DNA of 40,785 nucleotides, from positions 1 through 40,785 of the IMG/VR virus record IMGVR_UViG_3300029915_000069. One strand, 5' to 3'. The notes below the pieces were generated by a model. That model was not told the origin of the DNA and made no database searches. It saw only the letters and a list, made by a program, of their open reading frames with translations. Every line of letters begins with the position of its first letter. Position 1 is the stretch's first letter. Of this stretch, positions 1 through 40,785 are shown piece by piece. The position numbers were made by a program, and so were the translations under genes. This DNA is from a virus.

Positions 1-2
1 GA

Positions 3-584
3 CATGAAGGCAATCCTCCTGAACCTAAAGATTTCTTACAACAAAACAGGGCAAATTTTTCTATTTTTTATAAACAAAGAATGGAAGATCTAGTAAGGAT
101 TTGTAAGAAAAAATTAAGAAATATTAAGGGTCAGTCATCAGAGGAATATTTGGCTTTTACAGGCAATTCTGAACTTCCACGATATCCAACAAAATTAATT
201 AAGAATTATGCGGATTATGGATTCAAAAAAATCGATTTTCCAACATTCAAATCAATTAGAAAAAAAGCGAATGTAAAAAACAGTGTAACAGCCTTTCAAT
301 TCGATGAGTCCTGGTACATATGTTTTCCAATACAACAAAGGGATCTACAAATTGAAGATTTAATCGTTTCTGATGTCAATCCTTATTGTAATCTCTACAA
401 TAAACGCCCAGATCAGGTTTATAATGCCGATGAACTTCAAAAGTTCATGAATAGATTTGACAATAAGCCTAATGATAAAAAGGCGCTTATTTTGAAGAAA
501 TTCATTGCAAAAAATAGAAATAAGAGCGAATATAGAAAAGAAGTGTCTACAGCCAAAAAACTTCTAAAATCAATCGGGGCGTAA
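3..584 (+). CDS. Unknown protein, 5' end cut by window edge
   Basis: The reading frame is open from base 3 through the left edge, so this gene starts upstream of the window. The first internal ATG (base 81) has no ribosome binding site in front of it (a U-rich run lies there), and the 26 codons before it read as ordinary protein. The visible part is 193 residues, lysine-rich, and ends in a basic helical tail. I recognise no catalytic motif. It stops one base before the next gene, so it probably belongs to the replication operon that follows. Its function is unknown; a DNA-binding or replication accessory role is only a guess from position and charge. Confidence 0.75.
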   Translation, partial: HEGNPPEPKDFLQQNRANFSIFYKQRMEDLVRICKKKLRNIKGQSSEEYLAFTGNSELPRYPTKLIKNYADYGFKKIDFPTFKSIRKKANVKNSVTAFQFDESWYICFPIQQRDLQIEDLIVSDVNPYCNLYNKRPDQVYNADELQKFMNRFDNKPNDKKALILKKFIAKNRNKSEYRKEVSTAKKLLKSIGA

Positions 585-585
585 C

Positions 586-1140
586 GTGGAAGACGAAAAA
601 TTCTCAATAGAAGATATAATGCTAGCATGGAAGGAAAAGTATGGAGTTAACCGTACTTCTGAACGTGGCAAGCAATATACAGAAGTTTCAAGAACTGATC
701 GAGAAGAACATTTCCACTATCTCTATTCTACTCTAATAGCATACGGATATACCCCTAAAGAAATTATTAAACCCCATGTATGCTTTTTCCTTGCCGAACT
801 GTGTTGGTCAGAGGAAATTCAAAAACTTTCAAAAACTATAGTCGAAAGAAAACGAAAAGAAGAAATTAAGACCTGGAAAGGCATTGTTTTAGAAAAACAG
901 ATTAATTTCAGTGAAAATGCTCCTCCCAAGAAAATAGAGAAGCTATCTCCATCACTTACGGGAGGGTACAGGAATCCAGAAGAAGATATCCCAGATTTGG
1001 AAGTAGCTCTTAAGCCAGTAAAATATATTGATGACGATCCAAAATACGATACATCTGATTTAGAGCCAATGCAAGTTAACGAAGATTTATTGGCAGAATT
1101 AAATGCTATCAAGACAACTTTTAGGAACAGCAATGAGTAA
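586..1140 (+). CDS. Unknown replication-operon protein
   Basis: A 184-residue protein with a GTG start, placed one base after the previous stop and preceded by a GGGG run that can act as ribosome binding site. The first half looks alpha-helical (residues 1-105, with an aromatic stretch HFHYLYSTLIAYGY near residue 45). The second half is acidic and probably disordered, and ends in a short helix (NEDLLAELNAIK). It overlaps the DnaB-like helicase gene by 8 bases, so the two are likely translated together. A small helical protein just before a helicase could be a helicase loader or adaptor, but no sequence motif proves that. Confidence 0.7.
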   Translation: MEDEKFSIEDIMLAWKEKYGVNRTSERGKQYTEVSRTDREEHFHYLYSTLIAYGYTPKEIIKPHVCFFLAELCWSEEIQKLSKTIVERKRKEEIKTWKGIVLEKQINFSENAPPKKIEKLSPSLTGGYRNPEEDIPDLEVALKPVKYIDDDPKYDTSDLEPMQVNEDLLAELNAIKTTFRNSNE

Positions 1141-2275
1141 AGAGTTAGACGATTTTGATAAAAAACTAGTAATGGATAAGGAAAACGATGAACGCAAAAA
1201 GAACGTTCAGGCGAAAGCCCTTATTTTACAAGAACATAGAGTTGAACGAGATCTCAATATTTTACAGCAAAATAAAGAAGAACTCGAAAAAGGTAAGAAT
1301 GTAGATTTTTCGCACCTATCCAAAGAATATGTTGAGGGATTGATAAGTTCTAGTAATGAGTATATTGAGGCTGCAAAAAAATCTATGTCATTTATGAATG
1401 ATAGTTTTAGAAAGATAGTCCCTTTTTTTAGAAAAAATCTTATTTTGATTGGAGCAGATACAGGAGACGGTAAATCAACAGCGGTAGCAAATATTATTTA
1501 CTCTACTGTTACCAATATCAATCCAGCTACAGGAAAGCCAGGAAGAGTCCTTGTTCTATCTAACGAGGAAGCCCCAGAAGACTTCTACAATCGTATTACG
1601 GCAGTACATTTAGGGTTAAAGTACACCAATCACAATGAAATTACAGGCGAAGAAAAAGATCAGTACGCTAAATTCATTCCACTTTGGTGTAAGAATGACA
1701 CCCTATCCATTATCGGAGATACTTATCAGGGAATCTCTGGATGGACAACAACTCTTGAAGGTATCGAGAGAATCTTTACGAGTTTACTCGAAAGCGGTAA
1801 CCCTCCAGATGTAGTTATTCTTGATTATTACCAAAACGTAAAGGTATCTAGGAATAATACCGATTTAGATCAGTACAAAGTTCAGGCAATGTTTGCCGCA
1901 TTTCTAGATAAAATGAAGTTAGTTTATCCAGGCCCGATTGTCGTAATGGCTCAAATGAAACGATTAGTTAACGAAGAAGATACTACCCCATTCAACGTGC
2001 GATTAAAGGGAAGCAAAGAAATATGCGATAAGGCCACTTTCATTGCTGAAATTTCTCCAGAGCGTGCTTATTTGAGAAGTAAATGGAAAGTGTGGAAGAG
2101 CCGATTTAATGATTCTGTAGGCGAAACTATTTATGTAGGATATGAACGTGGTAAGTTCGTTAAATACGACGAAAAATTTCAATTAAGAGTGGCCAAAATA
2201 GTACAAGAAAATTTAGAGAAGAAATACAAAAGTGACATAGGCTTGCCTAAAAAAGACGAAAAGAGTGAAGAATAA
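1133..2275 (+). CDS. DnaB-like replicative helicase (RecA-fold ATPase)
   Basis: A superfamily 4 (DnaB-type) helicase motor of 380 residues that would unwind the replication fork using ATP. Residues 1-95 are a helical, charged region shorter than the usual DnaB N-terminal domain. The RecA core starts near 98: Walker A GADTGDGKST at 107-116 (Lys114), an H1a-like strand VLVLSNEEAPEDF at 139-151 with the expected Glu, Walker B VVILD at 227-231, and a sensor strand VVMAQMKR at 270-277. A late YVGYERGKF stretch takes the place of the usual arginine-finger strand. A more upstream start is possible at 1103, but ATG 1133 has an AGGA site 8 bases before it and makes a typical ATGAGTAA overlap with the previous gene. 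It pairs with the primase at 2827. Confidence 0.9.
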   Translation: MSKELDDFDKKLVMDKENDERKKNVQAKALILQEHRVERDLNILQQNKEELEKGKNVDFSHLSKEYVEGLISSSNEYIEAAKKSMSFMNDSFRKIVPFFRKNLILIGADTGDGKSTAVANIIYSTVTNINPATGKPGRVLVLSNEEAPEDFYNRITAVHLGLKYTNHNEITGEEKDQYAKFIPLWCKNDTLSIIGDTYQGISGWTTTLEGIERIFTSLLESGNPPDVVILDYYQNVKVSRNNTDLDQYKVQAMFAAFLDKMKLVYPGPIVVMAQMKRLVNEEDTTPFNVRLKGSKEICDKATFIAEISPERAYLRSKWKVWKSRFNDSVGETIYVGYERGKFVKYDEKFQLRVAKIVQENLEKKYKSDIGLPKKDEKSEE

Positions 2276-2442
2276 TGTGTGTTGTGTGCGTGTTATGGGA
2301 AAAAGAGAAATTAACGAATAAAGAGGCATTGTCCGCTTTATTTGAAATGGTTGAAAACAAAGATGTAAGCGATCAACATATTGAAGAAGTTTACATTAAA
2401 ATAAGTGAAAAAGAGGAGAAAGAAAATGGAATACAAGACTAG
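2275..2442 (+). CDS. Small Cys-containing phage protein, 55 aa
   Basis: An ORF of 55 codons beginning MCVVCVLWEKEKLTNKEA. It fills an otherwise empty 150-base gap. Its ATG shares a base with the helicase stop codon (TAATG), a classic sign of translational coupling, and its end overlaps the next gene by 17 bases. The N-terminal CxxC followed by a short helix (KEALSALFEMVE) resembles small uncharacterised proteins often seen in phage replication regions. The single CxxC could bind metal only as a dimer. Function unknown. The case rests on the coupling, the spacing and coding-like composition. Confidence 0.65.
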   Translation: MCVVCVLWEKEKLTNKEALSALFEMVENKDVSDQHIEEVYIKISEKEEKENGIQD

Positions 2443-2824
2443 ACAGGAATTAAATGAATTGTCACTAAAAGCTTTTGGGGCATCTTCGCGTTGGCAGAAG
2501 TTTGTCAATAGGGGGGTACCACAACTTTACGAACGCGATCGTGAAGTGGTCTTGGCCGACCAAATGGGTAAATTAGGAAAGAAAGTATTTACAGATCAAA
2601 AAGTTGTAATTCATCGTTTTACCGTTGAAGAAGTTAAAAAGCATATGATGCAAATATTGGAAGATAGACATACACGAGAAAAACTTCAGAAAGAAATTGC
2701 AGAACAACAAGCCTTAGAAGCAACACAGAAAGATTTAGAGGCAGCATCAAAAGATAGCGCTGGGCAGAAGTTAATAGTGGATCCAACTACATTTACTGCT
2801 TTACAAGAATTAGCTAAAAAATAA
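2426..2824 (+). CDS. Unknown protein with C-terminal coiled coil
   Basis: Start chosen at ATG 2426 because GAGGAG (2413-2418) lies 7 bases upstream; a GTG at 2405 in the same frame would put that site inside the gene. The 132-residue product has a mixed N-terminal half (a helix, then RGVPQLYERDREVVLADQ) and a helical, Gln/Glu-rich second half (about 75-115) that should form a coiled coil. I recognise no enzyme motif. It lies between helicase and primase genes and ends 2 bases before the primase, so a structural or bridging role in the replisome is possible but not shown. Confidence 0.8.
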   Translation: MEYKTRQELNELSLKAFGASSRWQKFVNRGVPQLYERDREVVLADQMGKLGKKVFTDQKVVIHRFTVEEVKKHMMQILEDRHTREKLQKEIAEQQALEATQKDLEAASKDSAGQKLIVDPTTFTALQELAKK

Positions 2825-2826
2825 GT

Positions 2827-3687
2827 ATGAATGAAAAGACACAAGATTTTTTTAAATTGCTATTTAATGCAAATGAAAAAGTTTGTGTCCAGAATTCTCT
2901 TTATGCGACCGAGCCAGTTCCATTAGAAGAAGTGTTGGGGGGTAAGGTTACACTTATCCCCAAGGATCCTAAATACACCAAAATCGTAAATAGCGATAAG
3001 TTAATAATGGTAGCTCTAAATCCAATGAAAGGATTTAGGTGCGATGAAGGTGTGGATAAATTTAGATCCTTTTTGGTTGAATTAGATGTTGGCACCCTAA
3101 AAGAGCAGATCAACACGATCAATCACCTAAAAATGCCTTTTACGGCCCAAGTATTTAGTGGAAATAAGTCTATCCATACCGTAATTACCCTAGACGAGGA
3201 TCTAAAGGATAGGACTCAATATGGTTTGATTGCGCAATGGATCTTTGCTATAATAACTACTGCTGATAAGGCTTGTGCCAATCCATCTAGGTGTGTTAGG
3301 ATCCCAGAAGTATTCCGAGAACCGGGTAAAAGGCAAAGACTGGTTCGATTAAAGAAAAGGGTAAGTCACAAAGAACTCTTCGCTTGGCTTCATAAATGGC
3401 CTCACTTATCCCCTAAGTTAAAAACTAAGAGGGCTATTCCTGAAGGCGAGGGTGACTACGACAAACTTTCTACATGGGCTAAATACCAACTCAAGAACGG
3501 TATAGTTTTTAAGAACGGGCGTAATCAGACTTGGTTCGCTTTGGCCTACGATTTTGCTTTAGCTGGGTACTCAGAAGACGACGCTACTGCCGAATTAAGC
3601 AAATATTATCAAGAAGAAAGAGATTTTAAGGAAAAAGAATGGTTAAGCGCTATAGCAAGCGCATTTAAAAGCATTGATAAAAAATAA
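2827..3687 (+). CDS. AEP-family DNA primase with PriCT-like domain
   Basis: A 286-residue protein with the layout of an archaeo-eukaryotic primase (AEP, prim-pol) that makes primers at the phage fork. Visible motifs: FLVELD at 82-87 gives the acidic metal pair (Glu85, Asp87, in an ExD rather than DxD form); SGNKSIHTVI at 111-120 is the sxH nucleotide-binding motif; and NPSRCVRIPEVFR at 152-164 matches the basic third motif. Residues about 225-280 (GRNQTWFALAYDFALAGYSE) look like a PriCT helical domain, which in relatives follows the catalytic core. There is no DnaG zinc finger or TOPRIM motif. ATG 2827 has no good ribosome binding site and follows the previous stop by 2 bases, so translation probably depends on coupling. 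It pairs with the DnaB-like helicase in the same operon. Confidence 0.8.
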   Translation: MNEKTQDFFKLLFNANEKVCVQNSLYATEPVPLEEVLGGKVTLIPKDPKYTKIVNSDKLIMVALNPMKGFRCDEGVDKFRSFLVELDVGTLKEQINTINHLKMPFTAQVFSGNKSIHTVITLDEDLKDRTQYGLIAQWIFAIITTADKACANPSRCVRIPEVFREPGKRQRLVRLKKRVSHKELFAWLHKWPHLSPKLKTKRAIPEGEGDYDKLSTWAKYQLKNGIVFKNGRNQTWFALAYDFALAGYSEDDATAELSKYYQEERDFKEKEWLSAIASAFKSIDKK

Positions 3688-3689
3688 AC

Positions 3690-3718
3690 TTGCTTAAATT
3701 TTTCAAAAATGGTATATT
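3690..3718 (+). promoter_or_regulatory. Putative sigma70-type promoter for the metabolic operon
   Basis: TTGCTT (3690-3695), 17 bases, then TATATT (3713-3718) with a TGG extension just before it, which makes an extended -10. It lies right after the primase stop and about 20 bases before the AGAGGG ribosome binding site of the GMP reductase-like gene. The -35 is weak and the -10 is strong. Confidence 0.5.
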
Positions 3719-3740
3719 GGTACTAACTAGAGGGAAACCG

Positions 3741-4862
3741 ATGCAAGAATTGTTCACTTTCGATGATGTCCTAATTGTTCCAAAATTCTCAACGATTTCA
3801 AGTAGAAAAGACGTAGATCTACGTGTATCTACTAATCATAAGGTATTCCGTGATATCGGATGTAATTTCCCAGTAATTTCGGCTAATATGGACACTATTA
3901 CCGATGTAAAAATGGCTCATGCTATGTTAAATTACGGTGCCCAAGCATGCCTTCATAGATTTTGTACAATTGAAGAAAACGCCAAAATGTTCGACGAAGC
4001 TATGATCATCGAGGATATGGAATGTATTTACAGGCCTATGGTTTCTGTTGGTATTGGCGACCATGAATTCGAAAGAGCTGAAGCGTTGTATTGCATGGGT
4101 GCCATTGTATTTATAGTCGATGTTGCTCACGGTGCTCAAGAAGCAGTTCTGAATCAAGTAAAAAGGTTGAGAGAACGTTTCCGAGATAACGCTGCCATAA
4201 TCGTTGGTAATTTCGCAACAGGCGAAAGCCTTAAGCCATTTTTAGGCCAAGTATCAATTGACGGATTTAAGGTAGGTATTGGTCCAGGTAGTGCGTGTAC
4301 TACTCGTATTAAGACCGGTGTAGGTTATCCTCAACTATCAGCCGTGACTAGCGTAGTAAATGCTTTAGAAGGCACAGGAATCCCAACCATTGCAGATGGG
4401 GGAATGAAGACTCCGGGAGACATCGCTAAAGCTTTGGGTGCTGGGGCTAGTCTGGTAATGCTTGGCGGAATGCTTGCTGGAACTGATGAAACGCCAGGAG
4501 ATGTAGTGTATATTCATGAAGGGACTTCTGAGATGCTTACCAAAGAACAATTTGAAAATGGTATTGCTGGTGGCTATCTTAGGCCTAACTGGAAAGCTCT
4601 AAAGAAATACCGTGGATCAGCCTCCAAAGAAGCTTACGATTCTCAAGGCAAGACCGGCACACACAGGACTACTGAAGGTGAATCCTTCCTTGTGCCATAC
4701 AAAGGATCAGTAAAAGATGTTTTGGACGATATTCAGGGGGGCTTACGAAGCGCATTTTCCTATGTGGGCGCTAAAAACCTAGAAGAATTTCACGCAAGAG
4801 TTGAATTCGTTAGAATTAGTCGTGCCACAAGAACAGAAAATGGATCGCACTGGCGCACTTAA
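3741..4862 (+). CDS. GMP reductase-like enzyme (IMPDH/GMPR family)
   Basis: A TIM-barrel enzyme of 373 residues from the IMP dehydrogenase/GMP reductase family. It starts at ATG 3741 behind AGAGGG; an in-frame TTG at 3690 is part of the promoter. The N-terminus [18 protein letters not shown] and the loop [11 protein letters not shown] carrying the catalytic Cys are family hallmarks. The sequence after that loop, [12 protein letters not shown], and [14 protein letters not shown] later match GMP reductase better than IMPDH. There is no CBS-domain insert and the length is near that of GuaC (about 346). Known reaction of the subfamily: GMP + NADPH to IMP + NH3. In a phage this would draw on the guanine pool, so it probably serves nucleotide salvage or an altered purine pool; IMPDH activity is the main alternative. 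Confidence 0.85.
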
Positions 4863-4870
4863 GGGATGTT

Positions 4871-5404
4871 ATGATTAGAGATGAAGAATTAAGCCGTTTA
4901 ACGAAATACGCACAAGGAATGGGCGTTAAAGTATCGTTTAGTGGTCAAAAATCGGGAGATGCCGGTGGATGGCTCTTAGACGGTTCTGAAATTCTTATTT
5001 ATAAAAAACATCAAAGTTCTAAAACTGAAACCGTTATATCTCTAATACATGAGATAGCCCACCACCTATGGTTTATCCATGAAAAGAATAGGCAACCAGA
5101 TTTAAAATTCGAAGATGCCATCCATAGGCAGAATTTATTTGAAGATGAAATCTATGAAACTCCAGCCCCAAAGACTTTAAGGAAAAAGATTTACGATGTT
5201 GAGGTAGCTGGAACCCAATATTGGGAAACCATATACAAAGAAACGAATTTAAAGTTTCCAAAATGGAAATTGTATGCGTCCATGGAATTTGATACCTGGA
5301 TGTATGAAGTTTATTATGAAACAGGAGAATTTCCGAATAGGAAAGAGAAAATAGAAAAAAATAAGGAAATCAACAATAAGCATAAAAATGTTAAATATGA
5401 ATGA
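4871..5404 (+). CDS. HExxH zinc metallopeptidase (ImmA/IrrE-like)
   Basis: A 177-residue protein with a clear zinc-peptidase helix SLIHEIAHHLWF (HExxH at 60-64). A later helix with DVEVAGTQYWE (about 109-119) offers an acidic third ligand. The N-terminal part (residues 1-50: a helix, then strands ending in SEILIYKK) fits the short ImmA/IrrE (DUF955-type) fold. Members cleave repressors or other regulators in mobile elements. The C-terminus is very Lys/Asn-rich and probably disordered. A good AAGGGA site precedes the ATG, and it lies 8 bases after the GMP reductase gene. No repressor-like partner gene adjoins it, so the substrate is unknown; a SprT-like role is less likely because no zinc ribbon follows. 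Confidence 0.75.
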   Translation: MIRDEELSRLTKYAQGMGVKVSFSGQKSGDAGGWLLDGSEILIYKKHQSSKTETVISLIHEIAHHLWFIHEKNRQPDLKFEDAIHRQNLFEDEIYETPAPKTLRKKIYDVEVAGTQYWETIYKETNLKFPKWKLYASMEFDTWMYEVYYETGEFPNRKEKIEKNKEINNKHKNVKYE

Positions 5405-5411
5405 AAAAGAC

Positions 5412-5443
5412 TTGTATTTAACACAATAGCGTGCTAGTATACT
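5412..5443 (+). promoter_or_regulatory. Putative promoter giving a leaderless transcript
   Basis: TTGTAT (5412-5417), 17 bases, then TAGTAT (5435-5440) with an extended TG, or TATACT (5438-5443) at 20 bases. Either -10 would place the transcription start at or just inside the ATG at 5447. No ribosome binding site is present, which fits a leaderless message, or else translation from upstream readthrough. Confidence 0.4.
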
Positions 5444-5446
5444 ATT

Positions 5447-6034
5447 ATGGCCGAAGAACATAAATTTCTTGAAATAGAATGCAAGTATAATGGAGATGAC
5501 ATCAACCGCATCGCCTTTAAGGATTTGGCCAAAAGTTTAAACCCTAAAAGTTTTATCTATGTAGAATCCAAAGATGTCTACTATGTCAGACAAGAAAACG
5601 AATTTCTAAGGTATAGAATGGCCGCCGAAAATAAAATGGGTGGTGAAGACGAACATCGTTCAGAACTTACTTTTAAAAAGAAACATATTGATCAAAACAA
5701 TTGGGTTCGCACTGAAGTGAATTTGAGAATTGACAAGAATGATCCAGCATTAATCGTAGCGTTTTGCGAAGGACTTGGTTACATTAAAAATTTTAGTATC
5801 GATAAGGCCTGCGATATCTACTTCTTTGATGATGCAGACATTGTTTATTATACCGTAAAGAATGAAGATGGCAAATACGCTACATTCGTTGAGATTGAAG
5901 CCGGTGAAAATATCGGAATGACCACAGAACAAGCTTGGGAAGTCATTTTAAAGTACGAAAAACTACTTGCCCCACTCGGTATTACGGCACAAAAGAGAAA
6001 ACGACTGTCTCTATTTGAGATGTATAAAAAGTAA
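5447..6034 (+). CDS. CYTH domain / triphosphate tunnel metalloenzyme
   Basis: A 195-residue protein matching the CYTH (triphosphate tunnel metalloenzyme) fold, an eight-strand tunnel that binds a triphosphate and metal. The strands carry the expected alternating charged residues: FLEIECK at 8-14 (the ExExK signature), FLRYRM, SELTFKKK, WVRTEVNLRI, and ATFVEIEAGE near 155 with the acidic metal ligands. KRLSLFEMY closes the barrel. Known members hydrolyse inorganic or thiamine triphosphate or make cAMP (class IV cyclases). The phage substrate cannot be read from the sequence. It sits among nucleotide-handling genes, so control of a nucleotide or polyphosphate pool, or breakdown of a host signal nucleotide, is a fair inference. 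There is no ribosome binding site before its ATG. Confidence 0.85.
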   Translation: MAEEHKFLEIECKYNGDDINRIAFKDLAKSLNPKSFIYVESKDVYYVRQENEFLRYRMAAENKMGGEDEHRSELTFKKKHIDQNNWVRTEVNLRIDKNDPALIVAFCEGLGYIKNFSIDKACDIYFFDDADIVYYTVKNEDGKYATFVEIEAGENIGMTTEQAWEVILKYEKLLAPLGITAQKRKRLSLFEMYKK

Positions 6035-6088
6035 TATGGTGTTTTTCTTGATGTTACTATTTATTGATTTGTTAATCACTATTTTTCT

Positions 6089-6391
6089 ATGAAAACTTAC
6101 TACGATTCTAAACTTAGACCAATCCATAAAGGTGACGTACTAAAAGTATTTCATTTTACTGGCTCTAGAAACAAGAAATACTATATGTACAAGGTCGTAA
6201 TGGATTTTGGATATGACTTTCTTTTTGGGGTAAGCCTTTCAGATGTTGGGTTAAAGGATTTGAAAGAATGCCATAAATACCCAATTAGTTATGGTGCTGA
6301 TGGGCGTAATGTAATTGAAGGAACAGAAATAGTAGAAGGGTTCCATGGTGGAGACTTCGAAGACAGAGAAAGGCTAGAAAATGGAAAATAA
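6089..6391 (+). CDS. Small unknown protein, beta-rich
   Basis: A 100-residue protein with alternating strands (HKGDVLKVFHFTG, KKYYMYKVVMDFGY, FLFGVSL), compatible with a small SH3-like barrel as in many short phage proteins. I recognise no motif. The ATG has no ribosome binding site; a weak promoter-like pair (TTGATG 6048-6053, 17 bases, GTTAAT 6071-6076) lies only 12 bases ahead, so the leader would be very short, as for the CYTH gene. The end overlaps the next gene by 11 bases. Confidence 0.7.
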   Translation: MKTYYDSKLRPIHKGDVLKVFHFTGSRNKKYYMYKVVMDFGYDFLFGVSLSDVGLKDLKECHKYPISYGADGRNVIEGTEIVEGFHGGDFEDRERLENGK

Positions 6392-6668
6392 TATTTATCA
6401 GATCTCAGCTCGAATTAAGAATGCGGCTGCTAAAAACGATCACGCGTTTTCAGCCCAGGGAATGGCTCTTTGTAATATGTATACCCATGTGATTAAGGCT
6501 CTATATGACTTTTCAGACACTTTGGAAGACAGGGATGCCGCCGCTAGATTGAATGATGTCATTTTAAAGCAAGAAGACTTCCCAGCAAAGCTTTTAGATT
6601 TATTTGTTCCAGTACAGGAAAAGATAGAAGAAATCGACTTACTGGGAATCGATGATGACGAAGCGTAA
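6381..6668 (+). CDS. Small helical acidic protein, unknown
   Basis: A 95-residue protein, predicted helical throughout with an acidic C-terminus (EKIEEIDLLGIDDDEA). The AAAGG site of this gene lies inside the end of the previous gene, which it overlaps by 11 bases, and its own end overlaps the HNH gene by 17. I see no enzyme motif. It could be a small host-interaction protein or a partner of the HNH protein, but the only evidence is position. Confidence 0.7.
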   Translation: MENNIYQISARIKNAAAKNDHAFSAQGMALCNMYTHVIKALYDFSDTLEDRDAAARLNDVILKQEDFPAKLLDLFVPVQEKIEEIDLLGIDDDEA

Positions 6669-7035
6669 AGCCATTCCTAAGAAGATTAGGGATCAAGTAA
6701 AAGCAAAATACAATGGTCATTGCGGCTATTGCGGTACAAAGCCTGAAAAGCTTCAAGTAGACCACATTATTCCCCATGCTAGATCTCATCAGCATGCCCG
6801 AAAAGGTGTGGATTTGGACGCCATTGAAAATTTAATGCCAGCATGCGCTCAATGCAACAACTACAAGATCAGCTACTCCCTAGAAGAATTTAGGTCCTTG
6901 GTTACTCGTCAAGTAGAATTGGCCAGGAAATCTAGTGTGAATTTTAGAACCGCAGAACGTTTCGGTTTACTTCAAGTAAAGCCAGTAGAAAGAGTAGTGT
7001 TTTTCTTTGAACTATCAGTAGGGTACGCAACATGA
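6652..7035 (+). CDS. HNH endonuclease
   Basis: A 127-residue nuclease of the HNH family with all core parts: a zinc pair CGYC (24-27), the catalytic strand LQVDHIIP (34-41, Asp37-His38), ENLMPAC (59-65) and the second zinc pair CAQC (65-68) followed by NNYK. It cuts DNA using one metal ion. Either of two adjacent ATGs (6652, 6655) may be used; GGGA at 6644-6647 suits the second slightly better. Free-standing HNH genes in phages may be homing endonucleases, act in packaging, or degrade host DNA. The position inside a tight, overlapping operon argues against a recently mobile gene. Confidence 0.9.
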   Translation: MMTKRKAIPKKIRDQVKAKYNGHCGYCGTKPEKLQVDHIIPHARSHQHARKGVDLDAIENLMPACAQCNNYKISYSLEEFRSLVTRQVELARKSSVNFRTAERFGLLQVKPVERVVFFFELSVGYAT

Positions 7036-7313
7036 CATATCGTAAATGTAGAAATCCTCATCCTACCCCAGAAGGTGAAGAGCCAATTACTGAGGCCGAG
7101 ATCATTGAGATGGCTATCAAATGTTTTGGTTGGGATCGCAAGAAGGTAAAGAGCTGGTACCTTAAAGAGAACCCAAGACTACGTAAAGCTAGACCCTCAG
7201 AATTGGTTGATCGTGGACAGGGACATCTCGTGGTGGAATTTTTGAAACTTAAGAACGAAGAGCGGTTAGCCAACGAAAGAGCTGACCAGAAGAGGAAAGA
7301 TGACAAAATTTGA
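7032..7313 (+). CDS. DUF2384-like (Xre/MbcA/ParS antitoxin C-terminal type) protein
   Basis: A 93-residue protein. Residues 42-78 (SWYLKENPRLRKARPSELVD, then GQGHLVVEFLKL) follow the pattern W-x-x-x-x-NPxL-x-x-x-x-P-x-x-L-x-x-x-G seen in the C-terminal domain of MbcA/ParS/Xre antitoxins. An N-terminal helix set (ITEAEIIEMAIKCFG) comes first. In bacteria such proteins neutralise RES-type toxins. No toxin gene adjoins here, so this may be an orphan antitoxin that blocks a host system, or a regulator. It overlaps its neighbours by 4 and 14 bases. The family match is from pattern memory only. Confidence 0.6.
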   Translation: MTYRKCRNPHPTPEGEEPITEAEIIEMAIKCFGWDRKKVKSWYLKENPRLRKARPSELVDRGQGHLVVEFLKLKNEERLANERADQKRKDDKI

Positions 7314-8298
7314 CTTGGGTTGGGGAGAATCGGTTGCAGTAAGAAAAGCTTTCGTAGAAGCATCTGGAAATTTCTTTATACCTTTCAATAACAAAGATAT
7401 TGTGGAAATGGGATATACTCCTCATGAAGGAGATCCCGCCATGATTGAGGCCACACGTAAGGTTATAGAGCGTCAGACTGGTATTCGGTACGATTACATA
7501 GTTCTGACACACGGAGCCACAGGCGGCCTTCACGTTGCTCTAAATGCCCTCAAACAGCAGGTGAGATACGAATCAGTTGTCACTGCACCAGCACCTTTCT
7601 TTAGAATGTATCCTAGCATCATTAAAAGTGCAGGATTTGAGCATGAAGAAGAAGTTAATTTCTCTAAGATCGACCGAAGTGCTGTCATATTAGTAGATTC
7701 TCCTAGCAATCCTATCGGTAATTTGTGGACTGGAGACCTTGGAATGGTCAGGACAGACAATAAGATGGTGGTTTGGGATTCCGTGTATCATACAGGTTCC
7801 TATCTCCCTAAAATCCATTTACCGCCTCCAAATCATGTCTTGAATGTAGGCAGTTTTAGTAAGATGACCGGCATAAATGGCATTAGAGTAGGTTGGGTAG
7901 CGACCAACAACGGATCTCTCTATGAGCGCCTCAAAGAATGTGTTGCCACAGAATATTGCGGACTAAGCAGTGCCCAGAATCGCATCATTTTGGACTTAGT
8001 AAAACATTGCGACTGGGATGCTTTCGAACAGGGTGCAAGGCGCAAGTTAGATGGAAATCGCGAAGAATGGTCTAAATTAGAGAAATACTTTGGGGACACA
8101 ACCGTTTACCCAATTGGCATGTTTTATTATAGTAGAGCAGATCAGTCATGTAAAGATCTTCTAGATAGAGCGGGTATTACATATTTTCCTGGCTCAAAAC
8201 TTTACCACAATGATGATTTCATAAGAATCAATTTAGGCCAAGATGTAGAGTTAGTCAGAGATGCTGTAAAGGCTATTTTGGCGGAGGATAAGATATGA
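7300..8298 (+). CDS. PLP-dependent aminotransferase, class I/II fold
   Basis: A 332-residue fold-type I aminotransferase. Visible active-site parts: the phosphate loop GATGG at 72-76, SNPIG at 136-140 (Asn137), WDSVYHTG at 159-166 (Asp160 to the PLP nitrogen, Tyr163), the Schiff-base lysine in SFSK at 185-188, Arg196 in GIRVGW, and the carboxylate-binding Arg in FIRINLG near the C-terminus. All key residues are present, so it should be active. The substrate is unknown; the compact size resembles histidinol-phosphate or aspartate aminotransferases. The AGAGGAAAG site is inside the previous gene (14-base overlap), and it shares ATGA with the MazG-like gene. An aminotransferase beside nucleotide enzymes could feed an amino group into a modified nucleotide, but this is speculative. 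Confidence 0.9.
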   Translation: MTKFDLGWGESVAVRKAFVEASGNFFIPFNNKDIVEMGYTPHEGDPAMIEATRKVIERQTGIRYDYIVLTHGATGGLHVALNALKQQVRYESVVTAPAPFFRMYPSIIKSAGFEHEEEVNFSKIDRSAVILVDSPSNPIGNLWTGDLGMVRTDNKMVVWDSVYHTGSYLPKIHLPPPNHVLNVGSFSKMTGINGIRVGWVATNNGSLYERLKECVATEYCGLSSAQNRIILDLVKHCDWDAFEQGARRKLDGNREEWSKLEKYFGDTTVYPIGMFYYSRADQSCKDLLDRAGITYFPGSKLYHNDDFIRINLGQDVELVRDAVKAILAEDKI

Positions 8299-8726
8299 GT
8301 GAAGATATTCCAGAAGGCGTAAAACAAATAATGGGCTCCCTTAACGAATTTAGTCAGCAGTTTGAAGAACATCGAAAGCCAAAAGAAAAATTGGTTCGAG
8401 ATAATATGACAGAACTTTGCAACTCAACACCTGGTATGACACCAATGACATATCGTGTGGCTTCCGAAGAGGAAATGTACGGCCTTCTAATGAATAAACT
8501 ATATGAAGAAGTTGGAGAACTTGGGCACTTAATTTTCCATGAGCGCGGTAAGGGTACGAAGACTCTTCACGATCTAGGCGAAGAATTAGCCGATGTCAAA
8601 GAAGTTCTAGAAGCAATTGCTGTAAGTGCTGGCTTGTTTCCTACTGACATTGAAATTATCCAAAATGAGAAGAAAGCCAAAAAAGGCGCATTCAAGAAAC
8701 GTATCGTATGGGATGGCAATTTATGA
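8295..8726 (+). CDS. MazG-like NTP pyrophosphohydrolase
   Basis: A 143-residue all-alpha NTP pyrophosphohydrolase of the MazG / phosphoribosyl-ATP pyrophosphohydrolase superfamily. After a helical N-terminus comes KLVRDNMTEL (43-52), typical of this branch. The metal site is complete: YEEVGEL on one helix (EExxE) and GEELADVKEV on the next (ExxD), and the family's end motif KKGAFKKRIVW is present. It releases pyrophosphate from an NTP or dNTP. Phage relatives clean the nucleotide pool or lower (p)ppGpp, and one type (MazZ) supplies dGMP for diaminopurine genomes. A strong GGAGG site precedes it, with 4-base overlaps on both sides. Confidence 0.85.
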   Translation: MSEDIPEGVKQIMGSLNEFSQQFEEHRKPKEKLVRDNMTELCNSTPGMTPMTYRVASEEEMYGLLMNKLYEEVGELGHLIFHERGKGTKTLHDLGEELADVKEVLEAIAVSAGLFPTDIEIIQNEKKAKKGAFKKRIVWDGNL

Positions 8727-9007
8727 GTTGGTATAAAGACAGAGATTTTCCAGAATTAAAAAGAGATGTACACAACGAGCCTAGCGAAATCTTAGCTATT
8801 ATTCCCAATCCAAAAGAATTAGATGCGGTCATTAAGGCTCATAATGATGAGGTTTTACAACTCCTAAATCTTGCTGAGGAATGGCGAGATGCTTATAACG
8901 ATGAGACTAAAAGATTAAAGATTGAAAATGTTCATCTCAAACAAACAATTGAAGATTTAGAATATGATTTTAATGCCAGAATAAGAGAAAGAGAAGATGA
9001 TAACTGA
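8723..9007 (+). CDS. Coiled-coil protein, unknown
   Basis: Start placed at ATG 8723, which shares ATGA with the MazG-like stop; an upstream in-frame ATG at 8708 would overlap more and has no better binding site. The 94-residue product has a short acidic N-terminus and a long helix from about residue 32 to 90 with heptad-like spacing (ETKRLKIENVHLKQTIEDLE), so it probably forms a coiled-coil dimer. No enzyme motif. It is the last clear gene of the operon. Confidence 0.7.
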   Translation: MSWYKDRDFPELKRDVHNEPSEILAIIPNPKELDAVIKAHNDEVLQLLNLAEEWRDAYNDETKRLKIENVHLKQTIEDLEYDFNARIREREDDN

Positions 9008-9068
9008 TTTGGCTTGGACCATCATCGCATTTTTTGTGATTAGTGCCTTCGTATTATTTTTAGGCTAA
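8997..9068 (+). CDS. 23-residue membrane peptide
   Basis: A tiny ORF: MITDLAWTIIAFFVISAFVLFLG, a single hydrophobic helix from residue 5 to the end. A purine-rich AGAGAAAGAGAAG stretch before the ATG can serve as ribosome binding site. It overlaps the previous gene by 11 bases, like other genes here, and its stop runs 9 bases into the convergent protease gene. Such peptides can affect membranes or lysis. The evidence is composition, spacing and start signal only; a chance ORF is possible. Confidence 0.45.
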   Translation: MITDLAWTIIAFFVISAFVLFLG

Positions 9069-9836
9069 TCTGTAAGTCCAAAAATCTTCTGCCAAATTGG
9101 GATTTGTAACGAAACTATAGGGTAAATAAAAATAACCTTTATCTCCCCAATCTGCTCCCCAACTATTTCTGCATATTAGCCAACTGTTTTTATCATCGAA
9201 GCCAACGCAAGTAATTTCGTGACCTCCTTGACAACTTTCAGAAGGTAAAGGAAGAGGCACTTTCCCAGTTTGAGCTACTTGTTCGCTTTCAAATGAATCA
9301 TAGACATCAATGCCCATGATAAAAGGGTAACCATTGGCCAAACAATCCTTCATTTGATCCAAACTAACAATTCTAAAATTATCTTTGATTTTATTGTTTG
9401 CTGCGCTTTTATAGCAATCATCTGAGGGCTTAACCGTCATATCATTATTGGTATAAGGCCACATACTTTCTGGGCAGACCCCATATTGGCTTAAAGCAAA
9501 AATGATATCTCTTAATTCCGCTCCAGAATCTTGCTGAACCGTATTCTCATCTGTACGCTCGTTATAGTAAACAAACTGCCTACTACCAGGAGCAAATACC
9601 GATAAGGGATCTACGTGTGGGTTTACAATTCTTATATTTTTTAATTGAAGAAAATCGTAAACACCAGATACAGATGCTTGGGCTGTACAACTACCTTCTT
9701 GGCCCTGATCTACAACTGGGGGACAAAGATGTCTTAAGTCAACCAATGAAGGCAATGATCCTTGAAAACTATTCTGGTAAATAGGATCTGAAATATTCTT
9801 TGAATCTTTCATCCGAGAATAGTTGTATTTTTTCAT
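9060..9836 (-). CDS. Papain-family (C1A) cysteine protease
   Basis: A 258-residue papain-like protease with the full catalytic set: Gln44 in VVDQGQEGSCTA, Cys50 in the same motif, His in GGHEITCVGFDD, and Asn in CRNSWGADWGDKGYFY. The frame extends 36 codons upstream into the adhesin gene, but MKKYNYSR at 9836 is the likely start, 4 bases after the adhesin stop. No signal peptide is visible; residues 1-28 could be a short pro-region. It is the last gene of the GIY-YIG/adhesin unit and has no strong ribosome binding site, so it is probably coupled to the adhesin. It may act on fibre proteins during assembly or on host surface proteins as a virion part; the sequence does not decide which. Confidence 0.85.
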   Translation of the reverse strand: MKKYNYSRMKDSKNISDPIYQNSFQGSLPSLVDLRHLCPPVVDQGQEGSCTAQASVSGVYDFLQLKNIRIVNPHVDPLSVFAPGSRQFVYYNERTDENTVQQDSGAELRDIIFALSQYGVCPESMWPYTNNDMTVKPSDDCYKSAANNKIKDNFRIVSLDQMKDCLANGYPFIMGIDVYDSFESEQVAQTGKVPLPLPSESCQGGHEITCVGFDDKNSWLICRNSWGADWGDKGYFYLPYSFVTNPNLAEDFWTYRLA

Positions 9837-9840
9837 ACAA

Positions 9841-12246
9841 TTATTGATAGAACTCTTCAACAGCAATATAACCTGATCCACCGTTACCACCAGTTTGGCC
9901 ACTAGTACCCGCTCCGCCCCCATTTCCGCCAGCACCAACTGCATAACTATATGTTCCTGATGGATTATTGATAATCGCTACTATCCCTCCACCTGATCCT
10001 CCGCCGCTTCCAGTGACTTGATTAATTATATTGTTACCGCCTCCGCCTGAACCACCACCACCCGTATTGGATGGAGCATTGATGCCTGGGTTTGCAGAAT
10101 ATACTTGAGCGGCTCCACCACCGAGCATTGAGGATCCTCCAATACCGCCAGATAAGACCACTGTAGTCCCACTATCCGACATTGCACTACCACCGCCGCC
10201 ACCCGTTACTGCTACAACTTGAACGGCTGGACTTGAAACCGTAACAGTTCCACCAGTTGCCCCAGGAGAACCATAAACTCCTTGGATACCTCCATTGGCT
10301 GTCAATAAACTTGTTCCGAATGTAGTAGTACCGCCAGCTGTGGCAACTGAACCAGTTGCTGTTCCGCTACCGGCTCCGCCACCACCACCGCCTACCATTG
10401 TTACTTTGATATATAGTGGAGTTCTTGGAGAAGTAGGAGTAGTATATGTTCCAGAACCTGAAGTAAATTTTTGAACTGTTGGTGCTGTAAGATTTGCATT
10501 ACTTAGAAGTCCAGTAATAGTTGTAGCAGTTCCTACTGAACCGTTAGCATAGTATTCTGTTACTTCTATGTAACCAGAGCCACCTGCTCCACCTGCGCTC
10601 ATACTGGTTCCTGCTGTACCACCTGTACCCGCTGTGCCAATTGAGTAAGAATAGGTTGCTGAAGGTGCTAGGATAATAGCTTCAATATAACCACCTGCTC
10701 CACCACCTGATCCTGCGTATCCAGTAGCACTTCCGGTACCGCTGCCACCACCGCCAGAACCAGTATTAGCTATTGCTGCAAATCCTACAGCACCGGTTGC
10801 GCCACCCGCTTGAGATCCACCTTGACCACCGAAAGGTGATGCAGCTCCAGATCCTCCAGGTTGTCCTGTAGTTGCGTTTCCTATACCTTGGCCTGATCCA
10901 CCTTGAACTGCGACAACTTGTAACACAGTAGAACTACTTGTTACAGTTGCTGTGCCACCTGGGCCACCACCACCAGTACCAACGCCGCCACCAGTACCAC
11001 CGACTGCTGTCAATAGACTTGTTCCGAATGTAGTAGTACCACCTGTACCGCCTGTACCAGCGTTTTGTGTGCTCGCGAGTTCCGATCCACCTCCGCCACC
11101 ACCACCGCCAACTAATTTAACTTGTATGTAAATTACGTTTGCTGGAGTGGTATATGTTCCTGATCCAGATAAGAATTTTTGAACTGTTGGGGTATAAGCT
11201 CCGCCACCATTTGCTGCCGCAGCAGTTGGAGCATAAAATTCAGTAACGATAACGACACCGCTACCACCAGCAGCACCTGCGTCGGCACCACCACTAGCTG
11301 CACCACCTGCTCCACCACCACCAATTGAATAAGCGTAAGAGGCTAAAGGAGAAGTAATAATGGCTTTGATGTAACCACCAGCACCGCCTCCGGCACCACC
11401 ACCAAAGGAACTACTACCACCTTGTCCACCGCCACCAGAACCTGAGTTAGGTATACCGGGAGTAGGAGAATTTACGCCCGTGCCTGGAACTGTATTGTTA
11501 AGTCCACCGCAACCTGCGCCGCCAAATGGAGTAACTCCACCGTTACCTCCGCCTGACGCTCCAGTTGCTCCGAATATCGATTGTGGATTACCAGAGCCTC
11601 CTTGCAATGCTATCAATGCTACCGCAGGAGAATTTACAGTTACTGTACCACCGTTTGATATTCCGCCTGAGCCTGCTCCTCCACCGTTCGCGCCACCACC
11701 ACCATTAGCGGTTAATAAACTTGTTCCGAAAGTAGTCGCAGAACCATTGCTACCGGCGTTTGATGAACCGGCATTTTCTCCACCACCACCACCACCAACC
11801 ATTTCAACTTGAATGAAGAGAACGTTTGCTGGAGTAGTATATGTTCCAGAACCTGATAAAAATCTTTGAACTGTTGGAGAATACGGACCTGCACCTGCTG
11901 CTGCAGAAGATGAAAGAACTGCCCAAGTACCTGCAGACGTAGCATTAGTTTGAAGAACGATGAAAAGGGATGTGTGTGCTGCAATGGTACTGTAATTTGT
12001 TCCAAATGCATCGGTGAATGCTCCGCCGCCGTTAAACTCTAAGGTAAGGTTTCCAGTTGATTGATTGAATATTTCGTATTTTTGACCAACGACCATTGTA
12101 GTCGCGTTAGGCAAAACAATAGTTTGGGTTGTTGAACCCGTAAAAATTTCAATTTGTTTTGAGGTATTGACTAGCGTAGTTGTACCAGCCGCTGTTGCGG
12201 TGATTGCGATCTGCTCTACTAAGCCTCCGAGTTGGAACGTAGCCAT
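9841..12246 (-). CDS. Glycine-rich tail adhesin with three tandem repeats
   Basis: An 801-residue structural protein. Residues 1-120 form a beta domain (MATFQLGGLVEQIAITATAA and a TIVLPNATTMVVGQKYEIFN stretch typical of fibre modules). Three repeats of about 230 residues follow, starting near 122, 351 and 590. Each opens with PTVQKFLSGSGTYTTPANV and a strand ending in VGGGGGGG, continues with FGTSLLTANGG and long GGxGG runs, and closes with a strand like GSGYIEVTEYY. This glycine-rich domain is known from tail fibres, where polyglycine helices can carry receptor-binding loops. It has a good AAAGGAG site. A receptor-binding tip role is likely. The antisense strand shows proline-rich ORFs, an artefact of GGN codons. 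Confidence 0.8.
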   Translation of the reverse strand: MATFQLGGLVEQIAITATAAGTTTLVNTSKQIEIFTGSTTQTIVLPNATTMVVGQKYEIFNQSTGNLTLEFNGGGAFTDAFGTNYSTIAAHTSLFIVLQTNATSAGTWAVLSSSAAAGAGPYSPTVQRFLSGSGTYTTPANVLFIQVEMVGGGGGGENAGSSNAGSNGSATTFGTSLLTANGGGGANGGGAGSGGISNGGTVTVNSPAVALIALQGGSGNPQSIFGATGASGGGNGGVTPFGGAGCGGLNNTVPGTGVNSPTPGIPNSGSGGGGQGGSSSFGGGAGGGAGGYIKAIITSPLASYAYSIGGGGAGGAASGGADAGAAGGSGVVIVTEFYAPTAAAANGGGAYTPTVQKFLSGSGTYTTPANVIYIQVKLVGGGGGGGGSELASTQNAGTGGTGGTTTFGTSLLTAVGGTGGGVGTGGGGPGGTATVTSSSTVLQVVAVQGGSGQGIGNATTGQPGGSGAASPFGGQGGSQAGGATGAVGFAAIANTGSGGGGSGTGSATGYAGSGGGAGGYIEAIILAPSATYSYSIGTAGTGGTAGTSMSAGGAGGSGYIEVTEYYANGSVGTATTITGLLSNANLTAPTVQKFTSGSGTYTTPTSPRTPLYIKVTMVGGGGGGAGSGTATGSVATAGGTTTFGTSLLTANGGIQGVYGSPGATGGTVTVSSPAVQVVAVTGGGGGSAMSDSGTTVVLSGGIGGSSMLGGGAAQVYSANPGINAPSNTGGGGSGGGGNNIINQVTGSGGGSGGGIVAIINNPSGTYSYAVGAGGNGGGAGTSGQTGGNGGSGYIAVEEFYQ

Positions 12247-12259
12247 AAAACTCCTTTAA

Positions 12260-12799
12260 TTACAGATATTTGAATCTGAATCCTTTTGTATGTGAATAAA
12301 TATTGTTACAAACTTTACTTACTGCAGATGGGTCCAAGCCCAAATATTTGGCCGCATTATTGGCAGAAACGTATTTCCTAGAATCATTAAAGCAAAGAAC
12401 AGGTTTTGCACTACCAGAACTTTTACCCCAATTTGGATGCTTGGTTTTATCTGAAAGCATTTTTTTTCTAGATTCAGATTGTTTTCTTTTTGTTTCTTCA
12501 GAGCGTATTTTGTTTTTCCCACCTGATTCAGCATTGTATCCATTTGGAACTAAACTATTGAATTTATTAATATAAAATTGTTCTTTTTTATTTAAATCTT
12601 CCAAATCAACTGCCCTATCTACAAAATAAAAGTCAAAATTTTCAAATCCGTAACTAGCAACGGCATTATGGAACGGTAAATTATTGGTTCTTTTAGAGGC
12701 AGCATATTTATGCTCTCTAATGCGTTCGTTCAAACTCCTAATGGTTTGTCCTATATACGCCTTACCGTTAATTTTATTAACCGCTCTATAAATAATCAT
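12260..12799 (-). CDS. GIY-YIG homing endonuclease with NUMOD domains
   Basis: A 179-residue endonuclease. The GIY-YIG module is at 1-95 (IIYRAVNKINGKAYIGQT with the paired Tyr-Tyr-Gly signature, the Arg in LNERIREH, and the catalytic Glu in NAESGG). It is followed by a NUMOD3-like DNA-binding motif SEETKRKQSESRKKM (about 99-113) and a NUMOD1-like helix-turn-helix tail (KPVLCFN ... SANNAAKYLGLDPSAVSKV). This is the make-up of a free-standing homing endonuclease, which cuts phage genomes lacking its gene. It lies between two fibre genes and behind a CAATCTTA element, and its composition is more AT-rich and less repetitive than its neighbours. Selfish insertion is likely. Confidence 0.9.
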   Translation of the reverse strand: MIIYRAVNKINGKAYIGQTIRSLNERIREHKYAASKRTNNLPFHNAVASYGFENFDFYFVDRAVDLEDLNKKEQFYINKFNSLVPNGYNAESGGKNKIRSEETKRKQSESRKKMLSDKTKHPNWGKSSGSAKPVLCFNDSRKYVSANNAAKYLGLDPSAVSKVCNNIYSHTKGFRFKYL

Positions 12800-12825
12800 A
12801 TATCCTTACCTGTATATATATATCA

Positions 12826-12833
12826 TAAGATTG
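12826..12833 (-). promoter_or_regulatory. CAATCTTA octamer before the GIY-YIG/adhesin unit
   Basis: On the minus strand this reads GACAATCTTA, right after the stop of the upstream fibre gene and 26 bases before the GIY-YIG start. It is followed by TGATATATATATAC. It is one of six exact copies before minus-strand transcription units; the role is inferred to be late promoter or leader element. Confidence 0.5.
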
Positions 12834-12840
12834 TCGGCCC

Positions 12841-13890
12841 TTATTGAAATCCGGCAAGTTGCCATGCAACACGATAATTATTCGTATCTACGGGCATATT
12901 CCATTTAACGGTAAAGGTCGTAGTAGTCTTGTTTGTCACAGTAATTGGTTGAAATTGTGGGGTAGCGTCGGTATAATTAGCCAATTCTGCAGTAACTACA
13001 TAACTACTTGAACTCATGGGAACATTTAAAGTAATGGTAGCCGTTACTTCGCCCATAGTTAAAGGAAATTCCCCTACTTGCTCGATTGTACCGGCACCAA
13101 CTAAATAATCGAGTTTGTAATTTGCCGTATCTAGAGGCATATTCCAGGTAGCAGTGAATCCCGTAGTTGTTTTGTTGGTAATTGTAATCGGCTGAAATTC
13201 TGGATCAGGATCAGTAGTATTTACCAATTGTGCGATTACCACATAGGTATTACTGCCTTGAGGAGTAACAAAAGTAACATTTACAGTAGTAGTACCTTGG
13301 CTTAGAGCGACCTCATTAGCTGCTCCGCCTCCGCCACCACCTGATCCGCCTCCACCAACAAATTGAAAAATAGTGCTTTGGGTAATATTTTGAATGGTTC
13401 CAGCATTATTAAAAATTGTAATATATGCAAATGGAAGAGTGCTATTTAAAGGAGTGGGAATTGCTGCATCTGCCGCAATAGCATTAGGAGTACCAGTAGT
13501 AGCAATTAAATTACCACTTTGATCCAGGGATAAAAGAACTTGCATGTACTCATTTGATGGCAAAGTAAGTAATGTAGAGCCCCCAGTTGAAGTCGTAATA
13601 TTTCCACCGCTAGCAGAAGGAAAAGTTACTGTTCCAGAAGCGAAAGCAGGAATAACATTATTAATAAAAGAGATTGATCTATTTCTATTGGATTCAGGAT
13701 TTGAAACAATAGCTGGTCCAATATCTACTACTAGACTTGGAGTGCTTGTTGCATCAACTCTAAGTGGCACAGTAAGATCTGCATTAATTGAAGCAAGTAA
13801 AATATCTAAGGTTTCACCGGCAACATATGGGAATAGTTGCTGGAGGATCCCTCTATACTCTATCTGTCTTGCATCTAACTCGATACTCAT
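12841..13890 (-). CDS. Tail fibre protein with two C-terminal repeat domains
   Basis: A 349-residue fibre or adhesin subunit. The N-terminal 180 residues are a beta domain seen in virion proteins (a helix with QQLFPYVAGETLDILLAS, then strands up to the STIFQFVGGGG stretch). A glycine linker (GGGGSGGGGGG) follows, then two copies of a beta domain of about 75 residues, with cores NTTDPDPEFQPITITNKTTT and NYTDATPQFQPITVTNKTTT, each ending with a WNMP-NY motif. The same domain ends the 1427-residue fibre next door. It follows that gene by 17 bases, with AAGG before its ATG and a TGATATAA box, so it may be co-transcribed or have its own start. A receptor-contact role is inferred. Confidence 0.75.
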   Translation of the reverse strand: MSIELDARQIEYRGILQQLFPYVAGETLDILLASINADLTVPLRVDATSTPSLVVDIGPAIVSNPESNRNRSISFINNVIPAFASGTVTFPSASGGNITTSTGGSTLLTLPSNEYMQVLLSLDQSGNLIATTGTPNAIAADAAIPTPLNSTLPFAYITIFNNAGTIQNITQSTIFQFVGGGGSGGGGGGAANEVALSQGTTTVNVTFVTPQGSNTYVVIAQLVNTTDPDPEFQPITITNKTTTGFTATWNMPLDTANYKLDYLVGAGTIEQVGEFPLTMGEVTATITLNVPMSSSSYVVTAELANYTDATPQFQPITVTNKTTTTFTVKWNMPVDTNNYRVAWQLAGFQ

Positions 13891-13907
13891 ATAAACCTTA
13901 TATCACA

Positions 13908-16900
13908 TTAATTATTAACAATTGCTTGCCAAAATAATGAATAATTTGCAGTTGCTACAGGATAGTTCCATGTAGCGGTAAAACCGGTAGTTGACTGTGC
14001 AGTTATAGTAATTGGTTGAAATTCTGGATTTGTATCTGTAGAATTAAACATATTGCAAGTAACTGAATAACTTGTACTTGGCAATCCTGAACTAAAAGTA
14101 ACGGATACACTTGTACCAGCACTAGAAATTGCTTGAGAACCTGATCTGATACCCGCAGCAGTTAAAAGTTGAGCAGCGGTACTAGCAACCAATAGGCCCG
14201 TAGAAGTAGCAGCAACAGGTCTTGTACCAGTACCAGCTAAACCTGCTATGGTCACATTTTGTGTACTGTCAACGGTAACTGCAGTTGTTAAGGTATTGGG
14301 AGTAGCTGCACTACTTCCAGCAGCAGGAGCCGTTTGGATTATTACAGATCCGCCTGCACCCGTACCAGTAGAGTTACCACCAGCGATGGTCATAGTTGCA
14401 CCGGCAGTATTGCTTGTGCCTGTTATGATAGGAGAAGGTTGAATAGATGCATTGGTCGCAGTTGCACTTCCTTTAGCGCCTTGACCAAGAAACATGCTAC
14501 TGATAGGTACTGTAGGTGAACCAATACTAAATTGACTTGCTGCTGTCGTTGTAGCTGTTGCTGTAATGCTACCAATACTGCCCAATGCTATGGAGGCAAA
14601 AGCGTTCTTTTGTCCAGAACCGATAGCGATACCATCTGTTTCAGAAGAAGTTGTAGAACCAATCGCAATAGTCCTAAGTGAACTAGCTGAGTTTGAATTA
14701 GCGGTAAAGCCTAGGAATACGTTATCGTGACCTGATGTTAAGGTTCCACCAGTCGTAGAGCCAACGGCTGTATTTTGTGCTCCAGTAGTAATTGTTCCAA
14801 TTAAGTTTGGTAGTGATCCAAAACCGATAGCGGTATTATCTGTAGCAACCGTATTGCTACCCAATGCAGAAGAACCTACTGCTGTATTGTCTGTACCCTG
14901 TGTATTATTGCCAAGTGCATTTTGTCCAATAGCAACGATCGTACCTGTAGTATTTGATGCACCGGCCAAATTTCCTACTGCTGTATTATTCGCTGCAGTA
15001 TTGAGTTGTAAGGCGGCAGAACCTATCGCGGTATTGCCATTATGGGTGGTTACAGCGGCAAGTGCGTTTTGTCCAATAGCAGTATTATCGGTCCCACTTG
15101 AAACAAGTATTCCGGCATCCCAACCAAAAAAACTGTTGTTTCCGCCTGCTGCTAGAGCATTACCTGCAGAAACACCTACAACGGTGTTGTGACCGCCTGT
15201 AAAAGATAGAGTGGTGTTAGTTCCACCGTATACAGAAGTATTACTAGATAAATATAAGAATCCATTACTACTTGCAGCAGTTGCCCATGCTGGTACTCCA
15301 GAAACTACTGTTAATACTTGACCAGTGGTACCGATAGCAAGTCTAGATGCGGTATTGGTTGCAGACTCATATTCTATATCACCGGTAGTAGTCATCGGTG
15401 ATAGTGCATTATATGCCGCTGCAGCAGTAGTTTGTCCAGTACCACCATTTGCTATTGGAAGAGCCGTTCCAGAAAGAGTGACCGCTAAAGTTCCAGAAGT
15501 AGTAATGGGAGAACCAGAAACACTTAAAAAAGAAGGAACGCTTAAAGCAACGCTGGTAACTGTCCCATTAGTAGCAGGATTTACCCAAGCAGGGAGACCA
15601 GAAACTACCGTCAATACTTGGCCGGTAGATCCAATTGCTAATCTAGCCGGAGCAGGAGTTGCATTTTCATAAATAATATCACCGGCAGTTGTAAGAGGAG
15701 ATAAAGCAACAAATGCTGACGCTGCGGTAGTTTGGCCAGTTCCGCCATGTGCAATTGCAATTGTTGTCCCATTCCAAGTACCAGAAGTAATGGTTCCAAC
15801 AGATGATAGGCTTGATGCTGTTGTTAAGGCTGAAAGTGTGGTTAAAGTTGCATTGCTAGTTGCAACCAAAGAAGTTGCATTTCCAACTGAAGTTACGTTT
15901 CCAGTTAAGTTAGCGTTGGTAGTTACTGTACCAGCAGTAAAACTAGCAGCAGTTCCAGTGATATTTGTACCGACCAATGTGCTTGGGGTACCTAAATTTG
16001 GGGTAACTAATGTTGGAGACGTTGCGAGTACGACTGCTCCAGAACCAGTAGTTGAGGCAGCGGAAATTGCTGTTCCGTTACCCTGTAAAATACCGGTAAT
16101 AGTGGTGGATACAGTTAAAGTTGTTCCGCTATATGTTCCTGCAAAACCATTTGCCGATGCCATCGACATAATTACTGCGCCATAAGCTCCATTGACAGAA
16201 CTTACACCAGCAGCAGGGGTAGTGAGTTCCCATGCAGTACCGTTATAAATCGCTAGATCACCTACAGAGAAATTAAGACTAGCGCCACCGAATGCACCAG
16301 CTACTATTCCATTAAAGGCAGTACTTACGTAATAAACTTGACCAGTAGTACCTGTTCCATCTGCAAGCGCTGGAACGTTAGTCGCTGGATCGTAAAGACC
16401 CTGGTAAACAAACACGCCATTTGGCAACTGGGCGACTGGAACTTTTCCGCCGCTATCTAATGACGCAACGCCATTTGCGGCTCCCACTTCAGATTGCGTA
16501 ACGTAAGTAGCGGATAGGCTCGGAATATCAGCGGCTACTAAAGCGCGGAAAGTGGGTTCAGCAGCAGAACCAGAACTTGGACCAGCAAATACCTTATTTG
16601 CCGTCTGAGTTTCTAAAGTAAGTGTCAAATTACCGGTGCTAGTAATTGGACTATTCGAAATCGCATAGATCGGAGTAGTACTCGCATCGGCTAAACCAAC
16701 AGAAGAAACTGTACCGCTAGTCGCTGGAGTTTCCCAAGCAGGAACACCCGAAACAACGGTTAAAATTTGCCCAGTCGAACCAATTGGAAGACGTGCTGGG
16801 GCAGGAGTTGCATTTTCATAGATGATGTCTCCTTTTGTAGTCATTAGACCAGATGAAATCGTGGTCGTATCTACATAATTTTTAGTTGCTGCACCTTGTG

Positions 16901-18191
16901 CAGTGGTAGGATCAGCCATGTTGGTGATCTGATTTGCACCCATGTTGATCGCGCCTGACATTGTTCCGCCTGAAAGCAGAAGGTAAGTTGCAGATAAACT
17001 AGGAATATCAGCAGCAACCAGAGACCTAAATGTAGGTTGTGCAGCGCTTCCTGAGGAAGGTCCTGCGAAGACAGTATTCGCAGATTGAGTAGTAAGAGTC
17101 TGAGTTAAGGTACCTGAACTAGTTACTGGAGAGCCAGAAATACTATAGATTGGGGTTGTACTTGCATCAGCAAAAGCTACTGAAGTAACACCCGTAGCCG
17201 GTGCATTCGCCCATGCCGGTAAACCAGAAACGACTGTTAATATTTGACCGGTTGAACCAATACCAAGTCTTGCAGCTCCAGGAGTTGAATTTTCGTAAAT
17301 AATATCGCCAGCGGTCGTCATTGGATTCGTAAATCCGCCCGAAGCCGCTTGCCATGTTGGATTCGCTCCAGCGCCATTAGATGTGAGGACGAAACCTGAA
17401 GTTCCAAGTCCAGAAACTTGTTCTAATGGACCAGTAGAAGTTGTTCCGCCTACTATGACGGCATATGGAGTGAAAGCTTCTTGTCCAGTTCCACCTTCAG
17501 GAACTGTAAGCGGAAGTTCTGTAGGACTTCCTCCTCCACCAATCCCCATCATTTGCCCGTCAATCCAAATATTTGTGGTTGACATTACGATACCGATTTT
17601 AAGATCGGCTTCGCTACCACCACTAGGGGCAACTACGCTAAACGCACCATCGGTTGTTAGCCAAACAGGGTCACCGGTATTAATTACATTAAATGGGGTG
17701 TCCGAAGAACCTAAGGTATAAGAACCAAAAGAATAAACCGTGATATTTTGGCCAGCAGTAACGGCTGTTGTGGAGAATGCAATCCCGATTCCCCAGAATT
17801 CATCCATGCTTACAGTACTATAGTCAGCTTTATATACTGTATCTGTAGTTTCTGAAAGTGAATTCATTGCCCAACGAACAACAAATGAAGTATTAGCGGC
17901 AAAATTTTCGCCAGCAGTAAAAACATTGGAAATAGCAGGACAACTAGAGACTGGGGACCAGGTTAGATTACCCGAACCATCATTTTGAAGAAAAGAAGAG
18001 GCTGCACCTTGAGCTCCTGGGAGACTAACTGAATACGCGCTTCCCGTGGCAGAAGCATTGATAGTAACACTTCCAGAAGTAGAACCTACTAGTTCTATAG
18101 CTGAAGTGCCCAAAACATTTCCGCTTACGGAGAAATCTACTGTTCTTGGAACTCCGTTAATAAGCGATAAAATTTTACTATAAACAGTCAT
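13908..18191 (-). CDS. Large modular tail fibre with YadA-head-like repeats
   Basis: 1427 residues. Start set at ATG 18191, where GGAG lies 6 bases upstream and the N-terminus (SKILSLINGVPRTVDFS) lines up with the paralogue at 18293-21034; a TTG four codons earlier is less likely. Layout: an anchor (1-20); a fibre shaft module; a domain at about 95-220 (FTAGENFAANTSFVVRWAM ... IWIDGQMMGIG) that ends the paralogue instead; then four copies of a shaft repeat with core TGDIIYENATPAPARL-IGSTGQ. At about 985-1195 there are NTAIGQNAL / NTAVGNLAG repeats like the left-handed roll of YadA-type adhesin heads. The C-terminus (about 1360-1427) is the PEFQPITIT domain shared with the 349-residue neighbour. 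It is probably a trimeric long fibre. Confidence 0.85.
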   Translation of the reverse strand: MTVYSKILSLINGVPRTVDFSVSGNVLGTSAIELVGSTSGSVTINASATGSAYSVSLPGAQGAASSFLQNDGSGNLTWSPVSSCPAISNVFTAGENFAANTSFVVRWAMNSLSETTDTVYKADYSTVSMDEFWGIGIAFSTTAVTAGQNITVYSFGSYTLGSSDTPFNVINTGDPVWLTTDGAFSVVAPSGGSEADLKIGIVMSTTNIWIDGQMMGIGGGGSPTELPLTVPEGGTGQEAFTPYAVIVGGTTSTGPLEQVSGLGTSGFVLTSNGAGANPTWQAASGGFTNPMTTAGDIIYENSTPGAARLGIGSTGQILTVVSGLPAWANAPATGVTSVAFADASTTPIYSISGSPVTSSGTLTQTLTTQSANTVFAGPSSGSAAQPTFRSLVAADIPSLSATYLLLSGGTMSGAINMGANQITNMADPTTAQGAATKNYVDTTTISSGLMTTKGDIIYENATPAPARLPIGSTGQILTVVSGVPAWETPATSGTVSSVGLADASTTPIYAISNSPITSTGNLTLTLETQTANKVFAGPSSGSAAEPTFRALVAADIPSLSATYVTQSEVGAANGVASLDSGGKVPVAQLPNGVFVYQGLYDPATNVPALADGTGTTGQVYYVSTAFNGIVAGAFGGASLNFSVGDLAIYNGTAWELTTPAAGVSSVNGAYGAVIMSMASANGFAGTYSGTTLTVSTTITGILQGNGTAISAASTTGSGAVVLATSPTLVTPNLGTPSTLVGTNITGTAASFTAGTVTTNANLTGNVTSVGNATSLVATSNATLTTLSALTTASSLSSVGTITSGTWNGTTIAIAHGGTGQTTAASAFVALSPLTTAGDIIYENATPAPARLAIGSTGQVLTVVSGLPAWVNPATNGTVTSVALSVPSFLSVSGSPITTSGTLAVTLSGTALPIANGGTGQTTAAAAYNALSPMTTTGDIEYESATNTASRLAIGTTGQVLTVVSGVPAWATAASSNGFLYLSSNTSVYGGTNTTLSFTGGHNTVVGVSAGNALAAGGNNSFFGWDAGILVSSGTDNTAIGQNALAAVTTHNGNTAIGSAALQLNTAANNTAVGNLAGASNTTGTIVAIGQNALGNNTQGTDNTAVGSSALGSNTVATDNTAIGFGSLPNLIGTITTGAQNTAVGSTTGGTLTSGHDNVFLGFTANSNSASSLRTIAIGSTTSSETDGIAIGSGQKNAFASIALGSIGSITATATTTAASQFSIGSPTVPISSMFLGQGAKGSATATNASIQPSPIITGTSNTAGATMTIAGGNSTGTGAGGSVIIQTAPAAGSSAATPNTLTTAVTVDSTQNVTIAGLAGTGTRPVAATSTGLLVASTAAQLLTAAGIRSGSQAISSAGTSVSVTFSSGLPSTSYSVTCNMFNSTDTNPEFQPITITAQSTTGFTATWNYPVATANYSLFWQAIVNN

Positions 18192-18254
18192 CTTTGGCTC
18201 CAACTATGGTGTGATTAATTTCACCTTATACTTCATATATCATGGAAAATAAAG

Positions 18255-18285
18255 TGGGGGCCACATTCTATAGGAGTGGCCCCCA
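18255..18285 (-). terminator. Intrinsic terminator after the 913-residue fibre gene
   Basis: A perfect 10-base stem (arms 18255-18264 and 18276-18285, mostly G/C) with an 11-base loop. On the minus strand it follows the stop of the 18293-21034 gene within 10 bases and is followed by a U-rich stretch (CTTTATTTT). It separates two fibre transcription units. Confidence 0.85.
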
Positions 18286-18292
18286 GTTATTA

Positions 18293-21034
18293 TTAAGCAA
18301 TTCCCATCATCTGCCCGTTGACAAATATGGTGGTCGTAGTTTCCATCATTCCAACTTTGAAATTGGCATATCCAGAAGTAGAAGGAGGGGTCATAGTAAA
18401 AGTACCAGCAGAAGACAAGTAAGCTGGTTTACCTGCAACTGCAGTACCAGTAAACGCTGTATCTCCTGATCCGAAAGTATAAGTTCCTAATGAAACTACA
18501 TCGATAGGACTTCCTTGGGCAACACCGGCAGCAGAGAATGCGATACCGATAACCCAAAAATTATCTGTAGTATTAGCGTTATCACTAGCTGCGACAACTT
18601 GTCCGGCCACAAATCCTGAATCGCCAGACATTGACATACGAACTGCATAACTGGTGTTAGCTGCGAATGTTTGACCCGCAATGAACATTTGACTAGTAAC
18701 TGGAGAACTTGCAACATATGCAGGAGTTCCAGCACCGCCCATAATAGTAACTTGGTCAAATGCACCAGTCGCTAATTGGGTAGCAGAAACACCGGCAGCC
18801 TTGATTTCAAGGGTCCCACCAGCACCACTTTGATCAAGGGTGACGCCATCAGTAACAGTTCCTAATTTAGAAGCCGTTACTTTACCAGCACCAATAGTCG
18901 TAACACCAGCATTGCTGATGGTTACATCGCCAGTAGGTGTAACTGCTGCTGCAACGTTTGAGCCATTGCCGACAAAAATTTCACCAGAAGCTAATACGGA
19001 AGTAAGTTTGTTGTTGAATGTCGTCCAATCAGTTGATGACAAATAACCGTTTTGAGAGCCGCTCGCTTGCGCTTGAGCGATTGAAGTTCCAGATCCAATA
19101 ACTGCACCTATACCATTGGTAACGATGATGCCATCAGTTCCAACGTCGGTAAGATTACCAAATGTCAGGGCAGATTGTTTATTGTTGAAGGTAGTCCAAT
19201 CAGCAGAATCTAAGGCTCCGTTTGTAGAACCTGATGCTAATGCCAAAGATAGGATTTGACCAGAAAGACTTAGACCATTTGCAGTACCGATTGTGACATC
19301 GCCAGTATTGGTTCCACTTGAACTTCCAGAGAAGTTAGAAGCAGAAATCGCACCAGAGAAGTTAGAGGCTGCTGCAGTAATAGTTCCAGTGAAAGTAGGA
19401 CTTGCACTGAAAACGACGTTTCCGCTACCTGTTGTTCCACTAACAGTTGTTCCTTGGATTTTTGCAACTGTTGCGGCTTCGGATTGTGATCCGCTAGCAG
19501 CACTTGTAGTTACATCACCAGTTAATTGATTAATCGCATTAACTGTTACGGCACCTTGAGATCCGTTAACGCTACTGACACCAGCAGCTGGGGTAACAAG
19601 TACCCATGCTGAACCATTGTAAATAACGAGATCGCCAATTTGGAAATTGGTCATCGAAGGATCGTTTAATCCGCTTACTGGACTTGCATCAGCAGCAGAT
19701 ACCCAATAAGTATAACCAGTAACGCCTGTACCATCTACGAGGGTAGGTGTATTGGTATTTGGATTCCAGTTACCTTTGAACTCCATGAGAGTAGCAGGGA
19801 GTTGGGAAAGAGGAACTTTTCCGCTTCCATCCAAAGAAGCTACGCCAGATGCTGCGCCGACTTCGGATTGAAGAACGTAAGTCGCAGATAATGAAGGAAT
19901 ATCAGCGGCTACTAAAGCTCTAAATGTAGGTTGTGCTGCACTTCCTGAAGCAGGACCGGCGAACACTGCATTCGCGGATTGCGTTTCAAGAGTAATAGCA
20001 AGAGTTCCAGTGCTTGTAACTGGGCTACCACTGATAGAATAGATCGGAGTAGTGCTATCATCAGCAAAAGCAACGCTGGTAACTGTACCGCTAGTCGCTG
20101 GACTTGCCCATGAAGGGGTACCACTACCAGAAACGGTGAGAACTTGGCCAGTAGTACCAATAGCGAGTCTAGATGCAGTATTAGTTGCACTTTCATACTC
20201 GATATCGCCTTTTGTGGTCATTGGGCTTAAAGCATTATATGCTGCAGCAGCCGTTGATTGGCCAGTACCACCGTTTGCAATTGGAAGAATTCCAGATACT
20301 TGGCTAGTAAGAGCAATAGATCCAGATAATTGTGAAGTAGGTAAACTTAATGCTGAAAGAGTCGTTAAAGTTGAATTGGATGTAGCAACTAAACTAGTGG
20401 CAAAACTACCAGCAGTTGTTGTAATGTCACCAGTCAATGCTGGGAAATTTGAAGCCTGGATAGTCCCAGTTAACTGAGAGGTTGGGAGACTTAAACTTGA
20501 CAGAGTAGTCAATGTTGAATTGCTAGTTGCTGTAATGTTTGAAGCAGTACCGGTCGTATTCTGATTTAAAGTAGGAATATCAGCGGCTACAATTGCTCTA
20601 AATGTAGGAGCGCCACTTGATCCATTAGGAGCAGCAAAGAATGTATTGGCAGCCTGACTAGCAAGAACAGCTGTCAAAGTACCACTAGAAGTAATTGGGG
20701 AAACCGTAACCGTGAAAACGCTAGAAGGAAGACTAAGGCCTACGCTGGTAACTGAACCGGCAGAAGCACTGGCCCAACTTAATACGCCTGTTCCATCGTT
20801 GGATAATACGTAACCAGAAGAAGCCGCCTGAGCAGGTGGCAATGTGAGTGTATAGGTACTTGTTACTGCTGAAGCATTGAGAATTACATTTCCCGATGTA
20901 GAGCCATTTAATTCGATATTACCGGATACATCTAAGCCCCCAGCAACGGTTAAGATGTTGTTAGCATTGGAGAAATCGACCGTTCGAGGTACGCCGTTAA
21001 TAAGCGATAAAAGCTTAGATACATAATTTGCCAT
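18293..21034 (-). CDS. Modular tail fibre, paralogue of the 1427-residue fibre
   Basis: A 913-residue fibre. The first 22 residues (MANYVSKLLSLINGVPRTVDFS) match the start of the neighbouring larger fibre and probably anchor to the same attachment site. The shaft has modules with cores SGNVILNASA, TLPPAQAA, IPSLSATYVLQSEVGAASGV and one copy of TGDIEYESATNTASRL, also found in the neighbour, plus shaft segments like NKQSALTFGNLTDVGTDGI. The C-terminal 130 residues (MFIAGQTFAANTSYAVRMSM ... TIFVNGQMMGIA) are the same domain that lies near the N-terminus of the larger fibre. It has AAAGGA before the ATG, a CAATCTTA element 48 bases upstream, and a terminator right after, so it is probably a single-gene unit. 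Confidence 0.85.
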   Translation of the reverse strand: MANYVSKLLSLINGVPRTVDFSNANNILTVAGGLDVSGNIELNGSTSGNVILNASAVTSTYTLTLPPAQAASSGYVLSNDGTGVLSWASASAGSVTSVGLSLPSSVFTVTVSPITSSGTLTAVLASQAANTFFAAPNGSSGAPTFRAIVAADIPTLNQNTTGTASNITATSNSTLTTLSSLSLPTSQLTGTIQASNFPALTGDITTTAGSFATSLVATSNSTLTTLSALSLPTSQLSGSIALTSQVSGILPIANGGTGQSTAAAAYNALSPMTTKGDIEYESATNTASRLAIGTTGQVLTVSGSGTPSWASPATSGTVTSVAFADDSTTPIYSISGSPVTSTGTLAITLETQSANAVFAGPASGSAAQPTFRALVAADIPSLSATYVLQSEVGAASGVASLDGSGKVPLSQLPATLMEFKGNWNPNTNTPTLVDGTGVTGYTYWVSAADASPVSGLNDPSMTNFQIGDLVIYNGSAWVLVTPAAGVSSVNGSQGAVTVNAINQLTGDVTTSAASGSQSEAATVAKIQGTTVSGTTGSGNVVFSASPTFTGTITAAASNFSGAISASNFSGSSSGTNTGDVTIGTANGLSLSGQILSLALASGSTNGALDSADWTTFNNKQSALTFGNLTDVGTDGIIVTNGIGAVIGSGTSIAQAQASGSQNGYLSSTDWTTFNNKLTSVLASGEIFVGNGSNVAAAVTPTGDVTISNAGVTTIGAGKVTASKLGTVTDGVTLDQSGAGGTLEIKAAGVSATQLATGAFDQVTIMGGAGTPAYVASSPVTSQMFIAGQTFAANTSYAVRMSMSGDSGFVAGQVVAASDNANTTDNFWVIGIAFSAAGVAQGSPIDVVSLGTYTFGSGDTAFTGTAVAGKPAYLSSAGTFTMTPPSTSGYANFKVGMMETTTTIFVNGQMMGIA

Positions 21035-21082
21035 TTGTTATATTTCCTTTAAGATAATTTCTCCAGTTTATTTCTATAAATT

Positions 21083-21090
21083 TAAGATTG
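21083..21090 (-). promoter_or_regulatory. CAATCTTA octamer before the 913-residue fibre gene
   Basis: Minus strand ACAATCTTAAATTTATAG, 48 bases before the start codon, in the 114-base gap between fibre genes. This is the longest leader of the six copies. A proper AAAGGA binding site lies further downstream. Confidence 0.5.
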
Positions 21091-21148
21091 TGGTGCTTCC
21101 TGGGGCCTATTTAAAAACTAAAATAAATTAATAACTTACAAAAATACT

Positions 21149-21598
21149 CTACAATGTTGCTACCATTTGAGTAAATAGGGCTATATCTATCTCAGAAGGA
21201 TTGGCTTCATTAGGGACTAAAACGCCCATAAAAATTACCATATCGCCGCTTACAAACCCATTTACTCCAACTGAAGGAATGATATTTGTAGGATTTCCGT
21301 TCGTATCTATATAAAGCGCGGTTCCAATGGCATAAGAAGTGGTGATATTCTGTAAGCGACCATTTGCGATAATTGGTCCTTGAGCAGAAGCTGGTATGCG
21401 GACATTAGCGTAACCCACGAAATTTTGCCAACTTGCCTGATTTGAAACATCCAAAGGAACTAATGTTCCTGAATTGTTAATTGAACACGCCTGAGCTTGA
21501 GGAATCGCAACGCTCGCTGAAAAATTGGTATAATCAGTTACTAGTGAAGTTGCACTACCTAAACTCTCTGGATTAAAACTGAAAGGAGTATATGACAT
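21149..21598 (-). CDS. Small virion protein, probably a fibre or tail decoration
   Basis: A 149-residue beta-rich protein. Start set at ATG 21598, one base after the previous stop; a GTG at 21622 would overlap the previous gene and has no better signal. The middle (GYANVRIPASAQGPIIANGR, then GTALYIDTNGNP and FVSGDMVIFMGVLVPNEANP) resembles the compact beta domains found in capsid-cement and fibre proteins, and loosely the QMMGIG domain of the fibres next door. No enzyme motif. It is co-transcribed with the 979-residue gene before it. Confidence 0.7.
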   Translation of the reverse strand: MSYTPFSFNPESLGSATSLVTDYTNFSASVAIPQAQACSINNSGTLVPLDVSNQASWQNFVGYANVRIPASAQGPIIANGRLQNITTSYAIGTALYIDTNGNPTNIIPSVGVNGFVSGDMVIFMGVLVPNEANPSEIDIALFTQMVATL

Positions 21599-21599
21599 A

Positions 21600-24539
21600 T
21601 TAGAATACCCACCATTGTCCACCGGATGAAATTAATGATACGGATTGATATTGAAAACCTACCACGAAAGAACTTATATCGTTGATAGTATCTACTCCGC
21701 TTCCTACTATTGTTAGGGCATTTGCAGAACTATCTCCTTTTCGGCAATAAAAAATTCGTCCGGTATTTCCTGCAGCGGGAGGTAGAGTAAAAGTAATTGC
21801 TCCAGAAGTACAGTCAGCCGTTAAAAAACAGTCGCTGGTCAGAATGGTATAATTACCAACCTTAGTTGACACTGCAACTGGACCACCGGCAGCATTGAAG
21901 CCTGCTGGACCTGCGGGACCTGTTGGACCGGCTGGACCTGCGGGACCAACGCCACCGCCTCCACCGCCTCCTCCGCCGCCGCCAAGTCTGAATTCTAAAC
22001 TATCTCCAGCAACTAAGCCGCCTCCTGGCATTGCTAAAATTTCGATTGTGCTACTTGGAGTGTTTGGAGCACCAACTTCTTCGTATGCTCCTGTTTCGAT
22101 ATCTAAAAATTGTCCATTTAAAAATACTTGGAGCGTTCCTTTTCCTACAGTATACTGTGCAGGAATATTTCCTTCTCTTGAATTATTTGGTAAGGTAATG
22201 ATTGAACCATTGGCAACTGGGCCAATAATAGAAGAAGGAGGTGTTGCACCACTTGCAACAACTGAAACTATTTCATCGTATGTTGGAGAATCAAGAGATG
22301 CATATAAATTACCAAACGCTTGGTCGAGTTCTTTGATAGCTAAAGTTAAATTATCGCCATCATGAATTACATAGTTACCAGATCCAGTTCCTACTTGTGT
22401 TGTAGAAACCGCAAAAGGCGTGCCTACATTACCATTACTCGTTGCATTAGCAGTACCGGCAGAAGTATTAGTTACTGTTACAATTCCAACACCTGCTACT
22501 GCACTAAAATTTCCAGATGCTTCGGTATTTAAGACGGTAGCCAATTTTGAGGCAACTGTGGTTGCACTGTCAGCACTAGAAACATCGACTTCTAAATAAG
22601 AATTAACGCCTGCTACTACTGGCTTGCCACCACCGCTATTGACATTAAACCAGACAGCATACTGCATTGCGTTTGCAGAAGAATTAATAAGAAAATATTC
22701 ACCAGTAGTAATTGTAGAGCCTGCACCAACAGTAATGGCCGTAATTTGTGGAATAGAATTTGGATTTACCGAATTAACATACTGAGGTTGAGAAGATGCG
22801 CTTGATGAGGCCCCAATATATTGAAGCAATTCTTTTGAGGTCGTACCGCTAATTTCAACTGATTCTCCATTGTCAAGTTCTTGACCTAAAAATCTAACAT
22901 AGACTCGTGGGCTTCCACCATTGTCCTCGCGTAAAAATAACCAAAACAAATTACCAGAAACCGGTACTGCATTTCGAGCAGCAATATAGATGTTACGATT
23001 GGTAGATGGAGTTGGAGCTGCTGTATAGGTACCAAACGCATATTTTGCTTGTGCGCCACCAATTCCAGTATTGTCGCCAACCACAACATTTGTTTTTAAG
23101 GTCACTGTATACGCATTGTTTACAGTTTCAATCTGGTAATATCCAGCAGATGTATTTGAAGCAACTTTAATGTAGTCGCCAGCTAATAAGCCTGAAGTCC
23201 AAGAAACAGAGCCTACTGAAGTTACGGTAGGGGATCCACCAACAAAAATTAAATTAGGTCCAATCACTACATCCCGTACCAAAGTAATATAGGCTACTTC
23301 ATCGTCGGTAAGAGTGATATCTGCAGAAGAAGGATTTGCAGTTAAACTATATGTCAAAGAAGATCCAATTACTCGAATTTCAATGTCTTGATCCCAGTTA
23401 ATTTGACCTGGAGTAGTGATAACGCTTGGAGAGTAAAAAGTAAGTGAAGCACCGGTAATTGTAAGCGTGGCTTCTTGGCTCATCGTGATAGTTGAACCAG
23501 AAATATTTATGATAGTGGTATTTTGAGGAATTCCTGTACCAAAAATGTAGTCGCCATTTACAAGACCTACTGTAGACGCCAGGGTCGAAATCGTGTTGTT
23601 ACCCGTGGAGATATTCCCTGAAGTCCCAAGGACAGGATCTGAATTTGGCAGGATACCATTTGAAATCTCTCCAGATCCGGTAACAACAGTATTACCTAGA
23701 TCTTGAAAAATACTTTGAAGGGAAGGAGGCGCTCCTCCTCCAGATGGCCCAGAGAACCAATATGGAGTTCCTTTGATCTCCAAAAGGGTAGTCATTATGG
23801 CATTTTCCCAATCCTTAGCACATGTAAGTTGCTTATCGCCACCACTAAATGGATCTACTGAATTTGAAGTAGTAGTAACTGGAGCCTGATTTCTACCTGC
23901 TGCCCAAGGGTACATATAACTTGGATTTGGATTGAGTCCACCTGTCTCAAGGCTATAAAGCATCCAACGGCAATCAGAGATGGAAGTAACATTACCATTT
24001 GAGTCGGTAGTTACTATAGCAATAGGGAGCACATTAATCGCCCATACTGAAGTTGTAATGTAAAGTTTGAAAGTTAATGTTTGTGCCGCAGGAGCGATTG
24101 TAGTGATCTCGTTGATTGCAGCAGCACTCCAAATATATTTAGTTTCATCTGTTGACGAATCTGCAAATCTATTGTAATCTATACCTACGTAATTAGTGGA
24201 ATTTGGAGCAAAAGATCCAGATACATTCGTATTCGTAGCAGCGTTCAGTACTTGATTTGGAGTACCTGTAGGAGTTTGAAAAATGGTCCCTGAGACAGAA
24301 GCATTGATGTTTATTACGCTACCCGGATCCACTACTAATTGGAGTCCGTTTGCAGGAGCTCCGATTGCTCCAGAGACTAAGATATTGAATCCACGAACGA
24401 TGTACCCTTGGGTCGTATTCGTCCAAAGAGCGGTTACCATCGTATCAAAATCGTTACGAACCCCAGATTCTATCCGTCTGGCATCGCTAATGTTATAACG
24501 CTGTTCGCTTAATAGATTTGAGGTAGTTAATATGGCCAT
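21600..24539 (-). CDS. Large tail/baseplate-associated fibre with collagen-like segment
   Basis: A 979-residue virion protein. The N-terminal 200 residues are a structural domain (MAILTTSNLLSEQRYNISDA ... ISDCRWMLYSLETGG) of the type linking baseplate and fibre. The middle has a FGTGIPQNTTIINI module (about 330) and a QYAVWFNVNSGGG domain (about 600-700) shared with two baseplate proteins. Near 855-885 there is a poly-Gly run, then a collagen-like stretch of five Gly-x-y triplets rich in GPA. The C-terminal 90 residues (VAVSTKVGNYTILTSDCFLTA ... GGQWWVF) form a beta domain common at fibre tips. It has AAGGA before the ATG and a CAATCTTA element 18 bases upstream. The exact virion position is inferred only. 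Confidence 0.8.
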   Translation of the reverse strand: MAILTTSNLLSEQRYNISDARRIESGVRNDFDTMVTALWTNTTQGYIVRGFNILVSGAIGAPANGLQLVVDPGSVININASVSGTIFQTPTGTPNQVLNAATNTNVSGSFAPNSTNYVGIDYNRFADSSTDETKYIWSAAAINEITTIAPAAQTLTFKLYITTSVWAINVLPIAIVTTDSNGNVTSISDCRWMLYSLETGGLNPNPSYMYPWAAGRNQAPVTTTSNSVDPFSGGDKQLTCAKDWENAIMTTLLEIKGTPYWFSGPSGGGAPPSLQSIFQDLGNTVVTGSGEISNGILPNSDPVLGTSGNISTGNNTISTLASTVGLVNGDYIFGTGIPQNTTIINISGSTITMSQEATLTITGASLTFYSPSVITTPGQINWDQDIEIRVIGSSLTYSLTANPSSADITLTDDEVAYITLVRDVVIGPNLIFVGGSPTVTSVGSVSWTSGLLAGDYIKVASNTSAGYYQIETVNNAYTVTLKTNVVVGDNTGIGGAQAKYAFGTYTAAPTPSTNRNIYIAARNAVPVSGNLFWLFLREDNGGSPRVYVRFLGQELDNGESVEISGTTSKELLQYIGASSSASSQPQYVNSVNPNSIPQITAITVGAGSTITTGEYFLINSSANAMQYAVWFNVNSGGGKPVVAGVNSYLEVDVSSADSATTVASKLATVLNTEASGNFSAVAGVGIVTVTNTSAGTANATSNGNVGTPFAVSTTQVGTGSGNYVIHDGDNLTLAIKELDQAFGNLYASLDSPTYDEIVSVVASGATPPSSIIGPVANGSIITLPNNSREGNIPAQYTVGKGTLQVFLNGQFLDIETGAYEEVGAPNTPSSTIEILAMPGGGLVAGDSLEFRLGGGGGGGGGGGVGPAGPAGPTGPAGPAGFNAAGGPVAVSTKVGNYTILTSDCFLTADCTSGAITFTLPPAAGNTGRIFYCRKGDSSANALTIVGSGVDTINDISSFVVGFQYQSVSLISSGGQWWVF

Positions 24540-24557
24540 GTATTAGTCCTTAGATAA

Positions 24558-24599
24558 TAAGATTGTCATTAAGGTTATATCGTATTAACTTGAATCTTA
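24558..24599. promoter_or_regulatory. Two-way CAATCTTA/GAATCTTA element
   Basis: An inverted pair in the divergent gap: CAATCTTA on the minus strand (24558-24565), 18 bases before the 979-residue gene, and GAATCTTA on the plus strand (24592-24599), 27 bases before the zinc-ribbon gene. Seven bases of each arm are exactly complementary. This placement supports a promoter or leader function in both directions. Confidence 0.55.
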
Positions 24600-24626
24600 T
24601 AGGTAGAAGTAACCTAGAGGTACCCG

Positions 24627-25022
24627 GTGGGCAAAACTAGAATTGGCCGCAAAGAATACAACACCATACAGGAATTTAAGCATAAAATTCAAGCACTTAA
24701 GCGTGAAAACGACGATTTGCGTAAACGACTGGCGAGAATAAAACTCGATGAATACGGTCAATTAAAGAAAACTATCAAAAAACACTATAAAAAGGAAGAA
24801 ACTCAGCAAGGCAATGATATACTTGATAAAGTTAGGCAAGAATGGCGTTGTAAGGAACCAAATTGTGCTGGCTTTTTGGAGATTTTTTTGTATAATAAAC
24901 TGAGCGAGACTTGGTACTTTAGACGCTGTAGTGAAAATATGTGTAAAAATAGAACGAAAGCCAAGAAATACGATCCAAATTCAGTAAAAGGCATCATCAA
25001 GAAAGAAACAAAAAGTGAGTAA
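24627..25022 (+). CDS. Coiled-coil protein with C-terminal zinc ribbon
   Basis: A 131-residue protein with a GTG start and an AGAGG site 6 bases upstream. Residues 10-62 are a highly charged helix (FKHKIQALKRENDDLRKRLA) that should form a coiled coil. Residues 72-110 carry two cysteine pairs, CKEPNC and CSENMC, about 30 residues apart with aromatic strands between them: a zinc ribbon. This arrangement suits nucleic acid or RNA polymerase binding. It is a plus-strand gene inside the late minus-strand block, behind a late-type element, so a role in late transcription is possible but unproven. The basic tail fits DNA or RNA contact. Confidence 0.75.
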   Translation: MGKTRIGRKEYNTIQEFKHKIQALKRENDDLRKRLARIKLDEYGQLKKTIKKHYKKEETQQGNDILDKVRQEWRCKEPNCAGFLEIFLYNKLSETWYFRRCSENMCKNRTKAKKYDPNSVKGIIKKETKSE

Positions 25023-25212
25023 ATTCAAAGAAGGCGATGTAGTAATGGTAAGCACCTGTCAGGCAGGAACGATTTGTGGCTTTATCAATGGAGTTATGGT
25101 TTTGTTGCAAAATAAAGATATTTGGTACGGAAAAGAATCTGAATGCTGGGAACCGACTAGTCCAGAGGAATTAGCAGCCGCAAAATTAGATTTCGATCGA
25201 TTTAAGAAGTAA
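25015..25212 (+). CDS. Small beta-rich protein, unknown
   Basis: A 65-residue protein with a GTG start that overlaps the zinc-ribbon gene by 8 bases (GTGAGTAA), so it is coupled to it. The pattern FKEGDVVMVSTCQAGTICGF, then strand-turn-strand with aromatic residues, resembles a KOW/SH3-like small barrel. The last 20 residues are helical. There is no catalytic motif. It could be a partner of the zinc-ribbon protein. Confidence 0.65.
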   Translation: MSKFKEGDVVMVSTCQAGTICGFINGVMVLLQNKDIWYGKESECWEPTSPEELAAAKLDFDRFKK

Positions 25213-25235
25213 AATCAACTATTTACATTTTTACT

Positions 25236-25267
25236 AACGATATTCTGAAATTTTTGAATATAGCGTT
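25236..25267. terminator. Possible weak hairpin in convergent gap
   Basis: AACGATATTC (25236-25245) can pair with GAATAT-AG-CGTT (25256-25267) around a 10-base loop, leaving a 2-base bulge. It sits in the 75-base gap where plus and minus genes converge. It is AT-rich and weak, so it may end transcription only partly or be chance. Confidence 0.3.
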
Positions 25268-25287
25268 GATAAATAGTATATACGTAA

Positions 25288-26040
25288 TTACTCAGTAATC
25301 CAATATTTGGCGTAGGGATTGGTTACTTTAGGTTGATAATAAATTTGACAAACATCAGTCATGCCTAAAGGATAAGCGTTATAAAGCCTTCTAAGCCATA
25401 TTTTAGAAGCTAACCAACAAAGAAGACTTGTGGGGGCAGTCGCCTGAATTAAGTGCCAAGCAAGTCTCCTAGCATCGGTATTTCCAACATCGGTACCCAT
25501 ACAACTTAAGGCTATTACAAATGCAGCGTACCAATAAAATAAATGGGCGCTTAATCTGGCAAGCCAATGTAACGGATTCCATAGACTGGGAAAGGCTCCA
25601 GAAACCATACATGCTACTAATTGAGGCTGTCTGAGTAACCAGGCGTCCCAATTCCCGATATGGCCTGGATTGGTGCTATCCATAAAACCCAAATATTTTA
25701 TCATTGCCAAAAGGAATTTGCGAGGAATTTTAGTATTTCTTAAATTTTTACATCCTGAAAGCACGCCATAATAATCGTCAACCGACTCCAATGAATCGAT
25801 CTGAGTGACAGGAACTCTATTTAAAATTCCTTGTGGAAAAATACACTGCTCGATTTTTTGATTATAGTCAATTTTGTCCTGATCGCTTAACATGCTATTT
25901 TTTGCAAGAATTACGTAGTATTCTGCAGTGAAACAGGTGCCATTATCCGAACCCTTACCTGTTGATGGTTGAGATTGTGGGTTTGGGGCCATTAAACCGT
26001 TTCCATCGATATAAATACAAAAATCAGAACGAAGTGTCAT
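25288..26040 (-). CDS. Unknown helical protein
   Basis: A 250-residue protein of unknown role. It begins with a short strand (FCIYIDGNGLM), then GSDNGTCFTAEYYVIL, and the rest appears helical with many Trp and Tyr (WLARLSAHLFYWYAAFVIAL, AWHLIQATAPTSLLCWLASK). Two hydrophobic helices (about 165-185 and 200-215) could be buried in an alpha-helical barrel or touch the membrane. The pattern recalls large helical hydrolase-like phage proteins, but I cannot name a family. It stands alone on the minus strand between plus-strand genes, with a CAATCTTA element only 7 bases before the ATG and no ribosome binding site. Confidence 0.7.
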   Translation of the reverse strand: MTLRSDFCIYIDGNGLMAPNPQSQPSTGKGSDNGTCFTAEYYVILAKNSMLSDQDKIDYNQKIEQCIFPQGILNRVPVTQIDSLESVDDYYGVLSGCKNLRNTKIPRKFLLAMIKYLGFMDSTNPGHIGNWDAWLLRQPQLVACMVSGAFPSLWNPLHWLARLSAHLFYWYAAFVIALSCMGTDVGNTDARRLAWHLIQATAPTSLLCWLASKIWLRRLYNAYPLGMTDVCQIYYQPKVTNPYAKYWITE

Positions 26041-26047
26041 ATCTACT

Positions 26048-26055
26048 TAAGATTG
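26048..26055 (-). promoter_or_regulatory. CAATCTTA octamer before the 250-residue gene
   Basis: Minus strand GCAATCTTAAGTAGATATG, with only 7 bases between the octamer and the ATG. There is no purine-rich binding site, so either translation is leaderless-like or the octamer itself is near the 5' end of the message. Confidence 0.5.
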
Positions 26056-26071
26056 CAGCCCTTTAAAGACC

Positions 26072-26112
26072 TTGTCAAATGCCTATATGTCAGGTATTAT
26101 ATGTTATGGAGG
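26072..26112 (+). promoter_or_regulatory. sigma70-type promoter and GGAGG site for the endolysin operon
   Basis: TTGTCA (26072-26077), 17 bases, TATTAT (26095-26100): each box has 5 of 6 consensus bases at ideal spacing. GGAGG (26108-26112) lies 6 bases before the ATG at 26119. This is the strongest host-type promoter in the window. Confidence 0.75.
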
Positions 26113-26118
26113 TATTGA

Positions 26119-26547
26119 ATGAACTATTATTCAATCATTTTTTCTGCAGCAAAGGCTGCTAAGGTATCGGGACTGCTTCTCTACGCAATCTGTGGATACG
26201 AATCAAACGATTTCACCCAAACGTATGTAGCCCAAGATCACGGATCTCCAAGTGTAGGAATCTGTATGGTGAAATTAAATACAGCTCAGATGCTTGGCTA
26301 TAAAGGTACATTGGTAGATCTACAAAAACCAGAAGTTAACGCAAAGTATGCTGCTCTTTATTTGAAATACCAACAAGATCGTTATGGATCTGATGATTGG
26401 TGTAAAATTTCTGCCGCTTATAATTCGGGAAGTTTCCTTGAAAGTAAGAAGGCTCCAGGAAAACCAAAAAATCTAGAGTATGTAAAAAGAGTTCAGAAAA
26501 AACTTGCCGAGGACATAAGAGACAAGTTATCATGTGATAAGGAGTAA
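26119..26547 (+). CDS. Lytic transglycosylase endolysin (SLT/lysozyme-like)
   Basis: A 142-residue muramidase-type enzyme of the soluble lytic transglycosylase fold, which cuts the MurNAc-GlcNAc bond of peptidoglycan. Motifs in order: LLYAICGYESNDF with the catalytic Glu28, SVGICMVKLNTAQMLGY (45-61) matching the GLMQ-type motif, AAYNSGS (99-105), and the closing helix NLEYVKRVQKK. No signal peptide or cell-wall binding domain is visible, so it would need a holin or would be virion-borne. It leads a four-gene plus-strand operon with its own host-type promoter. No holin is identified nearby; the 23-residue membrane peptide at 8997 is distant. Confidence 0.88.
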   Translation: MNYYSIIFSAAKAAKVSGLLLYAICGYESNDFTQTYVAQDHGSPSVGICMVKLNTAQMLGYKGTLVDLQKPEVNAKYAALYLKYQQDRYGSDDWCKISAAYNSGSFLESKKAPGKPKNLEYVKRVQKKLAEDIRDKLSCDKE

Positions 26548-26548
26548 T

Positions 26549-27232
26549 ATGAGATATTTCACTTCAGATCCCCACTACTACCATAAAAATGTCATTAGAT
26601 ATTGTAACCGCCCATTCACCAGGAATGTCGATAAATTAACGGAACTAACTGGTGGATTTGCTCCAGCGTTTGAACTTAATTTGGCTATCGAAAGAGATGT
26701 CGTGGAAATGAATGGGGCTCTCATAGCTAATTGGAACTCAATAGTGACTCCAGAAGACGAGGTTGTTGTAGTTGGAGATTTTTCCATGGCTTTGAGGCCT
26801 GTTGAACTATATACGAATCGCCTCAACGGGCGTAAAATTCTCGTTGCTGGAAATCACGATTTTTGTCATCCCGCACATAAAAAATCCAAGAATCCAGAAA
26901 ATCAAAAGAAGTGGACCGACAAATACCTATATTGGGGATGGTCTGAAGTACACCTAAAAATGGAATTAGATCTTCCCGGTATTGGTTTGGTCAATGTATC
27001 TCATATGCCATATAAAGGTGGAAGCGATTCAGGTGACGAAGAACGTCACGAAAAGCATCGATTGGATGATGACGGAAAAATTCTTATTCATGGACATATT
27101 CATGAAAAAGGATTGATTACAAGATCCCGTAAAGGAACCTTACAGTTAAATGTAGGCGTAGATGTTTGGGGCATGAAACCAGTTTCTGAAGAAGAAGTAA
27201 TTAGGGCTATTTTAAATGCAAAAAGAAATTAA
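26549..27232 (+). CDS. Calcineurin-like metallophosphoesterase
   Basis: A 227-residue phosphoesterase. Start set at ATG 26549, 1 base after the endolysin stop, with AAGGAG 4 bases upstream; a GTG at 26534 would hide that site. The five metal motifs are all present: TSDPHYYHKN (Asp7, His9), VVVGDFS (Asp77), AGNHD (100-104), SHMPY, and HGHIHE. It would hydrolyse a phosphomono- or diester (nucleotide or nucleic acid) with a two-metal centre. The substrate is unknown. It overlaps the exonuclease gene by 17 bases, so the two may act together on nucleic acid ends. Confidence 0.9.
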   Translation: MRYFTSDPHYYHKNVIRYCNRPFTRNVDKLTELTGGFAPAFELNLAIERDVVEMNGALIANWNSIVTPEDEVVVVGDFSMALRPVELYTNRLNGRKILVAGNHDFCHPAHKKSKNPENQKKWTDKYLYWGWSEVHLKMELDLPGIGLVNVSHMPYKGGSDSGDEERHEKHRLDDDGKILIHGHIHEKGLITRSRKGTLQLNVGVDVWGMKPVSEEEVIRAILNAKRN

Positions 27233-27776
27233 GCCAATTGAAATTTTCACTTCTTTGGATTTGGAGATGAACAATAAAGAAGGCAAGAAGATCATTCAGA
27301 TTGGTGCTGTTGTGGGGAATATCACGACAGGCGAAATTTTAGAAACACTATCCATAATTGTAAACCCTAAAGAGCAACTTACCGATTTCATAATTGGACT
27401 TACTGGAATCACTCAAAATGATGTTGACAATGGCGTAACTTTAGAAGAAGCTTATTTAAAATTAAAAGAAATGCATTTAAGACACAAAAGTTTTATTAAT
27501 TGTATCACTTGGGGCGGAGGAGACTCACACGAACTTGCAGAACAACTCCTGAAAGAGAATCCAAATTTTACGGGCTGGTATTTTGGGCGTCGTTGGATTG
27601 ATGCAAAAACCTTATTTGTGTCATGGCGTTTTGCAAACGGCCAACCTATTCAGGGTGGTCTTGCCCGAAGTATGACAAAAGTTGGACTAAAATTTAAAGG
27701 TCGTAAACACAACGCTCTAGATGACGCCACAAATACGTTCCATATGTATAGAGCGATGCTTGGAAAACTTAAATGA
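27216..27776 (+). CDS. DnaQ-like 3'-5' exonuclease (DEDDh)
   Basis: A 186-residue exonuclease of the DEDDh family: TSLDLEMN (Asp15, Glu17), the GLTGITQNDVDNG stretch after the first strands, TWGGGDSHEL with the second Asp, and KHNALDDATNT near 165-175 with the catalytic His and last Asp. It removes nucleotides from 3' ends of DNA or RNA. Small phage members may proofread, trim RNA or recycle nucleotides. It overlaps the phosphoesterase gene by 17 bases and shares ATGA with the next gene. Confidence 0.88.
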   Translation: MQKEIKPIEIFTSLDLEMNNKEGKKIIQIGAVVGNITTGEILETLSIIVNPKEQLTDFIIGLTGITQNDVDNGVTLEEAYLKLKEMHLRHKSFINCITWGGGDSHELAEQLLKENPNFTGWYFGRRWIDAKTLFVSWRFANGQPIQGGLARSMTKVGLKFKGRKHNALDDATNTFHMYRAMLGKLK

Positions 27777-28237
27777 GTAAATTGGTTAGACTTCTAAAGC
27801 TTGCCCACTCAATTGAAATTGGTGCGTACCATGCCTATGAGGGTCACTGGCGTAACACCAAAGATCCGACAACACGAAAGAGATTGCAAGAAATCCAAGA
27901 GGAAGAGAATTTCCATAGGCAGCAAGTACGCTTCATGCTCAGCGAAGTAAAATCTAGTCCCAATTTCTTTCTAGATTTTTCCATGTATTTGGTGGGGAAA
28001 TCGGTATCTGTATCTTGCTATGTTATGGGATATAAAGCAGCAATGTGGGGAGCCAAGATCTTTGAAATATTAGGTTCAAACATTTACCGAAAATTGTCGA
28101 GAGAGGCTTTTAAGGAAGGACACTGTTTTATGTCCAATCTTTTATACAAAATGAATAGGACTGAATTAGAGCACGAAGAGTTCTTCAGAACGTGTCTTAT
28201 GAAAGGTCAAGAGGCCAAAAAAGTACTTGACCCATAA
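27773..28237 (+). CDS. COQ7/ferritin-like di-iron protein
   Basis: A 154-residue all-helical protein. The di-iron ligand pattern is visible: Glu15 in HSIEIGAYHAYEGHW, EEENFHRQ (ExxH, about 45-48), and a second ELEHEEF (ExxH) near 132, with an acidic residue in REAFKEG before it. The middle has a hydrophobic, probably membrane-seeking helix (SVSCYVMGYKAAMWGAKIF), as in COQ7 proteins. COQ7 hydroxylates a quinone precursor; other ferritin-like proteins store iron or make radicals. The phage role is unknown. Its 3' end overlaps the convergent tail gene by 41 bases. Confidence 0.65.
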   Translation: MSKLVRLLKLAHSIEIGAYHAYEGHWRNTKDPTTRKRLQEIQEEENFHRQQVRFMLSEVKSSPNFFLDFSMYLVGKSVSVSCYVMGYKAAMWGAKIFEILGSNIYRKLSREAFKEGHCFMSNLLYKMNRTELEHEEFFRTCLMKGQEAKKVLDP

Positions 28238-28628
28238 AATCAAAGTTCAATTTATATGTGCTCTTAACTTGGCCAGATTCATTAACCTTAGTAATTTTGG
28301 CTTTTGGAATACTCCAAATAGTTTCCCCTGTAGAACGATCTTCTAAACGAAGGCTAACATAATTTGATGCCGCAAGATCGGAAAATAAAGGCCTCAAGTT
28401 TTGCCCTTGAACACCACCGGATTGTTTTACCCTTAATCCTCTCACTGAGCCTCTGGTGGCCACTTGACCTCCTCCAGCCAGTTCTTGGGGATAAGGGGAG
28501 TTGATACCATAAATGGCGTATTCTCCAGTATCAAGTTCTAAAGTGACGCTTTGTGCGACTTTATAAATTTGATTATTAACATACAATCTAACCAAAGCTC
28601 CTGATAAAATTATACTTTGTTGTGCCAT
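28197..28628 (-). CDS. Tail-tube-fold structural protein
   Basis: A 143-residue beta-rich virion protein. It starts with a strand ALVRLYVNNQIYKVAQSVTL, then a long loop with GINSPYPQELAGGG, and ends KITKVNESGQVKSTYKLNFDFMG, which follows the tube-protein pattern (XkdM/gp19-like fold) of a strand pair, a loop and a closing sheet. In this position, last in the baseplate operon, it could be a tube-initiating baseplate part rather than the main tube protein. A TAAGGA site overlaps the stop of the previous gene. The fold is inferred from pattern only. Confidence 0.55.
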   Translation of the reverse strand: MAQQSIILSGALVRLYVNNQIYKVAQSVTLELDTGEYAIYGINSPYPQELAGGGQVATRGSVRGLRVKQSGGVQGQNLRPLFSDLAASNYVSLRLEDRSTGETIWSIPKAKITKVNESGQVKSTYKLNFDFMGQVLFWPLDLS

Positions 28629-28636
28629 AAAATTCC

Positions 28637-30577
28637 TTAAGGTCCGTACACATACGAAATTTCATTCGCTCCAGGTATGGGACTTTCCCAGCCGCCCAAC
28701 CCAATTGAGTTTGGATACAGCACCGTGTATATGACGGTTACACCGGCAGCAACGATAGTATCAATCAAGTTCTGTGCATATACCCGACCACTTGCTGTAT
28801 CTGTCAAATATGGCTGATAGGCACTTCCATCTGTAGGAAGTACAATTGGACTTTTGCTCGCAACCAATAAAACAGAAGCGCCTTCAGCATGAGCCTGTTG
28901 AATGAAATATGCTGGACTAATCAACAATGTTCCACTTGAAGGAGCGGCAATATACGGAATTGGTCCTTCTTGATCGCTACATCCATAATTGATTATTAAA
29001 TACCCTGTAGTATTTGGAAAATCGGTAGAATTCGCAACATTAATGATCTGTCCTGTTTCGCCATTTACTGCGGAAGTTAGCGTTGTAGAGGCCCCACCAA
29101 TTGTAAAGCCTTGGCTCGTATCATAGATATATGGCCCTAAAGTTGTTGGTTGGGACGGTCCATTATCGGATGCTGTTGAAGCCGTTTCTGATATCAAAAT
29201 AATTGCATTATTTGATATAGAAAGGGTTAAAGTAGGAGCCGCTATAGCGATTGCGGTATAGGCACTTTGGGCTACTGTATTTGCGGTATCTTCAGGATTT
29301 GCACTAACTTCAATTCCGGTAAATCCAGGTATCGCTGGATCAGTATTACTTCCACCAGAAACATTAAACCAAACATAGTATTGGTTAGAATTTCCCAAAT
29401 CGCCAATTAAATAGTAACTTCCGGCCCCAATCGTATTAAAATTACTTGCAGCTTCAAAAATCAATTGAGTCTGTGGCATTTCAGAAATACCGTGTAGGTG
29501 GGCAGATCCAATCCTGGTTCTTTGGATTACCTGTGTTGTAGCCGGAACAAATATTTGTAAGATATTGGCTTGAGTCTGATATACGGCAGCATAATAAGAT
29601 TTACTTAAAATAGTTTCCCTGATTGGAACGAAAAATTGAATAGCAGAATCTATTCCTTGAACAATAATTCCAGGACTTCCTGTTGGATTGTTAATCTCGA
29701 AATATGAAGAATTAATTGCGCCACCTTCGGCAGATACAATAGTATAAGTACCTTCATTATTGGAAGATGTAAATCCACCACCGTAAATATTTACATACTG
29801 TCCAGGTTCTACATCGCCAACCCCAGGATCTGCGCCGCCAGTCCAAGTAAATCTTAAATTCCCACCGGGCTGTTGGGAAATGGTCCATTGCGTAGAAAAG
29901 TTTCCTGCTGTCGGAACAGTTGCTGGGAAAAGGAGTACGTTTTGTGCTCGACCTCCATAAACCGTAATGGAAGAGGAAGCCCCAATTGTATCACTAAGCA
30001 ACTGAACATAATTACCATTACCATCGTTATTTAAAATTGCGCTACCGGAAACACCTAAATTGCTTAGCCCAATTGAAATTGCATTAGCTACTTCTTGTGC
30101 GGTTGCCGCTGCTATATTTGTAAATTGACTAGTAGAAAAAGTAACCGTATAAGTTCCAGTACCATCAAAATTGATCATTAAGGTATCGCCATCTTGAAGG
30201 GCATACGGCTCAAAATTCTGAGAATTACTAGTTGTTTTTACGAATTGATCACCAAAAACGGCGTCTAAGATTTTGTTGATTAAATCGCGTACCTGTTTTC
30301 TGTTTTTGACTTGAATTCCAATTGTTCGAAAGATATCATCGCTAAGACCAATAGTTGGGTCTCTCACGATACCGTAGTTGGATAAAACTAGATCTAAATA
30401 GTTGCCTTGGGCAGTTGCTACGTAAAGACTGTCATTTACTGCCTGAACGTTGTTTACTAAATAGGCAGAATTCGTAGCCAAAGCATTTAATACGGCATCG
30501 ACTTTTGGACCCTTCATAAAAGGATTCAAGTAAGAACGCAGTCTTTTGTATTCTTGTGCTTGTGTTGTTACTGCCAT
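28637..30577 (-). CDS. Baseplate wedge protein, gpI/XkdU-like N-terminus
   Basis: A 646-residue baseplate protein. Residues 1-115 (MKGPKVDAVLNALA, ATAQGNYLDLVLSNYGIVRD, DDIFRTIGIQV, LINKILDAVFGD) match the helical N-terminus of baseplate proteins of the gpI/XkdU type and the start of J-type proteins. The rest is built of inserted beta domains, including SNQYYVWFNVSGGSNTDP at about 385-460, shared with the 2390-residue neighbour at DNA level, and FTWTGGADPGVGDVEPGQYV. Length is about three times that of gpI. It starts one base after the neighbour's stop, so the two are coupled. It is likely the wedge partner of the J-like protein. Confidence 0.7.
   Translation of the reverse strand: MAVTTQAQEYKRLRSYLNPFMKGPKVDAVLNALATNSAYLVNNVQAVNDSLYVATAQGNYLDLVLSNYGIVRDPTIGLSDDIFRTIGIQVKNRKQVRDLINKILDAVFGDQFVKTTSNSQNFEPYALQDGDTLMINFDGTGTYTVTFSTSQFTNIAAATAQEVANAISIGLSNLGVSGSAILNNDGNGNYVQLLSDTIGASSSITVYGGRAQNVLLFPATVPTAGNFSTQWTISQQPGGNLRFTWTGGADPGVGDVEPGQYVNIYGGGFTSSNNEGTYTIVSAEGGAINSSYFEINNPTGSPGIIVQGIDSAIQFFVPIRETILSKSYYAAVYQTQANILQIFVPATTQVIQRTRIGSAHLHGISEMPQTQLIFEAASNFNTIGAGSYYLIGDLGNSNQYYVWFNVSGGSNTDPAIPGFTGIEVSANPEDTANTVAQSAYTAIAIAAPTLTLSISNNAIILISETASTASDNGPSQPTTLGPYIYDTSQGFTIGGASTTLTSAVNGETGQIINVANSTDFPNTTGYLIINYGCSDQEGPIPYIAAPSSGTLLISPAYFIQQAHAEGASVLLVASKSPIVLPTDGSAYQPYLTDTASGRVYAQNLIDTIVAAGVTVIYTVLYPNSIGLGGWESPIPGANEISYVYGP
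29334..29395. repeat. 62-base exact repeat, copy 1 (in 646-residue gene)
   Basis: A 62-base stretch identical to 31693-31754, in the same orientation and frame, coding for part of the NQYYVWFNVSGGSNTDP motif. Exact identity in a coding repeat suggests recent gene conversion or duplication. Confidence 0.9.
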
Positions 30578-30578
30578 A

Positions 30579-33500
30579 TTATGAGCCTATCAAAGAAACC
30601 GAAATATCTGAAATTTGATTTGCAATGAAAGCTTTCTCGCCAGTTACTAACTGAATCTCATCTGAAGCAACTGTGTAGGCAGGATTTGTGATCACAACAG
30701 ATATAACTCCAGGAATTGCTCTAACTGCTTCAACGATGGAAGACAAATCGATACTTTGACCTAACGGATTAGATTGAATGAGGGCATATACAGTAGACTG
30801 AATTTGGCTAGTAATTTGCGCAAAAGACACGCCGATATTTGTCCTGATTGCAAGAGAAATCTGAATATTCTTTAAAAGCGGTTCTCTAATGAAAATATCT
30901 GTTCCTGCGGCATTTACACCAGGATAAGTAATAGAGTCTCTTGGATCTCCATAAATAACCCTGTTTGCTTCTCCAATAAGACCTATATCGAAATTGTAAC
31001 TATCGATACCACTTCTAAAAGTTGTTGGAAAGTTTAATTTACCTAAAGATGTGAGCCCTACATTTGCAGATAAATTAATTTTATCGTATTGTGCAGAAGT
31101 ATTAAGCACAATATTGTTAAAATTAGTTGTTCCAGGCTGAGGAGAAATATACGCAACTTGTTTGTATCCAGTATAAACTTTTCCTTCTTGCACAGACAAA
31201 GAAACTGAATTTGTGGATAGATTGGTATTGTATTGCGTAGAAACAACACCGGCAATAATTGCCGTAGTTGGACTTAGAACTTCAAGGATTTCATAGGTTC
31301 CAGCATTTCCTGTACCTAAAACCGATCCATTAATTACTAACTTATCGCCAGGAATAGTTGCGTCATATTGGAAAAATTGGATTTGCGGTCTACTTACAGA
31401 GAAGGTAACCGCAGACATGCTAGATTGATTAACGGCTTCTGGACTAATTACGGTTAAGAACGATTCTTGCCCTGTTTGAGTAACAACAAAACTGAAAGCT
31501 GCTGGCATCGATACATCAACAGGAGAGTTAGTAGCAGCAGAAACAGTATTGGTAGCCGTAACAACATTAGATGCAACAGATACGTTTATTGCAGTCAGAT
31601 GTCCGTTAAGGGCATTGTATAATTCGTTTGCTACAGTAGTAGAGGAATCGGAAGCGTTAATGGTTACTTCGATGCCAGTAAACCCAACAGGTGCTGGATC
31701 AGTATTACTTCCACCAGAAACATTAAACCAAACATAGTATTGGTTAGAATTTCCACCATTATAGAGTTCAAAATAATCAGCAGCGCCAGAAGAAGAAAAT
31801 GTACTACCGGCTGGCATAGTGAATTGAGTAATTTGTACCTGTGAAGGTCCAGAATTTGTAACCATGAAACTGCCTTGGTTATCGATATTAAATCCAGTTC
31901 CAAAAGTAACAACATCTCCTGGTAATACGTTTTGTAAATTAGGAGGTGTTCCAGTCCCTGTCCAGACCAATTCTTGTGTGCCTAAAGAGGTGACTACATT
32001 GAATACGGATGTTGAGTCATAACCAGTAGAAATTGGATTAACTACGCAAGTAATTTCTTCTTCTATTGCATTATCATTTTCGTACCAGATACTGTTGTTA
32101 AACATTCTGATAACTCTATAAGTTCCTTGATTTAAAGGAGAGAAAGGAGAGGCAAGAATTACGCTATCTCCTTCTGAAACAGAAGAAGTTGAAGTAAAGG
32201 CTCCTGCAGCAATTGCAGTACCACTCTCAGCCACTGCATTTGGATTAGATACAGTAAAAGAATTTCCTGTAAGACCTTCTACAAAGAAAGTACCATTATT
32301 GCCTGCATTGGCAGCGCCAGTAACAGTAACTAAATCGCCGATTGATAACTCAGAAAAATTTGTATTTCCAGATGCAACGGTATATGTTCCAGTAGCGGAT
32401 ACATTTAGGGTCCATCCTCCAGAATCATTAAAATTTAAATTTGTACTAAAATTAGGAGATGATCCAACACCATTCCAACTCAAACAAGCAAGGGATCCTT
32501 GCTTTTCAATTCTGAAAGTGTCACCCTCTACCCTTACATAATTTCTTGGGCTACCAAAGTAAAGTTGATCCGCTGTTTGGTTTTCCAAAATAACGGTTGA
32601 TTCGCCAGAAATTGGGGTATTGCTTAAAACAGTAACGCTCGTATTAGACGAGAAACCGGTATTCTTATTTTGATAATTTTGTGCCGCTGCTCTAAACCAT
32701 TGATCGCTCGCCACAGCTTGACTTGCGATACTATTGGCAGAGAATATCATTTCGTTATTGCCTAACAACTCTCCAGAAGTAAGAACTGGCACAACATACT
32801 CATTACCGCTTCCGCCCACAATTTGAATTGATCCTACAGATCCAACTGTATTGGTTGCTAATTGGAGATGCGTACCTCTATCAGAAACTTCAACATTTCC
32901 TACGGTAGTAAAGCCAGTTACTGCCAAAATAGACCAGAATTTCTGTACTTGATCCATTGTGGTTGGGACTAATACCACTGTGTCTCCGGCATTAAAAGAA
33001 TATCCTGTATCGCTTGGATAGGTTAACGGTTTTTTAAAGGTAAACTGAGGAGTTACACCAATAGAAGAGTAAGCGATTGTTGTGTCTCCTACTCCACTTC
33101 CACTTACTTTAGTAAGCACTCCAGATGCTGGCGGAGTACCGATTGATCCAGTGGTGGTAAGGGATGTTCCAGCACTAATAGAAGATGTGACCGTAAAATA
33201 TTGTAATTGATTATTACTATTGAAAGTTGTATATACTGCTCCTACAGTAGCATTCGCAGCACCAACAGCAAATACATACTGACCATCATTGGCAATCCAG
33301 TTAATCCCGTCTTTCAAGAAATAAAATGGGATCGTGAATCCACTATCTTCATAGGTACTTAACACAATAATACCTGAACCAGAAGTTCCGCCATCATTCA
33401 CGATTGTAGTCGTAAAATAATTAGACAAATTTGCGTTCACATAAGTATTAATTTGGGCTGCAGTAGTTGGAGATGATTGGTAAAAATAAATACCATTCAA

Positions 33501-36500
33501 AACACTGGTCGTAACATTGGTTTGAGCAACTGCAACTCCGTCAGGTCTTTGCACTGTAAATGAAGTTGAGGTTGGCGCAAATCCTGCAGCAGTTGAGATC
33601 CTGAAAGTTCCAGTATTATTTACATTAAATCCAGTAGAAGGCAATATCGTTACATATTCTCCACCAGACAAAGTAAGTGCTGGAGATGTACCGGTTCCAC
33701 TAAAGGAAAATGAAGAGAAAGTAATGGTGGTATCACCTGTACCACTAGTTTTCGTTAATGTTCCAGAAGCGGGAGGCGCCCCATTAGATCCGGTAGAAAC
33801 TAAAGTTGTGCCGCCAGCTATCGTAGTAGTTACAGTAAAGTTTTGGCCGTTGCTACTTACATATGTGGCACCTGCAGTTGCGTTTGCAGAACTAACAGTA
33901 AAGGTATATTGGCCTGCCCAATTATATGTTACTTGATCGATTCCTGCTGTAGGAGTGTTTGGAGTTATAGTAACATTCCATTTCGTATTCGAGGAAATAT
34001 TTGTTGTAATTGGATTTCCAGAAGCCAAACTAATTTGTACACTTACATTGTTTGCTGAAGTAACTGAGATACTAGAATTAATAGCCTGATTAGCCGAACT
34101 TGGATAGACATAAGAAACATTTATATACTCCCCGCTTGCTCCCCAAGCAGTAGATCTATAAAGAAGAGCTGTTTGGGTGTTTGATCCTTGCAATACATAT
34201 TTTGCTTGCAATAACGCTTTAAAGTTTGAAAAGTCAAACCCAGTGAAATTGGTAGAAAAGCTAGCAGTTGGTCCAGTTGCGGTGTCGTATGCATTAAAAC
34301 TGTAATTGTTTATTGCGTATGTGCTATTTACTAACGCATTTCTATAAAGAGGAAGAGTATAGGTCTCACCAAGGGTATTATTGTCTACAATTACAACTAC
34401 AGAATCGTTATATCCAAAATCCAAAGGATTTGCTATATAAAATCTGTCTGCCACTCTTAATCTACGAACATCTGGGTATTCTGGTAGGATTGTAATGGCA
34501 CTTCCAGCCGTTTCTGACATCTGAACGGTTTCACCGGAAGGCTGTTCATCATCAAGAATGGTTCCTGGAACTATTCCGTATGGGTTTAGGAATTGAATTA
34601 GTTCATTAGGGTCAAAAGAAGATACCGAAATAGCTGAAGAGAAATTGGTTACATAGGTGTCAATCGGTTCAGCATATGAATCAGAACTGATTGTTGAATG
34701 AAAAAACAAAGGAAGTTCTGCTTGGGCAGACTGAGTCTCATAATATGCAATTAATGCACTTTGACTTACACTATTAAGTCCGCTCTTGAAGTTTAAAAGA
34801 GATCCGGCAGTATCAGAAGTAACTACAGTAATTTGTCCATTTAAGTCATCAGAATTCGAAGTAATGGTAATGTTAGTATTGTCAATAATATTAAATTGTA
34901 ATTGATCGGTTTGAGTTTGTAGTTCAATAGCAATTGCATTCAGTGTTTTGGTTCCTGCTTGAACTCTAAATTTTTGCGGAACATTGCTGGTTCTTACGAC
35001 AGCAAAGCCAGAAATATAAGAATTATTTGCAGAAGCAGAAGCTATAGCGTATTCTGCTGCGGTAACTTTAATATCTAAAGTGCTACCAGTGTTTGCATGA
35101 ACTCTTCCTTCGAGTTGATCCCCAGACGGTACTTGAGGAGACCAAACAATTACATAGTCTCCCGGTAATACATTTGAGAATGCGGAAGAAGAATTACTTG
35201 TATACCTAACAGTATTTGAGCCTACAAGTGTTACCGACAAGAGAGATCCCGAAATAATAGTCGGTATAAGAACTGCATTTGTATCAATTGAAATCCATAT
35301 GTGGGCATCTGACGAAAGCGTTAAGGAGCCTGAAGAAATGGCTGAAGATTCGATATTGGCTTGGGTAACTGGAGTTCCTGCAGACAGAGAATCTCCCGCA
35401 ACTAATGCTGTTACTAATTCAATTTGGGCTGTGTTTCTATCTAATATATAATCCGATGCTACCCCTTTAGAGAAAAGATCGCTAATGCTGATGACGCCTT
35501 TTGCAATTAAAGAAGTGGGATTTGATGCTGGAGTACTCACTACCAACAGAGTGCCGCCACTAATAGTAACGCCTACGGTAAATGTAGCGCCATTATTGGT
35601 ATAAGTGGCTCCAGCAGTAGCGTTTGTACTGGATACTGTAAAGGCATATTGCCCATCAGATAATTGTAAGAAAGTAGAATAACTAATTGATGCGTCTCCA
35701 CTTCCACTTACTTTAGTAAGCACCCCAGGACCTGTAATTGGGGTGTACAGAGTATTAACGATATTAATCTGAGCTCTATCAATTGCTCCTAAGTTACTGG
35801 TAATTTCAATTGTAGATCCCACAATAGATGCGGTGATGCCGGAAACTACGCTATTTAGAACATTTACCCAAGATTGTAGGCTGTTTGAATAGGAAAGGGT
35901 CGTATAGGTTCCTTCAGCAACAAAGTCGGCATCCGTTAAAGTATAAGTAATAGGGCTCGTTCCATCAACTCCAATACTTAAAGTTTCTCCAGAAGCTAGA
36001 GTAGGAGACCAAAGACTTTGTTCTTGTGTAAAAATTGATGCAGTAGACCCATCTTCTGTTAGGAGTTTACCGTTCTTGTAAAGCCTTAAGGTTTCTGCTA
36101 TTTGTGAAGGGAATTCCAAAACAGAGTTTGCATCTGTTACAGAAGAACTTGCGGGAGTTGTGACCTGAATCTTATTTGTGACTTCATCTTCTGGTCTGAT
36201 AACTACATATGTTCCGCCACCAGCAGTTACTGCCTCAAAATTAAGTAGTGTATCTGCATTTATGCTTGCGCATACTTCATATGCAGTTGCACTACCAGGA
36301 TTCGCGAAATCGGTAGATGCAAAAGTGTGTTCGTAAGTAATATTACCAACAACAACCGTAAGTACCTCACCGCCAGATAAAGCAAAAGGTTCTAGCGCTA
36401 CAGTTTGAAGGAAAGCCTTGGTTACAGAAGTTTGTTCTCCGCCAGTAACCAATTGAAAAAATTTCTCTCCACCTAAAGCTGAGTTTACGATGGTCTCAAT

Positions 36501-37751
36501 GGCAACACCGGTATGGGTTGCTTCTAATCCAGCCCCATTATCAATATAGACAGTAGTATTTGTAGCCGAATTCAATACGTCCGTACTTACAATTGTGTCT
36601 GATCCAGTTGGGTCTTGGACTCCTTGAAGAGCGGATTCAATTGCGGTAACGGTACCTAGACCGGTAGAAGCTAAAGCATTCTTGATGTTGATTCTTAATT
36701 CGTCATCTGTTTCAGTATCTAGCCCTGTAGTAATACCAAGCGGATTTGTTACAAAGGCATTTGGAAGACCGGTAGGATTCCCAGAAAATTCAGAGATTGC
36801 ACCTGCAGGAACATTCGCTGCGGATCCCGGTAAGACGGCGACGATTGGAATATTGGTTACAGTCGTTTCTCCATCTAAAATAATTCCACTTTGGGTTACA
36901 GAATATTGAATATCTGGAGTTGTTCCAATTCCTGGACTAATTACTATAGTGTTTACTGGTACGGTTCTAACGCCACCTTGGGAAAGAATCACTGTCTCGC
37001 TGATATTATGAAATTTTGTAGTTGGACTATCTAATGTTATTTCCCAAAAACTTCCAATTTGAACTGGTGGGGCCTTATAAGTAAATGCAGTACCATTGGT
37101 CGATGCCGTATTGCTGATATGGATCTGACTTGAAGAGTCAATAGAAGAAATTGTTGTTCCAGTTGGGATTCCGGCTCCAAAGACAGTAAATCCTACTAGT
37201 AAATTGGCCGTAGAAGGGATTCCTGAAATAATATTGGACGCTATAGAACTAACTCCAGTAAATCCAGTAGAGTTCGCTCCATAAGAAATGGGACCTTCTA
37301 CGTTAACACTTCCTCGACCGATATAAATTGCGCCTGTGGCAGGAAAGGAAGAGGCATTACTTACAAAAATAGTGGTAGAGCCAGCGATTGGGGGATTCGC
37401 TCCTGCATAAATTAGAGTAGATATTTTTTGAAAAGAAAGATCGGTAACTGTTACGAAACTCGTAGCAGCGGAAGCTCCAACAACCGGAACATTGAATTCG
37501 GCGGCCAAATTCTTTAAAGCTGGTCCAGTAGCACGATCTAGGTTGTAATCTCTTAAAATCTGGAATATGTCCCCACTTGCACGGGCTACCATAAGAGCAA
37601 CAACTTTAAAGAAACTTACGTTTGCCGACCCAATGTTTAGATCGTTGATCCCCAATGCAGACGCATAACTACTCGATGATTGACCAAGTAAGTCTTCATA
37701 GGACTGGGGCTGTGGTAAAGACGAACTTGGGGGAGTTGGGCTAGTTGCCAT
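30579..37751 (-). CDS. Giant baseplate J/gp6-like wedge protein
   Basis: A 2390-residue baseplate protein. The N-terminus (SYEDLLGQSSSSYASALG ... RDYNLDRATGPALKNLAAEF ... EVNFPATGAIYIG-type sheet) and the C-terminal 110 residues (ISLAIRTNIGVSFAQITSQI, then LSSIVEAVRAIPGVISVVIT) match the J/gp6/XkdT wedge family, usually 300-700 residues. Between them are many inserted beta modules: GLDTETDDELRINIKNALAS with an ALQGVQDPTG stretch (a J-family core), three copies of DGQYxFTVSSxNATAGATY (near 700, 1280, 1490) each linked to a GVLTKVSGSGDxTI strand, and the VWFNV domain near 2000. It has AGAGG before the ATG and a CAATCTTA element 19 bases upstream. It leads the operon with the next two genes. Confidence 0.85.
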   Translation of the reverse strand: MATSPTPPSSSLPQPQSYEDLLGQSSSSYASALGINDLNIGSANVSFFKVVALMVARASGDIFQILRDYNLDRATGPALKNLAAEFNVPVVGASAATSFVTVTDLSFQKISTLIYAGANPPIAGSTTIFVSNASSFPATGAIYIGRGSVNVEGPISYGANSTGFTGVSSIASNIISGIPSTANLLVGFTVFGAGIPTGTTISSIDSSSQIHISNTASTNGTAFTYKAPPVQIGSFWEITLDSPTTKFHNISETVILSQGGVRTVPVNTIVISPGIGTTPDIQYSVTQSGIILDGETTVTNIPIVAVLPGSAANVPAGAISEFSGNPTGLPNAFVTNPLGITTGLDTETDDELRINIKNALASTGLGTVTAIESALQGVQDPTGSDTIVSTDVLNSATNTTVYIDNGAGLEATHTGVAIETIVNSALGGEKFFQLVTGGEQTSVTKAFLQTVALEPFALSGGEVLTVVVGNITYEHTFASTDFANPGSATAYEVCASINADTLLNFEAVTAGGGTYVVIRPEDEVTNKIQVTTPASSSVTDANSVLEFPSQIAETLRLYKNGKLLTEDGSTASIFTQEQSLWSPTLASGETLSIGVDGTSPITYTLTDADFVAEGTYTTLSYSNSLQSWVNVLNSVVSGITASIVGSTIEITSNLGAIDRAQINIVNTLYTPITGPGVLTKVSGSGDASISYSTFLQLSDGQYAFTVSSTNATAGATYTNNGATFTVGVTISGGTLLVVSTPASNPTSLIAKGVISISDLFSKGVASDYILDRNTAQIELVTALVAGDSLSAGTPVTQANIESSAISSGSLTLSSDAHIWISIDTNAVLIPTIISGSLLSVTLVGSNTVRYTSNSSSAFSNVLPGDYVIVWSPQVPSGDQLEGRVHANTGSTLDIKVTAAEYAIASASANNSYISGFAVVRTSNVPQKFRVQAGTKTLNAIAIELQTQTDQLQFNIIDNTNITITSNSDDLNGQITVVTSDTAGSLLNFKSGLNSVSQSALIAYYETQSAQAELPLFFHSTISSDSYAEPIDTYVTNFSSAISVSSFDPNELIQFLNPYGIVPGTILDDEQPSGETVQMSETAGSAITILPEYPDVRRLRVADRFYIANPLDFGYNDSVVVIVDNNTLGETYTLPLYRNALVNSTYAINNYSFNAYDTATGPTASFSTNFTGFDFSNFKALLQAKYVLQGSNTQTALLYRSTAWGASGEYINVSYVYPSSANQAINSSISVTSANNVSVQISLASGNPITTNISSNTKWNVTITPNTPTAGIDQVTYNWAGQYTFTVSSANATAGATYVSSNGQNFTVTTTIAGGTTLVSTGSNGAPPASGTLTKTSGTGDTTITFSSFSFSGTGTSPALTLSGGEYVTILPSTGFNVNNTGTFRISTAAGFAPTSTSFTVQRPDGVAVAQTNVTTSVLNGIYFYQSSPTTAAQINTYVNANLSNYFTTTIVNDGGTSGSGIIVLSTYEDSGFTIPFYFLKDGINWIANDGQYVFAVGAANATVGAVYTTFNSNNQLQYFTVTSSISAGTSLTTTGSIGTPPASGVLTKVSGSGVGDTTIAYSSIGVTPQFTFKKPLTYPSDTGYSFNAGDTVVLVPTTMDQVQKFWSILAVTGFTTVGNVEVSDRGTHLQLATNTVGSVGSIQIVGGSGNEYVVPVLTSGELLGNNEMIFSANSIASQAVASDQWFRAAAQNYQNKNTGFSSNTSVTVLSNTPISGESTVILENQTADQLYFGSPRNYVRVEGDTFRIEKQGSLACLSWNGVGSSPNFSTNLNFNDSGGWTLNVSATGTYTVASGNTNFSELSIGDLVTVTGAANAGNNGTFFVEGLTGNSFTVSNPNAVAESGTAIAAGAFTSTSSVSEGDSVILASPFSPLNQGTYRVIRMFNNSIWYENDNAIEEEITCVVNPISTGYDSTSVFNVVTSLGTQELVWTGTGTPPNLQNVLPGDVVTFGTGFNIDNQGSFMVTNSGPSQVQITQFTMPAGSTFSSSGAADYFELYNGGNSNQYYVWFNVSGGSNTDPAPVGFTGIEVTINASDSSTTVANELYNALNGHLTAINVSVASNVVTATNTVSAATNSPVDVSMPAAFSFVVTQTGQESFLTVISPEAVNQSSMSAVTFSVSRPQIQFFQYDATIPGDKLVINGSVLGTGNAGTYEILEVLSPTTAIIAGVVSTQYNTNLSTNSVSLSVQEGKVYTGYKQVAYISPQPGTTNFNNIVLNTSAQYDKINLSANVGLTSLGKLNFPTTFRSGIDSYNFDIGLIGEANRVIYGDPRDSITYPGVNAAGTDIFIREPLLKNIQISLAIRTNIGVSFAQITSQIQSTVYALIQSNPLGQSIDLSSIVEAVRAIPGVISVVITNPAYTVASDEIQLVTGEKAFIANQISDISVSLIGS
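31693..31754. repeat. 62-base exact repeat, copy 2 (in 2390-residue gene)
   Basis: Identical to 29334-29395. It lies near residue 2000 of the giant wedge protein, in the matching VWFNV domain. The flanking DNA of the two domains is similar but not identical. Confidence 0.9.
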
Positions 37752-37770
37752 TTAAAAACCTCTTATACAG

Positions 37771-37778
37771 TAAGATTG
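37771..37778 (-). promoter_or_regulatory. CAATCTTA octamer before the baseplate operon
   Basis: Minus strand CTCAATCTTACTGTATAAG, 19 bases before the giant wedge gene. A GATATAAT box lies about 25 bases further upstream and could be a -10 element; the octamer would then be in the leader. Confidence 0.5.
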
Positions 37779-37828
37779 AGGGTATGTAAGTCCTCGTATA
37801 TATTATATCGCCAGAAAATTCTTAAAAT

Positions 37829-40459
37829 CTAATTAGTTGTAGGTAAAGTAAAAGCAACCGGAAAAACCCCTTGAATTCCGGCTAGTTGAACCAATAGATT
37901 AATTCCCAAACTAGGTCCATTTAATGTGACCTGTAATCCGTCAACTGCGGAGAACCTTGGGTCTGCGGTAACCATATTTACGATTTGTTTGTAAATATCG
38001 GAAGCCGTTATGTCGGATACAGCCGTACCTGGCTTAACACCTAGCCCAAACGTAGGATCTGTTAAGGAAGTACCCAATTGTGTGCCGAATTTGATGTTTA
38101 ATGCCTGTATAAGGTTGGTAATACCGGCAGCAAGCCTAAAATCACCTGTATTGGTCGTAGCAAGGTCCCCAGATGGGTCGAGTAACCAATCAACCTTACT
38201 TAATCCAACCAAATTGACGTTGGCTACGCTTGAAGGAATAGAAATCTGGTCATAGGCCGGAGTCTGCAAGTCACTAGGTACAAAAATAACATTTTGGCTA
38301 TTCACCGTTCCTGGCAAATATGCTTGTATGTATGCGCTATCAGCAATCGTATAGTTGTCCAAATTAGATAAGCCGTCCAAAGTTAATAGAAAGCTAGTTT
38401 GTGAAAGAGGGACAATATCCAAAATTGTCCTAGCGGTAGGAGATTGCGTACTAGAATTTAAATAAATTGTTTGTCCGACAAACAAGTCTTGGCTAGCACC
38501 TATTACAATATTTCTACCATTTGCATTTGACAATAAGGAGTATTGAAATCCATTCTCGTCAATATAGGGCTCTCTTAATTCATTCAGGGTCACAATCTCA
38601 AGCCACCGTTGCGAATCTCCCAAATATCTTTGAGCAATTTGCTCAACATTTAATCCAAATGGGACTGGGACTTGGATTTTAGAATTCGATATAGAAAATT
38701 CAATGCCTGAAGTAGCGGCCAATGCATTCACGTACTGCATGTTATTTAATATTTGGTCGTTATCTAATTGATTGGTTGCAGTCAACAAATCATAAGACTC
38801 CACTAAAGCATAGAAGGTTTGTAGTATATCGAACTCGTCAAGAGTCATTGGTTGCGTTCTTACTAATGGAGGCGGTTGATTGAAAAGGGTACTATAGTAA
38901 GAATTTCCTGCACCAAATGAATTTGATAATTGAGTACAAAGAGTCAAAATAGTATTTCTCATATTTTGCAAGTCCTGTACCGTAAAGTCATTTACTGTAT
39001 CAAGTTCTGTTTGGAGCGCATTTTGTTGAGCATTATTTAAACTCAAACTGTTCACTGGTACCTGACTCATCAGCATAGGATACTGTAGCGGACTAGAAAA
39101 AACATTGTTTGATGGATTTAAGGTTGAAGAAACAGTTGCAGAATTTCCGAGTTGCCCATTGGCAACAGCAGAAGAGGAAAGCCCTTCATTTGTCTGATTT
39201 AATTGCTGAATTTGAGACAATTTTTGGGTTGTTACTGAATCCGTGGCTGCATTTCCAGTTAGATTATTTATATTTAAAGTAGCCAAAAAATTAGAAACTG
39301 TACTTTTTGCATCCCCAACAAGTTGTGATGGTAAGTCAGAAACTGCCAAAGCTACTCCTGCTAGTTGCTTTACAAGAATTCCTGTTTGTCTTATGATATT
39401 CAGAACGCTGTCAACATCTGAACGCACTGCACCAATTAAATTATACGCTGCCGCTGCAGTATTTTGAGCCGCACTTATAGTGTTTAATATTTTTTGTAGA
39501 ATGCCAGGACTGAGTGGCGTAACTTGAAGAGCATTAAGTCCCGGTTCTTGATTTAAATTAATTCTTCGCCAAGCCTTCAATTGCAAAGTATAGTCAATTT
39601 CTAGTGGGTGATTTACGCTTTCTTCCCAGTTAAAATTGATTGGGGTGACTACGAAGGATTGATTCTGTTTAACAATATCGAAAACTAATCTCCAACCAGC
39701 ATTGGCGGGATTTCTTTTGCCTTCTTCATACTGTTCTAAAAATTGCTGAAGCATTATGGTCTGGTAATATCCCGTACCAAAACCTTCGGCTTCTGGATCG
39801 CTTCCATTTAATTGTTCTTGTGGATTGGTATTGTCTGGTCTATAATTTATTGGTTTAGCAGCGTTTGATCCTGTAGTTATATTGTTTATGACAGATGTAA
39901 ACTGAGTGGCTACATTTTGAGCAGCTTGAATCGTATTACCAAAGATAGATTGTAATACACCTGGTGTCCCAGGCTGAGGTACAATAGAAGGTCTTCCAGG
40001 CCAAACACCAAAGGTTCCTTTAATGGAAATGTTTTTAAAACGAACACCTGAATGTTCTTCCAAAACGCCTCTTAGGGTAGCCGAAAGATTGATGGCAAAT
40101 TGATCCGTAATAGATAGTTGCTGAGGAGTAATGGGCAATCTAAATTCCCAAGAAGAATCCATGGGAATAAAGGCAAGAGTTCCATTACCGAGTGGTTCAA
40201 TATTTATTTCTTGGGGTTCATCTCCACCTACAACCTTATTTCCATTGAAGGTATCTATTACGATAAGTCGATAATAGGCAAGTTTATCCCAAAGATTTGG
40301 GTTAGGTTGCAATTGTGGGAAAAAAGCACTTGAAACCGAAGTCCAGGGAAAGGGAGAGTTTTGGAATGCATATGATTGTACTCCCCCAGAAATAGTAAGG
40401 GGGCTCAAATTAGATGAACCAAAATTCAATGAGTTAGTATCGGCGACTCCAAATGGCAT
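37829..40459 (-). CDS. Fused LysM baseplate protein and gp25-like wedge domain
   Basis: An 876-residue baseplate protein that looks like a fusion. Residues 60-310 resemble the N-terminus of XkdP-type tail proteins (FRLPITPQQLSITDQFAINL, ISIKGTFGVWPGRP, and IDYTLQLKAWRRINL). A helical linker follows (about 320-560). At 605-675 lies a LysM-like domain (VPFGLNVEQIAQRYLGDSQRW ... LNELREPYI), as in T4 gp53. The C-terminal 105 residues (LIQALNIKFGTQLG, DPTFGLG, VTADPRFSAVDGLQVTL) follow the gp25 family pattern, where gp25 is normally a separate protein of about 130 residues. No ribosome binding site precedes the ATG; a CAATCTTA element lies 5 bases before it. Confidence 0.8.
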   Translation of the reverse strand: MPFGVADTNSLNFGSSNLSPLTISGGVQSYAFQNSPFPWTSVSSAFFPQLQPNPNLWDKLAYYRLIVIDTFNGNKVVGGDEPQEINIEPLGNGTLAFIPMDSSWEFRLPITPQQLSITDQFAINLSATLRGVLEEHSGVRFKNISIKGTFGVWPGRPSIVPQPGTPGVLQSIFGNTIQAAQNVATQFTSVINNITTGSNAAKPINYRPDNTNPQEQLNGSDPEAEGFGTGYYQTIMLQQFLEQYEEGKRNPANAGWRLVFDIVKQNQSFVVTPINFNWEESVNHPLEIDYTLQLKAWRRINLNQEPGLNALQVTPLSPGILQKILNTISAAQNTAAAAYNLIGAVRSDVDSVLNIIRQTGILVKQLAGVALAVSDLPSQLVGDAKSTVSNFLATLNINNLTGNAATDSVTTQKLSQIQQLNQTNEGLSSSAVANGQLGNSATVSSTLNPSNNVFSSPLQYPMLMSQVPVNSLSLNNAQQNALQTELDTVNDFTVQDLQNMRNTILTLCTQLSNSFGAGNSYYSTLFNQPPPLVRTQPMTLDEFDILQTFYALVESYDLLTATNQLDNDQILNNMQYVNALAATSGIEFSISNSKIQVPVPFGLNVEQIAQRYLGDSQRWLEIVTLNELREPYIDENGFQYSLLSNANGRNIVIGASQDLFVGQTIYLNSSTQSPTARTILDIVPLSQTSFLLTLDGLSNLDNYTIADSAYIQAYLPGTVNSQNVIFVPSDLQTPAYDQISIPSSVANVNLVGLSKVDWLLDPSGDLATTNTGDFRLAAGITNLIQALNIKFGTQLGTSLTDPTFGLGVKPGTAVSDITASDIYKQIVNMVTADPRFSAVDGLQVTLNGPSLGINLLVQLAGIQGVFPVAFTLPTTN

Positions 40460-40464
40460 AAATA

Positions 40465-40472
40465 TAAGATTG
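40465..40472 (-). promoter_or_regulatory. CAATCTTA octamer before the 876-residue gene
   Basis: Minus strand GACAATCTTATATTTATG: the octamer ends 5 bases before the start codon, the shortest spacing of the six copies. There is no Shine-Dalgarno site. Confidence 0.5.
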
Positions 40473-40523
40473 TCGGTTTAGGTTTACACAGATATGTCAC
40501 TAAATATGTGATATAAAAAGTAT

Positions 40524-40785
40524 ATGATTAAATTTAGACTTATTAACTTCTTATTGCTTTTCCTAATTTTAGTATCATTTAACACATTGTTATCTAAGGT
40601 AAAAATGCACCCTAAATTTAAAGGGGTGGACCCTAAAGTTCAGACCTATACAGACGAATGGATGGATTTGGCAGGCGCATACGGATTAAATTTCAATCAT
40701 GAGGTAACTATTGGGTTTGGCGATATTAATAGGCCAAACGTTGTAGCTCAATGCGAATACGGATGGAATTTTAGAGAAATCACAA
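40524..40785 (+). CDS. Membrane-anchored protein, 3' end cut by window edge
   Basis: A frame open to the right edge, 87 codons visible. Residues 5-24 (RLINFLLLFLILVSFNTLL) form a signal anchor or signal peptide, so the rest should be outside the inner membrane. The visible remainder (GVDPKVQTYTDEWMDLAGAY, then ANVVAQCEYGWNFREIT-like text) resembles the start of small secreted metallopeptidase-like phage proteins, where an HExxH helix would follow, but that part is outside the window. It is divergent from the baseplate gene. TGATATAA lies just upstream, and no strong ribosome binding site is seen. Confidence 0.6.
   Translation, partial: MIKFRLINFLLLFLILVSFNTLLSKVKMHPKFKGVDPKVQTYTDEWMDLAGAYGLNFNHEVTIGFGDINRPNVVAQCEYGWNFREIT

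Follow-up and report, generated by a model that had tools for sequence, protein, structure and literature searches.

An octamer upstream of baseplate and other late genes in a group of large phages is probably a late-promoter core read by a phage sigma factor lacking region 4.2

Extended −10 promoters of the bacterial host (TGnTATAAT) place the −10 hexamer at −12 to −7 and need no −35 element, and the A at −11 and the T at −7 are key contacts of sigma-70. In phage T4 the late system uses, besides gp55, the co-activator gp33 on the beta flap and a phage sliding clamp, gp45, as activator. The T4 late promoters have no −35 element and consist of eight bases placed at −10, the first of them at −13, and the phage sigma that serves T4 late genes has no sigma-4 domain (PMC2988020). 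Short late promoter words are also found in the phages phiKZ and AR9, whose own multisubunit RNA polymerases recognize them; the AR9 late word is AACA-6N-TA/G and AR9 leaders measure 26–491 nt (PMC5312081). The hexamer AATCTT, the core of the element described here, appears in PMC5587285 as a portion of a sigma-70 consensus. Among the matches listed in the literature searched, we found no earlier description of a promoter built on the octamer.

The DNA analyzed here (the window, 40,785 nucleotides) is an exact part of a longer virus contig, G006 (40785/40785 bases identical), from a group of large phages in which Myxococcus phage Mx1 was the only annotated relative found. A preliminary description of the window had reported six copies of one octamer in the same orientation, 5–48 bases before genes, and this was borne out in every coordinate. 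CAATCTTA occurs on the minus strand at 12826–12833, 21083–21090, 24558–24565, 26048–26055, 37771–37778 and 40465–40472, with no copy on the plus strand. Taken in this order, the copies end 26, 48, 18, 7, 19 and 5 nt before the next minus-strand start codon. Gene calls confirmed that none of the six copies lies inside a gene. Dinucleotide shuffles of the window average 2.40 copies, compared with the earlier estimate of about 0.6 chance copies per strand, and at least six copies arose in 7 of 100 shuffles. The count is therefore weak by itself, and this figure is what favors a chance repeat made to look larger by the choice of a single 40-kb window. However, the positions up to 60 nt before a start on the same strand make up 2.2% of the window and hold all six copies (p ∼1e-10), and CAATCTTA tops all octamers of the window for upstream copies. 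We conclude that the position of the window copies, not their count, is significant; with this positional test, the 15 genomes and the five held-back contigs considered below, a chance repeat is hardly credible.

The preliminary description had placed the copies before late-type units, which holds for the baseplate and tail units. The copy at 40465 precedes a baseplate hub/assembly protein gene (37829–40459, minus strand; PHROG 975 baseplate protein, 6.8e-19; Mx1 baseplate assembly protein, 30%), and its predicted transcription start, 40459, is the A of the hub-gene ATG, so that the mRNA would be leaderless. The copy at 37771 (predicted start near 37765, within 1 nt, with T as the sixth base) heads a unit spanning 37751–28197 that includes a baseplate J-like or wedge protein gene (30579–37751, minus strand; PHROG 6 baseplate wedge, 7.8e-18; Mx1 baseplate J-like protein, 37% over 44% of the query). 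From a predicted start at about 26042, the copy at 26048 would leave a leader of ∼2 nt before the gene for a 250-aa protein (25288–26040, minus strand), and the copy at 24558 (predicted start about 24552) heads the genes at 24539–21600 and 21598–21149. The former (21600–24539, minus strand) is a conserved late gene of a 980-aa ortholog group whose G006 member has the motif 18 nt before its start; neither it nor the 250-aa protein gene had a PHROG or Pfam match. The copy at 21083 (predicted start about 21077) heads a tail or minor-tail-like protein gene (18293–21034, minus strand; PHROG 31460, 1e-24, and 13892, 2.3e-19). In contrast, the copy at 12826 (predicted start about 12820), which is adjoined by an extended −10-like TGATATA, heads a free-standing homing endonuclease gene (12260–12799, minus strand; PHROG 314, 9.1e-30) and not a structural gene.

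The plus strand carries a variant octamer, GAATCTTA, at 24592–24599, back to back with the copy at 24558 and 27 nt before the plus-strand gene 24627–25022, whose ortholog group carries the motif in 7 of 9 genomes. The gap to the upstream gene was at least 41 nt at five of the six CAATCTTA copies, the sixth heading the first minus-strand gene, which has no such neighbor in the window. None of the six minus-strand genes with gaps of 1–28 nt had the octamer, nor did the gene at 13908–18191 (101-nt gap). The window contains no tRNA genes, and its helicase-like plus-strand gene (1103–2275) had no relative in the phage collection searched.

Related phages were analyzed as a main set of 15 genomes with GC contents of 36–63%. 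A first set comprised seven of the longest among 20 counted records (G005, G006, G007, G008, G015, G018 and G020); G005 was dropped from later counts because it overlaps G006 and shows the same octamer contexts. A second set comprised 8 of 14 records (G021, G022, G023, G024, G025, G027, G028 and G029), and five contigs fetched last (G017, G019, G009, G026 and G030) served as a hold-out, while G031, G032 and G002 entered only the initial counts. The eight later genomes of the 15, together with G026 and G030, were picked for holding the phage sigma-like protein discussed below, and therefore only their motif counts serve as evidence. Sites at most 60 nt before a start codon were counted as upstream and farther sites were excluded from these counts.

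In seven genomes, 58 copies of CAATCTTA were upstream and 30 elsewhere, with 3.7% of positions being upstream, a 17.6-fold enrichment that fell to 2.0-fold or less upon single-base changes within AATCTT. Over the 15 genomes the motif reads [C/T/G]AATCTT; the AATCTT core does not vary, and the next base is mostly A or T. Upstream copies of [CTG]AATCTT numbered 291 of 1389, compared with a mean of 43 and a maximum of 91 for 59 permuted cores; the remaining 1098 were not upstream of any called start. The hold-out gave 64 upstream copies of 291 (permuted words, mean 9.7, maximum 27). The enrichment test and the comparison with related phages that the preliminary description had suggested came out in favor of the element, both in the 17.6-fold figure and in the hold-out (64 versus a mean of 9.7), and its remark that the word does not match the T4 late box agrees with a consensus of [CTG]AATCTTW and not TATAAATA.

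Enrichment was uneven. Exact CAATCTTA ranked 17th among upstream octamers in G008 and 37th in G015, and CAATCTT ranked 86th in G027 and had fewer than four copies in G021, a genome with TAATCTT and AATCTTT among its high-ranking words. In the first count there was no excess of the exact octamer over control for G017 and some shorter contigs. Unconstrained EM motif finding returned weaker or unrelated words in most of seven genomes, and word counts with single-base changes were used in its place. Plus-strand copies precede plus-strand genes in G006 and G018. Strand-biased short words can stem from replication-linked signals, which would suit a DNA-level recombination, packaging or origin motif between genes, but the octamer tracks gene orientation, these plus-strand copies included, and is found preferentially 5 nt before the start codon, and we consider such a motif very improbable.

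The distances between motif and start codon form two main classes, exactly 5 nt or at least 14 nt. Copies at exactly 5 nt numbered 43 in the 15 genomes (at most 2 for permuted words) and 10 in the hold-out (at most 5). An SD-like core was found at 7 of the 43 sites at 5 nt versus 117 of the 128 sites at 14–30 nt (Fisher 2.5e-20), a comparison in which the gene caller, which favors ATG and SD-like sites in choosing starts, favors SD in the leadered class. Off-register sites amounted to 3/146 and 3/145 at −1 to 2 nt and 6/145 at 10–13 nt, and in G030 the distance was 4 nt at seven sites and 0–1 nt at three. Given the two distance classes, we infer that transcription starts at the sixth base downstream of the octamer or at a neighboring base, so that the octamer would span −13 to −6. 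At the predicted +1, a purine was present at 94 of 114 leadered sites in the first seven genomes; this preference was not repeated in the next eight (68 of 94, p 0.16), and the hold-out value (27 of 39) was within the range of neighboring positions. Base composition in seven genomes gave no −35 signal, with at most 0.07 bit at every position from −60 to −18. The earlier remark that the octamer matches no sigma-70 box thus holds for the word but not for its placement, as in the predicted register it sits at −10 and keeps the A at −11 and the T at −7.

Because it sits on the coding strand ahead of start codons, the octamer could also be a 5′ leader or RNA-processing element (a translation enhancer or a nuclease site) instead of a promoter, a reading that the preliminary description had offered too and to which the unrepeated +1 purine preference lends some weight. 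This reading is disfavored because the distance to the start codon ranges from 5 nt to the 60-nt limit and 5 nt leaves no room for an ordinary leader. Moreover, in some phages the motif lies 5 nt before the hub ortholog with no SD following it, and in others the distance is 16–26 nt and an SD is present, and the 43 sites at exactly 5 nt, versus at most 2 for permuted words, also speak against it; we regard a leader element as decidedly improbable.

By ortholog group, the motif was present before 13 of 14 hub genes, 14 of 15 genes for a 141-aa protein, 12 of 13 for a 457-aa protein, 12 of 13 of the 980-aa group, 11 of 14 for baseplate J and 10 of 14 for the prohead protease. It was absent before PolIII alpha (0/15), RecA (0/13), SSB (0/14) and GroEL (0/15), and 72 of 114 ortholog groups had no motif at all. 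Virion genes mostly without their own copy were major capsid (0/14), terminase (1/14), portal (2/14) and sheath (3/14), and the motif occurred occasionally at non-virion genes (RNR alpha, 1/12; RNase H, 1/9). In Mx1 it was found at 15 of 86 annotated plus-strand CDS versus 0 of 143 called minus-strand genes (Fisher 1.8e-7). A PHROG search with the recurrent unnamed late proteins gave no family. The element is found ahead of late genes, including those for baseplate proteins and the protease.

The phages encode a sigma-70-like protein of about 335–350 aa. Homology to sigma region 2 was detected as a profile match to RpoD (best E 6.3e-5), and NCBIfam sigma models matched 8 of 8 members, all below the model cut-offs; Pfam Sigma70_r2 at its cut-off matched 0 of 17 records. 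The model of the phage sigma aligns with residues 95–566 of E. coli sigma-70 (Z 13.0), which we take to be region 1.2 to region 4.1, and ends at the equivalent of residue 566; its fold matches, among the matches listed, were sigma factors. All 55 aligned members stop no more than 17 residues from the matched end. In the model and in these members the protein thus ends just before the helix-turn-helix of region 4.2, the −35 reader, which is missing. The sigma was present in all eight contigs of >100 kb found via the hub gene and not via the sigma (G006, G007, G008, G015, G018, G020, G009 and G017), with identities across phages down to about 32%. Its PHROG match is 351, while T4 gp55 matches 234. 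An hhalign comparison of 55 sigma sequences with T4 gp55 gave no profile match (probability 0.5%), and gp55 was absent among the fold matches listed for the sigma model, which excludes nothing.

A multisubunit polymerase of the phage itself is not supported as the reader of the octamer, as beta-prime (PF00623) was found in 0 of 17 records and in 14 of 14 control genomes. The single-subunit polymerase family PF00940 matched 0 of 17 records but none of the controls either, and an RNA polymerase pattern check of called proteins gave no match. The beta-clamp domain PF02768, which covers the beta-type clamp only, matched 0 of 15 records and 11 of 14 controls. The preliminary suggestion that the octamer may belong to a late promoter used by a polymerase or sigma factor of the phage therefore survives in its sigma form, given the predicted placement at −13 to −6, the late bias and a sigma without region 4.2, and not in its multisubunit polymerase form.

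In our judgment the octamer is probably the core of a late promoter read by the phage sigma lacking region 4.2 together with host core polymerase. The link between sigma and octamer is proposed from their co-occurrence and from the fit of the missing region 4.2 to the promoters, which leaves some room for another reader, namely a host alternative sigma or a phage-remodeled host sigma-70, with the phage sigma serving other genes. An extended −10-like TGATATA class is present in one clade, and therefore more than one promoter class would have to be shared out. However, TGATATA fits the ordinary extended −10 geometry of sigma-70, octamer promoters without a −35 element fit a phage sigma without region 4.2, and the AATCTT core persists over 36–63% GC and in phages whose sigmas share as little as about 32% identity, presumably in different hosts. 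We consider a host sigma unlikely as the reader.

If the phage sigma is the reader, this sigma-70-family protein would be made before the late phase, use its region 2 to bind the core RNA polymerase of the host and open DNA at AATCTT in place of TATAAT; as it ends before region 4.2, it would need no −35 box. Transcription from some of the sites would begin at the A of the ATG and yield a leaderless late mRNA; at others a leader with a Shine-Dalgarno site would precede the start codon. Since heads of late units carry their own octamers, one factor could switch on many virion genes together. Such a mechanism would amount to a transcription start code for a group of large phages that are almost unstudied, and for Mx1, which grows on the model organism Myxococcus xanthus, it predicts which genes are late and where their transcripts begin. 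A sigma that naturally lacks region 4.2 would be useful for learning how the remaining sigma selects and opens promoters, and the switch of orthologous genes between leaderless and leadered forms under one promoter is directly testable.

Compared with phiKZ and AR9, the phages studied here share a short late promoter word, but beta-prime of a multisubunit polymerase was not found (0 of 17 records). With host extended −10 promoters the predicted element shares a hexamer at −12 to −7 with A at −11 and T at −7, as in TATAAT, whereas AATCTT departs from TATAAT at −12, −9 and −8 and the TG is missing. The resemblance to T4 extends to an octamer at −13 to −6 (predicted here), the lack of a −35 element, the late genes served and a phage sigma that, like gp55, has no sigma-4 domain. 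The word is [CTG]AATCTTW here and TATAAATA in T4, whose sites lie at least 13 nt from called starts with none at 5 nt, and the sigma has about 335–350 aa here versus 185 aa for gp55. We are evenly divided on whether these phages invented the T4 late strategy independently, with a one-piece sigma-70 derivative cut off before region 4.2 and its own −10 code, AATCTT, kept throughout a group of phages that differ widely in base composition and tied to late mRNAs that begin with the start codon, so that promoter and translation start would form one element.

Six exact copies of CAATCTTA occur in the window, exclusively on the minus strand (12826-12833, 21083-21090, 24558-24565, 26048-26055, 37771-37778 and 40465-40472), and each is followed 5-48 nt downstream by a minus-strand start codon, as the preliminary description had reported. 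The called genes contain no copies, also as described. The description estimated ∼0.6 chance copies per strand; dinucleotide shuffles of the window average 2.4 copies and 7 of 100 shuffles reach at least six, so copy number is not the telling feature. The probability of finding all six copies by chance in the 60 nt that precede same-strand starts is ∼1e-10. Five of the octamers lie in intergenic gaps of at least 41 nt and the remaining one precedes the first minus-strand gene; no octamer was found before the six minus-strand genes of the window with gaps of 1-28 nt, and minus-strand gene 13908-18191 lacks one despite a 101-nt gap. A variant octamer, GAATCTTA, is located on the plus strand at 24592-24599, upstream of plus-strand gene 24627.

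The window's record, a 40,785-base virus contig, is identical end to end to bases 55806-96590 of G006, a 114-kb virus contig. Its baseplate hub gene has relatives at 23 distinct IMG/VR loci, and the contigs carrying six of these measure 151-176 kb. No annotated phage other than Myxococcus phage Mx1 matches the hub (30%) or the baseplate J protein; the Mx1 genome announcement does not discuss promoters. Exact-octamer counts on the two strands of 20 records showed a clear strand bias in most large records (e.g. 0 and 13 in G005, 12 and 2 in G007, 4 and 17 in G008, 2 and 11 in G018, 1 and 11 in G020), with G017 (3 and 1; control 3 and 3) among the exceptions. The suggested enrichment within 60 nt upstream of starts, present in the window, was also present in the first seven genomes (G006, G007, G008, G015, G018, G020 and Mx1), where 58 of 88 copies of CAATCTTA lay in upstream sequence (3.7% of positions), a 17.6-fold enrichment. 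Any single-base substitution within AATCTT lowered this value to at most 2.0-fold. At the first base, C (17.6-fold) was followed by T (11.2) and G (6.2), with A hardly enriched (1.4), and at the last base A was preferred, then T (7.4), G (3.4) and C (3.0). Across 15 genomes (these seven and eight more), 291 of 1389 copies of the general form [CTG]AATCTT lay within 60 nt of a start, whereas 59 permuted versions of the core averaged 43 such copies and reached at most 91. In a hold-out set of five contigs fetched at the end, the corresponding values were 64 of 291, 9.7 and 27. Phage T4, used as a control, had [CTG]AATCTT upstream in 8 of 136 copies, none at 5 nt, and its own TATAAATA upstream of starts in 21 of 32 copies, all at least 13 nt away. 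The flanking letters vary by genome: CAATCTTA in the window's group, TAATCTTT in G021, TAATCTTT and CAATCTTT in G027, and mixed forms in GC-rich genomes.

The element is biased toward late genes. Orthologs were grouped by reciprocal best hits, and 72 of the 114 groups present in at least 5 of the 15 genomes had no motif within 80 nt upstream. The motif preceded the gene for a 141-aa protein in 14 of 15 genomes, the baseplate hub in 13 of 14, a 457-aa protein gene between terminase and portal in 12 of 13, a 980-aa protein gene (window 21600-24539) in 12 of 13, baseplate J in 11 of 14 and the prohead protease in 10 of 14. It was never found before the ortholog groups of PolIII alpha, RecA, SSB, recombination endonuclease, GroEL or sigma, and was rare before RNR alpha (1 of 12) and RNase H (1 of 9). 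Some virion genes seldom have their own motif (major capsid, 0 of 14; terminase, 1 of 14; portal, 2 of 14; sheath, 3 of 14) and presumably rely on read-through. The motif precedes 15 of 86 annotated plus-strand CDS of Mx1 and 0 of its 143 called minus-strand genes; in this phage, most annotated virion genes are on the plus strand and most replication genes on the minus strand, with exceptions that include a capsid decoration protein (minus) and thymidylate synthase (plus).

The distance from the octamer end to the start codon showed a preferred register. Of 146 sites in the first seven genomes, 3 were at -1 to 2 nt, 19 at exactly 5, 4 at 6, 6 at 7-9, none at 10-13 and 114 at 14-59 nt. The next eight genomes (145 sites) had 3 at 0-1 nt, 24 at 5, 18 at 6-9, 6 at 10-13 and 94 at 14-55 nt, and the hold-out (64 sites) had 12 below 5 nt, 10 at 5, 1 at 6-9, 2 at 10-13 and 39 at 14 nt or more. 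Ten of the 12 hold-out sites below 5 nt belong to G030, whose distances peak at 4 nt (7 sites) and 5 nt (4 sites); the 4-nt peak reflects a register, or start-codon calls, displaced by one base. Shine-Dalgarno (SD)-like cores were found at 7 of 43 genes with the octamer at 5 nt, 11 of 28 at 6-9 nt, 4 of 6 at 10-13 nt, 117 of 128 at 14-30 nt and 56 of 80 at 31-60 nt; the gene caller rewards SD-like sites and thus favors the leadered classes, not the 5-nt class. At three 5-nt sites in Mx1 (36563, 75289 and 121405), the start codons were annotated by others. The octamer ends 5 nt before the hub gene in the window's virus, G028, G024, G025 and Mx1; the distance is 6-7 nt in G023 and G022, and 16-26 nt, with an SD, in G008, G007, G018, G020 and G015.

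With the A of the ATG taken as +1 for sites at 5 nt, the octamer would occupy -13 to -6 and AATCTT -12 to -7. The predicted +1 base of leadered genes was a purine in 94 of 114 cases in the first seven genomes, exceeding its neighbors (p = 2.6e-6), a preference not repeated in the next eight (68 of 94, p = 0.16) or the hold-out (27 of 39). No -35 signal was detected (at most 0.07 bit at every position from -60 to -18), and the positions immediately 5′ of the octamer (-17 to -14) carry a weak 0.06-0.18 bit. The octamer is conserved and oriented; it favors late genes, keeps a preferred register and lacks a -35. The late-gene bias, register and missing -35 agree with the earlier reading of a late promoter for a phage sigma factor: the octamer is very probably a promoter, and transcription likely starts at or beside the sixth base after it, a position that we held slightly more firmly until the hold-out.

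In the 15 genomes, a second word, TGATATA, occurs 110 times in the 80 nt upstream of starts, with 105 of these copies in G006, G007, G008, G015, G018, G020 and G028; in the window, it precedes genes starting at 18191, 13890 and 12799. In 31 copies the word ends 7-10 nt before the start codon, and in 20 copies 17-20 nt before it. Taking the ATG as +1, TG falls at -15/-14 in the 8-nt class, which corresponds to extended -10 geometry, and TGATATA may represent a promoter class of this clade that acts earlier and is partly leaderless. At 12819-12833, the late octamer of a homing endonuclease gene adjoins TGATATA with no gap, giving an overlap of two promoter-like words; G006 and G018 also contain close pairs. 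By eye, a sigma-70-like TTGTCA-17-TATTAT pair was seen on the plus strand at 26072-26100, before transglycosylase gene 26119 and near the minus-strand octamer at 26048-26055; the two would form a compact divergent early/late pair. Visual inspection also showed a T-rich stretch flanked by an inverted AAGATTG...CAATCT pair, which partially matches the late word, upstream of the small gene before the major capsid cluster in Mx1, G022, G023, G024 and G029. The sequences upstream of starts in Mx1 are enriched in TAGATCAA, AGATCAAC and AGATCCGC, possibly another regulatory signal.

A candidate reader of the octamer is the product of Mx1 gene 2071-3078, annotated as a putative sigma factor. Phmmer found one homolog in each of the six other long first-set genomes and in G009 and G017 of the hold-out, and none in the fragments G005 and the window or in 62-kb G019. 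The homolog was found in 14 of the 15 genomes by phmmer and in G025 by tblastn; eight contigs with sigma (six of the first set, G009 and G017) had been found via the hub gene, and the remaining genomes were selected via sigma itself. Homologs occupy 77 distinct IMG/VR loci and five loci in species genomes, namely one Saprospiraceae MAG and four contigs (L170, L171, L173 and L174) of the Deltaproteobacteria MAG bog_1112. The four copies are distinct, and binning has therefore probably placed several related phages in bog_1112.

A profile search matched the protein to RpoD region 2. Its AlphaFold2 model (mean pLDDT 82.9, pTM 0.63, weak at 285-307) aligns domain by domain over residues 14-345 with E. 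coli sigma-70 95-566 (Z 13.0, rmsd 11.6 over 286 residues); such a Z is attainable by chance in helical proteins, according to the tool's warning, but the matches listed here belong to sigma factors, in agreement with the sequence. All 55 aligned members end at most 17 residues past the matched end, which, given the size of region 4.2, leaves no space for it. Sigma-70 has a conserved tryptophan pair near the region aligned with residues 188-235, a stretch with tryptophan at two positions only. Neither an RNA polymerase beta-prime subunit nor a beta clamp was found in the phage records. Upstream of genes around sigma at 39 loci of the window's clade, TGATATA occurred 80 times (2.2 expected) and AATCTTA 7 times (2.3 expected), as expected if the factor is made before the late phase. 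We consider it likely that the octamer is read by this sigma, truncated before region 4.2.

By the tests made, the phage sigma is not a member of the family of T4 gp55, the T4 late sigma; a profile comparison did not support it as a recognizable gp55. T4 late promoters have an octamer in register -13 to -6 and no -35 (PMC2988020). Both the register predicted here and the missing -35 are common to the two systems, and the octamer system appears to work like the T4 late system.
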